Shown here: one piece after another, positions 1-64,000 of the stretch
How positions within the stretch are numbered: position 1 is the stretch's first letter
How the letters are laid out: each line of letters starts with the position of its first letter
Assembly (NCBI RefSeq): GCF_002105755.1
Contig: NZ_CP020821.1
Location: 5,022,001 to 5,086,000, forward strand
Direction: 5' to 3'
Length of the DNA stretch: 64,000 nucleotides
DNA from: Mycobacterium colombiense CECT 3035
Lineage (GTDB): Bacteria; Actinomycetota; Actinomycetes; Mycobacteriales; Mycobacteriaceae
Notes under the pieces: generated by a model
What the model was told of the DNA's origin: nothing
Database searches by the model: none
What the model saw: the letters and a program-made list of their open reading frames with translations, nothing else
Program-made: the position numbers and the translations under genes

Positions 1-903
1 CGACGCCACCGCCTCACCGGGCGCGGCGACATCCACCCAGGGCCCGGCAAGGGTGAACGGCGATGGCGCGCCATGGGAATTCACCGACCCGACGGTCAGC
101 ACGTAGTCGTCGTACCACGCGGGACTGACGGCGACCGTGATGGTCTGCCAGGTGACGTCGGCCCGCTGCGATGGGCACTGACCGGCGCCACCGGTGTTGC
201 CGGCTGCGGCCACGATGACGGAATTCTTGACGTCGACGGCGTAGGCCAGTGCCGCGCCCAGCGCGCGATCGTCGAGCGCGGTCGCCACCGGTGCGCACGC
301 AACCGACGAGATGTTGATCACCGAGGCTCCCAGATCAGCGGCCGTTCGAACGGCCTTCGCCAGGGTGTCGACGTCACCGACCCCGACGCGGGACCGGTCG
401 CCGGTGGGGGCGAACTTGGCGCTGGACTGGCGAATGCTGATCAACGTGGCCTCCGGGGCGACCCCGCTGAAGCCGTCGGCCTTCGAATCGGCTGTGGCCG
501 CGATGATTCCGGCCACCAGCGTGCCGTGAGCGTCGCAATCCTGCGTGCCGTCGCCGGTCGACACGTAGTCGCCGCCGGGCACCACATCGGGCAGCCGACG
601 GTGCCGTGAGATCCCGGTGTCGATCACCGCGACCCGCTGGCCGGCGCCGCGGGTGAGTGGCCAGACCGCCGACAGGTCGCCCAGGCCCGATTGCTGATTG
701 CGGCCCGGCCCCGCGTCGGCCGTCATCGGCGCGCAAATCTCGCGCTGCACGGTTGGCCACGGGGACGCCGGCAAACCGGGCTTGGGCAACCACCTGTCGT
801 CGACGTCCGGCGGCGAAAAAGCCTGCGCCGTCGGCGTTCCGAACGCGCTCTCGAGGGTCAGCGCCAAGGCCACCAGCAGCCGCCCTGCGCACGCACCCCT
901 CAT
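1..903 (-). CDS. mycP4: MycP4, subtilisin-like mycosin protease of ESX-4 (3' end cut by window edge)
   Basis: Membrane-anchored serine protease of the type VII secretion system ESX-4, acting at the cell envelope. The frame is open from an ATG at 903 to base 1, so about 301 residues are visible and the C-terminus is missing. A signal peptide ending near PTAQA covers about the first 27 residues. Subtilase landmarks follow: the aspartate block VAVIDTG with Asp95, the histidine block DAHGT with His126, and the AAAGN oxyanion-hole block. The catalytic serine block and the C-terminal membrane helix lie outside the window. Its ATG overlaps the eccD4 stop by 4 bases (ATGA), so the two are likely translationally coupled. 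Assignment to mycosin-4 rests on family motifs plus the ESX-4 neighbours. Confidence 0.93.
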   Translation of the reverse strand, partial: MRGACAGRLLVALALTLESAFGTPTAQAFSPPDVDDRWLPKPGLPASPWPTVQREICAPMTADAGPGRNQQSGLGDLSAVWPLTRGAGQRVAVIDTGISRHRRLPDVVPGGDYVSTGDGTQDCDAHGTLVAGIIAATADSKADGFSGVAPEATLISIRQSSAKFAPTGDRSRVGVGDVDTLAKAVRTAADLGASVINISSVACAPVATALDDRALGAALAYAVDVKNSVIVAAAGNTGGAGQCPSQRADVTWQTITVAVSPAWYDDYVLTVGSVNSHGAPSPFTLAGPWVDVAAPGEAVAS

Positions 904-2276
904 GTGAGGTTCCATCCCCGGGCCGCGGCGTAGAGACCGCATATCCAGCAGGTCAACGGAACCATCGCGGCCAGCGCCAGCCACTCCAGCAGCCCGGCGC
1001 CTGCGCGCAGGACCGGCGAGGCGGGACGCGCCGGGCCGGCCCAGCCGAAGTACATCGCCGCGGCGACGGCCAGAGTCGTCGCGGCCGCGATCCACGGTCC
1101 GGGCACCGTTGCGCGCGCGGCGGCAACACCCAAGGTCGTTGCGGAAACGGAAATTCCGCCGATGGCGAACACCAGCATTCGTCTCACGTCGCCGCATCGC
1201 GCACGCAGCAGCAGGAGCGCGCCGGTGAGCGTGCCGAAGGCGGTGCACGACAGGCGCGGTGCTCCGGCCAGCACGGTGGCTACCCCTCCTGCCGCGGCCG
1301 ATATCGACAATCCGGCGAGCAGGCCGGTCAGCCACCTGTCGGCGTGGACCGCGCGGGAGCGTGTCCTCGCGTCGCGGGGCTCGGTCTCCGCCGTCTCCAG
1401 CCGGGGTGACAACCCGGCCAGCGCGATCGATGCGCGCGCCGCCACCGGAAGCAGGCAAACGGAGATCAGCGCAGCCGCCGACGCGACGACGCGCAGCGGC
1501 GCCGCACCGAGCACGCCGACCAGCCCGGCCACCGCGATCACCACCGCACAGACCGACATCGCCGTCAATGGCACCGTCCCACAACCCGATACGCGCATCG
1601 CGACAACCGTCGTGACGCCGGCCGCCGCCGCGGCCAGTAACACGTCGGAAGCGCCGAACGCCCCGGGAACCGCCACAAAGCCGGCGATCGCCATGGACGC
1701 CGTGGCGATGACGCTCAAAGCCAGCCCGGCGGTCTGATCTCGATAGCGGCGGTGCGCGATGGCCGCCAGCACGAGGGCCAGGCCGCCGGCCGCCGCCAAC
1801 GCGATCACCGTCGCGGTGACATCTCGTTCGCCGTTGGCGTGCAGCGTGTTACGCACGATTGCCAGCCCTCCGGCTCCGCTGAACAGCATCGCCGCGACCA
1901 CGCCGATGAGCCGGACCGCACGCGCACGTGCGGCGCCGCCGTTCGGTGTGGCCGTCGCGTCGAGTGCGGCCGAGACCACCTCGGCGACGTCGAAGTGGCG
2001 TGGCGCGGGCAACGGCGCGCCACTTAGGCTCAGCACCAGAAGGGCGCCGTCACCGATGTCCTGCTGCGCCAGCGTCATCGACGGGTCCAAGCGGGACGCG
2101 CCGGGCACCGATAAGCGGTACCGCGAGGCCTCGTGATCGGGGCGGTCAACCCCGAGGAGGTCGACGACCGACGGAATCAGCGCGGCGACAGGAACTTCCG
2201 CGGGCACGGTGATGTCGACGGCCGCGGTGCCCCAATGCACTGCCACGCGCCGCATCCCGGTATCGATTGCAGGCAA
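900..2276 (-). CDS. eccD4: EccD4, ESX-4 multi-spanning membrane channel component
   Basis: Integral membrane component of the ESX-4 secretion channel. The protein has a soluble ubiquitin-like (YukD-type) N-terminal domain over roughly residues 5-85, then about eleven hydrophobic helices, the standard EccD plan. I chose the TTG at 2276 because GAAGGG lies 7 bases upstream and the resulting N-terminus (MPAIDTGMRRV) resembles M. tuberculosis EccD4 as I recall it. That gives 458 residues; the frame stays open to a GTG at 2345, and an ATG at 2255 is the other option. It is co-transcribed with mycP4 through a 4-base overlap and is divergent from eccC4, leaving a promoter region of about 126 bases. 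Confidence 0.9.
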   Translation of the reverse strand: MPAIDTGMRRVAVHWGTAAVDITVPAEVPVAALIPSVVDLLGVDRPDHEASRYRLSVPGASRLDPSMTLAQQDIGDGALLVLSLSGAPLPAPRHFDVAEVVSAALDATATPNGGAARARAVRLIGVVAAMLFSGAGGLAIVRNTLHANGERDVTATVIALAAAGGLALVLAAIAHRRYRDQTAGLALSVIATASMAIAGFVAVPGAFGASDVLLAAAAAGVTTVVAMRVSGCGTVPLTAMSVCAVVIAVAGLVGVLGAAPLRVVASAAALISVCLLPVAARASIALAGLSPRLETAETEPRDARTRSRAVHADRWLTGLLAGLSISAAAGGVATVLAGAPRLSCTAFGTLTGALLLLRARCGDVRRMLVFAIGGISVSATTLGVAAARATVPGPWIAAATTLAVAAAMYFGWAGPARPASPVLRAGAGLLEWLALAAMVPLTCWICGLYAAARGWNLT

Positions 2277-2402
2277 CAGCGAACCCTTCGGTCGAATTAC
2301 CAAGAAGATAGCCAGGTCTGCACGGCGGGGCATCCGGTTGTCCACAGGTGACTTGTCGCCAATTTCGCTGCTGCCTACCGTCGTCGGACCGGGAGGTGTG
2401 GG

Positions 2403-5400
2403 ATGACGGATGCTGTGGTGCCTGCGACGCCGGGCGCGGACATCGTCGTCGACGCCCCGCCGGAGCTGCCGTCCACGGCGGCGCCGGGCATGCTGTTGCG
2501 GTTGCTGCCGATTGCGCTCTCACTGACGTGCATGGGCGCGATGGCGGCGGTGTTGACCACGGGCACCGGCGCGACCCGCAACCCCGCGTTCCTGGCGTTG
2601 CCGGCGACGATGCTGGTTTCGACCGTGGTGACGGGGCTGACCGGCCGCGCCGGCCGGCGAGGCGGTGGGCTCGATACCGACCGCGATCACTATCTCGGCT
2701 ATCTCGGCGGCCTGAGTCGATCCGTGGCCGAAGTCGCTGCGGCGCAGGTGCGCTCATCGCTCAGCCGGCACCCCGATCCCGACACGCTGTGGACCCTGAT
2801 CGGCGGCCCGCGAATGTGGGAACGGCGGCCAACCGACGCCGACTTCGGCTTCGCCCGCGTCGGCATGGGGAGCCGGCCACTCGCCCGGCGGCTGGTGGCC
2901 CCGCAACTTCCGCCGGACGAGCTGCGCGATCCGGTCACCGCGACGGCACTACGGCGCTTCCTGGACGCACACTCGACGGTCCACGCCACGGTCACGATCG
3001 GGCTGCGCGCGGGAACGCTCGCGACGGTCGACGGCGATCCGGACCGGGTGCGCGGGTTACTGCGCGCGATCGTCTGCCAACTCGCCGTGCTGCATGCGCC
3101 GGATCACATGCTGATCGCGGCCGTCGTCGACGACGAGAATCGCGGTCGCTGGGATTGGCTCAAATGGCTTCCGCACAACCAACATCCGTTGGATATCGAC
3201 GAGGCGGGTCCGGTGCGGATGCTCTACTCGAGCGCCGCGCAGGCCCAGCGCGCGCTCGTCGCGGTGCGGGGCCCCGAACTCGTCGTGGTCACCGATCTCT
3301 GCGAGGGGTTCGATCCGATCGCCGGTGCAACCACCATCGGGACCGGGACCGGCGACGACGGCGCGCCGCCGCGATTTCGGACGCCCGCACTGATCGCGCC
3401 AAGATGGTGTCCCGACCAGATGAGCGCCATCGACGCGCTGGTATGCGCGCGCCGGCTGGCCGGGCACCGCGCACGTGGGGCCGGCCCGGGAGGCGCCGAC
3501 CCCGATTGGCCAAAGCTGGCCGGGCTTTTCGCCCCGGAGCGCTTCGACCCGGCCGCCCTGTGGCGTCGCCAACGGCACCGCGATCGACTCCGCGCGCCGA
3601 TCGGAACCACCGTTGAGGGTGTTTCGCTCGAGCTGGACATCAAAGAACTGGCCGAGGGCGGGGTGGGCCCACATGGCCTGTGCATCGGCGCCACCGGGTC
3701 GGGAAAGTCCGAGCTGCTGCGCACCATCGCGCTGGGCATGATGGCCCACAACTCGCCGGAAACGCTCAACCTGCTGCTCGTCGACTTCAAAGGCGGTGCA
3801 ACCTTTCTCGACTATGCCCGCGCCCCACACGTAGCCGCGGTGATCACCAACCTGGCCGACGACGCGCCGCTGATGGCCCGGATGCGTGATGCGTTGGCCG
3901 GCGAGATGAACCGTCGCCAGCAGCTGCTGCGGACGGCGGGCTGCGTCAGCGCCGCGGCATACGAACGGGCGCGCCGGGATGGTGCGTTCCCCCCACTGCC
4001 CACTTTGTTCGTCATCGTCGACGAGTTCTCCGAACTGCTGAGTCAGCATCCCGACTTCGCCGACATGTTCGTCGCGATCGGGCGCCTCGGCCGGTCGCTG
4101 GGCATGCACCTGCTGCTGGCCAGTCAGCGACTCGATGAGGGACGCCTGCGCGGACTGGAAGCCCACCTGTCCTACCGGATCTGCCTGAAAACGCTGTCCG
4201 CCAACGAATCCCAATCCGTATTGGGTAGCCTCGACGCGTATCGACTGCCGAGCATCCCAGGCGCCGGCTTTTTGCGCATCGGCGGTGGCGAGCCCGTTCG
4301 CTTCCAGGCGGCGCTGGTGTCGGCGCCGCTGCCGGCGACCACCGCGGGCCGCGCGGCCACCGCGGCGGACGGTTCGGCCCGGGTGTTCGGCAGCCGAACG
4401 GTGGGGGCGGTCAGCCGTGCCGCCGAGCCGAGCGGGACCCCCGAACGGACCGTCGCGAGCGCCGTCCTGGACCGGCTGTCCGGCCAGGGTCCTCGCGCGC
4501 ATCGGGTTTGGCTGCCACCGCTCGGGCCGGCGCCGGCGCTGCACACCGTGCTGGCCGACGCCGCGTGCACGTCGGGGGGCCTCGCGGTCCCGATCGGCAC
4601 CGTCGACCGGCCCCTCGACCAGTGCCGGGCGCCGCTGATGGTCGATATGTCCGGGGCCGCAGGCAATCTGGCGGTCGTCGGCACCCCCCAATCGGGGAAA
4701 TCGACGGCACTGCGCACCCTGATGACCGCCCTGGCCGCCACGCACGATCCTGGCCAGGTGCAGTTCTACTGCCTGGATTTCGGTGGCGGCGCACTGTCGG
4801 CGATGCGCCCGCTGCCGCACGTCGGTGCCGTCGCCGGGCGGGCGGAGCCGCGCCTCGTCGGTCGGATTGTCGCCCAATGCGAGTCGGTCGTTCGTCGGCG
4901 CGAAGCTTTGTTCCGAGAGCACGGCGTCGCGTCGATCGCCCAATACCGGCAGCGGCGCGGGGATCTCGACGCGGCCGGTGATCCGTTCGGTGACGTCTTC
5001 CTCGTCATCGACGGCTGGGCAAGCGTGCGCCAAGAATTCGGCGCGCTGGAAGAGTCGATCAGCATGCTTGCGGCTCAGGGACTTTCGTACGGTGTGCACG
5101 TGGCGTTGTCGGCGTCGCGGTGGGCCGAGATCCGGCCCGCGCTGAGGGACCAGATCGGCACGCGCATCGAGTTACGGCTGGGCGACCCCGCCGACTCCGA
5201 AATCGACCGGAAGGCCGCGCAGCATGTTCCGCGGAACCTTCCGGGCCGGGGCCTTTCCCCAGAGGGTCTGCACATGATGATCGCCCTGCCGATCGCCGAG
5301 GTGCCCGCCGGGGAATCGGCCGCCCCACCGATACCCCTGTTACCAGCGCGCGTCGATCGCGACACCGTGCTGCGGCGGTCGGGCGCCGAATCAGGCACGC

Positions 5401-6089
5401 GGATACTGCTGGGTCTGCGGGAGTGCGAACTACGGCCGATCGCCATCGATTTCGAGCGCGATCCGCAGTTGCTCGTCCTCGGCGACAACCACTGCGGGAA
5501 GACCGCGACGCTGCGGACCTTGTGCCGGGAGATCGTCCGCACCAAGACGCCCGCGCAGGCCCGGCTGGTCATCGTCGACTTCCGGCGCGCGCTGCTCGGT
5601 GTGGTCGAGTCAGAACATCTGGGCGGTTACGCCGTGTCACCCGCGGCCCTGGCCATGTTGCTGCCCGACCTGCTCGAGTCTCTGCAGGCGCGGATGCCGC
5701 CGCCCGACGCGAGCCAGGCCCAGTTGCGCAGTGGCTCCTGGTGGTCCGGACCGGACGTCTATGTTGTCGTCGACGACTACGACCTTGTCGCCGGCCCGGC
5801 GGGCAATGCGTTGGCACCGCTCACCGAATTCTTACCGTACGCGGCGGATCTGGGCCTACATCTGGTCATCGCGCGCCGCAGCGGCGGGCTCGAGCGCGCG
5901 ATGTTCGAGCCACTGTTGGCCAGTCTGCGCGACCTCGGTTGTGCATCACTGAGGATGAGCGGAGTCCCGCCCGAGGGCGCATCGCCCGGTTCCACTGCCC
6001 CGCCGCGGTTGCCGCCGGGGCGCGGCATCCTCACCACCACTCGGGGCGGTGACGACGAACTCGTCCAGGTCGCCTGGAGCCCACCGTGA
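2403..6089 (+). CDS. eccC4: EccC4, FtsK/SpoIIIE-type ATPase of ESX-4
   Basis: Motor ATPase that recognises and drives substrates through the ESX-4 channel. At 1228 residues it is a single fused EccC chain, unlike the split EccCa/EccCb of ESX-1. Two hydrophobic helices occur at about residues 30-80. Three ATPase modules follow, with Walker A motifs GATGSGKS (Lys435), GTPQSGKS (Lys766) and GDNHCGKT (Lys1033). The first module has a complete Walker B, VIVDE with Asp540-Glu541. The start ATG has GGGAGGTG just upstream. The stop overlaps the next gene's GTG by 4 bases, so translation is probably coupled. Divergent eccD4 lies upstream. Confidence 0.95.
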
Positions 6090-7327
6090 GTGAACACCCC
6101 GCCATCATCGAAGCCGGACCCGGCACCATCCGCCGGTTGTGTTGCGCCACAAGCGGCGTCGACGACGACGAGATGGCCGACATCGTTCGGGCGGCACTGG
6201 ATGCGGTTGACGACCCGGTGGCGCTGGTGGGGGACCGGCCGCTCGCCGTCGATGCGCTGTGGGAAACCGCGTTGCGTTCGGCAAGCCGCGGCCACCGCGA
6301 CGGAACGATCGTCGTGCACCCGTCGTGGTGGTCGGCGTCGCGCGTGGGCGTGGTGAGCGCGGCCGCGGCGGCCGTGGCCGGTCGCACGCACACGCGATCG
6401 TCGCTGCTGATGCGGGCGTCGAGCGCCGCGCCGGACGCGACGGTGGTGGTGGAAATTGCCGAGCGGCTGGTGGCGATCACCGGGGGCGGGGTCACGGCGA
6501 TACCGCGCACGGCGGAGCCACCTTGCGTCGCCCGCGACGTAGCGGACGTCGTGGCGGCCACGGCGCCGGAAACGGTGCTGATCGATACGCCGAGCGGTGT
6601 CGGTGGTGCCTCGGAGCTGGGGCGGCTCATCACCGAAGCGGTGCGCGGAGCCGGGCAGCCCATCTCGGAAACCCTTCTAGTCAACGACATTCGGCTGGCA
6701 CGCGTCGCGCGGTCGGCATACCCGGCGGCCCCCCAGCCGTCGGCGGCGGCCGCCATTGCGCCTTCCCGCGAGGGCCGGATGCGCGGCCGGATGCTCAGCG
6801 GGCTCGGGGCGGCCGCCATCGTGGTCGCCGCGGCGTCGCCAACCGCGGTGACGATGGGCCGATCCGGCCGGGTGGTGCCGAAGCCCGTGGAAACCGCGCC
6901 CACGACGTTTCTGGTGGAAGGCCGGGTGGCGCTGTCGGTGCCCGCGACGTGGTCGTCGCAGCGGGTGGTCGGGGGACCGGGCTCGGCCCGGGTGCAGGTC
7001 ACCTCGCCGACGGATCCCGACCTGGCCCTGCACATCACCCAATCGCCGGTCGCCGGCGAGACCTTGAGCGGTACCGCCGAGCTGTTGAAGCGGGCGATCG
7101 ATGCCGAAGCCCCCGGGGTGTTCGTCGACTTCAACCCGTCCGCAACCAGCGCGGGCCGGCCGGCCGTGACGTATCGCGAAGTCCGCCCGGGCCATCACGT
7201 GCGCTGGACGGTGCTGGTGGACGGCCCGGTTCGGATCAGCATCGGTTGCCAGAGCCGGGCCGGCGACGAAGGCGCCGTCACCGACGCGTGCGAGCAGGCG
7301 GTGCGGTCCGCCCACGCGATCGGATGA
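6086..7327 (+). CDS. Type VII secretion-associated protein, Rv3446c family
   Basis: A 413-residue Ala/Val-rich protein of the family always found between eccC4 and the esx pair in mycobacterial ESX-4 loci; its biochemical function is not known to me. The N-terminal ~220 residues look soluble and include [14 protein letters not shown] nucleotide-binding-like sequence that does not match a full Walker A. A single hydrophobic segment lies at about residues 232-255, followed by a C-terminal domain of about 150 residues, suggesting a bitopic membrane protein with an exported C-terminal part. GTG start, overlapping the eccC4 stop by 4 bases. Its own stop overlaps a possible upstream ATG of esxU. 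Confidence is high for the gene and low for any mechanism. Confidence 0.85.
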
Positions 7328-7371
7328 AAACTCGGTGGAACCGAAGGACCGCCCCGGCGGTCGTAGTTGGT

Positions 7372-7689
7372 ATGGCTGCATCGAACCCACTGAGCACCGA
7401 CTTCGACCTGATGCGGTCGGTGGCGGGCACCACCGACGCCCGCAACGAAGAGATCCGGGCGATGCTGCAGGCATTCGTCGGCCGCATGAACGGCGTACCG
7501 CGCTCGGCCTGGGGTGGGCTTGCCGCCGCGCGCTTCAAAGACGTGATGGACCGCTGGAACGTCGAGTCGCTGCGGCTGTACCACGCCCTCAACACCATCG
7601 CCGACACCATCCGGCACAACGCGGCCACCCTGCAGGAAGCCGGCCAGAACCACGCACACCACATCGCCGCCGCCGGCGCGAACCTGTAA
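7372..7689 (+). CDS. esxU: EsxU, WXG100-family ESX-4 substrate
   Basis: Small helical secreted protein (105 residues) of the WXG100 superfamily, expected to pair with EsxT as an antiparallel heterodimer and be exported by ESX-4. The turn motif is Trp47-Gly48-Gly49 (SAWGGLA), between two predicted helices. The length equals M. tuberculosis EsxU if the ATG at 7372 is used. A second in-frame ATG at 7324 overlaps the preceding stop (ATGA) and would add 16 residues (MKTRWNRRT...) that do not resemble the family, so I treat it as less likely, although neither start has a strong ribosome-binding site. esxT follows 15 bases later. Confidence 0.9.
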
Positions 7690-7704
7690 CGAGAGAGGAT
7701 CCCC

Positions 7705-8001
7705 GTGGACCCGGTGCTGTCCTATAACTTCGGCGAGATCGAACACTCGGTGCGCCAGGAGATCCACGCCACCTCGGCCCGCTTCAACGCGGCGCTGGAC
7801 GAGCTGAGCTCGCGGATCGCTCCGCTGCGGCAGCTCTGGACCAGCGAGTCGGCCGCCGCCTACCAGGCCGAGCAGCTGAAATGGCACCAATCGGCGACCG
7901 CGCTCAACGAGATACTGGCCGAGCTGGGAAATGCCGTGCGTGACGGCGCCGAAGAGGTGGCCGACGCCGACCGCCGGGCCGCCGGCGTCTGGGGGCGGTA
8001 G
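7705..8001 (+). CDS. esxT: EsxT, WXG100-family ESX-4 substrate with WTS turn
   Basis: Partner of EsxU, 98 residues, helical hairpin protein of the ESAT-6/WXG100 superfamily. The canonical Trp-X-Gly turn is here Trp45-Thr46-Ser47 (QLWTSESAA), so the tryptophan is kept but the glycine is not. The C-terminal region VADADRRAAGVWGR contains no clear YxxxD/E signal, consistent with the signal being carried by only one partner of such pairs. GTG start with GAGAGG about 8 bases upstream. It is the last gene of the ESX-4 plus-strand operon and is followed 40 bases later by a strong terminator hairpin. Confidence 0.9.
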   Translation: MDPVLSYNFGEIEHSVRQEIHATSARFNAALDELSSRIAPLRQLWTSESAAAYQAEQLKWHQSATALNEILAELGNAVRDGAEEVADADRRAAGVWGR

Positions 8002-8041
8002 CGGCCGAACAGACCACCGCGCGGTCCTAGCCGCGCCGTGA

Positions 8042-8086
8042 GACTGTGTGGTCCTGGCGGGGGAGAGCCGCCGGGACCACACAGTC
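8042..8086 (+). terminator. Strong hairpin terminator after ESX-4 operon
   Basis: A 19-bp stem (8042-8060 with 8068-8086) around a 7-base loop, complete except for one T:G (U:G) wobble, followed by ATTTTG. It lies between esxT and rplM, so it probably ends ESX-4 transcription and insulates it from the ribosomal-protein operon. Confidence 0.85.
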
Positions 8087-8250
8087 ATTTTGACCTGCGG
8101 GGATGGCGGTCGGTAAGCTGCTCCGTTGGCGTGCGGTACGCCGGGGCCTCGGGTCAATGTCGGTCGCCGAGACCAAGCCCTCACCGCGGACGCCTGACCG
8201 GCCCCCGGGTCACACCGGGATCCACCCTCGAGAAGAAGAAGGTAAGCGCT

Positions 8251-8694
8251 GTGCCTACGTACACGCCAAAGGCGGGTGACACCACGAGGTCGTGGCACGT
8301 CATCGACGCCACGGACGTGGTGCTTGGCCGCCTTGCCGTCGCGGCAGCCACCCTGCTGCGCGGCAAGCACAAGCCGACGTTCACCCCCAATGTCGACGGC
8401 GGTGACTTCGTCATCGTCATCAACGCCGACAAGGTCGCCTTCAGCGGCCAGAAGCTGGACAAGAAGCTGGCTTACCGCCACTCGGGGTATCCCGGCGGTC
8501 TGAGCAGCCGAACCATCCGCGAGCTGATGGACAAGCACCCCGACCGCGTCGTGGAGGACGCGATCGTCGGCATGCTGCCCAAGAACAAGCTGGCCCGCCA
8601 GATCGCGCGCAAGCTGCACGTCTACGCCGGCCCGACGCACCCGCACGCCGCACAACAGCCCGTTCCGTACGAGATCAAGCAGGTGGCCCAGTGA
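8251..8694 (+). CDS. rplM: 50S ribosomal protein L13
   Basis: Large-subunit ribosomal protein, 147 residues, the same length as the M. tuberculosis protein. It begins [20 protein letters not shown] and carries the L13 landmarks [22 protein letters not shown] and [12 protein letters not shown] chose the GTG at 8251: it has the purine-rich AGAAGAAGAAGG upstream and gives the family N-terminus, whereas the frame stays open well into the leader. The stop overlaps rpsI's GTG by 4 bases, the usual L13-S9 operon. The 164 bases between the upstream terminator and this start probably form the leader and promoter. Confidence 0.97.
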
Positions 8695-9230
8695 CCGAAA
8701 CGACCGAGGCCGTGGAGAACCCCGAGAACCCGGACACTCCAGAAGTCGCAGAGACCGTCGAGGAGACTGTGGCCGCCGCCGAGGAGACCGAAGCCCCGGT
8801 CGAGGCCGCCGCGGCTCCCGCGCCCGCCGAGCCGTTCGTGTTCGACCGGCCCATCCAGACCGTCGGCCGCCGCAAGGAAGCCGTGGTCCGGGTGCGCCTG
8901 GTGCCCGGCACCGGCAAGTTCAACCTGAACGGCCGCACCCTGGAGGGCTACTTCCCCAACAAGGTGCACCAGCAGCTCATCAAGGCCCCGCTGGTCACCG
9001 TCGACCGGGTGGACAGCTTCGACATCTACGCGCTGCTGCACGGCGGCGGCCCGTCGGGGCAGGCCGGCGCGCTGCGTCTGGGCATCGCCCGGGCGCTGAT
9101 CCTGGCCCAGCCCGAGGACCGGCCCCCGCTGAAGAAGGCCGGCTTCCTCACCCGTGACCCGCGTGCCACCGAGCGCAAGAAGTACGGCCTGAAGAAGGCC
9201 CGCAAGGCGCCTCAGTACAGCAAGCGCTGA
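8691..9230 (+). CDS. rpsI: 30S ribosomal protein S9
   Basis: Small-subunit ribosomal protein, 179 residues. The conserved S9 fold starts near residue 57 ([12 protein letters not shown]) and runs to the basic C-terminal tail KAPQYSKR, whose end reaches the ribosomal P site in S9 proteins generally. The first ~50 residues are a Glu/Ala/Pro-rich acidic extension typical of mycobacterial S9 and likely disordered. GTG start overlapping the rplM stop by 4 bases. A perfect 16-bp hairpin follows 12 bases after the stop. Confidence 0.97.
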
Positions 9231-9242
9231 TCAGCGATCGCT

Positions 9243-9287
9243 AACCGGCCACAACTTGGCATCACGGTGCACAAGTTGTGGCCGGTT
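9243..9287 (+). terminator. Perfect 16-bp hairpin after rpsI
   Basis: Inverted repeat 9243-9258 / 9272-9287, 16 bp without mismatch, 13-base loop, just after the rpsI stop. There is no T-run downstream, which is common for mycobacterial hairpin terminators, so termination is inferred from position and stem strength. Confidence 0.75.
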
Positions 9288-9379
9288 GCGGCGTGTCTGC
9301 GCCCGGACGCAGCCCGTTTCGTCCACAAAGGAACGGGCACGTTAGGTGCTAGCCCGACAACTGTGAGAGGTTTGGTCGC

Positions 9380-10717
9380 ATGGGTCGACTATTCGGCACC
9401 GACGGTGTCCGTGGGGTCGCCAATCGCGAGCTGACAGCCGAGCTGGCGCTGGCGCTGGGCTCCGCGGCGGCGCGGCAGCTGGCGAGCGCCCCGGCCCCGG
9501 GCCGGCGGGTAGCCGTGATCGGCCGCGACCCCCGGGCCAGCGGCGAAATGCTGGAGGCCGCGGTGATCGCCGGGCTGACCAGCCACGGCGTCGACGCGCT
9601 GCGCGTCGGGGTGCTGCCCACCCCCGCGGTGGCCTACCTGACCGGCGCCTACGATGCCGACTTCGGCGTGATGATCTCGGCATCGCACAACCCGATGCCC
9701 GACAACGGCATCAAGATCTTCGGCCCCGGCGGCCGCAAGCTCGACGACGGCACCGAGGACCAGATCGAGGCGCTGCTCGACATCGATCCCGCGCCGCGTC
9801 CGGTCGGCGCCGGGATCGGCCGGGTCATCGACGCCGAGGACGCGGACGACCGCTACCTGCGCCACCTGAGCAAGGCCAGCACGCTGCGCCTCGACGGGCT
9901 GACCGTGGTGGTGGACTGCGCCCACGGTGCGGCCTCCGCGGTGGCCCCGCGCGCCTACCGTGCCGCCGGCGCCCGGGTGATCGCGATCAACGCCGACCCC
10001 AACGGGCTCAACATCAACGACAACTGCGGCTCCACCCACCTGGATTCGCTGCGCGCGGCCGTCGTCGCGCACCGCGCGGACCTGGGCCTGGCCCACGACG
10101 GGGACGCCGACCGCTGCCTGGCCATCGATGCCGACGGCAACCTGGTCGACGGTGACCACATCATGGTGGTGCTCGCCCTGGCGATGCACGAGGCCGACGA
10201 GCTGGCGTCCAAGACGCTGGTCACCACCGTGATGAGCAACCTGGGGCTGCACCTGGCCATGCGCTCGGCCGGAATCACGGTGCGCACCACCGGCGTTGGC
10301 GACCGCTATGTGGTGGAGGAGCTGCGGGCCGGCGACTACAGCCTGGGCGGCGAGCAGTCCGGCCACATCGTGATGCCCGCCCTGGGCTCGACCGGCGACG
10401 GCATCGTCACCGGCCTGCGGCTGATGAACCGGATGGTGCAGACCGGCTCGTCGCTGGCCGGGCTGGCCTCGGCGATGCAGACGCTGCCGCAGGTGCTGAT
10501 CAACGTCACCGTCGCCGACAAGGACACCGCCGCGTCTGCGCCCGCGGTGCAGACCGCCGTCGGGCAGGCCGAGGCGGAACTGGGTGACACCGGACGAATC
10601 CTGTTGCGCCCCTCGGGAACCGAGCCGATGATCCGCGTCATGGTGGAGGCGCCCGAAAAGGAGATCGCTGCGCGGATCGCCACCCGGGTCGCCGAAGCGG
10701 TCAGCGACGCGCTGTAG
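9380..10717 (+). CDS. glmM: Phosphoglucosamine mutase
   Basis: Cytosolic enzyme converting glucosamine-6-phosphate to glucosamine-1-phosphate on the route to UDP-GlcNAc and peptidoglycan; it uses the product of GlmS encoded downstream. 445 residues, normal for bacterial GlmM. The phosphoserine loop is ISASHNP with Ser102. The metal loop is HDGDADR with Asp240, Asp242 and Asp244. The sugar-binding GEQSGH and the C-terminal phosphate-binding RPSGTEP loop are both present. The ATG start is followed directly by the conserved [11 protein letters not shown]. It stands alone after the rpsI terminator and is followed by an EspC-like gene. Confidence 0.96.
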
Positions 10718-10760
10718 ATCTGCCCGGAACCCCACCGCGCCCGCGGGCGTCGGATAAGGC

Positions 10761-11090
10761 ATGAAATCCGTTGGGGGAACACGCCCGGTAGCCACCGCCG
10801 GCACGCAGATCGACGTGCCTGCGGCGCAGCGGGTCGCCAACCAATTCTCGATGGCGGCCGAATTCCTCGACCGCGCGGTCGGCGACCACCTGTGCCGGCT
10901 GGCCTTCGGCGGGGCCGGCGCCGGGCGGGCGCACGCCGCGCGCGGCGAGGCGCTGCGTGCGGAGTTGGAGCGGCTGGTGGCGCAGGTATCGCAGTGGTCG
11001 CGCGCGTCGGGCGAGATCGCGGCCGCGCTGCGGTCCAGCGCCGAACGCTACGCCGACGCCGAACTGTATGCCGCGGCGCGGATCGCCTAA
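10761..11090 (+). CDS. EspC-like small type VII secretion target (Rv3440c-like)
   Basis: A 109-residue, mostly helical protein resembling the EspC/DUF2580 group. It has PAAQRVANQFSMAAEFLD early and ends in an Arg/Glu-rich helix with a YADAE sequence, which matches the YxxxE secretion signal of type VII substrates, close to the C-terminus. Families of this size and pattern are secreted by ESX systems; which system exports this one cannot be read from the sequence, although ESX-4 lies about 2.8 kb upstream. It is followed 3 bases later by the Rv3439c-like gene, an arrangement like espC with a larger partner. ATG start with AAGG a few bases upstream. Confidence 0.72.
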   Translation: MKSVGGTRPVATAGTQIDVPAAQRVANQFSMAAEFLDRAVGDHLCRLAFGGAGAGRAHAARGEALRAELERLVAQVSQWSRASGEIAAALRSSAERYADAELYAAARIA

Positions 11091-11093
11091 CCC

Positions 11094-12465
11094 ATGGCCG
11101 ACCGACTGGATGTCGCCGCGCGCCTCGCCGAGGGCCGGGCGGCCGTCGAGCACACCCAGGCCTACGTGCAGGCCTGTCATGCGTTGGGCTACCAAAACCC
11201 CGATCTGACAACGTATCCCGCACAAGTTCGCGAACTGTATGCGGCGGAGAACGGCCTGGACCTGCGTGCGCTAGACCGCGACTGCGCGGAGCTGCGCGCG
11301 GCGGGTGTGGTGGCGGCCGAAGCGCTGCGGATGCAGCGGGCCCAGGTGGCCGAGCTGGCCGCGGTGTGGACGGGGCCGGGCGGGGACGCCGCGGTGCAGC
11401 TGTTGCAGCGGCACTGCGACACCGCGGACGCCGTCGCCACCGAACTGCGCGCGGCGGCCCAACGCTGCGAGTCCCTGCGCGACAACCTGTGGTATCTGGT
11501 CGATTCGGAGGTGGCGACCGCCATCGCCGTCGACGACCGTGTGCGCGCTCAGCGGGTGGCGTGGCTGCCCGCCGCCGCCGCGGTCACGGCGGGAGACCGC
11601 GACCGCGCCGCCGACGTGGTGCGCGAGCAGGTAATGCCCTACGTGGACAACGACATTCGCAATGACTGGCTGACGGCGATGCGTTCCACCTCCGACGGGG
11701 TGGAGACGTCCTACGCCATGGTCATCGACAAGATGACCGCCGTCCCGACGGCGTGTTTCGAGTTTCCCGGTGATCTCGGGGCCGGCGTCGTGCCGATGCA
11801 GCTCGCCCCGCCGGTGGCCGCCGCGCCAATCCCGGCGGCCGCACCCGCGCCCACGTCGACGGCCGCCGTGCCCGGTCCGGTTGCTGCCGCGCCGCCCGCG
11901 GACTGGGGATCGACGCTCGGCGACGCGCTGGGCATGCCCGCGGGGATTTGGGTGCTGGACTCGGCGGTCTCGGGGGAGGCGATCTGGGCGGCGGCCTCGG
12001 CGGCCTCGGCGGCGGCGGGCTCGGAGGCGGCCTCGGCGGCGGCGGGCTCGGCGGTGGCCTGCTCGGGCTGGCGGGCCGGATCGTCGATGCGGTGGGCGGG
12101 CTGATCGGCTCGGCGGGCGACGGGCTGGACGGCGCGGACACGCTGGACGGTGGCGGGGATGCCTTTGACGAAAAGCCGTTCCGCGCAGACCATTCCGAGG
12201 ACGAGGTCGCCGAGAAGACTGTCGATGACCCCGGCGATGCCGCCGAAGCCGATCAGGCCCGGCCGGTCGACGAACCCCAGCCGGGGCCCGACGGCGTCAT
12301 CCAACCGGTCGGGACGCCCGCGCCCGCCGACACTCCAGCACCGGACTCGCCGCCGGCACCGGAACCGCCGCCCGCGGCCCCGTCGCCCAACCGGCCCCCG
12401 CGGCCGACCCGGCGAAAACGCCGTGCGAGATCGCCGCCGACCAGCTTCCGCAGGCGGGACAGTGA
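11094..12465 (+). pseudogene. Rv3439c-like Ala/Gly/Pro-rich protein, interrupted by two frameshifts
   Basis: Conserved mycobacterial protein of unknown function, probably secreted with or alongside the preceding EspC-like product. Three frames must be joined to read it. From 11094 to about 11945 there is a helical N-terminal domain of ~280 residues. From there to about 12380 another frame gives a Gly-rich GLGGLGGG region and a hydrophobic segment (LIGSAG). To 12465 a third frame gives the ending KTPCEIAADQLPQAGQ. Both joins need one extra base, and each falls at a run of four identical bases (G at 11942-11945, C at 12378-12381) where five would restore the frame. Read uncorrected, the first frame stops at 12104. 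Real pseudogene or consensus error cannot be decided here. Confidence 0.75.
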
Positions 12466-12469
12466 GACC

Positions 12470-13510
12470 TCAGGCCTTGAGCTTCAGGGCTTCCTCGACG
12501 AAGCGGATGGATTCGGCGCGGTCGGTGGACAGCGGGTTCACCAACAGGGTGGTTACTCCGGACTCGGCGAAGGCGGCCATGCGTTCGGCGACGTATCCGG
12601 GCGGGCCGATCAGCGACATGCCGCGCACCAGCTCGTCGGGCACCGCGTCGATGGCCTCCTGCTTGCGGCCGGACAGGTACAGCTCCTGAATGCGGTCGGC
12701 GACCTCACCGAACCCGTAGCGCGTCGCCAGATTGTGGTAGAAATTGCGGCCTTTGGCGCCCATCCCGCCAATGTAGAGGCCCAGCTGCGGCTTGACCCAC
12801 GCCAGCCGCTCGTCGAGGTTCTCCCCGATGGCCAGCGACGCGTGCACCATCACGTCCAGCGGCCCCAGCGCGGGATCACGCTTGGCGGCACCGGCCGCCA
12901 GCGCCTCGCCCCAGATTGAATCAGCCTTGTCGGGCAGGTAGAACACGGGCTGCCAGCCCTCGGCGATCTCGGCGGTGAGTTCCACGTTCTTGGGGCCCAA
13001 CGCGGCGATGCTCACCGGAATACGTTCGCGCACAGGGTGATTGATGAGCTGCAGCGACTTGCCCAGGCCCGTTCCGCGGTCCGCGGGCAACGGCAGCTGG
13101 TAGTGCTTGCCGTCGTATTGCACGCGTTCGCGGCGCCACACCTTGCGGCAGATCTCGACGATCTCGCGGGTGCGGCCGATCGGGGCGTCGAATTGAACGC
13201 CGTGGAACCCCTCGATCACCTGCGGCCCGGAGGTGCCGATGCCCAAACGGAATCGCCCGTCGGACACGTAATCCAGCCCGGCGGCGGTCATCGCCAGCAG
13301 CGACGGGGTGCGGATGTAAATGGGCAGCACGCCGGACGCCAACTCGACGGTGTTGGTCTTGGCGGCCAGATAACCCAGCTGGCTGATGGCGTCGAAGGCA
13401 TACGCCTCGGCCACCACCGCGACCTCGATGCCGGACTTCTCGAGTTCGACCACGCGGTCCACGGCGTCGTGAAAGCCACCCGAATAATTCAGAGCGATCC
13501 CGATTCGCAT
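12470..13510 (-). CDS. LLM-class F420-dependent oxidoreductase
   Basis: Luciferase-like (TIM-barrel) oxidoreductase, 346 residues from the ATG at 13510 (MRIGIALNYSGG), the typical start of this family; a GTG 9 bases further upstream is also in frame. Signs of the family are LASGVLPIYIRTP, the phosphate-binding area DGRFRLGIGTSGPQV, and the C-terminal GPPGYVAERM. Members in mycobacteria use coenzyme F420; substrate unknown. It converges on the Rv3439c-like gene with a gap of only 4 bases and lies downstream of the hydrolase-like gene on the same strand. Confidence 0.85.
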   Translation of the reverse strand: MRIGIALNYSGGFHDAVDRVVELEKSGIEVAVVAEAYAFDAISQLGYLAAKTNTVELASGVLPIYIRTPSLLAMTAAGLDYVSDGRFRLGIGTSGPQVIEGFHGVQFDAPIGRTREIVEICRKVWRRERVQYDGKHYQLPLPADRGTGLGKSLQLINHPVRERIPVSIAALGPKNVELTAEIAEGWQPVFYLPDKADSIWGEALAAGAAKRDPALGPLDVMVHASLAIGENLDERLAWVKPQLGLYIGGMGAKGRNFYHNLATRYGFGEVADRIQELYLSGRKQEAIDAVPDELVRGMSLIGPPGYVAERMAAFAESGVTTLLVNPLSTDRAESIRFVEEALKLKA

Positions 13511-13568
13511 CCATGACACTTACCACGCCGCCGCGCGGGCCGGGACCCTCAGCCCACGCGAAGCATGC

Positions 13569-14408
13569 TCACTTCAGCAGGGCGACGATCTTGTCCTCCA
13601 AGGGAATCGCCTCGGCCTCGGGGTCGATCGCGTCCGTGCCCGGCAGATGCGCGTGCGGGTCGGCGAAGTCGCGGTACTTCTTGTCGCCGCCCAGGGTGTA
13701 GAGCAGGTAGCCGGTCAGCAGCGCCCGAACCGACCGCTGGGTGCGCCGGTGCGGACCGGGCAGCCCCAATACCTTGGTCAGCCGTCTGCCCTCGACCAGG
13801 CCACCGGGCTCGGCCTTGCTGACGATGCGCAGCGTCGCCGCATCCCACGCCTCGGCGAGCGCCGACGCGTGCGAGTTCAGCGTCGTCGGATCGCCCGGCG
13901 CGGCGAAGACCACCCCGGGAACCTGCAGCGACGCGGCCGGCTCCTGGGCCGGCGGGCTGGTGACGCTCGGGAAGATCGCGGCCACCGCCGCGGGCTTGGC
14001 CGGCATCCCGGCCGCGGCGAACACCGCGGCCGAGCCGCCGAAGCCGTGACCGGCCACGCCGAGCTTGGCCGGGTGCACGCTGATCTTGCCGGGGCCCAGG
14101 CGCACGCCCGACACGATGTCCAGGGCGGTGCCCAGGTCGAAGGCGAAGTTCAACACCGAGGGGGCCACGCCGCGCTGGGTGTCGGGAGCGCCGGCCACGA
14201 TGCCCCACGACGCCAGGTGCTCGAGCAGGTTCGCATACCGGGCCGCGCCGGCGAGCCAGTCGTGGCCGAACGCCACGCCCGGCAGGTTCAGCCCCTCCTC
14301 GGGGGTGTACACCACGCCCGGCAGGCCGGCGAAGGCCAGCTCACCACGCAAAACCCGATGCGGACCACGGCGGCTGAGAGCTGCGACGAGCTTGCGGATG
14401 CGGGCCAC
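13569..14408 (-). CDS. Alpha/beta-hydrolase-fold protein with Gly in the nucleophile position (Rv3438-like)
   Basis: 279 residues with the plan of a dienelactone-hydrolase-like protein: oxyanion-side VVYTPEEG, then VAFGHDWL, and a nucleophile elbow reading GHGFGGSA, where Gly122 stands where the catalytic serine normally is (GHSxGG). The later FADPHAHLPG could supply a histidine. Unless Ser126 or another residue replaces it, the protein may not be a hydrolase. GTG start. It is separated from the F420 oxidoreductase by about 60 bases and may be co-transcribed. It looks like the homologue of M. tuberculosis Rv3438 by size and neighbourhood. Confidence 0.8.
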   Translation of the reverse strand: MARIRKLVAALSRRGPHRVLRGELAFAGLPGVVYTPEEGLNLPGVAFGHDWLAGAARYANLLEHLASWGIVAGAPDTQRGVAPSVLNFAFDLGTALDIVSGVRLGPGKISVHPAKLGVAGHGFGGSAAVFAAAGMPAKPAAVAAIFPSVTSPPAQEPAASLQVPGVVFAAPGDPTTLNSHASALAEAWDAATLRIVSKAEPGGLVEGRRLTKVLGLPGPHRRTQRSVRALLTGYLLYTLGGDKKYRDFADPHAHLPGTDAIDPEAEAIPLEDKIVALLK

Positions 14409-14477
14409 GCGTTGACGTTAGCGCATCGCAATCGGGCGCCGGGGGACAAGGAACGCCGGCCGCGGCGCGGGCGCTAT

Positions 14478-14675
14478 CTAGCCCCTGACCTCGATGACAC
14501 CCATCCGCCACAGCGCCGCGTAGAGCTGGTGCAGCGGGATGGACAGCAGCTGGGCGGTCATGTCCATCAACGGGTTGCCGGAACCGGCCGGCGCCTGCGG
14601 CCGGGCCTGGGGCACCCGCCGGGGCGCCGGCGCCAGGGGGGCGGGCACCACATCGTCGTAGCGAACTGCGGTCAT
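14478..14675 (-). CDS. Small hypothetical protein, 65 aa
   Basis: Not recognised. An ATG preceded by GAGGAGG at good spacing gives a 65-residue protein: a Pro/Ala/Arg-rich first half, then an amphipathic helix-like end (TAQLLSIPLHQLYAALWRMGVIEVRG). No signal peptide or clear membrane span. The strong ribosome-binding site and the conserved-looking C-terminal half make it a credible gene. Its ATG overlaps the stop of the weaker upstream reading frame (ATGA). Confidence 0.6.
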   Translation of the reverse strand: MTAVRYDDVVPAPLAPAPRRVPQARPQAPAGSGNPLMDMTAQLLSIPLHQLYAALWRMGVIEVRG

Positions 14676-14977
14676 GATTGCCTCCTCATGGCGCCCGGCG
14701 GGCGGTCCAGAAAGTTACGCATCTCAATACGACCCGTTGCACAATTCCCGGTTAACAACCACTGACGATAAGAATTCTTGGTTCGGCTAAAAGCGTGGTC
14801 CCAGGTAGCCAGAATATCTGTCCTATGCCCAATAACCACCGGATTGCTCATCGTTGACCACGGCTTTGTAGCTGATACGCTGTGTGATCGTGATCGGGCG
14901 GGCTTCAAGCAGCCCGTCCCTGCGCTGAATCCGGCCTTTTCCCAGTCTCTGCTGATATTTCGAATGTAATGCGACAT
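14672..14977 (-). CDS. Doubtful 101-aa reading frame in a lower-GC stretch
   Basis: Possible reading frame from the ATG at 14977 (MSHYIRNISRDW...), with AAGGGA 8 bases upstream, ending in an ATGA overlap with the 65-residue gene. No recognised motif. Codon choice (TCA, AGA, GTA, TTA and ATT codons are frequent) is unlike the neighbouring genes, so it is either acquired DNA or not coding. The overlap with the following start is the only structural support. Confidence 0.25.
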   Translation of the reverse strand: MSHYIRNISRDWEKAGFSAGTGCLKPARSRSHSVSATKPWSTMSNPVVIGHRTDILATWDHAFSRTKNSYRQWLLTGNCATGRIEMRNFLDRPPGAMRRQS

Positions 14978-15212
14978 GTCCGTCGTCCCTTGTTGCGACA
15001 CGAAAACGTCGCAAATACATCAGATGAAAAACATTTCCGTCGTTTATGACGATTGAGTGAATGACGGAGGGTTCAGGACGCCGGGCCGGGACGCGTGGGA
15101 TGCGGAATTGGCGCGGTAGGGGAAGCTCACAGTGGGCCTTTGCGCAGGTGGGCGGCCTAACCCCGACCGCGGAGTGCCGGGGCGGTGGTCCACCTGCACT
15201 ACCCTGTTCAGA
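14978..15212. other. glmS upstream region, no gene seen
   Basis: Non-coding stretch between the minus-strand small reading frames and glmS. It begins lower in GC (AAAAACATTTCCG and similar) and becomes GC-rich towards glmS. It probably holds the divergent promoters. I see no ribozyme-like or riboswitch structure that I can support. Confidence 0.4.
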
Positions 15213-17087
15213 ATGTGCGGAATCGTCGGCTATGTCGGGCAGCAGCCTGCCTGTGAGGTCGTCATGGCCGCGCTGCGCCGGATGGAGTACCGGGGCTACG
15301 ACTCGTCGGGCGTCGCCCTGGTCAACGGGGACGGCACCCTGACGGTCAGCCGCCGCGCCGGCCGGCTGGCCAACCTGGAAGAGGCGGTCGCCGAGATGCC
15401 GGCGTCGTCGCTGACCGGAACCACCGGCCTGGGACACACCCGGTGGGCCACCCACGGACGTCCCACCGACCGCAACGCCCACCCGCACCGCGACGCCGCC
15501 GGCACGATCGCCGTGGTCCACAACGGCATCATCGAGAACTACGCAGGGCTGCGCCACGAGCTGGAGGCCGACGGCGTGGAATTCGCCAGCGACACCGACA
15601 CCGAGGTGGCGGTGCACCTGGTGTCGCAGGCATACCGGCACGGCCCCACCGCGGGCGATTTCGCCGCGTCGGTGCTCGCGGTGCTGCGCCGCCTGGACGG
15701 CCACTTCACGCTGGTGTTCGCCAACGCCGACGACCCCGGCACCATCGTCGCCGCCCGCCGCTCCACCCCGCTGGTGATCGGCATCGGCGACGGCGAGATG
15801 TTCGTCGGCTCCGATGTGGCGGCGTTCATCCCGCACACCCGCAATGCCATCGAGCTCGGCCAGGACCAGGCCGTGGTGATCACCGCCAACGGCTACCGGA
15901 TCACCGACTTCGACGGCAACGAGGACCTGGGGCCCGGGGCATACCGCGAGTTCCACATCGACTGGGACCTGGCCGCCGCCGAAAAGGGTGGCTACGAGTA
16001 CTTCATGCTCAAGGAGATCGCCGAGCAGCCGGCCGCCGTGGCCGACACCCTGCTGGGGCACTTCGTCGACGGCCGGATCGTCCTCGACGAACAGCGGTTG
16101 AGCGATCAGGAACTCCGCGAGATCGACAAGGTTTTCGTGGTGGCCTGCGGCACCGCGTATCACTCCGGCCTGCTGGCGAAGTACGCGATCGAGCACTGGA
16201 CGCGGCTGCCGGTCGAGGTCGAGCTGGCCAGCGAATTCCGGTACCGCGACCCGGTTCTGGACCGCAGCACCCTGGTGGTCGCCATCTCGCAGTCCGGCGA
16301 GACCGCGGACACCCTCGAAGCGGTCCGGCACGCCAAGGAGCAGAAGGCCAAGGTGCTGGCGATCTGCAACACCAACGGCTCGCAGATCCCGCGCGAGTGC
16401 GACGCGGTGCTGTACACCCGCGCCGGCCCGGAGATCGGGGTGGCCTCCACCAAGACGTTCCTGGCGCAGATCACCGCCAACTATCTGGTCGGGCTGGCGC
16501 TCGCGCAGGCCCGCGGCACCAAGTACCCCGACGAGGTGTGGCGCGAATACCACGAGCTGGAAGCGATGCCCGACCTTGTCGCGCGGGTCATCGCGACGAT
16601 CAAGCCGGTGGCCGCCCTGGCGTATCAATTCGCCCAGTCCCCGACGGTGCTGTTCCTGGGTCGCCACGTCGGATACCCGGTGGCGCTGGAAGGCGCGCTG
16701 AAGCTCAAGGAACTGGCGTACATGCACGCCGAGGGATTCGCCGCCGGCGAGCTCAAGCACGGCCCCATCGCGCTGATCGAAGACGATCTGCCGGTCATCG
16801 TCATCATGCCGTCGCCCAAGGGGTCGGCCGTGCTGCACGCCAAGTTGCTGTCCAACATCCGCGAGATCCAGGCCCGCGGCGCGATCACCATCGTCATCGC
16901 CGAGGAGGGCGACGACACCGTGCGGCCCTACGCCGACCACCTGATCGAAATTCCCTCTGTGTCAACACTTCTGCAGCCGCTACTGTCGACCATCCCGCTT
17001 CAGGTGTTCGCGGCGTCGGTGGCGCAGGCCCGCGGCTACGACGTCGACAAGCCGCGAAACCTGGCCAAGTCCGTCACCGTCGAATAG
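15213..17087 (+). CDS. glmS: Glutamine-fructose-6-phosphate aminotransferase (isomerising)
   Basis: First enzyme of hexosamine synthesis: makes glucosamine-6-phosphate from fructose-6-phosphate and glutamine, feeding GlmM encoded upstream. 624 residues from the ATG at 15213, the same length as the M. tuberculosis enzyme. Met is followed by the catalytic Cys2 (MCGIVGYVG), exposed after Met removal; this fixes the start although the frame is open further upstream. The glutaminase domain (to ~residue 240) has the GLGHTRWATHG motif. Two SIS domains follow, with VVACGTAYHS and SQSGETADT, then a C-terminal AEGFAAGELKHGP block and the ending LAKSVTVE. Confidence 0.97.
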   Translation: MCGIVGYVGQQPACEVVMAALRRMEYRGYDSSGVALVNGDGTLTVSRRAGRLANLEEAVAEMPASSLTGTTGLGHTRWATHGRPTDRNAHPHRDAAGTIAVVHNGIIENYAGLRHELEADGVEFASDTDTEVAVHLVSQAYRHGPTAGDFAASVLAVLRRLDGHFTLVFANADDPGTIVAARRSTPLVIGIGDGEMFVGSDVAAFIPHTRNAIELGQDQAVVITANGYRITDFDGNEDLGPGAYREFHIDWDLAAAEKGGYEYFMLKEIAEQPAAVADTLLGHFVDGRIVLDEQRLSDQELREIDKVFVVACGTAYHSGLLAKYAIEHWTRLPVEVELASEFRYRDPVLDRSTLVVAISQSGETADTLEAVRHAKEQKAKVLAICNTNGSQIPRECDAVLYTRAGPEIGVASTKTFLAQITANYLVGLALAQARGTKYPDEVWREYHELEAMPDLVARVIATIKPVAALAYQFAQSPTVLFLGRHVGYPVALEGALKLKELAYMHAEGFAAGELKHGPIALIEDDLPVIVIMPSPKGSAVLHAKLLSNIREIQARGAITIVIAEEGDDTVRPYADHLIEIPSVSTLLQPLLSTIPLQVFAASVAQARGYDVDKPRNLAKSVTVE

Positions 17088-17207
17088 CCGGCGAACAGCC
17101 TGCGCCGCTTCGCCCGGATACCCGGCGGACGCGCGGCTGATCCATTACATTGCCCTGGGACAGCATTTGCGGCAGGTGGGTTGGGCTCAGTCGGTACGGG
17201 AGGAAGT

Positions 17208-18125
17208 ATGCGATCGGCCGGCACGAAATTCGGTGTCGTGGGACTCGTTGTCCTCGTCCTCGCGGCGTACGTGGTAGCGGTCGGCTTGTACGCGCAAAGC
17301 GGTACCGGCCGGCGTCTGGACGCGAGCGCCCAGACCGCCGACGGCGACAAGCCGTCGGCGACGATCAACGTCGAAGACATCCAGTCCAACAACAGCGTGC
17401 TGGCGGTCAATCTGGCGTTCAATCCCGGATCGGCGTTGCTGGACCCGAAAACCCACCACCTCAAGGACGATCTCAGCCTGCGCGTCAGGTCCTCCGCGAT
17501 GCCGTCCCGGCACACCTGGACCAAGGGCATGCTTCCCGGCCTGATGGCCGTCCCGCTGACCATCGCCGGCCAGATCGAGCGGTGGCCCTTCGACCAATAC
17601 CGCTCGGGGCCGATCGAAGTCGAGATCTTCTACGGACCCGACACCGACCGGGCGCCCGACCACGTGCCGGTCACCTTCGTCGATCACCTTTCGGGGTGGC
17701 GGCTCTCCGCCACCAGAACCCAGGCGGACGGTCCCTACCGGCTGAACGTGCACCGCTCGCTGAGCACCGCGGCGTTCGCGATCGTCATCCTCGGTGTGCT
17801 CATCACGATCGCCAGTCTGGCTCTGGTGGTTGCGATCCAGACGGCGCGCGACCGGCGGCCGTTTCAGCCCCCGATGACCACGTGGTACGCGGCCATGCTG
17901 TTCGCGGTGGTGCCGCTGCGCAACGCGCTGCCCGGCTCGCCGCCGTTCGGCAGCTGGGTCGACATCACCGTCGTCATCTGGGTGCTGGTCGCGCTGGCGG
18001 TCTCGATGATTCTCTACATCGGATGCTGGTGGCGGCATTTGAATCCGGTGCCCGCCCCCGCACCGGCGCAACCCGTGCCGGCGCCGGAACCCGCCCCCGC
18101 ATCGGAACCCGCGCCGTCGAAGTAG
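17208..18125 (+). CDS. DUF4436-type membrane protein (Rv3435c-like)
   Basis: 305-residue membrane protein of unknown function. It has one N-terminal hydrophobic segment (residues ~8-30), an extracytoplasmic-looking domain of about 150 residues with regular beta-type sequence, then three hydrophobic helices (about 190-215, 230-245, 255-275) and a Pro/Ala-rich tail of ~35 residues (repeats of PAPAPAQPVPAPEPAPASEP type). I chose the ATG at 17208, which has GGGAGGAAG immediately upstream; the frame extends 9 codons further. It resembles the DUF4436 family and M. tuberculosis Rv3435c. Confidence 0.8.
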   Translation: MRSAGTKFGVVGLVVLVLAAYVVAVGLYAQSGTGRRLDASAQTADGDKPSATINVEDIQSNNSVLAVNLAFNPGSALLDPKTHHLKDDLSLRVRSSAMPSRHTWTKGMLPGLMAVPLTIAGQIERWPFDQYRSGPIEVEIFYGPDTDRAPDHVPVTFVDHLSGWRLSATRTQADGPYRLNVHRSLSTAAFAIVILGVLITIASLALVVAIQTARDRRPFQPPMTTWYAAMLFAVVPLRNALPGSPPFGSWVDITVVIWVLVALAVSMILYIGCWWRHLNPVPAPAPAQPVPAPEPAPASEPAPSK

Positions 18126-18194
18126 CCGATCGCCGGCGGCGTGTTTGCCACCGAAGTTGTCCGGCGCCCCGTCGCGCGTGCGAAGGTTGATGTC

Positions 18195-18911
18195 GTGGCG
18201 CATCCCTCAGTTCGCAGACGAGTGCGCAGCATGACGCTGGCGGTCTGGCATTTCGTCATCAGCGCGCCGCTGACGTACGGCTGGCTGTTGGTGCTGATGA
18301 TCACGACGATCATCCAGACCCATCTGACCGGCCGCGAGCTGCACTCGGTACTGCTGCACCGCTCCACCAACATTCACGAGCTGGGCCGGGATCCGCTCGA
18401 CGTCCTGTTCTCCAGCCTGCTGTGGATCGACGGCAAAAACTTCGAGCCCTACCTGCTGCTGTTCACCCTGTTTCTCGCGCCGGCCGAACACTGGCTCGGC
18501 CAGCTGCGCTGGCTCACTGTGGGATTGAGCTCGCACATCCTCGCCACCTACATCAGCGAAGGCATCCTCTACTTCGCGATCGAGGAACACGACGCCTCGC
18601 AGCGGCTGGTGCACGCCCGCGACATCGGGGTCAGCTATTTCCTCGTCGGCGTGATGGCCGTGCTGGCCTATCACATCGCCCCGCCGTGGCGCTGGGGCTA
18701 TCTCGGGGTGCTGTTCATCATCTTCGGTTTCCCGCTGATCACGATGGGCAGCGAACTGAACTTCACCGCGATCGGGCACTTCACCTCGATCCTCATCGGC
18801 TTGTGCTTCTACCCGATGACGCGTACCCGCTCCAAAGGCAGCCGGCAGCTGAGTCCGGCGCGCCTGCGGGCGATGGTGCGACGCAATGTGCCGCCGGAGA
18901 CGCCGACCTGA
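18195..18911 (+). CDS. Rhomboid-like polytopic membrane protein
   Basis: About 238 residues from the GTG at 18195 (GAAGG upstream). It has six or so hydrophobic helices, with a GLSSHILATYISEG segment and a second HF in IGHFTSILIG. The arrangement resembles actinobacterial rhomboid-like proteins, but the usual GxSG serine box is not evident, so protease activity is doubtful. A basic Arg-rich N-terminus and C-terminus suggest cytoplasmic ends. It stands between the DUF4436 gene and the NAD(P)HX repair gene, same strand. Confidence 0.65.
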   Translation: MAHPSVRRRVRSMTLAVWHFVISAPLTYGWLLVLMITTIIQTHLTGRELHSVLLHRSTNIHELGRDPLDVLFSSLLWIDGKNFEPYLLLFTLFLAPAEHWLGQLRWLTVGLSSHILATYISEGILYFAIEEHDASQRLVHARDIGVSYFLVGVMAVLAYHIAPPWRWGYLGVLFIIFGFPLITMGSELNFTAIGHFTSILIGLCFYPMTRTRSKGSRQLSPARLRAMVRRNVPPETPT

Positions 18912-19037
18912 TGCCGGCGCCGGCCGGCACCGAAAGACTCTGGGCGCCAAGGCGCTTTCTTGCGGTGCGCGCCGTGCGGCATGTCGTTGCGGCGAGCGCG
19001 GCTGTACACGGCGACGCTGACACGTAATCTGACTCTG

Positions 19038-20459
19038 ATGCGGCATTACTACTCCGTAGACGCGATCCGCCAGGCCGAGGCGCCGCTGCTGGCCAGCCTG
19101 CCCGACGGCGCGCTGATGCGGCGCGCGGCCTACGGGCTGGCCGCCGAGATCATCGGCGAGTTGGCCGCCCGCACCGGCGGGGTAGCCGGGCGGCGTGTGT
19201 GCGCGGTCGTCGGCTCCGGAGACAACGGCGGTGACGCGCTGTGGGCGGCCACCTTCCTGCGCCGGCGCGGCGCGGCCGCCGACGCGATCCTGCTCAACCC
19301 GGAGCGCACGCACCGCAAGGGGCTGGCGGCGTTTCGCAAGGCGGGCGGTCGCGTCGTCGAAAGTGTCTCGCCGGCAACCGATCTCGTCATCGACGGCGTG
19401 GTGGGCATCTCCGGCTCCGGGGCGCTGCGACCCGCGGCGGCCGAGGTGTTCGCCGCGGTCGACCACGCGAGAATCCCGGTGATCGCCGTCGACATCCCCA
19501 GCGGCATCGACGCGGCGACCGGGGCGACGAGCGGTCCCGCGGTGCACGCCGTGCTCACCGTCACCTTCGGTGGGCTCAAGCCCGTGCACGCCCTGGGCGA
19601 CTGCGGGCGGGTGAGGCTGATCGACATCGGGCTGGACCTGCCCGACACCGACGTGCTGGGGTTCGAGGCCGCCGACGTGGCCGCCCGCTGGCCGGTGCCC
19701 GGGCCGCACGACGACAAGTACACCCAGGGCGTCACCGGGGTGATGGCCGGCTCGTCGACGTATCCCGGGGCCGCGGTGCTGTGCACCGGGGCCGCCGTCG
19801 CGGCGACCTCCGGCATGGTCCGCTACGCCGGCAGCGCGCACCGCGAGGTGCTCGCGCACTGGCCCGAGGTGATCGCCTCGCCCACCCCCGCGTCGGCCGG
19901 GCGGGTGCAGTCCTGGGTCGTCGGGCCGGGATTGGGCACCGACGACGCCGGGGCCGCGGCGCTGTGGTTCGCGCTGGAAACCGACCTGCCGGTGATCGTG
20001 GACGCGGACGGGCTGACCATCCTGGCGGCACATCCCCAGCTGGTGGCCGACCGCGCCGCACCGACGGTGCTCACTCCGCACGCGGGTGAATTCGCCCGGC
20101 TGGCGGGTAACCCTCCCGGTGATGACCGGGTGGGTGCGTGCCGCAAGCTGGCGGACGCGTTTGGCGCCACGGTGCTGCTCAAGGGCAACGTCACGGTCAT
20201 CGCCGACCCGGGCGGCCCCGTCTATCTCAATCCGGCCGGACAGTCGTGGGCGTCCACCGCCGGCTCCGGCGACGTGTTGTCCGGCATGATCGGCGCGCTG
20301 CTGGCGTCGGGCCTGCCACCGGCCGAGGCGGCAGCCGCCGCGGCCTTCGTGCATGCGCGCGCGGCGGCCGCCTCGGCCGCCGACCCTGGCCCGGGCGAGG
20401 CGCCGACCTCGGCATCGCGCATGGTGCCGCACATCCGGGCCGCCCTGGCCGCCCTGTAG
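19038..20459 (+). CDS. nnr: Bifunctional NAD(P)HX epimerase / ADP-dependent dehydratase
   Basis: Metabolite repair enzyme that epimerises and dehydrates damaged NADHX/NADPHX back to NAD(P)H. 473 residues from the ATG at 19038 (MRHYYSVDAIRQAE), the length of the M. tuberculosis homologue Rv3433c. The N-terminal half (YjeF_N) has GSGDNGGDAL and the later DIPSGIDAATG. The C-terminal kinase-like half has HAGEFARL, LLKGNVTVIADP and the anion-hole STAGSGDVLSG. No strong ribosome-binding site is visible. gadB follows after 30 bases. Confidence 0.93.
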   Translation: MRHYYSVDAIRQAEAPLLASLPDGALMRRAAYGLAAEIIGELAARTGGVAGRRVCAVVGSGDNGGDALWAATFLRRRGAAADAILLNPERTHRKGLAAFRKAGGRVVESVSPATDLVIDGVVGISGSGALRPAAAEVFAAVDHARIPVIAVDIPSGIDAATGATSGPAVHAVLTVTFGGLKPVHALGDCGRVRLIDIGLDLPDTDVLGFEAADVAARWPVPGPHDDKYTQGVTGVMAGSSTYPGAAVLCTGAAVAATSGMVRYAGSAHREVLAHWPEVIASPTPASAGRVQSWVVGPGLGTDDAGAAALWFALETDLPVIVDADGLTILAAHPQLVADRAAPTVLTPHAGEFARLAGNPPGDDRVGACRKLADAFGATVLLKGNVTVIADPGGPVYLNPAGQSWASTAGSGDVLSGMIGALLASGLPPAEAAAAAAFVHARAAAASAADPGPGEAPTSASRMVPHIRAALAAL

Positions 20460-20489
20460 CAGCAGTAGACCTTCAGAAAGGATCTCGTT

Positions 20490-21880
20490 GTGCCGCAACA
20501 CCCTTCCATGCCCGCGCACTCCATCGCACCCGCCTACACCGGCCGCCTGTTCACCGCGCCGGTGCCCGCCCTGCGGATGCCCGACGAGTCGATGGATCCC
20601 GACGCCGCCTACCGCTTCATCCACGACGAGCTGATGCTCGACGGGAGTTCGCGACTGAACCTGGCCACCTTCGTCACCACCTGGATGGACCCCCAGGCCG
20701 GGCGGCTGATGGCCGAGACATTCGACAAGAACATGATCGACAAGGACGAATACCCGGCGACGGCCGCCATCGAGCAGCGCTGCGTGTGCATGGTGGCCGA
20801 CCTGTTCCATGCCGACGGCCTGCGCGACGACGACCCGTCCAGCGCGTGCGGGGTGTCCACCATCGGGTCCAGCGAGGCGGTGATGCTGGGCGGCCTGGCG
20901 ATGAAATGGCGCTGGCGCGAGAAGGTCGGCTCCGGAAAGGACGGCTGGAAGGCGCGCACCCCGAACCTGGTGATGGGCTCCAACGTCCAGGTGGTCTGGG
21001 AGAAGTTCTGCCGCTACTTCGACGTCGAACCGCGCTATTTGCCCATGGAGGAGGGGCGCTACGTCATCACCCCCGAGCAGGTCCTCGACGCCGTCGACGA
21101 GGACACCATCGGTGTGGTGGCGATCCTGGGCACCACCTACACCGGTGAGCTCGAGCCGATCGAACAGATCTGTGCGGCGCTGGACAAGCTGGCCGCCGGG
21201 GCGGGGTGGACGTCCCGGTGCACGTCGACGCCGCCAGCGGGGGCTTCGTGGTGCCGTTCCTGCACCCCGAGCTGAAGTGGGACTTCCGGCTGCCCCGGGT
21301 GGTCTCGATCAACGTCAGCGGCCACAAGTACGGGCTGACCTATCCCGGCGTCGGATTCGTGGTGTGGCGCAGCAAGGAGTACCTGCCCGAGGACCTGGTA
21401 TTCCACGTGAACTACCTCGGCGGCGACATGCCGACCTTCACGCTGAACTTCTCCAGGCCCGGCAACCAGGTGGTCGGCCAGTACTACAACTTCCTGCGGC
21501 TCGGCCGCGAGGGCTATACGCAGGTGATGCAGACGCTGTCGTCGACCGCGCGGTGGCTGGGTGAACAGTTGCGGACCGGCGAGCATGCCGAGTTGATCTC
21601 TGACGGTTCGGGCATCCCGGTGGTCAGCTTCCGGCTCGCCAAGGACCGCGGCTACACCGAGTTCGACGTCTCCCATGAGCTGCGCGGCTACGGCTGGCAG
21701 GTGCCGGCGTACACCATGCCCGACAACGCCACCCACATCTCGGTGCTGCGCATCGTGGTGCGCGAGGGCCTGTCCGCGGACCTGGCCCGGGCCCTGCACG
21801 ACGACGCCCGCAGCGCGCTGGCGTCGCTGGACAAGCTCAAGCCGGGCGGGCACTACCGGGCCGAACACTTCGCGCACTAG
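20490..21880 (+). pseudogene. gadB: Glutamate decarboxylase, interrupted by one frameshift
   Basis: PLP enzyme converting glutamate to GABA, relevant to acid tolerance. The gene starts at a GTG with AAAGGATCT upstream. The first frame encodes residues 1 to ~238, ending in LAAGAG, then runs into a stop at 21275. A frame one base earlier carries on exactly with VDVPVHVDAASGGF and the PLP-lysine block SGHKYG, to the family C-terminus at 21880. One extra G in the run at 21203-21206 would give a normal 463-residue protein. No other lesion is seen over the whole length, which favours a consensus error or very recent mutation over an old pseudogene. Confidence 0.88.
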
Positions 21881-22208
21881 CCCGGATTTTGTCACGCCGG
21901 GGGCTTTGTCACGCCGGCAACACCGGCCACACTGGTCCCGCGCCGCGGAGGCATGTGCGTGATGCCCGCCTCATAGCGACAACGCGGTTCCCTGGAGGCG
22001 GACCTCGGGCCGAGGCGACGGTTTGTCGCTGAAAGGCGGGCAATTCTGCCTCCACCTGCGGCCCGGGCGCGTGTGGCGGCTGTGACCATTGCGGCAACGC
22101 CGCCCCGGGTGTGAGCGGTCCGCCCGCCGTCGGCGAACGGGGTATCCGGCCGGTTCTGGGACAATGGCTGCTGCGAACTGACAGACATACGAGTGGAGCG
22201 CAACTTCC
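21881..22208. other. gadB-alr intergenic region
   Basis: About 330 bases without a convincing gene. It opens with two copies of the 13-mer TTTGTCACGCCGG (21888-21900 and 21905-21917). The rest likely holds the alr operon promoter; I see no further clear structure. Open frames here are short and lack a convincing start. Confidence 0.4.
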
Positions 22209-23375
22209 TTGGCCGTTACGCCGATATCCCTGACACCGGGCGTCCTCGCCGAGGCCCTGGTCGACCTGGGCGCGATTGAGCACAACGTGCGGCTGCTGTG
22301 CGAGCAGGCCGGCGGCGCGCAGGTGATGGCCGTGGTCAAGGCGGACGGCTACGGCCACGGCGCCCCGAGGACGGCGCGCGCCGCGCTGGCGGCGGGCGCC
22401 ACCGAGCTGGGCGTCGCCACCGTCGCCGAGGGTCTTGCGCTGCGCGCGGCCGGAATCACCGCTCCGGTGCTGGCCTGGCTACACCCGCCCGGCATCGACT
22501 TCGGGCCCGCGCTGCTGGCCGACCTCCAGATCGCCGTGTCGTCGGAACACCAGCTCGACGAGCTGCTGGACGCGGCCCGTCGCACCGGCCGGACCGCGAC
22601 GGTGACCGTCAAGGTCGACACCGGGCTGAACCGCAACGGGGTACCGCCGGGGCAGTATCCCGCGATGCTGACTGCGCTGCGCAAGGCGGTCGCCGAGGAG
22701 GCCATCGTGCTGCGGGGTCTGATGTCGCACATGGTGTACGCCGACCAGCCCGCCAATCCCGTGAACAACCTTCAGGCCCAACGATTCAGCGACCTGCTGG
22801 CCCAGGCGCGCGAGCAGGGTGTGCGGTTCGACGTGGCGCACCTGTCGAACTCGTCGGCCACCATGTCGCGTCCCGACCTGGCCTTCGACATGGTGCGCCC
22901 CGGCGTCGCGATCTACGGGCTGAGCCCGGTCCCCGAGCGCGGCGACATGGGACTGATCCCCGCGATGACGGTGAAATGCACTGTGGCGCTGGTAAAGTCG
23001 ATTCGCGCGGGGGAGAGCGTGTCCTACGGCCACACCTGGACCGCGCAGCACGACACCAACCTCGCGCTCATCCCGGTCGGCTATGCCGACGGCGTCTTCC
23101 GGTCGCTGGGCGGCCGGCTGGAGGTGTTGATCAACGGCAAGCGGCGACCGGGCGTCGGGCGGATCTGCATGGACCAGTTCGTCGTCGACCTCGGCCCGGG
23201 CCGCACCGACGTCGCCGAGGGCGACGAGGCGATCCTGTTCGGGCCGGGCGCCAGTGGCGAGCCCACCGCGCAGGACTGGGCCGATCTGCTCGGCACCATC
23301 CACTACGAAGTGGTGACCAGCCCCCGCGGGCGGATCACCAGGACTTACCGCGAGGCGCACACCGTTGACTCCTGA
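22209..23375 (+). CDS. alr: Alanine racemase
   Basis: PLP-dependent enzyme that makes D-alanine for peptidoglycan; the target of D-cycloserine. 388 residues from the TTG at 22209, giving an N-terminus ([11 protein letters not shown]) like the M. avium protein. The PLP lysine is Lys44 in [11 protein letters not shown]. The second catalytic base, the tyrosine of VSYGHTW, and the RICMDQ motif are present. It heads a compact operon: the next gene begins inside its 3' end (11-base overlap), followed by tsaE, tsaB, rimI and tsaD. Confidence 0.95.
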
Positions 23376-24477
23376 GGAATCCCGCAGGCGCCGCAGGGGC
23401 AGGGCCTGGCTTGCGGGAGGTGCGGGGGTGACCGCCGTCGCCACCATCATCGGAGCCTCGGCCCGCCGGTCGATGACCCAGCGCGCCACGGTCGAAGACC
23501 CTTATGCCGATGAGGATTTCAACCGGCTCGAGGACGACGCCAGCCTGGTGGTGACCACGCCCGACGGGATACCGCTGGCGGTCCGCGAGGCCGGCCCGGC
23601 CGATGCGCCGCTGACCCTGGTGTTCGTGCACGGATTCTGCCTGCAGATGGGCGCCTTTCATTTCCAGCGCACGCGACTGCCCGATCAGTTGGGCCCCGAC
23701 GTGCGAATGGTCTTCTACGACCAGCGCGGGCACGGCAGGTCCGGCGAGGCCGACCCGGAGACCTACACGCTGACCCAGCTCGGCCGGGACCTGCAGACCG
23801 TGCTGAACGTGGTGGCTCCGCGCGGGATGGTGGTGCTGGTGGGCCATTCGATGGGCGGCATGACGGTGTTGTCCCATGCCCGCCAATTCCCCGAGCAGTA
23901 CGGGCGCCGCATCGTGGGCGCCGCGCTGATTTCCTCGGCGGCCGAGGGCGTTTCGAGGTCGCCGCTGGGTGAAATCCTGAAAAACCCTGCGCTGGAAGCC
24001 ATCCGGGTCGCCGCCCGGTCCGCGCCCAAGCTGATGCACCGCGGCCGCAACGTGTCCCGCTCGTTGATCGGCCCGGTGCTGCGGGCCGCCTCGTACAGCG
24101 ACCTACAGGTCAGCCGCAGCCTGGACGCGTTCTCCCAGCGGATGATGAACAGCACCCCGATCCCCACCATGGTCGGCTTCCTCGACGCGCTGGAAAACCA
24201 TGACGAAACCGCCGGGCTGTGGACGCTGCTGCGCGTCCCGACCCTGGTCGCCTGCGGGGACCACGACCTGCTCACCCCGGGCGAGTACTCACGAAAGATG
24301 GCCGCCAGCCTGCCGCAGTCCGAGCTGGTCATCGTCGCCGGGGCCAGCCACCTCGCGCTGCTGGACAAGCCCGACGCCATCAACGGCGGACTGGTCCGGT
24401 TGATCAGGCGGGCCACCCCGAGCAAGACGGCGCTGCGGATACGGCGGATGCGAGAAAGGTTGCGCCGCCGTGGTTGA
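23365..24477 (+). CDS. Alpha/beta hydrolase
   Basis: 370-residue hydrolase with an N-terminal hydrophobic segment (about residues 13-31) that suggests membrane association or export. The alpha/beta-hydrolase core has the oxyanion motif VFVHGF, the nucleophile elbow GHSMGG with Ser162, CGDHDLLTP for the acid and [11 protein letters not shown] for the histidine. Substrate unknown. It starts at a TTG inside the end of alr and overlaps tsaE by 8 bases, so it belongs to the alr operon. In my recollection M. tuberculosis has a small unrelated gene at this place. The start is the least certain part. Confidence 0.85.
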
Positions 24478-24976
24478 GGTTGATGGCGGCACCGCGACGC
24501 TGGAGCGGGTCGAGGACACCATGGCGCTGGGGTCGCGGCTGGGCCGGCACCTGCGGGCGGGTGACGTGGTAGTGCTCTCCGGCCCGCTTGGTGCCGGAAA
24601 GACCGTGCTGGCCAAGGGAATTGCCGAGGCGATGGATGTCGACGGGCCGGTCACCTCGCCGTCCTACGTGTTGGCGCGGGTGCATCCGCCGCGGCGCCCA
24701 GGCGCCCCGACCATGATCCACGTCGACATGTACCGGCTGCTCGACCACACCGGCAACCAGGGCGCCGACCTGCTCGGCGAACTCGATTCACTGGACTTGG
24801 ACAGCGATCTCGACGACGCTGTGGTCGTGGTGGAATGGGGCGAGGGCCTGGTCGAGCGGCTCGCCGAGCGTCACCTGGACATCCGGCTGGAGCGCGTCAC
24901 CAACTCCGACGTGCGGATCGCGACCTGGCGGTGGGCCGACAACGCCGACAACGCCGACAGCGAGGGCCATTCGTGA
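24470..24976 (+). CDS. tsaE: tRNA t6A biosynthesis ATPase TsaE
   Basis: P-loop ATPase that supports the TsaB-TsaD complex in making N6-threonylcarbamoyladenosine at position 37 of ANN-decoding tRNAs. 168 residues. Walker A is SGPLGAGKTVLAKG at about residues 37-50, followed by VTSPSYVL and the conserved HVDMYRL and VVEWGEG motifs. GTG start, overlapping the preceding hydrolase by 8 bases; the stop overlaps tsaB by 4 bases. All partners are encoded next to it. Confidence 0.93.
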   Translation: MVEVDGGTATLERVEDTMALGSRLGRHLRAGDVVVLSGPLGAGKTVLAKGIAEAMDVDGPVTSPSYVLARVHPPRRPGAPTMIHVDMYRLLDHTGNQGADLLGELDSLDLDSDLDDAVVVVEWGEGLVERLAERHLDIRLERVTNSDVRIATWRWADNADNADSEGHS

Positions 24977-25596
24977 GTATCGTCCTCGCCCTGGATACCT
25001 CCACCCCGGCGGTGACGGCCGGCCTGGTGCGCCGTGACGACCTGAGCGTGCTGGCCGAGCGCGTCACCGTCGACCCGCGCGCCCACGCCGAACGGCTCAC
25101 CCCGAATGTCGTTGCCGCCCTTGCCGATGCGGGGTTGACAATGGCCGACCTGGACGCCATCGTGGTGGGCTGCGGCCCGGGCCCGTTCACCGGCCTGCGC
25201 GCGGGGATGGCCACCGCCGCCGCCTACGGGCACGCGCTGGGCATCCCGGTGCACGGCGTGTGCAGCCTGGACGCCATCGGCGTGCGAACCACCGGGGACG
25301 CGCTGGTGGTCACCGACGCCCGTCGCCGCGAGGTCTACTGGGCCCGGTATCGCGACGGCGTGCGCACCCACGGTCCCGCGGTCAGCGCCCCGGCCGATGT
25401 CGACCCGGGCACCGCATCGGCCGTCGCCGGCTCGCCCGAACACGCCGGCCTGTTCGGCCTGCCGGTGCGCGAGCCCGGCTGCCCGACGGCGGCCGGATTG
25501 GTTGCGGCGGTTGCCCATTGGTCCGCCGATCCCGAACCGCTGGTGGCCCTGTATCTGCGCCGGCCCGACGCCAAACCGTTGGCGGCACGCCAATGA
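24973..25596 (+). CDS. tsaB: tRNA t6A biosynthesis protein TsaB
   Basis: Non-catalytic scaffold partner of TsaD, ASKHA fold, 207 residues. It begins [18 protein letters not shown] and has the family segment [20 protein letters not shown] chose the GTG at 24973, which forms a GTGA overlap with tsaE and puts the conserved LALDTS motif at the N-terminus. The stop overlaps rimI by 4 bases, giving continuous translational coupling through the operon. Confidence 0.93.
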
Positions 25597-26060
25597 CCGC
25601 CCACAGCGAGGCCGTCACCGTGGGCGGCCTGACCCGGGCCGACGCGCGGCGCTGCGCCGAGCTGGAGGCGCAGCTCTTCGACGGCGACGACCCCTGGCCG
25701 GCGGCGGCGTTCCACCGCGAATTGGCCAGTGCGCACAATCATTACGTGGGCGCCCGGGTCGGCGATACGCTGGTCGGCTACGCCGGCATCTCGCGGCTGG
25801 GCCGCACCCCGCCGTTCGAGTACGAGGTGCACACCATCGGCGTGGATCCCGCATACCAGGGCCGCGGCATCGGCCGCCGGCTGCTCGACGAGCTGCTGAC
25901 CTTCGCCGACGGCGGCGCGGTGTACCTGGAGGTCCGCACGGACAACGAGGCGGCCATCGGGCTGTACGAGAGCGTCGGGTTCGAGCGGATCGGCCTGCGC
26001 CGCCGCTATTATCGTGTCAGCGGCGCCGACGCCTACACGATGCGGCGGGAGCCCACATGA
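25593..26060 (+). CDS. rimI: Ribosomal-protein S18 alanine N-acetyltransferase
   Basis: GNAT-family acetyltransferase of 155 residues, starting at an ATG overlapping the tsaB stop. The acetyl-CoA-binding motif A is [15 protein letters not shown], followed by [22 protein letters not shown], a hallmark of RimI. By family it acetylates the N-terminal alanine of S18; its fixed place between tsaB and tsaD in actinobacteria supports the assignment, though other protein substrates are possible. Confidence 0.9.
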
Positions 26061-27094
26061 CAACCATCCTCGCGATCGAAACCTCTTGCGACGAAACGGG
26101 AATCGGTATCGCACGGCTGGACGCCGACGGTACCGTGACGCTGCTGGCCGACGAGGTGGCGTCCAGCGTCGACGAACACGTGCGGTTTGGCGGCGTGGTA
26201 CCCGAGATCGCCTCGCGTGCGCATCTGGAGGCGCTGGGCCCCGCCATCCGCCGCGCGCTGTCGACCGCCGGGCTGGACGGGCCCGACCAAAAGCCGGACA
26301 TTGTGGCGGCCACCATCGGGCCCGGGCTGGCCGGCGCCCTGCTGGTGGGAATCGCTGCGGCCAAAGCGTATTCGGCCGCCTGGGGCGTGCCCTTCTACGC
26401 GGTGAACCACCTGGGCGGGCATCTGGCCGCCGACGTCTACGAGCACGGGCCGCTGCCCGAGTGTGTGGCGCTGCTGGTCTCCGGCGGCCACACCCACCTG
26501 CTGCACGTGCGCTCGCTCGGCGAGCCGATCGTCGAGCTGGGCAGCACCGTGGACGACGCCGCCGGCGAGGCCTACGACAAGGTGGCACGCCTGCTGGGGC
26601 TGGGCTACCCGGGCGGCAGGGTGCTCGACGAGCTGGCCCGGACGGGCGATCGCGACGCGATCGCCTTCCCGCGCGGCATGACCGGGCCGCGCGACGACCC
26701 GTACGCCTTCAGCTTCTCCGGGCTCAAGACGGCCGTCGCGCGCTATCTGGAAAGCCACCCCGACGCCGTCAACGCCGACATCGCGGCCGGGTTCCAGGAG
26801 GCCGTCGCCGACGTGCTGACCAGGAAGGCGGTGCGCGCCGCCACCGCGCTCGACGTGCAGACCCTGCTGATCGCGGGGGGAGTGGCCGCGAATTCTCGGT
26901 TGCGCGAGCTGGCGGAGGAGCGCTGCGCGGCGGCCGGGCTGACGCTGCGGATCCCGCGGCCGCGGCTGTGCACCGACAACGGGGCGATGATCGCCGCCTT
27001 CGCCGCGCACCTGGTGGCCGCCGGGGCGCCGCCCTCACCGCTGGACGCCCCCAGCGACCCGGGCCTGCCCGTGGTCAAAGCACAGGTGAGCTGA
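26057..27094 (+). CDS. tsaD: tRNA threonylcarbamoyltransferase TsaD
   Basis: Catalytic subunit transferring the threonylcarbamoyl group to A37 of tRNA. 345 residues from the ATG at 26057, overlapping rimI. It begins [18 protein letters not shown]; the iron-binding histidines are His118 and His122 in [10 protein letters not shown], with the third ligand in the C-terminal CTDNGAM motif. The [13 protein letters not shown] and [23 protein letters not shown] blocks are intact. It is the last gene of the alr-tsaD operon; the CIRCE operator of groES lies about 50 bases downstream. Confidence 0.96.
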
Positions 27095-27145
27095 CGTTCG
27101 CTGAGCGCGGACACGCCAACCGGGAAGAAGCAGCAGGGCGCCCTT

Positions 27146-27177
27146 GAGTGCTAGCACTCGCATGTATAGAGTGCTAG
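27146..27177 (+). promoter_or_regulatory. CIRCE operator (HrcA site) with an extra half-site
   Basis: The inverted repeat CTAGCACTC (27151-27159), 9-base spacer, GAGTGCTAG (27169-27177) matches the CIRCE consensus bound by the heat-shock repressor HrcA. A third half-site GAGTG at 27146 overlaps the first arm to form a 14-base palindrome (27146-27159). It lies 167 bases upstream of the groES start. Confidence 0.9.
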
Positions 27178-27343
27178 GTGGCAATCGGCCAAGCCCTGTG
27201 TCGGCACCCGCGACGACGGCGCTCGGGCACGGACGGATGCCGAACACCTGATAACCCGGACGGTTCGGGCTCAACCCGTACCGTCCGTCAACTCCGGTCC
27301 GGGGACGTCCCGGACCCGACCCAAACACTGGAGGGCTCCAATC

Positions 27344-27646
27344 GTGGCGAAGGTGAAGATCAAGCCACTCGAGGACAAGATTCTCGTGCAGGCCAACGAG
27401 GCCGAGACCACGACCGCGTCTGGTCTGGTCATTCCTGACACCGCCAAGGAGAAGCCGCAGGAAGGCACCGTCGTCGCAGTCGGCCCCGGCCGGTGGGACG
27501 AAGACGGCGCGAAGCGCATCCCGCTGGACGTCTCGGAGGGCGACACCGTCATCTACAGCAAGTACGGCGGCACCGAGATCAAGTACGGCGGCGAGGAGTA
27601 CCTGATCCTGTCGGCACGCGACGTGCTGGCTGTCGTCTCCAAGTAA
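27344..27646 (+). CDS. groES: Co-chaperonin GroES (Cpn10)
   Basis: 10-kDa lid of the GroEL chaperonin, 100 residues. It starts at a GTG with CTGGAGGG upstream ([16 protein letters not shown]). The mobile loop region [20 protein letters not shown] and the GEEYLIL segment are intact. It is controlled by the CIRCE element upstream and is followed by groEL1 after 135 bases that contain a hairpin and a copy of the 45-bp dispersed repeat. Confidence 0.97.
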
Positions 27647-27656
27647 GAACCGTGTA

Positions 27657-27702
27657 CCGCCCCGGCGATCCCCGCGTCCCGCGCGGGTGATTTCCGGGGC
27701 GG
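27657..27702 (+). terminator. Intercistronic hairpin between groES and groEL1
   Basis: 9-bp arms CCGCCCCGG (27657-27665) and CCGGGGCGG (27694-27702) with a further GC-rich stem inside. No T-run. It may attenuate transcription or protect the groES message end. Confidence 0.45.
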
Positions 27703-27717
27703 CATGCGTTTGGACTA

Positions 27718-27762
27718 GTGGCGATCGCAAGCGCGGCGAAGCCGGGCGAAGCGGGTCGCCAC
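27718..27762. repeat. 45-bp dispersed hairpin element, copy 1
   Basis: 45 bases between groES and groEL1 that match 41354-41398 at 40 positions. Ends form a 7-bp perfect inverted repeat, GTGGCGA and TCGCCAC, around an inner CGGC-GAA-GCCG hairpin. In copy 2 the ends read GTGACGA and TCGTCAC: both arms changed together. Confidence 0.8.
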
Positions 27763-27781
27763 CATTCACGCAAGGAGCCTG

Positions 27782-29401
<1,620 letters not shown>

Positions 29402-29413
29402 GTGAGCAACGGC

Positions 29414-29445
29414 AAGCGCCCCCGGCCGCCTGGCCGGGGGCGCTT
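29414..29445 (+). terminator. Intrinsic terminator after groEL1
   Basis: Perfect 14-bp stem (29414-29427 with 29432-29445) and a GCCT loop, then GTTTGTTTGC. It sits 12 bases after the groEL1 stop: a textbook intrinsic terminator. Confidence 0.92.
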
Positions 29446-29637
29446 GTTTGTTTGCCGACCCCGCCAGACCGTCGACGCGCTGAGCGATCGGCCAATCAGC
29501 TTGACGGACAGGGGATTTCACGCGCTGAAGGGCAAGTCGGCGCAGGTACTGGTCTTCGGCATCGGCGAAGACGTCGCAGTCGATGTCGGTTAGGTAGTCT
29601 GCACTCGTATTCCGTACTCCACGAGGAGTGGCAGAAC

Positions 29638-30846
29638 GTGACCCAAGTGATGGAAACCCAGGTCTGCGTCGCCGGCGGCGGGCCCGCCGGCATGGTTCAC
29701 GCCCTGCTGCTGGCGCGGGCCGGAATCCGGGTGGTGGTCCTGGAGAAGCACAACGACTTCCTGCGCGACTTCCGCGGCGACACCGTGCACCCGAGCACCC
29801 TGCGCATCATGGACGAGCTGGGGTTCATCGACGAGTTCCTGCGACTGCCGCACACCAAGATCGACCGCGTCGCCTTCGACACCGACGGCTCGATTCGCAC
29901 CTTCGGCAACTTCAAGGTGCTCAGGCGACTCGGTTTCAGACAGCCCTATATCGCCATGATGCCGCAGTGGGACTTTCTCGACTTCCTCGCCGAAAAGGCT
30001 TCCCGTTACCCCGAATTCACCCTGATCCGCAACGCGGAGGTCACCGGCCTGCTGTCCGACGGCGATCGGGTGACCGGGGCGTGCACGCCGAATCTTCAGG
30101 TGCGCGCCGAGCTGGTGATAGCCGCGGACGGACGCAAATCCGCGGTGCGCGCGGCCGCGGGGCTGCAGACCGCAGCAGCGCACTCCCCGATGGACGTGCT
30201 GTGGTTCCGGCTGAAATGGCGCCCCGGCGACCCCGAGGAACTGTTCGCGGTGCTGCGCAAGGGCCTGATGATGGCCATGATCTACCGGGGCGACTACTGG
30301 CAGATCGCCTATCTGATGCCGAAGGGATCGAACCCCCGGGACGGATCCCTGGAGGAGTTCAAGGAGCGGATCGTCACCGCGCAACCGCGGCTGCGCGAGC
30401 ACGTCAACGACCTGAACTCGTGGGACGACACCAGCGAGCTCGACGTGCGGGTGGACCGGCTCGACACGTGGTGGCGGACCGGCCTGCTCTGCATCGGCGA
30501 CGCCGCGCATGCCATGTCGCCGGCGGGCGGCGTCGGCATCAACCTCGCCGTCGCCGACGCGGTGGCCGCCGCCAACGCCTTGTGCGCCCCGCTGCGCGAC
30601 GGACGGCTGACCGACAACGACCTCGCGAAGGTGCAGCGGCGGCGCGAGCTGCCCACCCGGATCGTCCAGGCATTCCAGGTGCTGATGCAAGACAACGCGA
30701 TCGCGCCCAATCTGAGCGGTGACCTTTCCCCGATTCGCGTGCCCAAGATCGTGGGTTTTGGTCCGCTGCAAGCGATTCCGCCGATTTTCGTCGGGCGGGG
30801 TTTCCGGCCCGAGCATGTCCGCACGCCGGACGTACACGCGCGGTAG
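29638..30846 (+). CDS. FAD-dependent monooxygenase/oxidoreductase
   Basis: 402-residue flavoprotein of the PHBH/UbiH type. The Rossmann FAD motif is CVAGGGPAGM at residues 10-19, the DG motif is VIAADGRKSAVR, and the second FAD block is GDAAHAMSPAGGVGINLA at about residues 288-305. Such enzymes hydroxylate aromatic or polyketide-like substrates using NAD(P)H and O2; the substrate here is not apparent. I chose the GTG at 29638, which has GAGGAG upstream. It follows the groEL1 terminator, so it has its own promoter, and faces a HabA-like gene on the other strand. Confidence 0.88.
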   Translation: MTQVMETQVCVAGGGPAGMVHALLLARAGIRVVVLEKHNDFLRDFRGDTVHPSTLRIMDELGFIDEFLRLPHTKIDRVAFDTDGSIRTFGNFKVLRRLGFRQPYIAMMPQWDFLDFLAEKASRYPEFTLIRNAEVTGLLSDGDRVTGACTPNLQVRAELVIAADGRKSAVRAAAGLQTAAAHSPMDVLWFRLKWRPGDPEELFAVLRKGLMMAMIYRGDYWQIAYLMPKGSNPRDGSLEEFKERIVTAQPRLREHVNDLNSWDDTSELDVRVDRLDTWWRTGLLCIGDAAHAMSPAGGVGINLAVADAVAAANALCAPLRDGRLTDNDLAKVQRRRELPTRIVQAFQVLMQDNAIAPNLSGDLSPIRVPKIVGFGPLQAIPPIFVGRGFRPEHVRTPDVHAR

Positions 30847-30853
30847 CGCGCCG

Positions 30854-31255
30854 TCAGAGCCCGACGATGACGATCACGACGCCGGCCACCATCGCCAGCG
30901 ACAGCGATATCAGCAAAAAGTTGACGAGCCCCTCTTTGCCCGCCGACGCCTCGTGGTCGCCGGTCGCGATCGGCGCGAACCTGCGGCCGGCGCCCCATGC
31001 CGCCGCCAGCAGCGTCGCCAACCAGTTCGCGTAGCCGGCGTAGGCGACGAGTGCGACCGCCGCGACCCCCCACGCGTAGGGCAACCGAAGGTGTGGCCAG
31101 AGCAGGCCGAGGAGCACGAGGAACATGCCGTTGAGCACCGCCTCGAGGTGGCTCGACAGGGCCATCCGTGGGTTCTTCAGTGCGGGCACGGCCAGCCCGG
31201 TGAGCAGCCCGAGCAGGAACAACACCAACCCGAGCGCGAACAGCAGCGTCTGCAT
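30854..31255 (-). CDS. HabA-like small membrane protein
   Basis: 133 residues with four hydrophobic helices (about 3-22, 40-56, 62-84, 108-130). The segments LGLLTGLAVPALKNPRMALSSH and HLEAVLNGMFLVLLG resemble hydroxylaminobenzene mutase (HabA) proteins, which rearrange hydroxylaminobenzene to aminophenol. Actinobacterial members are uncharacterised, so only the family resemblance should be taken as supported. ATG start. It converges on the FAD monooxygenase with 7 bases between stops. Confidence 0.65.
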   Translation of the reverse strand: MQTLLFALGLVLFLLGLLTGLAVPALKNPRMALSSHLEAVLNGMFLVLLGLLWPHLRLPYAWGVAAVALVAYAGYANWLATLLAAAWGAGRRFAPIATGDHEASAGKEGLVNFLLISLSLAMVAGVVIVIVGL

Positions 31256-31349
31256 GTCAGCACCCTAGGGACGGCAGACCGGGCGCGCCCCGAAATGACC
31301 GTTTTCGGGTGGCGGCCGCCCTAGCCGCCGTCGGGCAGGCGGTGCGAAA

Positions 31350-31378
31350 CACCCCCGTTCCTTTGCGGATCGGGGGTG
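31350..31378 (-). terminator. Terminator of the SodC-like gene
   Basis: On the minus strand, CACCCCCG and CGGGGGTG form an 8-bp GC stem (31371-31378 with 31350-31357) followed by TTTCGC, starting 26 bases after the SodC-like stop. Confidence 0.65.
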
Positions 31379-31403
31379 CTCCCTTTCATGGTGGTCTGGC
31401 GCC

Positions 31404-32165
31404 TCAGCGGCCCGGTGGATAGTACGGCGGGGTCGTGACGGTCGTGGTCGGTGCCGACGTCACGGTCGGGGTGCTGGTGACCGTGACGGTGCTGGTGCTC
31501 GTGCTCGTCGACGCCGGAGGCACCACGGTGGTGGTGGTGCTCGTCGTGACGCTGGTGGTCGACGAGGTCGTGGTCGCCGACGACGCCGCAATCACACCGC
31601 ACGCCAGCCGCTTGCCCGATTCACCCGTCGGAGCGGTGGTGCCCAGATTGTCCGCCGTCTGGTGGATGATCAGCGCGGTACCCGAGCTGTTCCTCAGGTC
31701 GGCGGAGGTGAACGCGTTACTGGTCGTGACGAGTTTCGCCGAGCCGTCGGAGCGCACCTGCAGCGCGGTCAGGTCTCCGCTGGCGGGGTAGCTCGTGTGG
31801 TCGGCCGCCTGATAGACGCTTCCGGCGGAGTCGAAGTCTCCGGTCGAGCCCCCGTTGGGCGCAGAGGAATTGGGCTCGCATTTGCCCACGGCGTGGATCT
31901 GCAGGCCGTGGAAGCCGGGGCTGAGCACCTGGTTGGGGCCGGCTTCCACGGTCACGGTGGCGTAGCCGTTGGCGAATTCGAAGGTCGCGTTGGCGACCGG
32001 ACTGCCGTCGGCCGTCTTCAGTTGGGTCGTCAACCGCTCCGCCCCGGGCGTCGAGCTGGTCAGCGGCGAGGTGTTGGGCTGGCTGCCTTGCTGATTCGAG
32101 CATGCGGCGAGCGGTGCAACGGTCGCGGTAAGCGCCGCGACCGCAAAGCATGCGGCCTTGTTCAT
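31404..32165 (-). CDS. SodC-like lipoprotein lacking half of the copper ligands
   Basis: 253-residue exported lipoprotein with a lipobox LAAC at Cys22 and a Cu/Zn superoxide dismutase domain over about residues 43-193. Compared with M. tuberculosis SodC as I recall it, the copper-binding HVH is here Gln89-Ile90-His91 ([11 protein letters not shown]), and the GGHYH block reads GSVYQ (115-119), so two copper histidines are replaced; His168 is kept. The structural disulfide pair Cys96 and Cys189 remains. Residues ~196-253 are a Thr/Ser/Val-rich tail ending PPYYPPGR, absent from ordinary SodC. Superoxide dismutase activity is doubtful. A terminator follows; whiB3 lies upstream on the same strand. 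Confidence 0.82.
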
Positions 32166-32245
32166 TTGCGGTGCCTACCCACATCGACTCACGCCGAAAC
32201 GGCGGTGGGTATCCGCCTACGCCGTGCGGCCCAGGCCGGGCGTCC

Positions 32246-32554
32246 TCAGGCCGAGCGGCGGATGGTGCGGCCGCGGCCGATGTCGCCCTTGAGCAGCAGG
32301 TCGCGCTCGGACTCCGACAGGCCGCCCCAAACCCCGTAGGGCTCACCGACTTCGAGGGCGTGCGAGCGGCACTCCTGGATCACCGGGCACTGCCGGCACA
32401 TTTCCTTCGCGCGCTGCTCGCGTTGCATGCGGGCCCGGCCACGTTCACCGTCGGGGTGGAAGAACATCGATGAGTCAACGCCGCGGCACACGCCCTGCAG
32501 TTGCCAATTCCAGATGTCGGCGTTGGGTCCAGGTAGCTGTTCCGGCTGTGGCAT
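32246..32554 (-). CDS. whiB3: WhiB3, redox-sensing iron-sulfur transcription factor
   Basis: 102-residue WhiB protein, start ATG at 32554 (GAGAGGGAA upstream). The four cluster cysteines are Cys23, Cys53, Cys56 and Cys62 (MCRQCPVIQEC), followed by the GVWGG turn and a basic C-terminal tail GRGRTIRRSA for DNA binding. In M. tuberculosis WhiB3 senses O2, NO and redox state through its 4Fe-4S cluster and interacts with the primary sigma factor. Length and sequence are nearly those of M. tuberculosis WhiB3. The SodC-like gene lies 80 bases downstream on the same strand. Confidence 0.96.
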   Translation of the reverse strand: MPQPEQLPGPNADIWNWQLQGVCRGVDSSMFFHPDGERGRARMQREQRAKEMCRQCPVIQECRSHALEVGEPYGVWGGLSESERDLLLKGDIGRGRTIRRSA

Positions 32555-32913
32555 TGGTTCGTTCCCTCTCTGCACCGCTCGCTCGAGGTCAGGATCGTGA
32601 AAGCGGTTGGGTGCAACTTAAATTAAGTGGAGTGGGGTCACCGATGACTACCCGTCATGCGTAGACGTTAGGGGGGACGATGAATTTCCGTCAATAGCCA
32701 CTTAGCCCGACAAAGTATGTGCCCGTTGGAGCAGAATTAACTTTACGTTCACCTCGACGGAAATGGCGAAACCCATGCCGTGCTACCAGGCAGTTGGCCG
32801 AAACGAGATTTCCCAGCTCAGCGCCTAGGAGGGGGATAAGGCGAATTTATCCATGGGCTATAGTGATTAACGATTCGGTAACATGAAGACCACAAAGTGT
32901 TTACTACATCATT
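32555..32913. other. whiB3 / Rv3415c-like divergent promoter region
   Basis: About 360 bases without a gene, clearly richer in A and T than the flanks, especially 32690-32930. It should contain the whiB3 promoter and the promoter of the divergent Rv3415c-like gene. No repeat or operator that I can support. Confidence 0.45.
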
Positions 32914-33738
32914 GTGATTGAAACTCGTCACACTTCCGTGATTGGACGCCAGCTCGCCGACGCCGCCTTCGGGGATCGGCCCGGCAGCTGGCCGCTGCCG
33001 TCGGCGACGACGCCGGCCCAACTGTGGCTGCGCGCCGTCGCGGCCGGCGGGCAGGGCCGCTACGGCGCCGCCTTCCGCGACCTCGCGGTGCTGCGGCGCA
33101 GCGCGCCGGCCGGCCGGCTCGCCTCGTTGGGCATGAGCACGCACGGGTCGTTCCTGCGCCAACTCGGTTGGCACGCCGTGGCCCGTGGCTGGGACGGGCG
33201 CGCCCTCGCGCTGTCCGGCGGCGACCCCGAGGCGGCCGCCGACGCCCTCATCGGGCTGGCCGCGGACGCGTTGGGCGTCGGGCGCTTCGCGGCCGCCGGG
33301 GCGCTGCTGGCGCGGGCCGACCCGCTGCTGGCGTCGTCGAAATCCGTGGTGCCCGACCGGCTGCCGGTGCGCCGGCGGTGGGTGGCCGCGGAGCTCGCGA
33401 TGGCCCGCGGCGACGGCGACGCCGCCGTCCGGCACGCCGGCGAAGGCGTCGAGCTGGCGGCGGCCATGGCCGTCGCGTCGCCGCGGCACCGGGTCAAAAG
33501 CGACGTGGTGCTGGCCGCCGCGCTGTGCTGCGCGGGCAACCTCGAGCGCGCCCGCGCGGTCGCCGACGCCGCGCTGGCGACCACCGGCCAATTAGGGCTA
33601 CTACCACTTCGTTGGGCGCTGGCCTGCTTGCTGATTGATATCGAAAGTGTCACGTTCCCAGCACATCAGCTGCACGAAATACGAGATGTCTGCGCAGGCC
33701 ACGTGCGGCGCGCCGGTGGAACGTGGCGTTCCGCTTGA
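32914..33738 (+). CDS. Conserved mycobacterial protein, Rv3415c-like, helical repeat
   Basis: 274 residues, Ala-rich and almost entirely helical, with repeated helix pairs of TPR-like spacing (for example AADALIGLAADALGVGRFAAAGALLARADPL then ELAMARGDGDAAVRHAGEGVELA). No catalytic motif, signal peptide or membrane segment. Such proteins usually mediate protein contacts. GTG start at 32914. In M. tuberculosis the same gene lies between whiB3 and sigD, as it does here, so it may be linked to sigD control, but that is inference. The last ~40 residues use less GC-biased codons. Confidence 0.8.
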   Translation: MIETRHTSVIGRQLADAAFGDRPGSWPLPSATTPAQLWLRAVAAGGQGRYGAAFRDLAVLRRSAPAGRLASLGMSTHGSFLRQLGWHAVARGWDGRALALSGGDPEAAADALIGLAADALGVGRFAAAGALLARADPLLASSKSVVPDRLPVRRRWVAAELAMARGDGDAAVRHAGEGVELAAAMAVASPRHRVKSDVVLAAALCCAGNLERARAVADAALATTGQLGLLPLRWALACLLIDIESVTFPAHQLHEIRDVCAGHVRRAGGTWRSA

Positions 33739-33828
33739 AACGGCCCTCCGCCCGTTATTGTCATTTCGTTAGTTAGCCCAGTTGGCCCGCGATGTGTCCG
33801 CTTCGTAACGTTGGAGATATCACCGTCG

Positions 33829-34407
33829 ATGACAATTCCAGCAGGGGAACGTCTCGACGCTGTGGTCGCCCAGGCCGTCACCGGAGACCACAACGCATTG
33901 AGGGAGGTGCTGGAGACCATCCGTCCGATCGTCGTGCGATATTGCCGGGCGCGTGTCGGCACCGTCGATCGGGGTGGCCTGTCAGCGGATGACGTGGCAC
34001 AGGAGGTGTGCTTGGCGACTATCACGGCGCTGCCGCGCTATCGCGATCGCGGGCGTCCATTCCTGGCCTTCCTGTACGGCATCGCGGCCCACAAGGTCGC
34101 TGACGCCCACCGGGCCGCGGGGCGCGACCTCGCGTATCCCACCGAAACGATCCCCGACCGTTGGTCGAACGACGCGGGGCCCGAACAGCTTGCGATCGAA
34201 GCGGATTCGGTGAGCCGGATGAGCGAACTGCTCGAGATTCTGCCCGCCAAGCAGCGCGAGATCCTGATTTTGCGCGTCGTCGTCGGGCTGTCCGCCGAGG
34301 AGACCGCCGCCGCGGTCGGCAGCACCACCGGGGCGGTCCGAGTCGCCCAGCACCGCGCGCTGTCGCGGCTGAAGTCCGAGATGATCGCGGCAGGTGACTG
34401 TGCCTGA
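33829..34407 (+). CDS. sigD: ECF-type RNA polymerase sigma factor SigD
   Basis: Alternative sigma factor, 192 residues from the ATG at 33829, with GGAG 12 bases upstream; a TTG at 33811 would add MEISPS, and similarity to the M. tuberculosis protein appears to extend upstream of that. Region 2 includes LSADDVAQEVCLATITALPRY and FLAFLYGIAAHKVADAHR (-10 recognition). Region 4 has LPAKQREILILRVVVGLSAEETA and STTGAVRVAQHRALSRLK (-35 recognition helix-turn-helix). It overlaps the anti-sigma gene by 14 bases, typical of a coupled sigma/anti-sigma pair. Confidence 0.95.
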   Translation: MTIPAGERLDAVVAQAVTGDHNALREVLETIRPIVVRYCRARVGTVDRGGLSADDVAQEVCLATITALPRYRDRGRPFLAFLYGIAAHKVADAHRAAGRDLAYPTETIPDRWSNDAGPEQLAIEADSVSRMSELLEILPAKQREILILRVVVGLSAEETAAAVGSTTGAVRVAQHRALSRLKSEMIAAGDCA

Positions 34408-35164
34408 CTCACTGGATGAATTCGCCCGCACCGACCTGCTGCTCGATGCGCTCGCCCAGCGCCGGCCGGTGGACGTCGAAGACCCCGACGTCGACGTGCT
34501 GACCAACCTGCTGGAGGACTGGCGCGACAACCTGAGGTGGCCGCCGGCCAGCGCGCTGGTGACGCCCGAAGAGGCCGTGCACGCGCTGCGCACCGGATTG
34601 GCCGAGCGCCGCCGCGGCAGCCATCGTGGCCTGGCCGTGGTCGGCTCGGTCGCCGCGGCGCTGATGCTGCTCAGTGGATTCGGCGCCATGGTGGTCGAGG
34701 CCCGGCCCGGCGGCACCCTGTACGGGCTGCACGCGATGTTCTTCGACCAGCCGCAGGTCCACGAAAAGCAGGAGATGCTGGCCGCGAAGGCCGATCTGGC
34801 CAAGGTGCAGGAATCAATCGACCGCGGTCAGTGGGACCAGGCCCGCAGTCAGCTGACCGAGGTGAGCAGCCTGGTGCAGTCCATCGACGACCCGGCCAGC
34901 AAACAAGAGCTGATGAATCAGCTGAAGCTGTTGAACGCCAAGGTCGATGCGCGTGACCCGAACGCCACGTTGCCGGTCGCTTCGCCGCCGGCGGCGACAC
35001 CCGGCCCGGCCACCGCGATTCCGGCGGCCCCGCCCGCCGCCTCGGTCGCGCCGTCGAAGGATGCGACGCCGGCACCGCTGAGCCCGCCGAGTCCGTCAGT
35101 GGGCAAGCATCACCATCACGGCCAGACGCCACCCCCGGTGGCGCCGTTGACTCCGAATCAGTGA
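34394..35164 (+). CDS. rsdA: Anti-sigma-D factor RsdA
   Basis: 256-residue membrane protein that sequesters SigD. The cytoplasmic N-terminal part (residues 1-78) carries the sigma-binding segment LDEFARTDLLLDALAQ. One transmembrane helix lies at about residues 80-100 (LAVVGSVAAALMLLSGFG). The external part has a helical stretch of ~90 residues and a Pro/Ala-rich tail with a His cluster (KHHHHGQ). In M. tuberculosis RsdA is released by regulated proteolysis. GTG start inside the end of sigD (a second GTG is 6 bases further). It converges on the DUF5319 gene, 1 base away. Confidence 0.92.
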   Translation: MTVPDSLDEFARTDLLLDALAQRRPVDVEDPDVDVLTNLLEDWRDNLRWPPASALVTPEEAVHALRTGLAERRRGSHRGLAVVGSVAAALMLLSGFGAMVVEARPGGTLYGLHAMFFDQPQVHEKQEMLAAKADLAKVQESIDRGQWDQARSQLTEVSSLVQSIDDPASKQELMNQLKLLNAKVDARDPNATLPVASPPAATPGPATAIPAAPPAASVAPSKDATPAPLSPPSPSVGKHHHHGQTPPPVAPLTPNQ

Positions 35165-35165
35165 A

Positions 35166-37326
<2,161 letters not shown>

Positions 37327-37333
37327 GGCCCAC

Positions 37334-38461
37334 ATGGTCGAGATCGGGATGGGCCGCGTCGCCCGTCGCAGCTATGAACTGAGCGAAGTCAGCATCGTGG
37401 CCTCGCGGCGCACCCGCTCGTCGCAGGACGTGTCGACCGCCTGGCAGCTGGACGCCTACCGGTTCGAGATCCCGGTGCTGGCGCATCCGACCGATGCGCT
37501 GGTGTCGCCGGAGTTCGCGATCGAGCTGGGCAAGCTCGGCGGCCTGGGGGTGCTCAACGGCGAGGGGCTGATCGGGCGGCACGCCGACGTCGAGTCCAAG
37601 ATCGCGCAGCTGGTCGAGGCCGCCAGCAAGGAGCCCGAGCCGTCGGCGGCGATCCGGCTGCTGCAGGAGTTCCACGCCGCCCCGCTCAACCCGGACCTGC
37701 TGGGCTCCGCGGTCGCGCGGATCCGGGAGGCCGGGGTGACCACGGCGGTGCGGGTCAGCCCGCAGAACGCCCAGGCGCTGACGCCGGTGCTGGTGCAGGC
37801 CGGCATCGACCTGCTGGTCATCCAGGGCACCATCGTCTCGGCCGAGCGGGTGGCCAGCGACGGCGAGCCGCTGAACCTCAAGACCTTCATCTCCGAGCTC
37901 GACGTGCCGGTGGTCGCCGGCGGCGTGCAAGACCACCGCACCGCCCTGCACCTGATGCGCACCGGCGCCGCCGGCGTCATCGTCGGCTACGGCGCGACCA
38001 GGGGGGTGACCACCAGCGACGAGGTGCTGGGCATCAGCGTGCCGATGGCCACCGCGATCGCCGACGCCGCGGCCGCGCGCCGCGAGTACCTGGACGAGAC
38101 GGGCGGCCGCTACGTGCACGTGCTGGCCGACGGCGACATCCACACCTCGGGCGAGCTGGCCAAGGCGATCGCCTGCGGTGCCGACGCGGTGGTGCTCGGT
38201 ACGCCGCTCGCCGAGGCCGCCGAGGCGCTGGGCGAGGGCTGGTTCTGGCCGGCCGCCGCGGCGCACCCGTCGCTGCCGCGCGGGGCGCTGCTGCAGATCG
38301 CCGTCGGCGAGCGCCCGCCGCTGCACCAGGTACTCAACGGCCCGTCCGACGATCCGTTCGGCAGCCTCAACCTGGTCGGTGGGCTGCGCCGGTCGATGGC
38401 CAAGGCGGGCTACTGCGACCTCAAGGAGTTCCAGAAGGTCGGCCTGACCGTCGGGAGCTGA
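37334..38461 (+). CDS. guaB3: GuaB3, IMP-dehydrogenase-family protein without CBS domains
   Basis: 375 residues, TIM barrel related to IMP dehydrogenase but without CBS domains. In place of the GPGSICTTR catalytic loop the equivalent region reads VGYGATRGVTTSDEVLG, so no catalytic cysteine is visible; this is typical of the actinobacterial GuaB3 group. Its role in mycobacteria is unsettled, since only GuaB2 is the accepted essential IMPDH. ATG start 7 bases after guaB2, so the two are co-transcribed. Confidence 0.93.
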   Translation: MVEIGMGRVARRSYELSEVSIVASRRTRSSQDVSTAWQLDAYRFEIPVLAHPTDALVSPEFAIELGKLGGLGVLNGEGLIGRHADVESKIAQLVEAASKEPEPSAAIRLLQEFHAAPLNPDLLGSAVARIREAGVTTAVRVSPQNAQALTPVLVQAGIDLLVIQGTIVSAERVASDGEPLNLKTFISELDVPVVAGGVQDHRTALHLMRTGAAGVIVGYGATRGVTTSDEVLGISVPMATAIADAAAARREYLDETGGRYVHVLADGDIHTSGELAKAIACGADAVVLGTPLAEAAEALGEGWFWPAAAAHPSLPRGALLQIAVGERPPLHQVLNGPSDDPFGSLNLVGGLRRSMAKAGYCDLKEFQKVGLTVGS

Positions 38462-38468
38462 CTCCGGG

Positions 38469-38489
38469 CCGCTGGCTTGTTACCAGCGG
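38469..38489 (+). terminator. Weak hairpin between guaB3 and choD
   Basis: 7-bp arms CCGCTGG / CCAGCGG with a 7-base loop, just after the guaB3 stop and 20 bases before choD. No T-run; partial terminator or chance. Confidence 0.35.
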
Positions 38490-38508
38490 GTAAGGCCATA
38501 CTGGTGCG

Positions 38509-40251
38509 ATGAAGCCGGATTTCGACGTACTGATCATCGGTTCGGGTTTCGGGGGAAGCGTCAGCGCGCTGCGGCTGACCGAAAAGGGCTACCGCGTGGG
38601 CGTATTGGAGGCCGGGCGACGGTACTCCGACGAGGATTTCGCCGAAACCTCCTGGGATCTGCGTAAGTTTTTGTGGGCGCCGAGGCTGGGCTGCTACGGG
38701 ATTCAGCGCATCCACCCGCTGAAGAACGTGTTGATCCTGGCCGGCGCCGGGGTGGGCGGCGGCTCGCTGAACTACGCCAACACCCTGTACGTGCCGCCCG
38801 ACCCGTTCTTCAACGACCCGCAGTGGAAGCACATCACCGACTGGCGCGACGAGCTGATGCCGCACTACGACCAGGCGCGACGGATGCTGGGCGTGGTCGA
38901 GAACCCGACGTTCACCGACGCCGACCGGATCGTCAAACAGGTCGCCGACGAGATGGGCTGCGGGGACACGTTCGTGCCGACCCCGGTCGGGGTGTTCTTC
39001 GGCCCGGACGGCACCAAGGCCCCGGGCAAGACGGTGGCCGACCCGTACTTCGGTGGCGTCGGACCGGAGCGCACCGGCTGCCTGGAGTGCGGGTGCTGCA
39101 TGACGGGCTGTCGCTACGGCGCCAAGAACACCCTGCTGAAGAACTACCTCGGCCTCGCGGAATCGGCTGGCGCACAGGTGATTCCGATGACCACCGTGAA
39201 GCGCTTCGAGCAGCGTCCCGACGGCGTGTGGGAGGTCCGCACGGTGCGCACCGGAAGCTGGTTGCGCCGCGACCGGCGCACCTACACCGCCAAGCACCTG
39301 GTCCTGGCCGCGGGAACCTGGGGAACCCAGCACCTGCTGTTCAACATGCGCGATCAGGGTCTGCTGCCCCGGCTGTCCAAGCGCCTCGGCGTGCTCACCC
39401 GCACCAACTCCGAGTCCATCGTCGGCGCGGGCAAGCTCGAGGTCGACCCGAACCTCGACCTGACCCATGGCGTGGCGATCACGTCGTCGATCCACCCGAC
39501 GCCGGACACGCACATCGAGCCGGTCCGCTACGGCAAGGGTTCCAACGCGATGGGGTTGCTGCAGACGCTGATGACCGACGGGGCCGGTCCCGAGGGCACC
39601 GACGTGCCGCGCTGGAAGCAGCTGTTGGACCAGGCGCGCGACGACCCGCGCCGCATGATGCGGTTGCTCAACGTCCACCAGTGGAGCGAACGCACGCTGA
39701 TCGCCCTGGTGATGCAGCACCTGGACAACTCGATCACCACCTACACCAAGCGCGGCAAACTGGGCATCCGCTGGTACACCAGCAAGCAGGGGCACGGCGA
39801 GCCCAACCCGACGTGGATCCCGGTCGGCAACCAGGTCACCCGGCGCATCGCGGACAAAATCGACGCCGTGGCCGGCGGCACCTGGGGCGAGCTGTTCAAC
39901 ATCCCGCTGACCGCGCACTTCCTCGGCGGCGCGGTGATCGGCGACAACGCCGACCACGGCGTGATCGACCCGTACCACCGGGTCTACGGCTACCCGACGC
40001 TGTTCGTGGTGGACGGCGCGGCCATCTCGGCGAACCTGGGCGTCAACCCCTCGCTGTCGATTACCGCCCAGGCCGAGCGGGCCGCGTCGCTGTGGCCGAA
40101 CAACGGCGAGAACGATCAGCGCCCGATGCAGGGCGAGCCGTATCGCCGGCTGGAACCGATCGCGCCCAAGGCGCCCGTGGTGCCGGCCGAGGCGCCCGGC
40201 GCGCTGCGCTGGCTGCCGATCAATCCGGTCCGCACCGCGGACGCGGGCTAG
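38509..40251 (+). CDS. choD: Cholesterol oxidase-type GMC flavoenzyme ChoD
   Basis: 580-residue FAD enzyme of the glucose-methanol-choline family, annotated as cholesterol oxidase in mycobacteria (its role in growth on cholesterol is disputed). The FAD motif GSGFGG is at residues 11-16, the ILAGAGVGGGSLNYAN block follows, and a CLECGCCMTGCRYGAKNTL cysteine cluster is present. The C-terminal GMC signature is AHFLGGAVIGDNADHGVIDPYHRVYGYP. The gene is intact. Its TAG stop is embedded in GCTAGC, which is the duplicated target of the IS481-family element that follows directly. Confidence 0.94.
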   Translation: MKPDFDVLIIGSGFGGSVSALRLTEKGYRVGVLEAGRRYSDEDFAETSWDLRKFLWAPRLGCYGIQRIHPLKNVLILAGAGVGGGSLNYANTLYVPPDPFFNDPQWKHITDWRDELMPHYDQARRMLGVVENPTFTDADRIVKQVADEMGCGDTFVPTPVGVFFGPDGTKAPGKTVADPYFGGVGPERTGCLECGCCMTGCRYGAKNTLLKNYLGLAESAGAQVIPMTTVKRFEQRPDGVWEVRTVRTGSWLRRDRRTYTAKHLVLAAGTWGTQHLLFNMRDQGLLPRLSKRLGVLTRTNSESIVGAGKLEVDPNLDLTHGVAITSSIHPTPDTHIEPVRYGKGSNAMGLLQTLMTDGAGPEGTDVPRWKQLLDQARDDPRRMMRLLNVHQWSERTLIALVMQHLDNSITTYTKRGKLGIRWYTSKQGHGEPNPTWIPVGNQVTRRIADKIDAVAGGTWGELFNIPLTAHFLGGAVIGDNADHGVIDPYHRVYGYPTLFVVDGAAISANLGVNPSLSITAQAERAASLWPNNGENDQRPMQGEPYRRLEPIAPKAPVVPAEAPGALRWLPINPVRTADAG

Positions 40252-40252
40252 C

Positions 40253-41343
40253 TGTACTGACCACGGACGTTGGTGACGGCGTGGCGTGGTGACATGACGA
40301 AGACCTCCGAGTGAAGTGCGAGCTGTCGAGGAACGCACTGCTCACTTCGGAGGTCTTCGTGTCCCACCGTAATGCTCCATTGTCAGAAACCGGCCGTCTG
40401 CGGCTGGCTCGTTGTGTTGTCGAGGATGGATGGCCGCTGCGGCGTGCCGCGGAACGGTTCCAGGTGTCAGCAACGACGGCGTGGCGGTGGGCCGACCGGT
40501 ACCGCACGTTGGGGGCTGCGGGCATGGTCGACCGCAGTTCGCGCCCGCACCGCAGCCCACAGCGGACTCCGACTCGTACCGAGCGTCGCATCATCAAAGT
40601 CCGCGTCCTGCGGCGCTGGGGGCCCGCACGGATCGGGTATCTGCTGGGCATTCATCCCTCCACGGTGCATCGGGTACTGACCCGCTACGGGATGGCCAAA
40701 TTACGGTGGTTGGACCGCTGTACGGGCCGCGTTGTCCGTCGGATGGAGCCCGCCAGCTGCGGTGACATGGTGCATGTTGACGTCAAAAAGCTTGGCAAAA
40801 TCCCGGCTGGCGGCGGCTGGCGGATGTTGGGCCGCATCGCCGGTAACCACAACACCAGAGCCGACAAGAGTTCAGGCCAGCGCAGCAAGCATGGTGATCC
40901 GCTCCACGGCCACCACTTTCTGCATACCGCGATCGATGGCTACTCACGGTTGGCCTACAGCGAACTGCTCAGCGATGAGCGCCAGCACACCGCCGCCGCG
41001 TTTTGGGCGCGGGCCAACGCCTGGTTTACCGAGTGCGGCATCACCGTCCGCAAGGTGTTGACTGACAATGGTTCCTGCTACCGCTCCCACACCTTTCGAG
41101 AGGCCCTGGCAGGCATCGAACACCGACGCACCCGGCCCTACCGGCCCCAGACCAACGGCAAAGTCGAGCGATTCCACCGCACCCTGGCCGATGAATGGGC
41201 CTACGCACGGCTCTACCGCAGCGATACCGAACGCTGCGAAGAATTTCCCCGGTGGCTACACACCTACAATCACCATCGCGGCCACACCGCACTCGGCGGC
41301 CAACCACCCGCCAGCCGCGTACTTAACCTCTCAGGTCAGTACA
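40253..41343 (+). mobile_element. IS481-family insertion sequence with 6-bp GCTAGC target duplication
   Basis: 1091-bp element with imperfect ends starting TGTACTGACC (40253-40262) and ending GGTCAGTACA (41334-41343), a 10-bp perfect terminal inverted repeat. GCTAGC flanks it on both sides (40247-40252 and 41344-41349), matching the NCTAGN target duplicated by IS481-type elements. It carries one intact transposase gene. The left duplication contains the choD stop codon. Confidence 0.92.
40297..40360 (+). promoter_or_regulatory. Hairpin covering the transposase ribosome-binding site
   Basis: Arms 40297-40314 and 40342-40360 pair over about 18 bp with one bulged T. The right arm contains GGAGG (40349-40353) and reaches the GTG start at 40359, so in a read-through transcript from choD the ribosome-binding site would be hidden. 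Confidence 0.7.
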
Positions 41344-41348
41344 GCTAG
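40359..41348 (+). CDS. IS481-family DDE transposase
   Basis: 329-residue transposase starting at the GTG at 40359 (MSHRNAPLSETGRLRLARC), with GGAGG 5 bases upstream. The N-terminal helix-turn-helix includes WPLRRAAERFQVSATTAWRWADRY. The catalytic triad is visible as Asp141 (MVHVDVKKLG), Asp236 (LTDNGSCYRS) and Glu270 (TNGKVERFHRTL), a DD(33)E spacing within an rve core. The reading frame runs past the right end of the element: its TAG stop (41346-41348) lies within the target duplication. No frameshift, so the element may still be active. Confidence 0.93.
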   Translation: MSHRNAPLSETGRLRLARCVVEDGWPLRRAAERFQVSATTAWRWADRYRTLGAAGMVDRSSRPHRSPQRTPTRTERRIIKVRVLRRWGPARIGYLLGIHPSTVHRVLTRYGMAKLRWLDRCTGRVVRRMEPASCGDMVHVDVKKLGKIPAGGGWRMLGRIAGNHNTRADKSSGQRSKHGDPLHGHHFLHTAIDGYSRLAYSELLSDERQHTAAAFWARANAWFTECGITVRKVLTDNGSCYRSHTFREALAGIEHRRTRPYRPQTNGKVERFHRTLADEWAYARLYRSDTERCEEFPRWLHTYNHHRGHTALGGQPPASRVLNLSGQYS

Positions 41349-41353
41349 CTCGC

Positions 41354-41398
41354 GTGACGATCGCGAGCGCGGCGAAGCCGGGCGCTGCGGGTCGTCAC
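41354..41398. repeat. 45-bp dispersed hairpin element, copy 2
   Basis: Second copy of the element at 27718-27762, with five differences. Ends GTGACGA / TCGTCAC pair perfectly. It lies between the IS481 right flank and the stop of the AtsK-type gene, so it would have followed choD before the insertion. Confidence 0.8.
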
Positions 41399-41400
41399 CA

Positions 41401-42303
41401 TCAGCTGGCGAGTGCCTGCAGCGGTGCGCCGCTGACCACCCGGCTGCGCTCGCCGCGCACGTTGACCGGTACATCGCCCATCAGGGTGATGCGGTGCATC
41501 AGGCGGGGCTCGTCGTCGTAGTCGTCGACCGCCCGGTGCTGGGTGGCGCGGTTGTCCCACATCGCGACGTCTCCGTGCGCCCAGCTCCAGCGAATAGTGT
41601 TCTCCGGCAATGTGATTCGGCGCTGCAGTAGTTCCAGCAGGGCGCTGGACTCGTGACTGTCCAGGCCGACGAAGCCGCGCACGAAGTCACCCGCGAGCAG
41701 GGTGCGCTCACCGGTCTCCGGGTGCACCCGCACCACCGGGTGCTCGGTGCGAAAGTCCGGCTTTTCGAACGCCTTTCGGAACGACCGCTGCGCGTCGCTC
41801 ATCGCCGAGGCCGCTTCGGGGTCCACGTAGTCGTAGCGGTTGGTGTGCAGGGCCCAGAGATTTTCCACCAGGCATTTGAGTGGTTCGGGCAGGTGCTCAT
41901 AGGCCGCGACGGTCGAGGCCCACAGCGTCGAACCGCCATAGGTCGGGAGCTTGACCGCGCGCAGGATCGACGCCGCCGGATAGTTGGCGGCGAACGTAAC
42001 GTCGGTGTGCCAGCGGTTCGCCTTGCCGTATTCGGAGTCGATCGGGGTGATCACCGGGACGTTCCTGGCGGCCAGGGCGCCGGCGGCCGGGTGGCCGATG
42101 GGCGTGCCCAGCAGCTCGGCGAACGCGAGCTGCTGGGAGTCGTCGAGGTGGTGCTGGTGACGGAAGAAGATCACCTTGTGGGCCAACAGCGCCCGGCGGA
42201 TCTCCTCGACCGCGTCCTCGTCGAGGTCGCCGCCGAGGCGAACCCCGTCCACGCGGGCGCCGATCCGGCTGCCCAGCCTGGTGACGGTTATCTGACCTGT
42301 CAT
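41401..42303 (-). CDS. AtsK/TauD-type Fe(II)/2-oxoglutarate alkylsulfatase (Rv3406-like)
   Basis: 300-residue dioxygenase that by family cleaves alkyl sulfates (and related substrates) using Fe(II), O2 and 2-oxoglutarate. The iron triad is His99 and Asp101 (RWHTDVTF) with His256 ([11 protein letters not shown]). The arginine of [10 protein letters not shown] binds 2-oxoglutarate in relatives. ATG start at 42303. Divergent from a TetR gene across a 60-base gap with two palindromic operators, the same layout as M. tuberculosis Rv3406-Rv3405c, where loss of the repressor raises expression of the enzyme. Confidence 0.93.
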
Positions 42304-42329
42304 TGTCGTTTCCTTGGCTCAAAACGGGT

Positions 42330-42371
42330 GTAGTCAACTGACTACATTTGGTAGTGTAGTCAGATGACTAC
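42330..42371. promoter_or_regulatory. Twin 16-bp palindromic TetR operators
   Basis: Two perfect palindromes of form GTAGTCA-NN-TGACTAC: 42330-42345 (spacer AC) and 42356-42371 (spacer GA), 26 bases centre to centre. The second spans the ATG of the TetR gene (42364). Expected to repress both divergent genes. Confidence 0.88.
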
Positions 42372-42939
42372 AACTTCCGCAACGGGCCGCGGGAAAATGC
42401 CCACCGGGCGCGCGGAAGTGGCCGCGGCGATCCTCGAGGCCGCCACCGACCTGTTCGCCGAGCGCGGTCCGGCCGCGACGTCCATCCGTGACATCGCCGC
42501 GCGCTCCAACGTCAACCACGGACTGGTGTTCCGCCACTTCGGCACCAAGGAGCAGCTGGTCGGCGCCGTGCTCGACCACCTGGGTGCCAACCTGAGCGCC
42601 CTGCTGGGCACCGACGCGCCCGCGGCCGTGCTGCAGAGTTCCCTGGACCGGCAGATGCGGGTGATGGCCCGCACCGTCCTCGACGGCTATCCGGCCGGTC
42701 AGCTACAGAAGCGCTTTCCCAACATCGCGACGCTGCTGGACGGGGTGCGGCCGCTGTACGACGACGAGGTCAAGGCACGGCTCGCGGTCGCCAATGCCCT
42801 TGCCCTGCAATTCGGTTGGCGGCTGTTCGCGCCAATCCTGCGCTCTGCCACCGGGATCGAAGACCTGACGGACGACGAGATACGGGAGGCGGCCGGCGCC
42901 GAGGTGCAGCGGATTCTCGGGCCCGGCGAACCTCAGTGA
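42364..42939 (+). CDS. TetR-family regulator of the AtsK-type gene (Rv3405c-like)
   Basis: 191-residue repressor. The N-terminal TetR helix-turn-helix spans about residues 18-62 (AAAILEAATDLFAERGPAATSIRDIA, then NHGLVFRHFGTKEQLVGAV). The C-terminal ~120 residues are the ligand-binding/dimerisation domain; ligand unknown. Its own start codon lies inside the second of two perfect palindromes, implying autoregulation as well as control of the divergent dioxygenase gene. The 3' end overlaps the convergent GH65 gene by 7 bases. Confidence 0.92.
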   Translation: MTTTSATGRGKMPTGRAEVAAAILEAATDLFAERGPAATSIRDIAARSNVNHGLVFRHFGTKEQLVGAVLDHLGANLSALLGTDAPAAVLQSSLDRQMRVMARTVLDGYPAGQLQKRFPNIATLLDGVRPLYDDEVKARLAVANALALQFGWRLFAPILRSATGIEDLTDDEIREAAGAEVQRILGPGEPQ

Positions 42940-45314
42940 TCCCCGGCCACGGTGGCCCGGGACAGCGCCCGTCGGTGCATGGGCTCGCGGCCCGCCGGCT
43001 GCTGCGGCGGCGGCAGCAGCGGCTTGCGGGGCCGCACCGCGACCGTGGTGGTGGATTCGGTGCTGAGCTCCAGCTCCTCGCCGGAGTGCCGAATCGTCAG
43101 CTCGCCGCCGGGCCCGTCGCGCAGCGTGTAGGTGACGTCGGCGTGGTTGACGTCGACGGTGACCCGGAAGTCGCGCCACCGCAGCCGGAACCGTAGCCGC
43201 GAAATGCCATCGGGCAGTTGGGGATCCAGCGACAGGATGCCCTCGTCGTCGCGCAGGCCGCCGAACCCGGACACCAGCGCCGTCCAGGCGCCGGCGAGCG
43301 AGGCCATGTGCAGGCCGTCGCGGGTGTTGTGGTGCAGGTCGCGCAGGTCGATCAGCGCGGCCTCATAGGCGTAGTCGTGGGCCAGCTCCAAATGCCCGAC
43401 CTCGGCGCACATCACCGCCTGCGTGCAGGCCGACAGCGAGGAGTCGCGCACCATGCGCGGCTCGTAATAGTCGACGTTGCGGGCCTTCTGCTCGGGCGTG
43501 AACGCGTGACTCTGCCAGTGCATCGCCAGCACCAGGTCGGCCTGCTTGATCACCTGCGCGGGGTACAGGCGCACATAGGCCTCGTGCAACAGCAGCGGGT
43601 AGGTGGTGTTGCGTTCGAAGTCCCATTCGGCGTAGGTGGTGAACCCCTCGCACTGCTGATGGACCTCGAGGCCCGAGTCGTACGGAATGTTGGCCGCGTC
43701 GGCCGCATCGCGCCAGGCCGCCGCCTCCTCGGTGGTGACCCCCAGCGCCTTGGCCACCTCGGGGTGGCGGTTGCACGCGTCGGCGGCGACGTGCAGGTTG
43801 TGCGCGGCCATCAGGTTGGTGAAGGCGTTGTCGCGCACCACCGCCGTGTACTCGTCGGGCCCGGTGACACCGTCGAGATGCCAGACGCCGTGCCGGTCGT
43901 GATGGCCGAGGGACATCCAGAGCCGGGCGGTCTCGACCAGCACCTGCAGGCCGCAGTCGGCTTCCAGGTCGTCGTCGCCGGTGACGATGCGGTAGCGCTC
44001 GAAGGCCATCGCGATGTCGGCGTTGATGTGCCACGCCGCGGTCCCGGCCGGCCAGTACGCCGAACACTCCTGCCCGCGGATGGTCCGCCACGGGAAGGCG
44101 GCGCCCTCCAGGCCCAGCTCGGCCGCCCGCTCCTTGGCCAGGTCCAGGGTGGACGCCCGCCAGCGCAGCGCGTCGGCCACGGTGTGTGGAGCGGTGTAGG
44201 TGAGCACCGGCAGCACGTAACCCTCGGTGTCCCAGAAGGCGTGGCCGTCGTAGCCGGTTCCGGTGAGCCCCTTGGCGGCGATCGCGCGGCGCTCGGCGCG
44301 GGCGCTGGCCTGCAGCAGGTGGAAGAGCCCGAATCGCACCGCCTGCTGGGATTCGGGGTCGCCCTCGACCTCGACGTCGGCGCAATCCCAGAAATTGTCC
44401 AGGTACTTGCGTTGCGAATCCAGCAGCCCCTGCCAGCCGCTGTAGCGGGCGCTGTGCAGCGCGGCGGCCACCTGATCGCGCAGCGCCGGGCGCGACCGCA
44501 TGCTCGACCAGCCATACGCCAGGTACTTGACGATGCGCAGCCGCTGCCCCGCGCGCAGCCCGCAGATCACGGTGGTGCGCGCCAGGTCGGCGCGGGCATC
44601 GGTGCCGACCTCGACGCGCCCCTCGACGTCGACCTCGTGGTCCATGCCGGCGGCCATCATCAGCGCGCTGCTGCGCGTGCGATGCATGAGAACCGCTCCG
44701 GTATCGGTCTTTTCGTGATCCACCTCTTCGAGCGGATTCTCCAGGATGGCCGACACCCGCGGGTCGCCGGAGGTCTCGGGCTGGTCCTCGTTGGTGACCA
44801 GCTCGGACTGCACCGTCACCCGGGCGAACTCGCCGACCGCCTCGACGCAGTATTCGATGGCGGCGACGCCGCGCTGCGCCAGCGACACCAGCCGGGTGGA
44901 GGTCACCTTGACCTCCTTGCCCGCGGGTGAGCGCCAGTGCGCCGTGCGGGTCAGCGTCCCGGCGCGCAAATCCAGATCCCGCTCGTGGGAGATCAATTCG
45001 CCGTAGCGGACGTCGAACGGCTCGTCCTCGACCAGCAGCCGGATGATCTTGCCGTTGGTGACGTCGACGAGCGTCTGGCCGGCTTCGGGGTAGCCGTAAC
45101 CGGCCTCTGCATAGGGCAGCGGACGGATCTCGTAGAAGGAGTTCAGGTAGGTGCCCGGCAGGCCGTACGGCTCGCCCTCATCGAGGTTGCCGCGCAGCCC
45201 GATGTGCCCGTTGGACAGGGTGAACAGGGATTCGGACTGGGCCAGCAGGTTGAGGTCGAGCTGGGTCTCGCGCACGTGCCAGGGATCGACGGGAAACGAT
45301 TCGTCGGTGATCAT
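42933..45314 (-). CDS. Glycoside hydrolase family 65 phosphorylase-like enzyme (Rv3401-like)
   Basis: 793-residue enzyme of the maltose/trehalose phosphorylase family. Typical order: an N-terminal beta-sandwich domain (to ~270), an (alpha/alpha)6 barrel with [15 protein letters not shown] and the general acid Glu488 in [12 protein letters not shown], the phosphate-side [15 protein letters not shown], and a small C-terminal sheet domain. GH65 phosphorylases release beta-glucose-1-phosphate from alpha-glucosides. The next gene in the operon is a beta-phosphoglucomutase homologue, which would turn that product into glucose-6-phosphate. Starts within a 4-base ATGA overlap. The exact disaccharide substrate is not determined from sequence. 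Confidence 0.9.
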
Positions 45315-46057
45315 GACTGCAGCAGCTCGGCGAGGTCGGTGACCACCACGTCGGCGCCGTTGCGGCGTAAGTCCTCGGCTTGGCCCACTCGGTCGACGCC
45401 TACCACGAACCCGAAGTTACCGGCTCGGCCCGCGGCCACGCCCGACAGGGCGTCCTCGAACACCGCCGCGCCGTCGGGGGGGACGTCGAGCAGCTGGGCC
45501 CCGCGCAGGTAGGAGTCGGGGGCGGGCTTGCCGGCGATGTGTTCGTCACGCAGGGTGATGCCGTCCACTCGTTTGTGCACGAACCGGTCCAGGCCGGTGA
45601 TCTCGAGGACGTCGCGGGTGTTGGCGCTCGACGACACCACGGCGACGCCCAGCCCCGCGGCCGAGACCGCCTCGAGGTAGCGCCGCGATCCGTCGAACAC
45701 CTTGACGCCGTCCTCCTTCAAGACCTTCTGGAACATGTCGTTCTTGCGGTTGCCCAGGCCGTAGATCGTTTCGGCGTCGTCCGCGTCGTCGGGGCTGCCG
45801 TCGGGCAGGTGGATGTCGCGGCTCTCCAAGAACGAGCGGACGCCGTCCTCGCGCTTCTTGCCGTCGACGTATTTGCGGTAGTCGGCGGCCTCGTCGAAGG
45901 GAACGAATTTGTCGCCCGTGCGTTTGGCGCGGTCCGACAGAAAGGTGTCGAACATGGCCTTCCAGGCCTTGGTGTGCACACTGGCGGTGTCGGTGAGCAC
46001 GCCGTCGAGGTCGAACAGGCAGGCACGCACTTTCTCTGGTAGACCCAGCACGGGCAC
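45311..46057 (-). CDS. Beta-phosphoglucomutase-family HAD hydrolase (Rv3400-like)
   Basis: 248-residue HAD-superfamily protein. The nucleophile/acid pair is Asp16 and Asp18 in [12 protein letters not shown]; the second motif is VVSSSAN, the lysine motif [12 protein letters not shown], and the last [11 protein letters not shown]. The cap domain between residues ~25 and 110 has the helical type used by beta-phosphoglucomutases. Expected reaction: beta-glucose-1-phosphate to glucose-6-phosphate. It overlaps the GH65 gene by 4 bases and so forms a two-gene disaccharide-degrading operon. Confidence 0.88.
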
Positions 46058-46127
46058 TCGCTCTCTGGTGTCGGGGGCTGCTTAACCGATACCCACTCCA
46101 CCATGCCCGGCATGCGTGTCGCCAGAT

Positions 46128-46940
46128 TTACGCCCCGATTGCCACCGCGATCGCCTGGATCGCGCGCAGTCGCCCGTCGGCCAGCGCCCGGGTGAGGTTT
46201 TCGGCCTTGCGCGCAAAGTCGGTGACGAACGCGTGCAGGCCCAGTGGTTGGGGCGGCTGGGCGAGCAACACCTGCATGAGCGAGCTCGCGGTCTCGGTGA
46301 GGTCGTTCCAGTGCCGCACCGTGAACCCGGCGGACTCGACGGCACCGCGGAGTTCGTCGGGGGTGACCAGATGGCTGCGGTCGGGGTGATCTGCCCATGG
46401 CAGGGGATAGTCGAGTTGGTCGTGATTCCCAATCGTGATGTCCCACAGGGCAAGCCGACCGCCGTCTTTCAGCACCCGGCGAGTTTCGGAGTACAACCGC
46501 GCCTTATCGGCCACGTTCATCTGGACGTGCTGGCTGATCGCGACGTCGAAAGCGCGGTCGGCGAAGGGGAGTTCGGTGACGTCCGCCTGGCGAACCGCGA
46601 TGAGGCCGTCGAGGTCGACGAGCCGGTTGAGCCAGTCGTTCGTCGCGCAGTACTCGTCGGTGAGGTCCACGGCGGTGACCCGGCAGCCGTAGCGGTCGGA
46701 GACGTAGCGGGCCGTGCCGCCGACCCCGCTTCCGGCGTCGAGCACCGCGCTCGCGTCGGTGATTCCGGCCAGCTCCACCAGCTGCGCGGTGGCGATGCGG
46801 CCCATGGTGTGGAAGTCCTCCAGCAGGGCCAGGTCGGCGGGCGCAAGGTGGTCGAGGTCTTTCCCGGCGGCGATCAGCGCCCGTTCGATGTTTCGTCGCG
46901 AAAGCCCGGTGGCGTACTGGTTTTCGACGGTCTCGCTCAT
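46128..46940 (-). CDS. SAM-dependent methyltransferase (second of two)
   Basis: 270-residue class I methyltransferase. The SAM-binding motif I is VLDAGSGVGGTARYV, followed by AVDLTDEYC and the later VRQADVTELPFADRAFD and WDITIG, as in small-molecule or sterol/quinone-type methyltransferases. Its start (ATG at 46940, MSETVENQYATG) overlaps the stop of the upstream methyltransferase gene by 4 bases. Last gene of the exporter-methyltransferase operon. Substrate unknown. Confidence 0.87.
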   Translation of the reverse strand: MSETVENQYATGLSRRNIERALIAAGKDLDHLAPADLALLEDFHTMGRIATAQLVELAGITDASAVLDAGSGVGGTARYVSDRYGCRVTAVDLTDEYCATNDWLNRLVDLDGLIAVRQADVTELPFADRAFDVAISQHVQMNVADKARLYSETRRVLKDGGRLALWDITIGNHDQLDYPLPWADHPDRSHLVTPDELRGAVESAGFTVRHWNDLTETASSLMQVLLAQPPQPLGLHAFVTDFARKAENLTRALADGRLRAIQAIAVAIGA

Positions 46941-47767
46941 TTGTGCACCTGCGCCCATGCGGTGATGAGAGGGGGCATCGCGATCAGCGCGTTGACCGCC
47001 CGCGCCTCCTGACGGAATCGGGGCACGAACTCGTCGATGTCGGCGAGCTCGTCGATGGCGAAGCCCCCCTGTTCGGCGACGGGGGAGACCAGCCGCCAGA
47101 CCTCGGCGAGGTAGGCCAGGATGTCGGTGTCGGCGGCCGTGCCGATCGGCGTGCCGAGGGTCAGCCGCGGCGCGCCCAGGCCGGCGTCGGCGAAGACGGT
47201 GTGCAGCGTGGTGCCGAACCGCGGGCTGAGCCCCATGGCCTCGAAGGCGCGAACGATCCCCCCGGTCACCCGCCGGAACAGCGGCGTGTCCGGAACGCCG
47301 TGCGCACCGGTGATGTCGTTCTCGGAGAACGCCACCACCCCGCCCGGACGCACGAAGGAGACGAGGTGCCGCAGCGTGGCGGCCGCGTCGTGCAAGTGCA
47401 TGAGGATCAGCCGGCCGATGACGGCGTCCACCGGTTCGTCCAGCGTGATCGCGTCGATCGCGGACCGCATGAAACGCACTGTGGACAAGCCCTTTTCGCC
47501 GGCGCGGGCGCGCGCGAGCTCGACCATCGCGGGTTCGGCGTCGACGCCGAGAACGGTCCCGGTGGGGCCGACCAACCCGGCGGCGACGAACGAGACGTCA
47601 CCGGGCCCGGATCCGATGTCGAGCACCCGCATGCCCGGCCGCAGCCCGGCGAGCCGCAACGCGTGCTCGGTGTAGTCGTCGTAGAGACGTCCCTGCAGGA
47701 GGAGCCGCTGCACCTCCGCGTCGGCGTGGCCCAGGACGTAGGTGCTGCCCTGTGGTGTGGTGCTCAT
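46937..47767 (-). CDS. SAM-dependent methyltransferase (first of two)
   Basis: 276-residue class I methyltransferase. Motif I is VLDIGSGPGDVSFVAA, then GVDAEPAMVELAR, and RLILMHLHD in the core. It begins MSTTPQGSTYVLGHADAEVQRL, typical of small-molecule methyltransferases associated with natural-product or detoxification genes. ATG at 47767 overlapping the MFS gene stop by 4 bases (ATGA), and its own stop overlaps the next methyltransferase, so the three are one coupled unit. It is only distantly similar to the second methyltransferase. Confidence 0.87.
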   Translation of the reverse strand: MSTTPQGSTYVLGHADAEVQRLLLQGRLYDDYTEHALRLAGLRPGMRVLDIGSGPGDVSFVAAGLVGPTGTVLGVDAEPAMVELARARAGEKGLSTVRFMRSAIDAITLDEPVDAVIGRLILMHLHDAAATLRHLVSFVRPGGVVAFSENDITGAHGVPDTPLFRRVTGGIVRAFEAMGLSPRFGTTLHTVFADAGLGAPRLTLGTPIGTAADTDILAYLAEVWRLVSPVAEQGGFAIDELADIDEFVPRFRQEARAVNALIAMPPLITAWAQVHK

Positions 47768-49308
47768 CGCAGTGTCCTTTCTTGTTGAAGCTCTTGTTGA
47801 AGCGCCGGTTCCCTGGCCGGGAGGAGCCAGCCGACGACGATCGCCGCGCCCAGCGCGATGCCGGCGCACACCAGCGAGCTGACCCGCAGCCCGTCCAGGA
47901 ACGCACGGTCGACCGCGGCGCGCACATGCCCGGCTTGCTGCGCGGGCAGCTGCCCAATGACTGTGTGCGCCACGGCCATCGAACGGCGCATCGCGTCGGC
48001 GGGCAATCCCGTCAACGCCGCTGCACCGAGATGGCCCGAGTAGACCGAGGCGAAGATGCTGCCGGCGATGGCCACGCCGAGGGTGCCCCCCAGTTCGCGC
48101 GTGGTGTCGTTGACGGCCGAGCCCACCCCGGCCTTGTCGACGGACAGCGATCCCATGATCGCCTCCGTGGCCGGCGAAAAGGTGAGGCCGAGGCCGCCGC
48201 CGAGCAGCAGCATCTGGGTGGCGATCTGGATGTAGGGCGTCGCCGCGTCGACGGTGGACGCCCACGCCAGGCCGGCGGCGAACACCGCCAGGCCGGTGGC
48301 GACGACGGCGGTGGTGCCGATCCGTTCGACCAGACGGGGGCCCGCAACGCTGGCCAGCGCGATCGACGCGGCGACCGGCAGCAGTCGCACACCGGCCTGA
48401 AACGCCGTGTAGTCCTTGATGAATTGGAAGTACTGCGTGATGACGAAGATGAAGCCGAACAGCGTCAAAAACCCCGCCGTCACCGCCAGGCTGCCGCCGG
48501 AGAACCGGCGGTTGGTAAAGACCGAGACGTCGAGCATCGGATGGGTGCTGAGCCGTTCGCAGCGTGCAAATGCGGCTAGAACGATTGCGGCGCAGAAGAA
48601 TCCGGCTATGGTCCGGCCTTCGGTCCATCCCCAGGTGGGCGCCTCGATGACCGTGTAGACCAGCGTCGTGATCCCGGTCGCGGACAGGAGTAGCCCGGGC
48701 ACATCGACGCGGGGGGCGGCGGGGTCGCGCGAGCTCGGAACGAACAACGTGGCCCCGATGATGGCCAGCGCCGCGACCGGAATGTTCACCATGAAAATCG
48801 AGCCCCACCAGAAGTGTTCGAGGAGCCATCCGCCGCTGATCGGTCCCACCGCCACCCCGACGCCGACCATGGCCGCCCACAGCCCGATCGCCTTGGCCCG
48901 CGGCACCGGGTCGGTGAAGATGTTGGTGATCAGGCCCAGGGTGGTCGGGAAGATCACCGCCGCGCCGACCCCCATGGCCGCGCGCGCCGCGATCAGCTGA
49001 TCGGCGGAATTCGCCTGTGCCGCAATCGCAGACGTCAACGCGAACAGCGCGAGTCCGGCATTCAGCCAGCCTCGCCTGCCATAGCGGTCGGACAGGCTGC
49101 CCGCCGAGAGCAGCAGGCCGGACATCACCAGCGTGTAGGCATCGACGATCCATTGCAGCTGCGCGGTGTCGGCGCCGAGTTCACGCGACAGCGTGGGCAG
49201 CGCAACGTTGACGATGGTGGCGTCGACGCTGATGACGAAGACGCCCAGGCAGATGACGGCGAGCGCGGCGATCGGATGACTCCGGGAGAACACGGGTGCG
49301 GTCTTCAT
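47764..49308 (-). CDS. MFS drug:H+ antiporter, DHA2 (14-TM) family
   Basis: 514-residue membrane exporter with about 14 hydrophobic helices. DHA2 signatures: VISVDATIVNVALPTL in the first helix, GSLSDRYGRRG (motif A) and the antiporter motif C region AAMVGVGVAVGPISGGWL. Likely exports a small hydrophobic compound by proton antiport. ATG start at 49308; the first gene of an operon with two methyltransferases and divergent from an HxlR regulator, an arrangement that suggests export and modification of one compound class. In M. tuberculosis I recall idsA1 and phyA at this place instead. Confidence 0.9.
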   Translation of the reverse strand: MKTAPVFSRSHPIAALAVICLGVFVISVDATIVNVALPTLSRELGADTAQLQWIVDAYTLVMSGLLLSAGSLSDRYGRRGWLNAGLALFALTSAIAAQANSADQLIAARAAMGVGAAVIFPTTLGLITNIFTDPVPRAKAIGLWAAMVGVGVAVGPISGGWLLEHFWWGSIFMVNIPVAALAIIGATLFVPSSRDPAAPRVDVPGLLLSATGITTLVYTVIEAPTWGWTEGRTIAGFFCAAIVLAAFARCERLSTHPMLDVSVFTNRRFSGGSLAVTAGFLTLFGFIFVITQYFQFIKDYTAFQAGVRLLPVAASIALASVAGPRLVERIGTTAVVATGLAVFAAGLAWASTVDAATPYIQIATQMLLLGGGLGLTFSPATEAIMGSLSVDKAGVGSAVNDTTRELGGTLGVAIAGSIFASVYSGHLGAAALTGLPADAMRRSMAVAHTVIGQLPAQQAGHVRAAVDRAFLDGLRVSSLVCAGIALGAAIVVGWLLPAREPALQQELQQERTLR

Positions 49309-49389
49309 GTGACAAGACAGTAAAGCTACTAGACAAATAAATCAAGTAATAAGTTGAAAAAGATATCCGCCGCGGGTTAAGCTGGCCGG
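49309..49389. promoter_or_regulatory. AT-rich divergent promoter/operator region for MFS operon and HxlR gene
   Basis: 81 bases between divergent genes, with a strikingly A/T-rich core (49318-49365). It contains TCAA-N8-TTGA, a weak dyad that could be an HxlR site. No strong palindrome, so the exact operator is not assigned. Confidence 0.4.
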
Positions 49390-50028
49390 GTGCCGGTCCG
49401 GAACTACAACCAGAACTGCCCGATCGCGCGCAGCCTCGACGTGCTGGGCGAACGGTGGACGTTGCTGATCCTGCGCGAGCTGGTCGGCGGGGCCCGTCGC
49501 TATGGCGACCTGCGTGCCGAGTTACCAGGCATCGCAACCAATCTGCTCGCGCAGCGGCTCAAAGAGCTGCAGGATGAGGGACTCGTCGAGCGGGCCGACC
49601 TGCCGGCGCCGATCGGTCGCACCGTCTACACGCTCAGCGACCTGGGTTGGCAGCGGGTGCTGCCCATCCTGCAGAGCTTCGCGTGGTTCGGCCTGGACCG
49701 GCTGGACCCGATCGGCGACGCGCCGGTGTCGCCGCTCAACGGGTTCCTGGCCGGGATTCTGCTCGGCTTCAACCCCGGTTGCGCGGCGGGCCTGGAGGCG
49801 ACATGCCGTGTCGAGATCGACGGTCGCCGTTTCGAATTCGCCGTCACGCAGGGCCGCCTGGGCGCGGGGCGCGGCGAACCCACGGTGACGATCACGGCCT
49901 CGGCGGCGGATCTCGTCACCGCCCGGCTCGGGGCCGACGAGGGCGAGCGCGACGCCGCCCTGCGGCGAATCGAGTTTCACGGCGACGCGGCCGCCGTGAC
50001 CGCGGTGCGCACCGCGTTTGCGCTGTAA
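49390..50028 (+). CDS. HxlR-family transcriptional regulator with C-terminal SCP2-like domain
   Basis: 212-residue regulator. The HxlR winged helix (about residues 3-100) is clear: NYNQNCPIARSLDVLGERWTLLILREL, RRYGDLRAELPGIATNLLAQRLKEL and VYTLSDLGW. Most HxlR proteins end near 110-130 residues; this one continues with a ~90-residue domain (CRVEIDGRRFEFAVTQGRLGAGRGEPTVTITAS) resembling sterol-carrier-type lipid-binding folds, a possible ligand sensor. GTG start. Divergent from the MFS-methyltransferase operon it probably controls. Confidence 0.88.
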   Translation: MPVRNYNQNCPIARSLDVLGERWTLLILRELVGGARRYGDLRAELPGIATNLLAQRLKELQDEGLVERADLPAPIGRTVYTLSDLGWQRVLPILQSFAWFGLDRLDPIGDAPVSPLNGFLAGILLGFNPGCAAGLEATCRVEIDGRRFEFAVTQGRLGAGRGEPTVTITASAADLVTARLGADEGERDAALRRIEFHGDAAAVTAVRTAFAL

Positions 50029-50073
50029 CCCTGCGGGGCGGAGGCGGCGCGGGCAGCCACTAGACTCGCGTGC

Positions 50074-51666
50074 GTGGCGGACCCCACCGAAACCCTTGAA
50101 ACCGATGCGTCCGGATCGCCGGCCCGGCCGGTGCTCGTCGTGGACTTCGGCGCGCAGTATGCGCAGCTGATCGCCCGTCGCGTCCGCGAGGCGCGAGTGT
50201 TCTCCGAGGTGATCCCGCACACCACCACGGTCGAGGAGATCAAGGCCCGCGACCCGCTGGCGCTGGTGCTCTCCGGCGGCCCGTCCAGCGTGTACGCCGA
50301 CGGCGCGCCCCAGATCGATCCGGCCCTGTTCGATCTCGGGGTTCCGGTGTTCGGCATCTGCTACGGGTTTCAGGCCATGGCGCAGGCGCTCGGCGGGACC
50401 GTCGCGCACACCGGCACCAGTGAATACGGCCGCACCGAACTGAAAGTGATTGGCGGCGAACTGCATTCGGGACTGCCGAGTTCGCAGCCGGTATGGATGA
50501 GCCACGGCGACGCGGTCACGGCCGCACCGGACGGGTTCGAGGTGGTGGCCAGCAGCCCGGGCGCGGCGGTGGCCGGCTTCGAGAACCGGCAGCGCCGGCT
50601 GGCCGGTGTGCAGTACCACCCGGAGGTGATGCACACGCCGCACGGCCAGCAGGTGCTCAGCCGATTCCTGCACGACTTCGCCGGGCTGGGCGCGGACTGG
50701 ACGGCCGCCAACATCGCCGAGGTGCTGATCGAGCAGGTGCGCACCCAGATCGGTGACGGCCGGGCGATCTGCGGTCTGTCGGGCGGGGTGGATTCCGCGG
50801 TGGCGGCCGCGCTGGTCCAGCGCGCCATCGGTGACCGGTTGACTTGCGTGTTCGTCGACCACGGCCTGCTGCGCGCCGGCGAGCGCGCGCAGGTGCAGCG
50901 CGACTTCGTCGCCGCCACCGGGGCCAATCTGGTCACCGTCGACGCGGCCGACACCTTCCTGGACGCACTCGCAGGCGTGACCAATCCGGAAGGCAAGCGC
51001 AAGATCATCGGCCGCCACTTCATCCGGGCCTTCGAGGGCGCGGTGCGAGACATCGTGGGAGACGGGGATTCTCACGTCGATTTCCTGGTGCAGGGCACGC
51101 TGTATCCGGACGTGGTGGAGTCCGGCGGCGGCAGCGGGACCGCGAACATCAAGAGCCACCATAACGTCGGCGGCCTGCCCGACGACCTGAAGTTCACACT
51201 CGTCGAGCCGCTGCGGCTGCTGTTCAAGGACGAGGTGCGCGCGGTCGGCCGCGAGCTGGGTCTGCCGGAGGAAATCGTTGCGCGCCAACCCTTTCCGGGC
51301 CCCGGCCTGGGGATCCGGATCGTCGGCGAGGTCACCGCGCCGCGGCTGGAGACCCTGCGTCGTGCGGACTCGATCGCCCGCGAGGAACTCACCGCGGCCG
51401 GCTTGGACAGCCTGATCTGGCAGTGCCCGGTGGTGCTGCTGGGCGACGTCCGCTCGGTCGGGGTGCAGGGCGACGGTCGCACCTACGGACACCCGATCGT
51501 GCTGCGCCCGGTGTCCAGCGAGGACGCCATGACCGCCGACTGGACCCGGGTGCCCTACGAGGTGCTGGAGCGCATCTCGACCCGCATCACCAACGAGGTG
51601 GCCGAGGTCAACCGCGTGGTGCTGGACATCACCAGCAAACCGCCCGGCACCATCGAATGGGAGTAG
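50074..51666 (+). CDS. guaA: GMP synthase (glutamine-hydrolysing)
   Basis: Converts XMP to GMP with glutamine and ATP, completing the route started by GuaB2. 530 residues. The glutaminase domain has Cys96 in FGICYGFQ and the His/Glu pair in GVQYHPEV. The ATP-pyrophosphatase P-loop is LSGGVDSAV. The dimerisation domain ends in [11 protein letters not shown], the universal GuaA C-terminus. GTG start at 50074. The SOS-regulated imuA' begins about 190 bases downstream. Confidence 0.97.
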
Positions 51667-51796
51667 CCGGCCCCGCCTAGTTGCCGGGGAAATTCGGCCA
51701 CATCGCGCCCATCAGCCACACCAGCACCGATCGCATAACACTGTCCCTCACGTCGCTTGACGGTTGTCAGAGGGCGGGTGTTTACTTCGAAATGTA

Positions 51797-51812
51797 TCGA
51801 ACATACATTCGA
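51797..51812 (+). promoter_or_regulatory. LexA SOS box upstream of imuA'
   Basis: TCGAACATACATTCGA differs from the mycobacterial LexA consensus TCGAAC-N4-GTTCGA at one base. It lies 46 bases upstream of the imuA' ATG, where a DNA-damage-inducible operator is expected. Confidence 0.88.
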
Positions 51813-51858
51813 ATACACCACCCGGTAGGCCCCGGAAAGCTGGTGATAGGAGGCTGTC

Positions 51859-52599
51859 ATGACCGCGGCTTTTGCCTCCAGTCCCCACCAGGAAACCCGT
51901 GCTGAGCAGCTGGAATCGCTTCGTCGCCAGATGGCGAGCATCTCCGGGAGGAAAGTCGGGCCGTCCGCCGCCGCGCCCGCCGGGGACCTGCTGCCGGACT
52001 CGGAGGCCCAGCTGGCCCTCCCGCCGTGGCTGGCCGACCTGCTGCCCGCCCCGGTGCCGCGGGGAACGGTCGCGGTGCTCTCGGGTGCCCGGTCGCTGCT
52101 GCTGAGCATGGTGGCCGCCGTCACGGCGGCCGGTGGCAACGCGGCCATCGTCGGCCAGCCGGACATCGGGCTGCTGGCCGCCGCCGAGATGGGGGCGGAC
52201 CTGAGCCGGCTCGCGGTGATACCGGATCCCGGCACCGATCCGGTGGAGGTGGCCGCCGTGCTCGTCGACGGCATGGACCTGGTGGTCCTGGGGCTGGGCG
52301 GGCGCCGGGTGCCGCCCAGCCGGGCGCGGGCGGTGGTGGCCCGCGCCCGGCTGGGCGGGCGCCGGGTGCCGCCCAGCCGGGCGCGGGCGGTGGTGGCCCG
52401 CGCCCGGAACAAGGGCTGCACCCTGCTGGTCACCGGCGGCGATTGGCAGGGGGCGCCGACGCGCCTCGCCGCCCGGGTCTGTGGCTATGACATCACCGCG
52501 GACAGCCGCCCCGGATTCGGCCGGATCGGCGGGGTGCGGCTGCAGGTCAGCGGGACGTGCGCGGGACGACGGGTGCTGCCCCAGGCGCGGGCCGGGTGA
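51859..52599 (+). CDS. imuA': ImuA', mutasome accessory protein, with internal 19-aa tandem duplication
   Basis: RecA-like accessory protein that works with ImuB and the DnaE2 polymerase in damage-induced mutagenesis. 246 residues; start ATG with AGGAGG 8 bases upstream. The RecA-like core includes [19 protein letters not shown], where a P-loop is degenerate (no GKT/S), VVLGL for a Walker B strand, and LLVTGGDW. Residues 146-164 ([19 protein letters not shown]) are repeated exactly, so the protein is 19 residues longer than expected. Controlled by the SOS box upstream. imuB starts 7 bases after its stop. Confidence 0.88.
52294..52407 (+). repeat. Perfect 57-bp tandem duplication inside imuA'
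   Basis: Copy 1 (52294-52350) and copy 2 (52351-52407) are identical over 57 bases, directly adjacent and in frame, so 19 residues are duplicated without breaking the gene. Confidence 0.95.
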
Positions 52600-52606
52600 A
52601 ATTTCG

Positions 52607-54180
52607 GTGGTAACACCTTCTCGCTCACGGGTTTTGGCGATCTGGTGCATGGATTGGCCCGCGGTCGCTGCGGCGACGGCCGCGGGCCTGTCCGCGACCG
52701 CCCCGATCGCGGTCACGCTGGCCAACCGGGTGATCGCCTGCTCGTCGGCGGCCCGGGCGGCGGGCGTGCGGCGGGGCTGCGGCGCCGGGAGGCGGCGGCC
52801 CGGTGCCCGCAACTGCACGTCACCACCGCCGACGCGGACCGCGACGCCCGCTTCTTCGAGGCGGTGATCGCGGCGGTGGACGACCTGGTGCCCCGCGCCG
52901 AGGTGCTGCGGCCCGGTCTCCTGGTGCTGCCGGTGCGCGGGGCGGCCCGTTACTTCGGGTCCGAGGCCACCGCCGCAGAACGGCTGATCGATGCGGTCGC
53001 CGTGGCCGGCGCCGAGTGTCAGGCCGGGGTCGCCGACCAGCTGTCCACCGCGGTCTTCGCGGCGCGGGCGGGCCGCATCATCGAGCCGGGGGGTGACGCG
53101 AAGTTCTTGTCGGTGCTGTCCATCCGGCAACTTGCCACCGAGCCGAGCCTGTCCGGCACCGGCCGCGAAGAGCTGACGGACCTGTTGTGGCGGATGGGGA
53201 TTCGCACCATCGGGCAGTTCGCCGCGCTGTCGCGCAGCGACGTGGCTTCCCGGTTCGGCGCCGACGGGGTGACCGCGCACCGGTTGGCCCGCGGCGAACC
53301 CGAGCGGCCGCCGTCCGGCCGGGAGCCGCCGGCCGAACTCGAGGCCGTGCTGGATTGCGATCCGCCGATCGACCGGGTCGATGCCGCGGCGTTCGCCGGG
53401 CGCTCACTGGCCGGCAGGCTGCATCAGACGCTGATGGCCGCCGGCGTGGGATGCACCCGGCTGGCCATCCACGCCGTCACCGGCAACGGCGAAGAACTGC
53501 ACCGGGTGTGGCGGTGCGCCGAGCCGCTGACCGAGGACGCCACCGCCGACCGGGTGCGCTGGCAGCTGGACGGATGGCTGAGCAGCCGCACCGTGCACAA
53601 TCCGCGTCCCACCGCCGCGGTGACGCTGTTGCGGCTGGGCGCGGTGGAGGTGGTCTCCGCCGAGGCGCTGCAGCTGCCGCTCTGGGGCGGACTGGGCGAG
53701 GAGGACAGGCTGCGGGCCCGCCGGGCGCTGGTGCGGGTGCAGGGCCTGCTCGGCCCGGAGGCGGTTCGCGTGCCGGTGCTGTCCGGTGGGCGCGGGCCGG
53801 CCGAGCGCATCACGCTGATCCCGCTCGGCGACGAGCCGGTGCCGCGGGCCGATCCCGATCCGCCGTGGCCCGGCCGGCTGCCCGAACCGTCACCGGCGGT
53901 GCTGCTGGACGACCCGGTGGAACTGCTTGACGCCCAAGGAAACCCGATACGGGTGACCATCAGGGGGCTGTTCTCCGCCGACCCCGCACGCATGATCGGC
54001 GGGGGTTGCGACGAGCGGCTGTGCTGGTGGTCCGGGCCCTGGCCGGTCGACGAGCGATGGTGGGATCCGGAATTGAGTAAGGGCCGCACCGCCCGCGCCC
54101 AGGTGTTGCTGGAGAGCGAGCGCGCGCTGCTGCTGTGCTATCGCCAGCGGCGCTGGTATGTGGAGGGGAGTTACGAATAG
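52607..54180 (+). pseudogene. imuB: ImuB, Y-family-like mutasome hub, interrupted by one frameshift
   Basis: Non-catalytic Y-family polymerase relative that bridges ImuA', DnaE2 and the beta clamp. The N-terminal frame from a GTG at 52607 gives RVLAIWCMDWPAVAAAT... to GVRRG; the remainder, from LRRREAAARCPQL to the stop at 54180, is in a frame one base earlier. One extra G in the run at 52773-52776 restores a 524-residue protein. The clamp-binding motif QLPLWG is present (from 53671). Usual Y-polymerase catalytic acids are not seen beyond the MDWP aspartate. In this assembly the gene is broken; a shortened product could start at 52645 but would lack the conserved N-terminus. Converges on the lactate monooxygenase gene with a 10-base overlap. 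Confidence 0.88.
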
Positions 54181-55349
54181 TCCCGCGGTACAGCGTATTC
54201 GACGCGCCGCAACGCGTCGGGCGTCAGGTCCTTGAGCGACGGATAGCCGTCGACGGCCATGATCAGGTCCGCTTCGGCCAGCAGCGAGCGCAGCACGTGC
54301 ACGATGCCGTCGACGCCACCGAGGGCCAGCCCGTAGGCGTAGGGGCGGCCGATCCCCACGGCGGTCGCGCCCAGCGCCAGCGCCTTGATGATGTCGGCAC
54401 CACCGCGCACGCCCGAGTCGAACAGCACCGGCAGCCCGTCGGCGGCCTCGATGACCGCGGGCAGACAATCCAGGCAGGGCAGCCCGCCGTTGGCCTGCCG
54501 GCCACCGTGGTTGGAGCAGTAAATGCCGTCCACGCCAATCTCTTTGGCGCGGCGAACGTCGTCGGGGTGGCAGACGCCCTTCACCATCAGCGGCAGGTCG
54601 GTCTCCGCCCGCAGCCATTCCAGGTCCTCCCACCGGAACGGCCCACCGAAGATCGGCAGCTTGCGCACCGCCGCCTCGGTGGCGTCTTCGCCCCGGCTCA
54701 GGTTGGCGCGAAAAACCGGATCGCTGGTGTAGTTGGCCAGGCAGCCGCTGGGCACCTGCGGATAGTTCCCGCCCAACAGGTCGCGGGGCCGCCAGCCGGT
54801 GACCCACGTGTCCAGGGTGACGGCGATGCCCTTGAAGCCGGCCGCCTCGGCGCGGTGCACCAGGCTGGCGGCCATCTTGCGGTTCGGCGGCGTGTAGAGC
54901 TGGAAGAACGCCGGGTTATCGCCGAGCTCGGCGGCGATATCTTCCATCGGGTCCGAGGTGAGCGTGCCCACGAAGAACGGGACGCCGGTGCGGACGGAGG
55001 CGCGGGCGCAGAGCATGTCCCCGTGGCCGTCCGGGTCACACACCCCGATGACGCCGATGGGTGCCATGAAGATCGGCGACGGGAACCTGATGCCGAACAG
55101 CTCGACCGACATGTCGCGCTCCTCGGGGGCGACGCCCATCCGCGGGTACAGGCCCCAGCGCTTGAACGCCTCGCAGTTGGCGCGCTGGGTGTGTTCGTCG
55201 CCGGCGCCGCCCGCGACGTACTGGAGCACCTTCGGTGTCATCGCCGCCGACGCCTTGGCCTCCAGCTCCTCGAACCTGATCGGGTATTGCGGCTGATTGC
55301 CGTGCAGCGACTGGTCGTACAGCTCGTTTTGATAATCGGCGAAAGCCAT
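54171..55349 (-). CDS. Lactate 2-monooxygenase, FMN-dependent
   Basis: 392-residue FMN alpha-hydroxy-acid oxidase family enzyme, closest by recall to mycobacterial lactate 2-monooxygenase (lactate plus O2 to acetate, CO2 and water). FMN-barrel landmarks: VLQYVAGGAGDEHTQRAN, FMAPIGVIG, FQLYTP, LMVKGV and SNHGGRQANGG with the catalytic His281, then VLFDSGVRGGADIIKALALGA. The family arginine is in the GGRQ loop. ATG start. Overlaps the end of imuB by 10 bases, convergent. A KasB-like gene lies upstream on the same strand, 71 bases away. Confidence 0.9.
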   Translation of the reverse strand: MAFADYQNELYDQSLHGNQPQYPIRFEELEAKASAAMTPKVLQYVAGGAGDEHTQRANCEAFKRWGLYPRMGVAPEERDMSVELFGIRFPSPIFMAPIGVIGVCDPDGHGDMLCARASVRTGVPFFVGTLTSDPMEDIAAELGDNPAFFQLYTPPNRKMAASLVHRAEAAGFKGIAVTLDTWVTGWRPRDLLGGNYPQVPSGCLANYTSDPVFRANLSRGEDATEAAVRKLPIFGGPFRWEDLEWLRAETDLPLMVKGVCHPDDVRRAKEIGVDGIYCSNHGGRQANGGLPCLDCLPAVIEAADGLPVLFDSGVRGGADIIKALALGATAVGIGRPYAYGLALGGVDGIVHVLRSLLAEADLIMAVDGYPSLKDLTPDALRRVEYAVPRDYS

Positions 55350-55420
55350 AGTCGCTGACTTCCCCGTGCCTGGAACACCAAACGAGCGCCGGGGAATGCG
55401 GCACCCGGTCGACGCCGCCG

Positions 55421-56680
55421 TCAGTAGCGCCCGAAGGCGATGGCCACGTTGTGTCCGCCGAAGCCGAATGAGTTGTTGATGGCGTATTCGTAGTTGCCCG
55501 GGCGTGGCTTGCCGGCCACCACGTCGAGGTCGATGTCGGGGTCGAGGTTTTCCAGGTTGAGGGTGGGCGGTATGACCTGGTCGCGCAGGGCGAGCACGGT
55601 CAGGATGGATTCCACGGCGCCCACGGCGCCCACCGAGTGGCCGAGTGCGGCTTTGGGGGCGTAGACGGCGGCGTTTCCGCCGTGCGGGCCCAGGGCGTTG
55701 TTGATGGCCTTGGCCTCGGCGACGTCGCCGACCGAGGTGCCGGTGGCGTGGGCGTTGACGTGGTGGATGTCGGACGGGCTGAGCCCGGCGAGCTGGATGG
55801 CCCGGCTCATGGCGTGTCCGGCGCGTAGGCCGTTGGGGTCGGGGGCGACCATGTGGTAGCCGTCGGAGGTGATGCTGGCGCCCATGATGCGGGCCAGGAT
55901 GTTGGCGCCGCGGGCTTTGGCGTGTTCCTCGGTTTCGATGACCAGCAGGGCGCCGGCCTCGCCGAACACGAAGCCGGTGCGGTCGCGGTCGAACGGGCGG
56001 CAGGCGCCGGCCGGGTCGTCGTTCTTGGTCGACATCACGATGCGCATCTGGGCGAACGCCGCGATCGCGACCGCCTCGATTCTGACCTCGACGCCACCGC
56101 AGATCGCCACGTCGGCCTCACCGAAGACGATGTTGCGCCAGGCCTGGGCCACCCCCTCGGAACCCGACGCGCACGCCGACACCGGGGTGATGACCCCGGC
56201 CTTGGCGCGCCGCTCCAGGGCCACCGCGACGGCAGCGCCGTCGGGCATGTACTTCGACACGGCCAGCGGCGAGACGCCGGCGATGCCCCGGGCGCGCAGA
56301 TCGTCATAGCTGAACACGATCTGCTCGGCGGACCCCAGCCCGGTGCCGATGGACACCATCAGGCGGTTGGGGTCGACCTCGGGGGAGCCGGCGTTCTCCC
56401 AGACCCGCCGGCTCAACACGGCCGACATCCGCTGCAGGTAGCCCATCCGGTGGCGTTCGGCGCGGGTCAGCCCGCCGTCGAAGTCCTCCAGCAGGTGCCC
56501 GCCGATGCGCACCGGCAGGTCAAACTCCTCGACGAACGAATCTTCCAGCTTGCGGATACCACTTTGCTTGTCCAACAACAGCTTCCAGGTGGTTTCGGCA
56601 TCAGTTGCCACCGCGGTCGTCATGGCGACGCCAGTGACGACCACGTTCGGCAACGTTTTCCCGGTAACCAACTCCGTCAT
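55421..56680 (-). CDS. KasB-like beta-ketoacyl-ACP synthase, stand-alone paralogue
   Basis: 419-residue condensing enzyme that would add two-carbon units to long acyl-ACPs in the FAS-II/mycolic-acid system. The triad is Cys170 ([10 protein letters not shown]), His311 (HVNAHATGT) and His348 (KAALGHSVG), with Lys343. The N-terminus [36 protein letters not shown] resembles KasB rather than KasA. In M. tuberculosis kasA and kasB lie together in the fas-II operon; here the gene is isolated between a lactate monooxygenase and iunH, so it is most likely an extra paralogue. ATG at 56680. Confidence 0.87.
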
Positions 56681-56735
56681 GACTCGCGAAACCTTTCATC
56701 TGACCCTTTTGCGGATACCGTACGCTCGCCGGGCG

Positions 56736-57188
56736 TTATCCGGCACGCACCTCCGCCGCCCGCGCCATCAGCCCGCGGCCACCGGGCAGGGCGCCCACCA
56801 CGGTGCGGGCCAGCCGGTCGCGGCCGCGCAGACCGTCCGTCCTGGCCTTTCCGGCGCGCAGGTGGCGCCAGCCCAACCCGGCCCAGGACGCCGCGACGAC
56901 GGCGTCGGTCAGCCCACCGCGAGCGCGCCGCCGGTCGACCACGGCCAGACCGAGCGCGGTCGCCGAGTGCACGGTGTCGACCCAGACCCCGGCCGCGAGC
57001 ACCTCCGGGCCCGGGTTGACCCCCGACAGCAGCGCCTGGGTCAGGTGGCGCGCGCCCAGAATCCGGGTGACCACCAGCGCCTTCCGATCGACCTGCACCC
57101 CGTGGATGTGGTCGAGCACCTCGTTGGGGGCGATCAGCAGCACCGCACCCCAACCCGCCCGGATCAGCTCGATCGCACGAATCTTCAT
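56736..57188 (-). CDS. Hypothetical protein with hydrophobic segments, coupled to iunH
   Basis: 150 residues, not recognised. Hydrophobic segments at about residues 8-22, 50-65 and 68-85 alternate with Arg-rich stretches, suggesting a small membrane-associated protein. The ATG at 57188 (GGGGGTGA upstream) overlaps the iunH stop by 4 bases (ATGA), so it is translated from the iunH message. It is followed by the KasB-like gene 55 bases later. Confidence 0.7.
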   Translation of the reverse strand: MKIRAIELIRAGWGAVLLIAPNEVLDHIHGVQVDRKALVVTRILGARHLTQALLSGVNPGPEVLAAGVWVDTVHSATALGLAVVDRRRARGGLTDAVVAASWAGLGWRHLRAGKARTDGLRGRDRLARTVVGALPGGRGLMARAAEVRAG

Positions 57189-58219
57189 CCGTCACCCCCT
57201 ATTTGGCGAGCAAAAGGCCCCACTCGTTCGATGAACCGGTCGAAGAAGGCCGCCGCATCGACGTCAATCCCGATGAGCGCGTTGGGTTCCCGACGGTCCG
57301 ACCAGTCGGTCACCGTCATGGCGCGGGTCAGGGTTCCGGTCAGCTCGATGCCCACCGTCGCCGGACGCGTCGTGACCAGTTCGGGATCCAGGGCGACGGC
57401 GGCGGCCAGCGGATCGTGCAGGTGCGCCTGGTACCCATGGCCGAGTTCGTGGTAGGCCTCCAGGTAGAACCGCATCGCGTCCTCGATCACCCGGATCAGC
57501 GGGTTGGACGCCGTCGACCGGGTTCCGGCGGGGTCGTGTTCGCTCAGCCGTGTGGTCGTCGACTGCGCCGCCGCGGCCAGCCGCGCCAGATGATCGGGGG
57601 TCATTGCCACCTTGCGGGTCAGATCCAGGCCGCACAGAATCGGGAGACGTTGGCGCCCAACGTTTTCCGGGCACCACGCGGCCAGCACCTCGGCCGCAGC
57701 CTCCGGATCCACGCTGATGTTCCACTCCGCCACCGCGGTGGTGTTGCCCCGGTGGTCGTAGGAGCCGCCCATGATGACCAGCCGTTTGAGCAGCGCCGGC
57801 AGTTCTGGCTCGGCGCGCAGCGCCAGCGCCAGGTTGGTGAGCGGGCCGGTCGCCACGCCGATCAGCTCGCCGGGGCGGGCGCGCGCGGCGCGCACCCACG
57901 CGTCGGCCGAGTCGTAATCGGTGAGCCGGCCCGAGCCCGGCGGCAGGTCGGCGTAGCCCAATCCCCTGGGGCCGTGGACTTTTGACGGCAGCCGCATCGG
58001 CCCGGTCAGGGTTTCCCCGGAACCCTTGGAGACCGGTACGTCGGTGCGCTCACACAGCGCCAGCAAACCCAGGTTGTTCTCGCAAACCTGGTCCACCCCA
58101 ACGTTTCCCCCGGTCGATGCGATGCCGATCACTTCGGCGTCCGGGCTGGCGAACAGGTACATCAGCGCCAGCGCGTCATCCACGCCGGTATCGACGTCGA
58201 CGAAGACGGGGGAGTTCAT
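57185..58219 (-). CDS. iunH: Inosine-uridine-preferring nucleoside hydrolase
   Basis: 344-residue ribonucleoside hydrolase that releases base and ribose for salvage. The calcium-binding aspartate cluster is DVDTGVDDAL at the N-terminus; further family blocks are GVATGPLTNLALALR, LVIMGGSYDHRGNTT and AEWNISVDPEAA. The substrate-side HDPLAAAVALDP holds the last metal ligand Asp. I used the ATG at 58219 (MNSPVFVDVDTG); an in-frame TTG at 58237 is an alternative. A 4-base overlap couples it to the hypothetical gene downstream. Divergent from cmaA1 with only 36 bases between starts. Confidence 0.9.
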   Translation of the reverse strand: MNSPVFVDVDTGVDDALALMYLFASPDAEVIGIASTGGNVGVDQVCENNLGLLALCERTDVPVSKGSGETLTGPMRLPSKVHGPRGLGYADLPPGSGRLTDYDSADAWVRAARARPGELIGVATGPLTNLALALRAEPELPALLKRLVIMGGSYDHRGNTTAVAEWNISVDPEAAAEVLAAWCPENVGRQRLPILCGLDLTRKVAMTPDHLARLAAAAQSTTTRLSEHDPAGTRSTASNPLIRVIEDAMRFYLEAYHELGHGYQAHLHDPLAAAVALDPELVTTRPATVGIELTGTLTRAMTVTDWSDRREPNALIGIDVDAAAFFDRFIERVGPFARQIGGDG

Positions 58220-58255
58220 CGGTTCCAAGATACTCAATTCGGCGACTAGGCTGAC

Positions 58256-59146
58256 ATGATGCCAACCACGTCGGAGCCCCCCGAGGGGACTGATTTAACG
58301 CCGCACTTCGACGATGTGCAGGCCCACTACGACCTGTCGGACGAATTCTTCCGGCTATTCCTCGACCCGACCCAGACCTACAGCTGCGCCTACTTCGAGC
58401 GCGAGGATATGACGCTGGAAGAGGCGCAGATCGCCAAGATCGACCTCGCCCTCGGCAAACTCGGGCTGCAGCCGGGCATGACGTTGCTCGACGTCGGCTG
58501 CGGCTGGGGCGCCACCATGATGCGGGCGGTGCAAAAGTACGACGTCAACGTCGTCGGCCTGACCCTGAGCCGCAACCAGGCCGAGCACGTCGAGCAGCTG
58601 ATCGCGAACTCCGGGAGCCCCCGCTCGGCGCGGGTCCTGCTGGAGGGCTGGGAGAAGTTCGACGAGCCGGTCGACCGCATCGTCAGCATCGGGGCCTTCG
58701 AGCATTTTGGCCACGAGCGCTACGACGCGTTCTTCACCATGGCCCACGACCTGCTGCCCGACGACGGGGTCATGCTGCTGCATACCATCACCGGGCTGCA
58801 TCCCAACGAGATGGTCGAGCGCGGGATGCCGATCTCGTTCACGTTCGCCCGATTCATCAAATTCATTGTCACCGAGATCTTTCCGGGTGGGCGGCTGCCG
58901 TCGATACCGATGGTGGAAGAGCGTGCCACCGCGAACGGTTTCACGGTGAGCCGGGTGCAGTCGCTGCAGCCGCACTACGCGAAGACCCTCGACATCTGGG
59001 CCGCGTCGCTGCAGGCCCATAAGGACGAGGCCATCGCGGTGCAGTCCGAGGAAGTCTACGAGCGGTACATGAAATACCTGACCGGTTGCGCCGACGCGTT
59101 CCGGGTCGGATACATCGACGTCAACCAGTTCACGCTGCAGAAATGA
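58256..59146 (+). CDS. cmaA1: Cyclopropane mycolic acid synthase CmaA1
   Basis: SAM-dependent enzyme that cyclopropanates the distal double bond of mycolic acids. 296 residues. It has the mycolate methyltransferase N-terminus (VQAHYDLSDEFFRLFLDPTQ, YSCAYFERED), SAM motif LLDVGCGWGATMM, VGLTLSRNQAEHV and the active-site area GAFEHFGHERYDAFF, with LHTITGLHP. The C-terminal AFRVGYIDVNQFTLQK matches CmaA1 better than MmaA4. Two ATGs (58256, 58259) are adjacent; either is possible. Divergent from iunH, convergent with acrA1 with no gap between stops. Confidence 0.9.
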   Translation: MMPTTSEPPEGTDLTPHFDDVQAHYDLSDEFFRLFLDPTQTYSCAYFEREDMTLEEAQIAKIDLALGKLGLQPGMTLLDVGCGWGATMMRAVQKYDVNVVGLTLSRNQAEHVEQLIANSGSPRSARVLLEGWEKFDEPVDRIVSIGAFEHFGHERYDAFFTMAHDLLPDDGVMLLHTITGLHPNEMVERGMPISFTFARFIKFIVTEIFPGGRLPSIPMVEERATANGFTVSRVQSLQPHYAKTLDIWAASLQAHKDEAIAVQSEEVYERYMKYLTGCADAFRVGYIDVNQFTLQK

Positions 59147-61152
59147 CTACCAGTGCACCCCGGGCACCAGGCGGACCAGCCGCTTGACCGGACGCGGTGT
59201 CCGGAGGCCCCGGGTGACGGCGCGCACCGGCCGGCTGGGCTTGCGGCGGGCGGTCCGCGGGCCGCGGCGGGCTCGGTGGTTTGCCCGCGCGCCGCGGCCG
59301 AATCCGGATAGCCGAGGTAGAGCTGGTGCAGCACGCGCCGCGAGGTCCGCGGGGCGAAGTAATTGCCGGCCTCGGCGAGCGTGCCCAGCGGCGTGTCGAT
59401 GCGGGCCGGCTTGTCCACCAGCCCGCGCACCACCATCGCCGCCGCGCGCTCGGGGCTGATCGCCGGCACCGGGTTGAGCCGGTGCGACGGCACGATCATC
59501 GGGGTGCGCACCAGCGGCATGTGGATGTTGGTGAACGTGATGTGGTCGGACAGCACCTCCGAGCCCACCACGTCGGAGAACGCGTCCAGCGCGGCCTTGC
59601 TCGGCAGGTAGGAGCTGTACTTGGGATTGCGGGCCTGCACGCCTGCGCTCGACACGTTGACGACGTGACCGAACCGGCGCTCGCGCCAGTGCGGTAGCAG
59701 CGCCAGCACCATCCGCACCGCGCCGAAGTAGTTGACCGCCATAACCCGTTCGTAATCGTGCAGCCGGTCGGTGGAGTTGACCACCGAGCGGCGGATCGAG
59801 CGGCCGGCGTTGTTCACCAGGTAGTCGACGTGGTCGAAGCGGCCCAGGATGTCCTTGACCGTATGTTCCACCGACGCGGAATCGGTGACATCGCAGGTAA
59901 AGGCATGGGCCACACCGCCATTGGCGCGGATCTCGTCGACCAGCGCATCGAGCGCCGCGCCGTTGCGGGCCAGCGCGAACACGGTGGCGCCCCGCTCGGC
60001 GATCGCGATGGCCGCGGCCCGGCCGATGCCGCTGGACGCGCCGGTGATGATGACGTGGCGGCCCTGCAACGGTCCCTGCGGATCGTCGCGGCGCGCGCGA
60101 TCGGGATCGAGGTGCTCCGCCCAGTACCGCCACAGCTTGGGCGCGTAGTCGGCGAACTCCGGAACGCTGATCCCGGTGCCCTGCAAGGCGTTTCGTGTCT
60201 TCTCGCTGACAAAGGTGGGCGCCAGGTCGACGACGTCGAGCACCTCGGCGGGGATGCCGAGCTGGGTGGCCGCCATGTTGCGCACCACCCTGGCGCGACC
60301 GCGCACCTTGAGCACCGGGGCGGCCACCGCGCGGGGCAGCGACCCGCGCAGCGGCGGCAGCCCGGCCGCCTTGGCCACGCCGCGGTAGATGCCGCGCAGG
60401 CCGATCGTCTTCTCCGCGGTCAGGTGGAACGTCTGCCCGTCCCGACCCTCGGCATGCATCAGCGCGACCAGGGCGTCCACCACGTAGTCGACCGGCACGA
60501 TGTTGGTGCGGCCGGTGTCGGGCAGCAGCATCGGGGTCAGCCGGGGTAGCACCGCCAGCTTGGCCAGCACGCCGAAGAAGTAATACGGGCCGTCCACCTT
60601 GTCCATCTCGCCGGTGCGTGAATCGCCCACCACCACGGCCGGGCGGTAGATGCGGTGCCGCAGCCCGGGCGCCGAGCGCACCAGCAGCTCGGCCTCGAAC
60701 TTGGTCTGGTGATAGGGCGTCGGCAGCTGCTGGCCGACGTCGAAGTCGTCCTCGGTGTATTCGCCGGCGAAATCGCCGGCCACGGCGATCGACGAGACGT
60801 GGTGCAACGTCGCGTCCAGCCGCTGCGCCAGGCCGATCACCGCGCGGGTGCCCTCGACGTTGCTGGCCCGCTGCTCGGGCTCACCGGCGGTGATGTCGTA
60901 GATCGCCGCGCAGTGCACCACGTGATCGATGTCGCCCAGCTCGGCGAGGACCTCGTCGCTCAGGTCCAGCTCCGGAAGGCCGCCGACCAGGGGTTTCACC
61001 CGGTCGCCCCAGCGTTCCGCGAGCCGCTCGAAGCGGCCCAACGACTGCCGTCGCACCAGCACCCACACCTGCGCGTCGGGGCGGGATTCCACGAGACGTG
61101 ACACGACTCGGCGGCCAATAAACCCGGTACCGCCGGTAACGACATACCGCAT
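59147..61152 (-). CDS. acrA1: AcrA1-like two-domain acyl-CoA reductase/SDR protein, probable frameshift near C-terminus
   Basis: Large multidomain oxidoreductase of mycobacterial lipid metabolism. It starts MRYVVTGGTGFIGR (ATG at 61152) with an extended SDR domain (GGTGFIG, then YHQTKFEAE) of ~370 residues, followed by a classical SDR domain with GASSGIGRA, NNAGRS and YLPSK. The reading frame then passes PDSAAARGQTTEP and would continue to 59056, running 91 bases into cmaA1. A frame one base off carries RTPRPVKRLVRLVPGVHW and stops at 59147, the C-terminus I recall for M. tuberculosis Rv3391. So one base appears lost between about 59225 and 59290. Coordinates given assume the restored end. 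Confidence 0.83.
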
Positions 61153-61222
61153 GAAGACATGGTGGCGGTGGCAGCCGCGCACGTCAACTGCCGATCTTGC
61201 GCGGGGCGTTGCGCGCGGGAGG

Positions 61223-61936
61223 TCAGTTGCGGAAGTCGCGGATCCCGTCCCAGTCGACCAGCGTCCAGCCGGTCATCGGGTTACCGCTGATCACCACGCG
61301 GCCCGTGTTGGGAATCGGGTGGCTGTCCATCAGGCTGTCCTTGGCGTTCTGCGCGTTCATCAGCGTCCACACCATGATCGAGTTCCGGTGTGAGAACACC
61401 ACCGGGTTGCGGTGGCCGCTGTTGTAGATCTTGTTGATGGCCGCAGTGAACTGGTCGTTGAACTCCTTGCCGCTGACCGAGCCGGGGATGCTGTCGGACA
61501 CGTCGCCGTTGATCCAGTTGACCGGCGCCAGCATGTACGTCGACTTCGCCATGGACTCGGGCTTGCCGTTGAACCAGCCCGCGTTGATCTCCTGGATGCC
61601 GGGCAGGACCTCGACCTGCTTGCCCAGCTCGGCGGCCAGCGGTGCGGCGGTTTGCTGGGTCCGGGTCATGGTGGAGGCGTAGACGCTGTCGTAGTCCTTG
61701 CGGCCGAGTTGGTGCGCGAGCTGCTCGGCCTGCCCCTTGCCCTCCGGCGTCAGGCCCGGGCCCGGCACCTCGGTGTCGATGGTGCCGCTGGCGTTGGCCT
61801 CGGACTGGGCGTGGCGGATGAACGTCACCGTGATGGACCGCGCCTGCGGTGAGCCGCCGCAGCCGGCGACGACCATCGTTGCGGTGAGCGCGGCGAGCGC
61901 CATCGTGGCTTTCCGGATCATGCTGCGCTGGGGCAT
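61223..61936 (-). CDS. lpqD: LpqD, lipoprotein of the histidine phosphatase family
   Basis: 237-residue exported lipoprotein: signal peptide with lipobox VAGC, lipidated Cys26. The histidine phosphatase core has FIRHAQSEAN with the phospho-acceptor His42 and the second histidine in VVFSHRNSIM. Substrate is unknown; the family removes phosphate from many small molecules or phosphoproteins at the cell surface. ATG at 61936. It lies upstream of acrA1 on the same strand and divergent from htdY. Confidence 0.9.
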   Translation of the reverse strand: MPQRSMIRKATMALAALTATMVVAGCGGSPQARSITVTFIRHAQSEANASGTIDTEVPGPGLTPEGKGQAEQLAHQLGRKDYDSVYASTMTRTQQTAAPLAAELGKQVEVLPGIQEINAGWFNGKPESMAKSTYMLAPVNWINGDVSDSIPGSVSGKEFNDQFTAAINKIYNSGHRNPVVFSHRNSIMVWTLMNAQNAKDSLMDSHPIPNTGRVVISGNPMTGWTLVDWDGIRDFRN

Positions 61937-62075
61937 GTCGATTAGCCTGCCTTGCCGACGGCTCCGGTGGGAAGGGTTTGCGACGGTTTGTTACCGCGCG
62001 GCCCCGGGGAGATCGCCGTTTCGCCGGATGCCAGAGTGGACTTCAGGATCACTACTCAACGATCGGGAGACTTCC

Positions 62076-62948
62076 ATGGCGATTGATCCGAGTGCCGTCG
62101 GCGCGGTGACCGAACCCATGCAGTTCGAATGGACCGACAGGGACACGCTGCTCTACGCGCTCGGTGTCGGCGCCGGGATCGACGACCTGCCGTTCACCAC
62201 CGAGAACAGCCATGACATCGACCAGCAGGTGCTGCCCACATATGCGGTGATCTGCTGCCCGGCGTTCGGCGCGGCCGGCCTGGTCGGAAAGTTCAACTGG
62301 GCCATGCTGTTACACGGATCGCAGAGCATCCGGCTGCACGCGCCGCTGCCGCCCGCGGGCAAGCTCTCGGTGGTGTCCGAGGTCGCCGACATCCAGGACA
62401 AGGGCGAGGGCAAGAACGCGATCCTGGTGTTGCGCGGCCGGGGCACCGAGCCGGATTCCGGCCAGCTGATCGCCGAGACGCTGACCACCCTGGTCATCCG
62501 CGGCGAGGGCGGCTTCGGGGGCATGCCGGGCCAGCGGCCCGTCGCGCCGGAATTCCCGGACCGCGAGCCCGACGCCCGGATTCCGCTGCCCACCCGCGAG
62601 GACCAGGCGCTGATCTACCGGCTCTCCGGTGATCGCAACCCGCTGCACAGCGACCCGTGGTTCGCCCGGGAGCTGGCCGGCTTCCCCAAGCCGATCCTGC
62701 ACGGCCTGTGCACCTACGGGGTGTCGGGCCGCGCGCTGGTGTCCGAGCTCGGCGGGGGCGTCGCGGCCAACGTCACCTCGATCGCCTCGCGGTTCACCTC
62801 GCCGGTGTTCCCCGGCGAGACGCTGACCACGCTGATCTGGCGCACCGAGCCGGGCAAGGCGGTGTTCCGCACCGAGGCGTCCGGCGCGGAGGGGTCCGGC
62901 CCCCGGGTGGTGCTCGACGACGGCGCGGTGGAATACGCGACAGGCTAA
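62076..62948 (+). CDS. htdY: 3-hydroxyacyl-thioester dehydratase HtdY
   Basis: 290-residue double-hotdog (R)-specific hydratase/dehydratase, same length as M. tuberculosis Rv3389c. The catalytic hydratase-2 motif is YRLSGDRNPLHSDPWFA in the C-terminal hotdog; the N-terminal hotdog has lost it. It can interconvert 3-hydroxyacyl and enoyl thioesters, in fatty-acid or mycolate metabolism. I chose the ATG at 62076, with GGGAG upstream; the frame is open further up but that is antisense to lpqD. Convergent with otsB2. Confidence 0.93.
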   Translation: MAIDPSAVGAVTEPMQFEWTDRDTLLYALGVGAGIDDLPFTTENSHDIDQQVLPTYAVICCPAFGAAGLVGKFNWAMLLHGSQSIRLHAPLPPAGKLSVVSEVADIQDKGEGKNAILVLRGRGTEPDSGQLIAETLTTLVIRGEGGFGGMPGQRPVAPEFPDREPDARIPLPTREDQALIYRLSGDRNPLHSDPWFARELAGFPKPILHGLCTYGVSGRALVSELGGGVAANVTSIASRFTSPVFPGETLTTLIWRTEPGKAVFRTEASGAEGSGPRVVLDDGAVEYATG

Positions 62949-62972
62949 GGGCGGCGCGCCGCTAGCCCGAAG

Positions 62973-64000
62973 TTACGAGAGCTGATCCGCCAGCCGGCCG
63001 GTGAATTCGGCTGCCCGCGTGGGACTGTCGAGCGCGAAGAGCGCGGCGGTGGCGCGGTCGCCGTCGTCGCCGTGCCGCACCAGGATCGGCACGCCCCGGA
63101 CGGTCCCCGCGCGCACCGCGTCGAACGCGTCCTCGTCGGTGATGTCGTCGCCGAGGTAGACCGGCGTCAGCGGACCCGACCCCGCCTCGTGCAGGTGATC
63201 GATCACCCAGCGCAGCGTCTTGCCCTTGTCCCAGTCGAGGTCCGGGCGCAGCTCGATGACCTCGCGGCCGGTCGTGACCCGGAGTTCGTCGCGGCGGCCC
63301 GCGGCGCGCACCGCCGCCAGCACCTCGCCCACCCGGTCACGTTCGGCGTTGCGGTAGTGCACGGCCACCCCGAACCGCTTGTGCTCCACCACAACACCGG
63401 GAATTCCGGCGAGCCGGTCGCGCAGCTGTCCGGCCGCCTGCTCGAGCACCGGGATGGCGGCGGCCGCGTCGTCGTTCTGGTGGTGGGTCCCGTCGGGCGC
63501 GGTCAGCTCGAAGCCGTGGCTGCCGGCATACCAGATTCCTTTCACCCCAACGCGTTTCGTGACATCAGCGAGGTCACGGCCGGACAGCACCGCCACCGGG
63601 CACCGTGCGGCCAGCCGGTCCAGCGCCTCGGTGGCCCCGTCGACGGGCCGCGCCGTGTCCGGATCGTCCACGATGTCCGAGAGCGTGCCGTCGAAGTCGA
63701 AGAACACGGCCGGTTGCCGGTCGGCGAGCCCATCGGCCAAGGCCTGCAACGCATCGGGCAGCTGCGACATGCGGAGGTCGCCGGTCCGCACGGTGACGTC
63801 GCGCAGGGCGTCGACCACCACGTCGGCGCCCGCCTCGCACAACGTCTCGCCGTGCCCGGCCGGGTCGACGGCGATCACCAGCGCGAACCCGGCGGCGCGT
63901 GCGGCCTCGATGCCGGCGGCGTCCCCGGCGACCACGACGCAGCGTCCGGGGCGCACCTGCAGCCGGTCGGCCGCCTGCGCCGGGTCGTGCGCCGCGATGA
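62973..64000 (-). CDS. otsB2: Trehalose-6-phosphate phosphatase OtsB2 (5' end beyond window)
   Basis: HAD-family phosphatase that makes trehalose from trehalose-6-phosphate; essential in M. tuberculosis. The frame is open to the window edge (MycTb OtsB2 is ~390 residues; about 342 codons are visible). A pseudo-HAD N-terminal region precedes the catalytic domain: FFDFDGTLSDIVDDPD with the nucleophile, VLSGRDLADV, GSHGFEL, KGKTLRWVIDHL and YLGDDITDEDAFDAV for metal binding. By recall this gene is not next to htdY in M. tuberculosis, so a rearrangement or deletion lies between them. Confidence 0.9.
   Translation of the reverse strand, partial: IAAHDPAQAADRLQVRPGRCVVVAGDAAGIEAARAAGFALVIAVDPAGHGETLCEAGADVVVDALRDVTVRTGDLRMSQLPDALQALADGLADRQPAVFFDFDGTLSDIVDDPDTARPVDGATEALDRLAARCPVAVLSGRDLADVTKRVGVKGIWYAGSHGFELTAPDGTHHQNDDAAAAIPVLEQAAGQLRDRLAGIPGVVVEHKRFGVAVHYRNAERDRVGEVLAAVRAAGRRDELRVTTGREVIELRPDLDWDKGKTLRWVIDHLHEAGSGPLTPVYLGDDITDEDAFDAVRAGTVRGVPILVRHGDDGDRATAALFALDSPTRAAEFTGRLADQLS

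What the first reader, a model, noticed from the sequence alone, without database searches (positions are those of the whole stretch)
11094..61152. Five single-base losses in conserved genes, four at shortened G/C runs: likely consensus error
Conserved proteins continue in a frame one base earlier at 11942-11945, 12378-12381, 21203-21206, 52773-52776 and about 59225-59290. At four of these a G or C run of four bases needs to be five to restore the known protein. All shifts go the same way (one base too few). Independent mutation of the two rplM-type neighbours is not seen. The uniform direction and run context favour a sequencing or polishing artefact, and several apparently broken genes would then be intact.
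Basis: partly seen in the sequence, partly recalled or inferred. Interest (0 to 1): 0.7.

Follow-up and report, generated by a model that had tools for sequence, protein, structure and literature searches.

The report
Probable sequencing errors splitting mycobacterial genes
Several genes in this stretch of a Mycobacterium colombiense reference genome read as split by what looks like one missing base each, most likely because the published sequence is slightly wrong rather than because the bacterium lost the genes.

Summary
Observation largely confirmed. The window lies in a single-contig genome of 5,581,643 bases, the length quoted for M. colombiense CECT 3035, NZ_CP020821.1. Four genes carry five frame changes, all in the same direction (equivalent to one base too few): an unknown Ala/Pro-rich gene (twice), glutamate decarboxylase, an ImuB-type gene, and the tail of a reductase gene. 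Two are clean one-base differences from every relative that aligned across (8 of 8; 5 of 5). Two lie in length-variable DNA and rest mainly on protein frames. The fifth is not a simple one-base loss. The pattern is not local: in 337 kb of tested coding sequence of this genome I find 7 clean one-base losses and 1 gain, against 1 loss, 3 gains and 1 two-base loss in 1,115 kb of eight relatives. Five of the 7 losses touch a G/C run of at least four, where 5.4% of positions do. ruvB and dnaE2 are among the genes hit. Consensus error is favoured (0.62); real slippage, well documented in mycobacteria, is the main rival (0.28), and only reads can decide.

The parts
11094..12104 (+). gene A (unknown, Ala/Pro-rich; by position recalls Rv3439c, recalled), open frame holding the first piece
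   Evidence: 7 of 7 relatives' proteins match this frame up to about 11,942-12,086; no Pfam or NCBIfam family
11930..12406 (+). gene A, second piece in another frame; first frame change within 11,930-11,954
   Evidence: tblastn frames, 7 of 7 relatives
12370..12465 (+). gene A, third piece in a third frame; second frame change within 12,370-12,406
   Evidence: tblastn frames, 7 of 7 relatives; sequence read
20490..21275 (+). glutamate decarboxylase, upstream piece
   Evidence: Pyridoxal_deC positions 9-226; Glu-decarb-GAD positions 1-222 of 431
21206..21880 (+). glutamate decarboxylase, downstream piece; frame change within 21,167-21,206
   Evidence: Pyridoxal_deC positions 228-374; 8 of 8 relatives
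51859..52599 (+). ImuA'-type gene upstream of the ImuB-type gene
   Evidence: NCBIfam NF058630, 183.9 bits over cut-off 65
52580..52873 (+). ImuB-type gene, upstream piece; frame change within 52,762-52,873
   Evidence: relatives' proteins G137 and G054
52645..54180 (+). ImuB-type gene, open frame holding the downstream piece
   Evidence: IMS match 19.8 bits, under its cut-off of 23.2, while an intact relative scores 50.6; DNA differs by one base from 5 of 5 relatives aligned across
59236..61182 (-). SDR-family reductase, main piece
   Evidence: PRK07201 positions 1-633 of 657
59150..59260 (-). C-terminal tail of the reductase in another frame; frame change within 59,236-59,260
   Evidence: relatives' proteins

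Best explanation
Most of these frame changes are errors in the consensus of this published chromosome: single bases dropped, mostly in or beside short G/C runs, scattered over the genome, with the genes intact in the living strain. Shown: the frame changes, their direction, open frames in relatives, occurrence beyond the window, and an excess over relatives. Inferred: that the DNA molecule differs from the record. Site 5 may be ordinary variation of a protein tail, and sites 1-2 are less certain at base level.
For: Seven clean one-base losses and 1 gain in 336,993 tested coding bases here, against 1 loss, 3 gains and 1 two-base loss in 1,115,049 in eight relatives scanned alike; 7 of 8 pooled losses falling in this genome has binomial P 2.3e-4 and 8 of 13 pooled clean breaks P 3.4e-3. 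5 of 7 losses touch a G/C run of four or more against 5.4% of coding positions, P 8.9e-6. Only 2 of the 7 are in the window, so it is genome-wide. Pieces on both sides keep third-position-rich substitution. ruvB and dnaE2, conserved genes, are among those hit. Deletion errors in a long-read assembly were most frequent after runs of four to five (PMC12007338, passages), and a mycobacterial reference made partly with 454 carried many likely errors (PMC12817950, passages).
Against: No reads, no second assembly of the strain, and no statement of how the record was sequenced was found (listings, most papers not opened). The loss:gain ratio alone, 7:1, gives P 0.07. With breaks agreeing only modulo three added, the excess shrinks to 10 per 337 kb against 9 per 1,115 kb. 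Seven of 17 own and 18 of 27 relative candidates stayed unresolved. In the long-read study A/T runs were the commoner site, whereas none of the 7 here is at an A/T run, though the genome is GC-rich. Genes recalled as essential in the window (rplM, glmM, glmS, guaA) are open, which real mutation would also explain.
Confidence: 0.62

Rival explanations
1. The breaks are real, recent one-base losses by polymerase slippage in this strain, left uncorrected because the mycobacterial NucS system does not act on indels, in genes not needed in culture; some could be reversible.
For: In M. smegmatis -1 changes arise in runs of three or four bases, with DinB1 and DnaE2 as mediators; in M. tuberculosis isolates -1 is stated to be the commonest indel, twice as common as +1 (PMC9346131, passages). 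An isolate has on average one indel per 74,497 genic bases (PMC8339072, section 6 read), the same order as one clean break per 42 kb here. Gad, imuB and dnaE2 are recalled as dispensable in culture.
Against: Eight relatives of the same genus show far fewer clean losses, 1 in 1,115 kb; nothing singles this strain out biologically. Part of the natural indels counted in print lie in PE/PPE genes or are in-frame.
Confidence: 0.28
2. The strain has really lost induced mutagenesis: the ImuB-type gene and dnaE2, partners of one mutasome (recalled), are both broken.
For: ImuB-type break (5 of 5 relatives aligned) and dnaE2 break (5 of 5 relatives aligned) in one genome, about 14 kb apart.
Against: The ImuA'-type gene still scores over its cut-off; unrelated genes are hit in the same way; the pairing was noticed after the fact.
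Confidence: 0.05
3. Programmed frameshifting or genuinely separate genes.
For: None found beyond the frame changes themselves.
Against: Relatives carry one open frame across gene A (7 of 7), glutamate decarboxylase (8 of 8) and the reductase tail (5).
Confidence: 0.02

Closest known systems
Deletion errors at short homopolymers in bacterial assemblies (PMC12007338; Erdman reference, PMC12817950; passages seen)
   Same: Single-base frame-breaking differences, deletions frequent at runs of four to five; many genes of a mycobacterial reference affected.
   Different: The sequencing method of this record is unknown to me; A/T runs dominated in the long-read study, G/C runs here.
Natural -1 slippage frameshifts of mycobacteria (PMC9346131 passages; PMC8339072 section 6)
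   Same: Direction, short-run context and order of magnitude of density.
   Different: Relatives scanned the same way show far fewer clean losses, and 7:1 losses to gains is above the quoted 2:1, though not significantly so at this number (my estimate).

Membership tests
Assembly consensus error | One direction of change | tested here: met
   7 clean losses and 1 clean gain in this genome; sign test P 0.07 only
Assembly consensus error | Homopolymer context | tested here: met
   5 of 7 clean losses touch a G/C run of four or more, background 5.4%
Assembly consensus error | Scattered over the assembly, in excess of comparable genomes | tested here: met
   sample of 424 kb of 5.58 Mb against eight relatives
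Assembly consensus error | Blind to gene importance | tested here: inconclusive
   ruvB and dnaE2 hit, genes recalled as essential in the window open; too few events
Assembly consensus error | Contradicted by accurate reads or a second assembly | not testable with these tools
   no reads held; protein database switched off
Natural mycobacterial slippage | -1 changes in short runs | tested here: met
Natural mycobacterial slippage | Similar rate in relatives | tested here: not met
   1 clean loss in 1,115 kb of eight relatives against 7 in 337 kb
Natural mycobacterial slippage | Carried by the DNA of the strain | not testable with these tools
   no reads held

The most novel reading that the evidence does not exclude
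The type strain is a real one-base-loss mutator, or has really lost its ImuB-DnaE2 mutasome within a burst of run-length losses, so that on the order of a hundred genes are recently frame-broken and possibly reversible.
Probability: 0.07. Interest if true: 0.65.

Novelty: not a real feature. Interest (0 to 1): 0.2.

Why it matters
The record serves as a species reference (PMC12875251, passages). If it drops single bases in G/C runs, comparisons will report false pseudogenes, for instance loss of glutamate decarboxylase, ruvB or the induced-mutagenesis genes. If the breaks are real, the strain would be an unusual case of widespread slippage.

Tried and rejected
A DNA-only scan does not place the first break of gene A and gives mixed lengths at the second; protein pieces showed both. 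First protein scans with stop-to-stop frames gave many breaks at gene starts from upstream extensions: with at least two relatives in support, 5 places in the window (2 of them at gene starts) and 1, 1, 1, 2, 4, 1, 2 and 1 in G069, G137, G054, G088, G108, G044, G203 and G037. I added a codon-position test. The local realignment was badly anchored; its indel contexts are not used, only its coding totals; one search replaces it. A count of in-frame stops (own 21, G069 29, G137 31, G054 19, G088 8, G108 6, G044 3, G037 2, G203 0) shows no excess here but looks dominated by antisense frames (my judgement, untested). Some unresolved relative candidates are echoes of this genome's own split decarboxylase frame used as query. 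G037 has a split guaA, but between its two domains, so it may work and proves nothing. One-base differences also occur in non-coding DNA here in both directions, which does not discriminate. Rejected: programmed frameshift; site 5 as a simple loss at a run. Dropped before counting: region L153 (no usable homologues) and pieces under 22 aa. Counts as clean need at least two relatives with the same difference. The broken gene near 1,364,602 was not identified, and its downstream piece is short.

Full report
WHAT IT IS. The window is G000:C1:5,022,001-5,086,000 of a single-contig genome of 5,581,643 bases. A 2026 paper gives 5,581,643 bp for its alignment to the M. colombiense reference CECT 3035, NZ_CP020821.1 (PMC12875251, passages only; the same paper's table lists 5,578,571 for another assembly of that strain). 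The exact match makes this very probably that record (inference). GlmS is 97% identical to that of strain GF28, which another paper puts at 89.7% ANI from M. colombiense (PMC11476446, passages). The genus is that of a control-list germ, so I describe and mend nothing.

THE BREAKS. Gene A lies between glmM (9,380-10,717) and a minus-strand luciferase-like gene (12,470-13,519). Of 12 relatives, 7 gave its region whole, each with one open frame of 450-507 aa. Their proteins match the window in three successive frames, 7 of 7. It has no Pfam or NCBIfam family and no solved relative. Glutamate decarboxylase is split into pieces covering positions 9-226 and 228-374 of the family, the only two matches in this genome; 8 of 8 relatives' proteins are split here. 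The ImuB-type gene follows an ImuA'-type gene; its downstream piece scores under the IMS cut-off while an intact relative scores over it, and the name ImuB rests on that neighbourhood and on recall. Three other Y-family genes exist elsewhere in the genome. The reductase keeps its domains and has a changed tail.

BASE LEVEL. Sites 3 and 4 are clean one-base differences in every relative that aligned across: 8 of 8, and 5 of 5 with 3 of 8 not aligning. At site 1, 2 of 3 alignments agree modulo three; at site 2, 4 of 6; at site 5, 5 of 5 but with five different lengths. So a one-base loss is well shown for two sites, rests on protein frames for two, and is undecided for one.

CHANCE. 5.4% of coding positions touch a G/C run of four or more by the measure used. 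The window holds 385 G/C runs of exactly four and 91 longer ones, so nearness to a run is weak evidence for a loosely placed break.

BEYOND THE WINDOW. I took 19 further 20-kb stretches of this genome and matching stretches of relatives, dropped one without homologues, and scanned each genome with the others' proteins, asking for third-position-rich substitution on both sides. This genome: 424 kb with the window, 336,993 tested coding bases, 17 candidates: 7 clean losses, 1 clean gain, 2 agreeing modulo three, 7 unresolved, gene A among the last. Eight relatives: 1,115,049 tested coding bases, 27 candidates: 1 clean loss (G037), 3 clean gains (all G137), 1 two-base loss (G108), 4 agreeing modulo three, 18 unresolved. 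Clean and modulo-three together give 10 against 9, a weaker excess. Two of the 7 clean losses are in the window. Genes hit elsewhere: dnaE2, ruvB, a tesB-type thioesterase and an SDR, and one not identified. Scaled up, some hundred such breaks would be expected in the genome (inference).

READING. An outlier genome with scattered, mostly one-directional, run-associated breaks in genes that relatives keep open and that still look selected is what a consensus error gives. Deletion errors most frequent after runs of four to five are described for a long-read assembly, there mostly at A/T runs (PMC12007338, passages), and a mycobacterial reference with many likely errors is described (PMC12817950, passages). 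Yet mycobacteria make the same change for real: -1 changes arise in runs of three or four, NucS is stated not to correct indels, and -1 is stated to be twice as common as +1 in M. tuberculosis isolates (PMC9346131, passages); an isolate has on average one indel per 74,497 genic bases (PMC8339072, section 6). Therefore I hold the artefact at 0.62, not higher.

THE PAIR imuB AND dnaE2. Both being split would, if real, disable induced mutagenesis (recalled role). The ImuA'-type gene scores over its cut-off, unrelated genes are hit alike, and the pair was seen after the fact, so I give it little weight. A search for dnaE2, imuB, pseudogene and Mycobacterium together found 0 papers. Listings for the record or the strain named no paper on how it was sequenced or on its pseudogenes; most of those papers I did not open.

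VERDICT. Interest is low, except as a warning about a reference record.

Noticed in passing
L158:1663-4984 (own genome near 5,088,452, right of the window): dnaE2-type error-prone polymerase gene is split into a PHP-domain piece and the rest; one base shorter than 5 of 5 relatives aligned across.
   Followed up: partly
L198:11050-12098 (own genome near 451,322): ruvB is split into two frames; 2 of 2 relatives aligned across agree.
   Followed up: partly
own genome near 444,122 and 4,016,364: A tesB-type thioesterase gene and an SDR gene are split in the same way.
   Followed up: partly
own genome near 4,971,161: The one clean one-base gain in the sample, near a gene's end; 2 of 2 relatives aligned across agree.
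   Followed up: no
window 15136-15141: A one-base length difference from 9 of 10 covering relatives just inside the long glmS frame, but upstream of where the glmS family match begins (residue 28), so probably in the leader.
   Followed up: no
L137:16879-18455 (G037): guaA of a single-contig relative is split between its two domains; 7 of 7 relatives aligned agree on a one-base difference.
   Followed up: partly
L153 (own genome 2,200,001-2,220,000): The middle 4 kb has almost no DNA match in four relatives: one 231-base and one 50-base match in 2 of 4; possibly a lineage-specific island.
   Followed up: no
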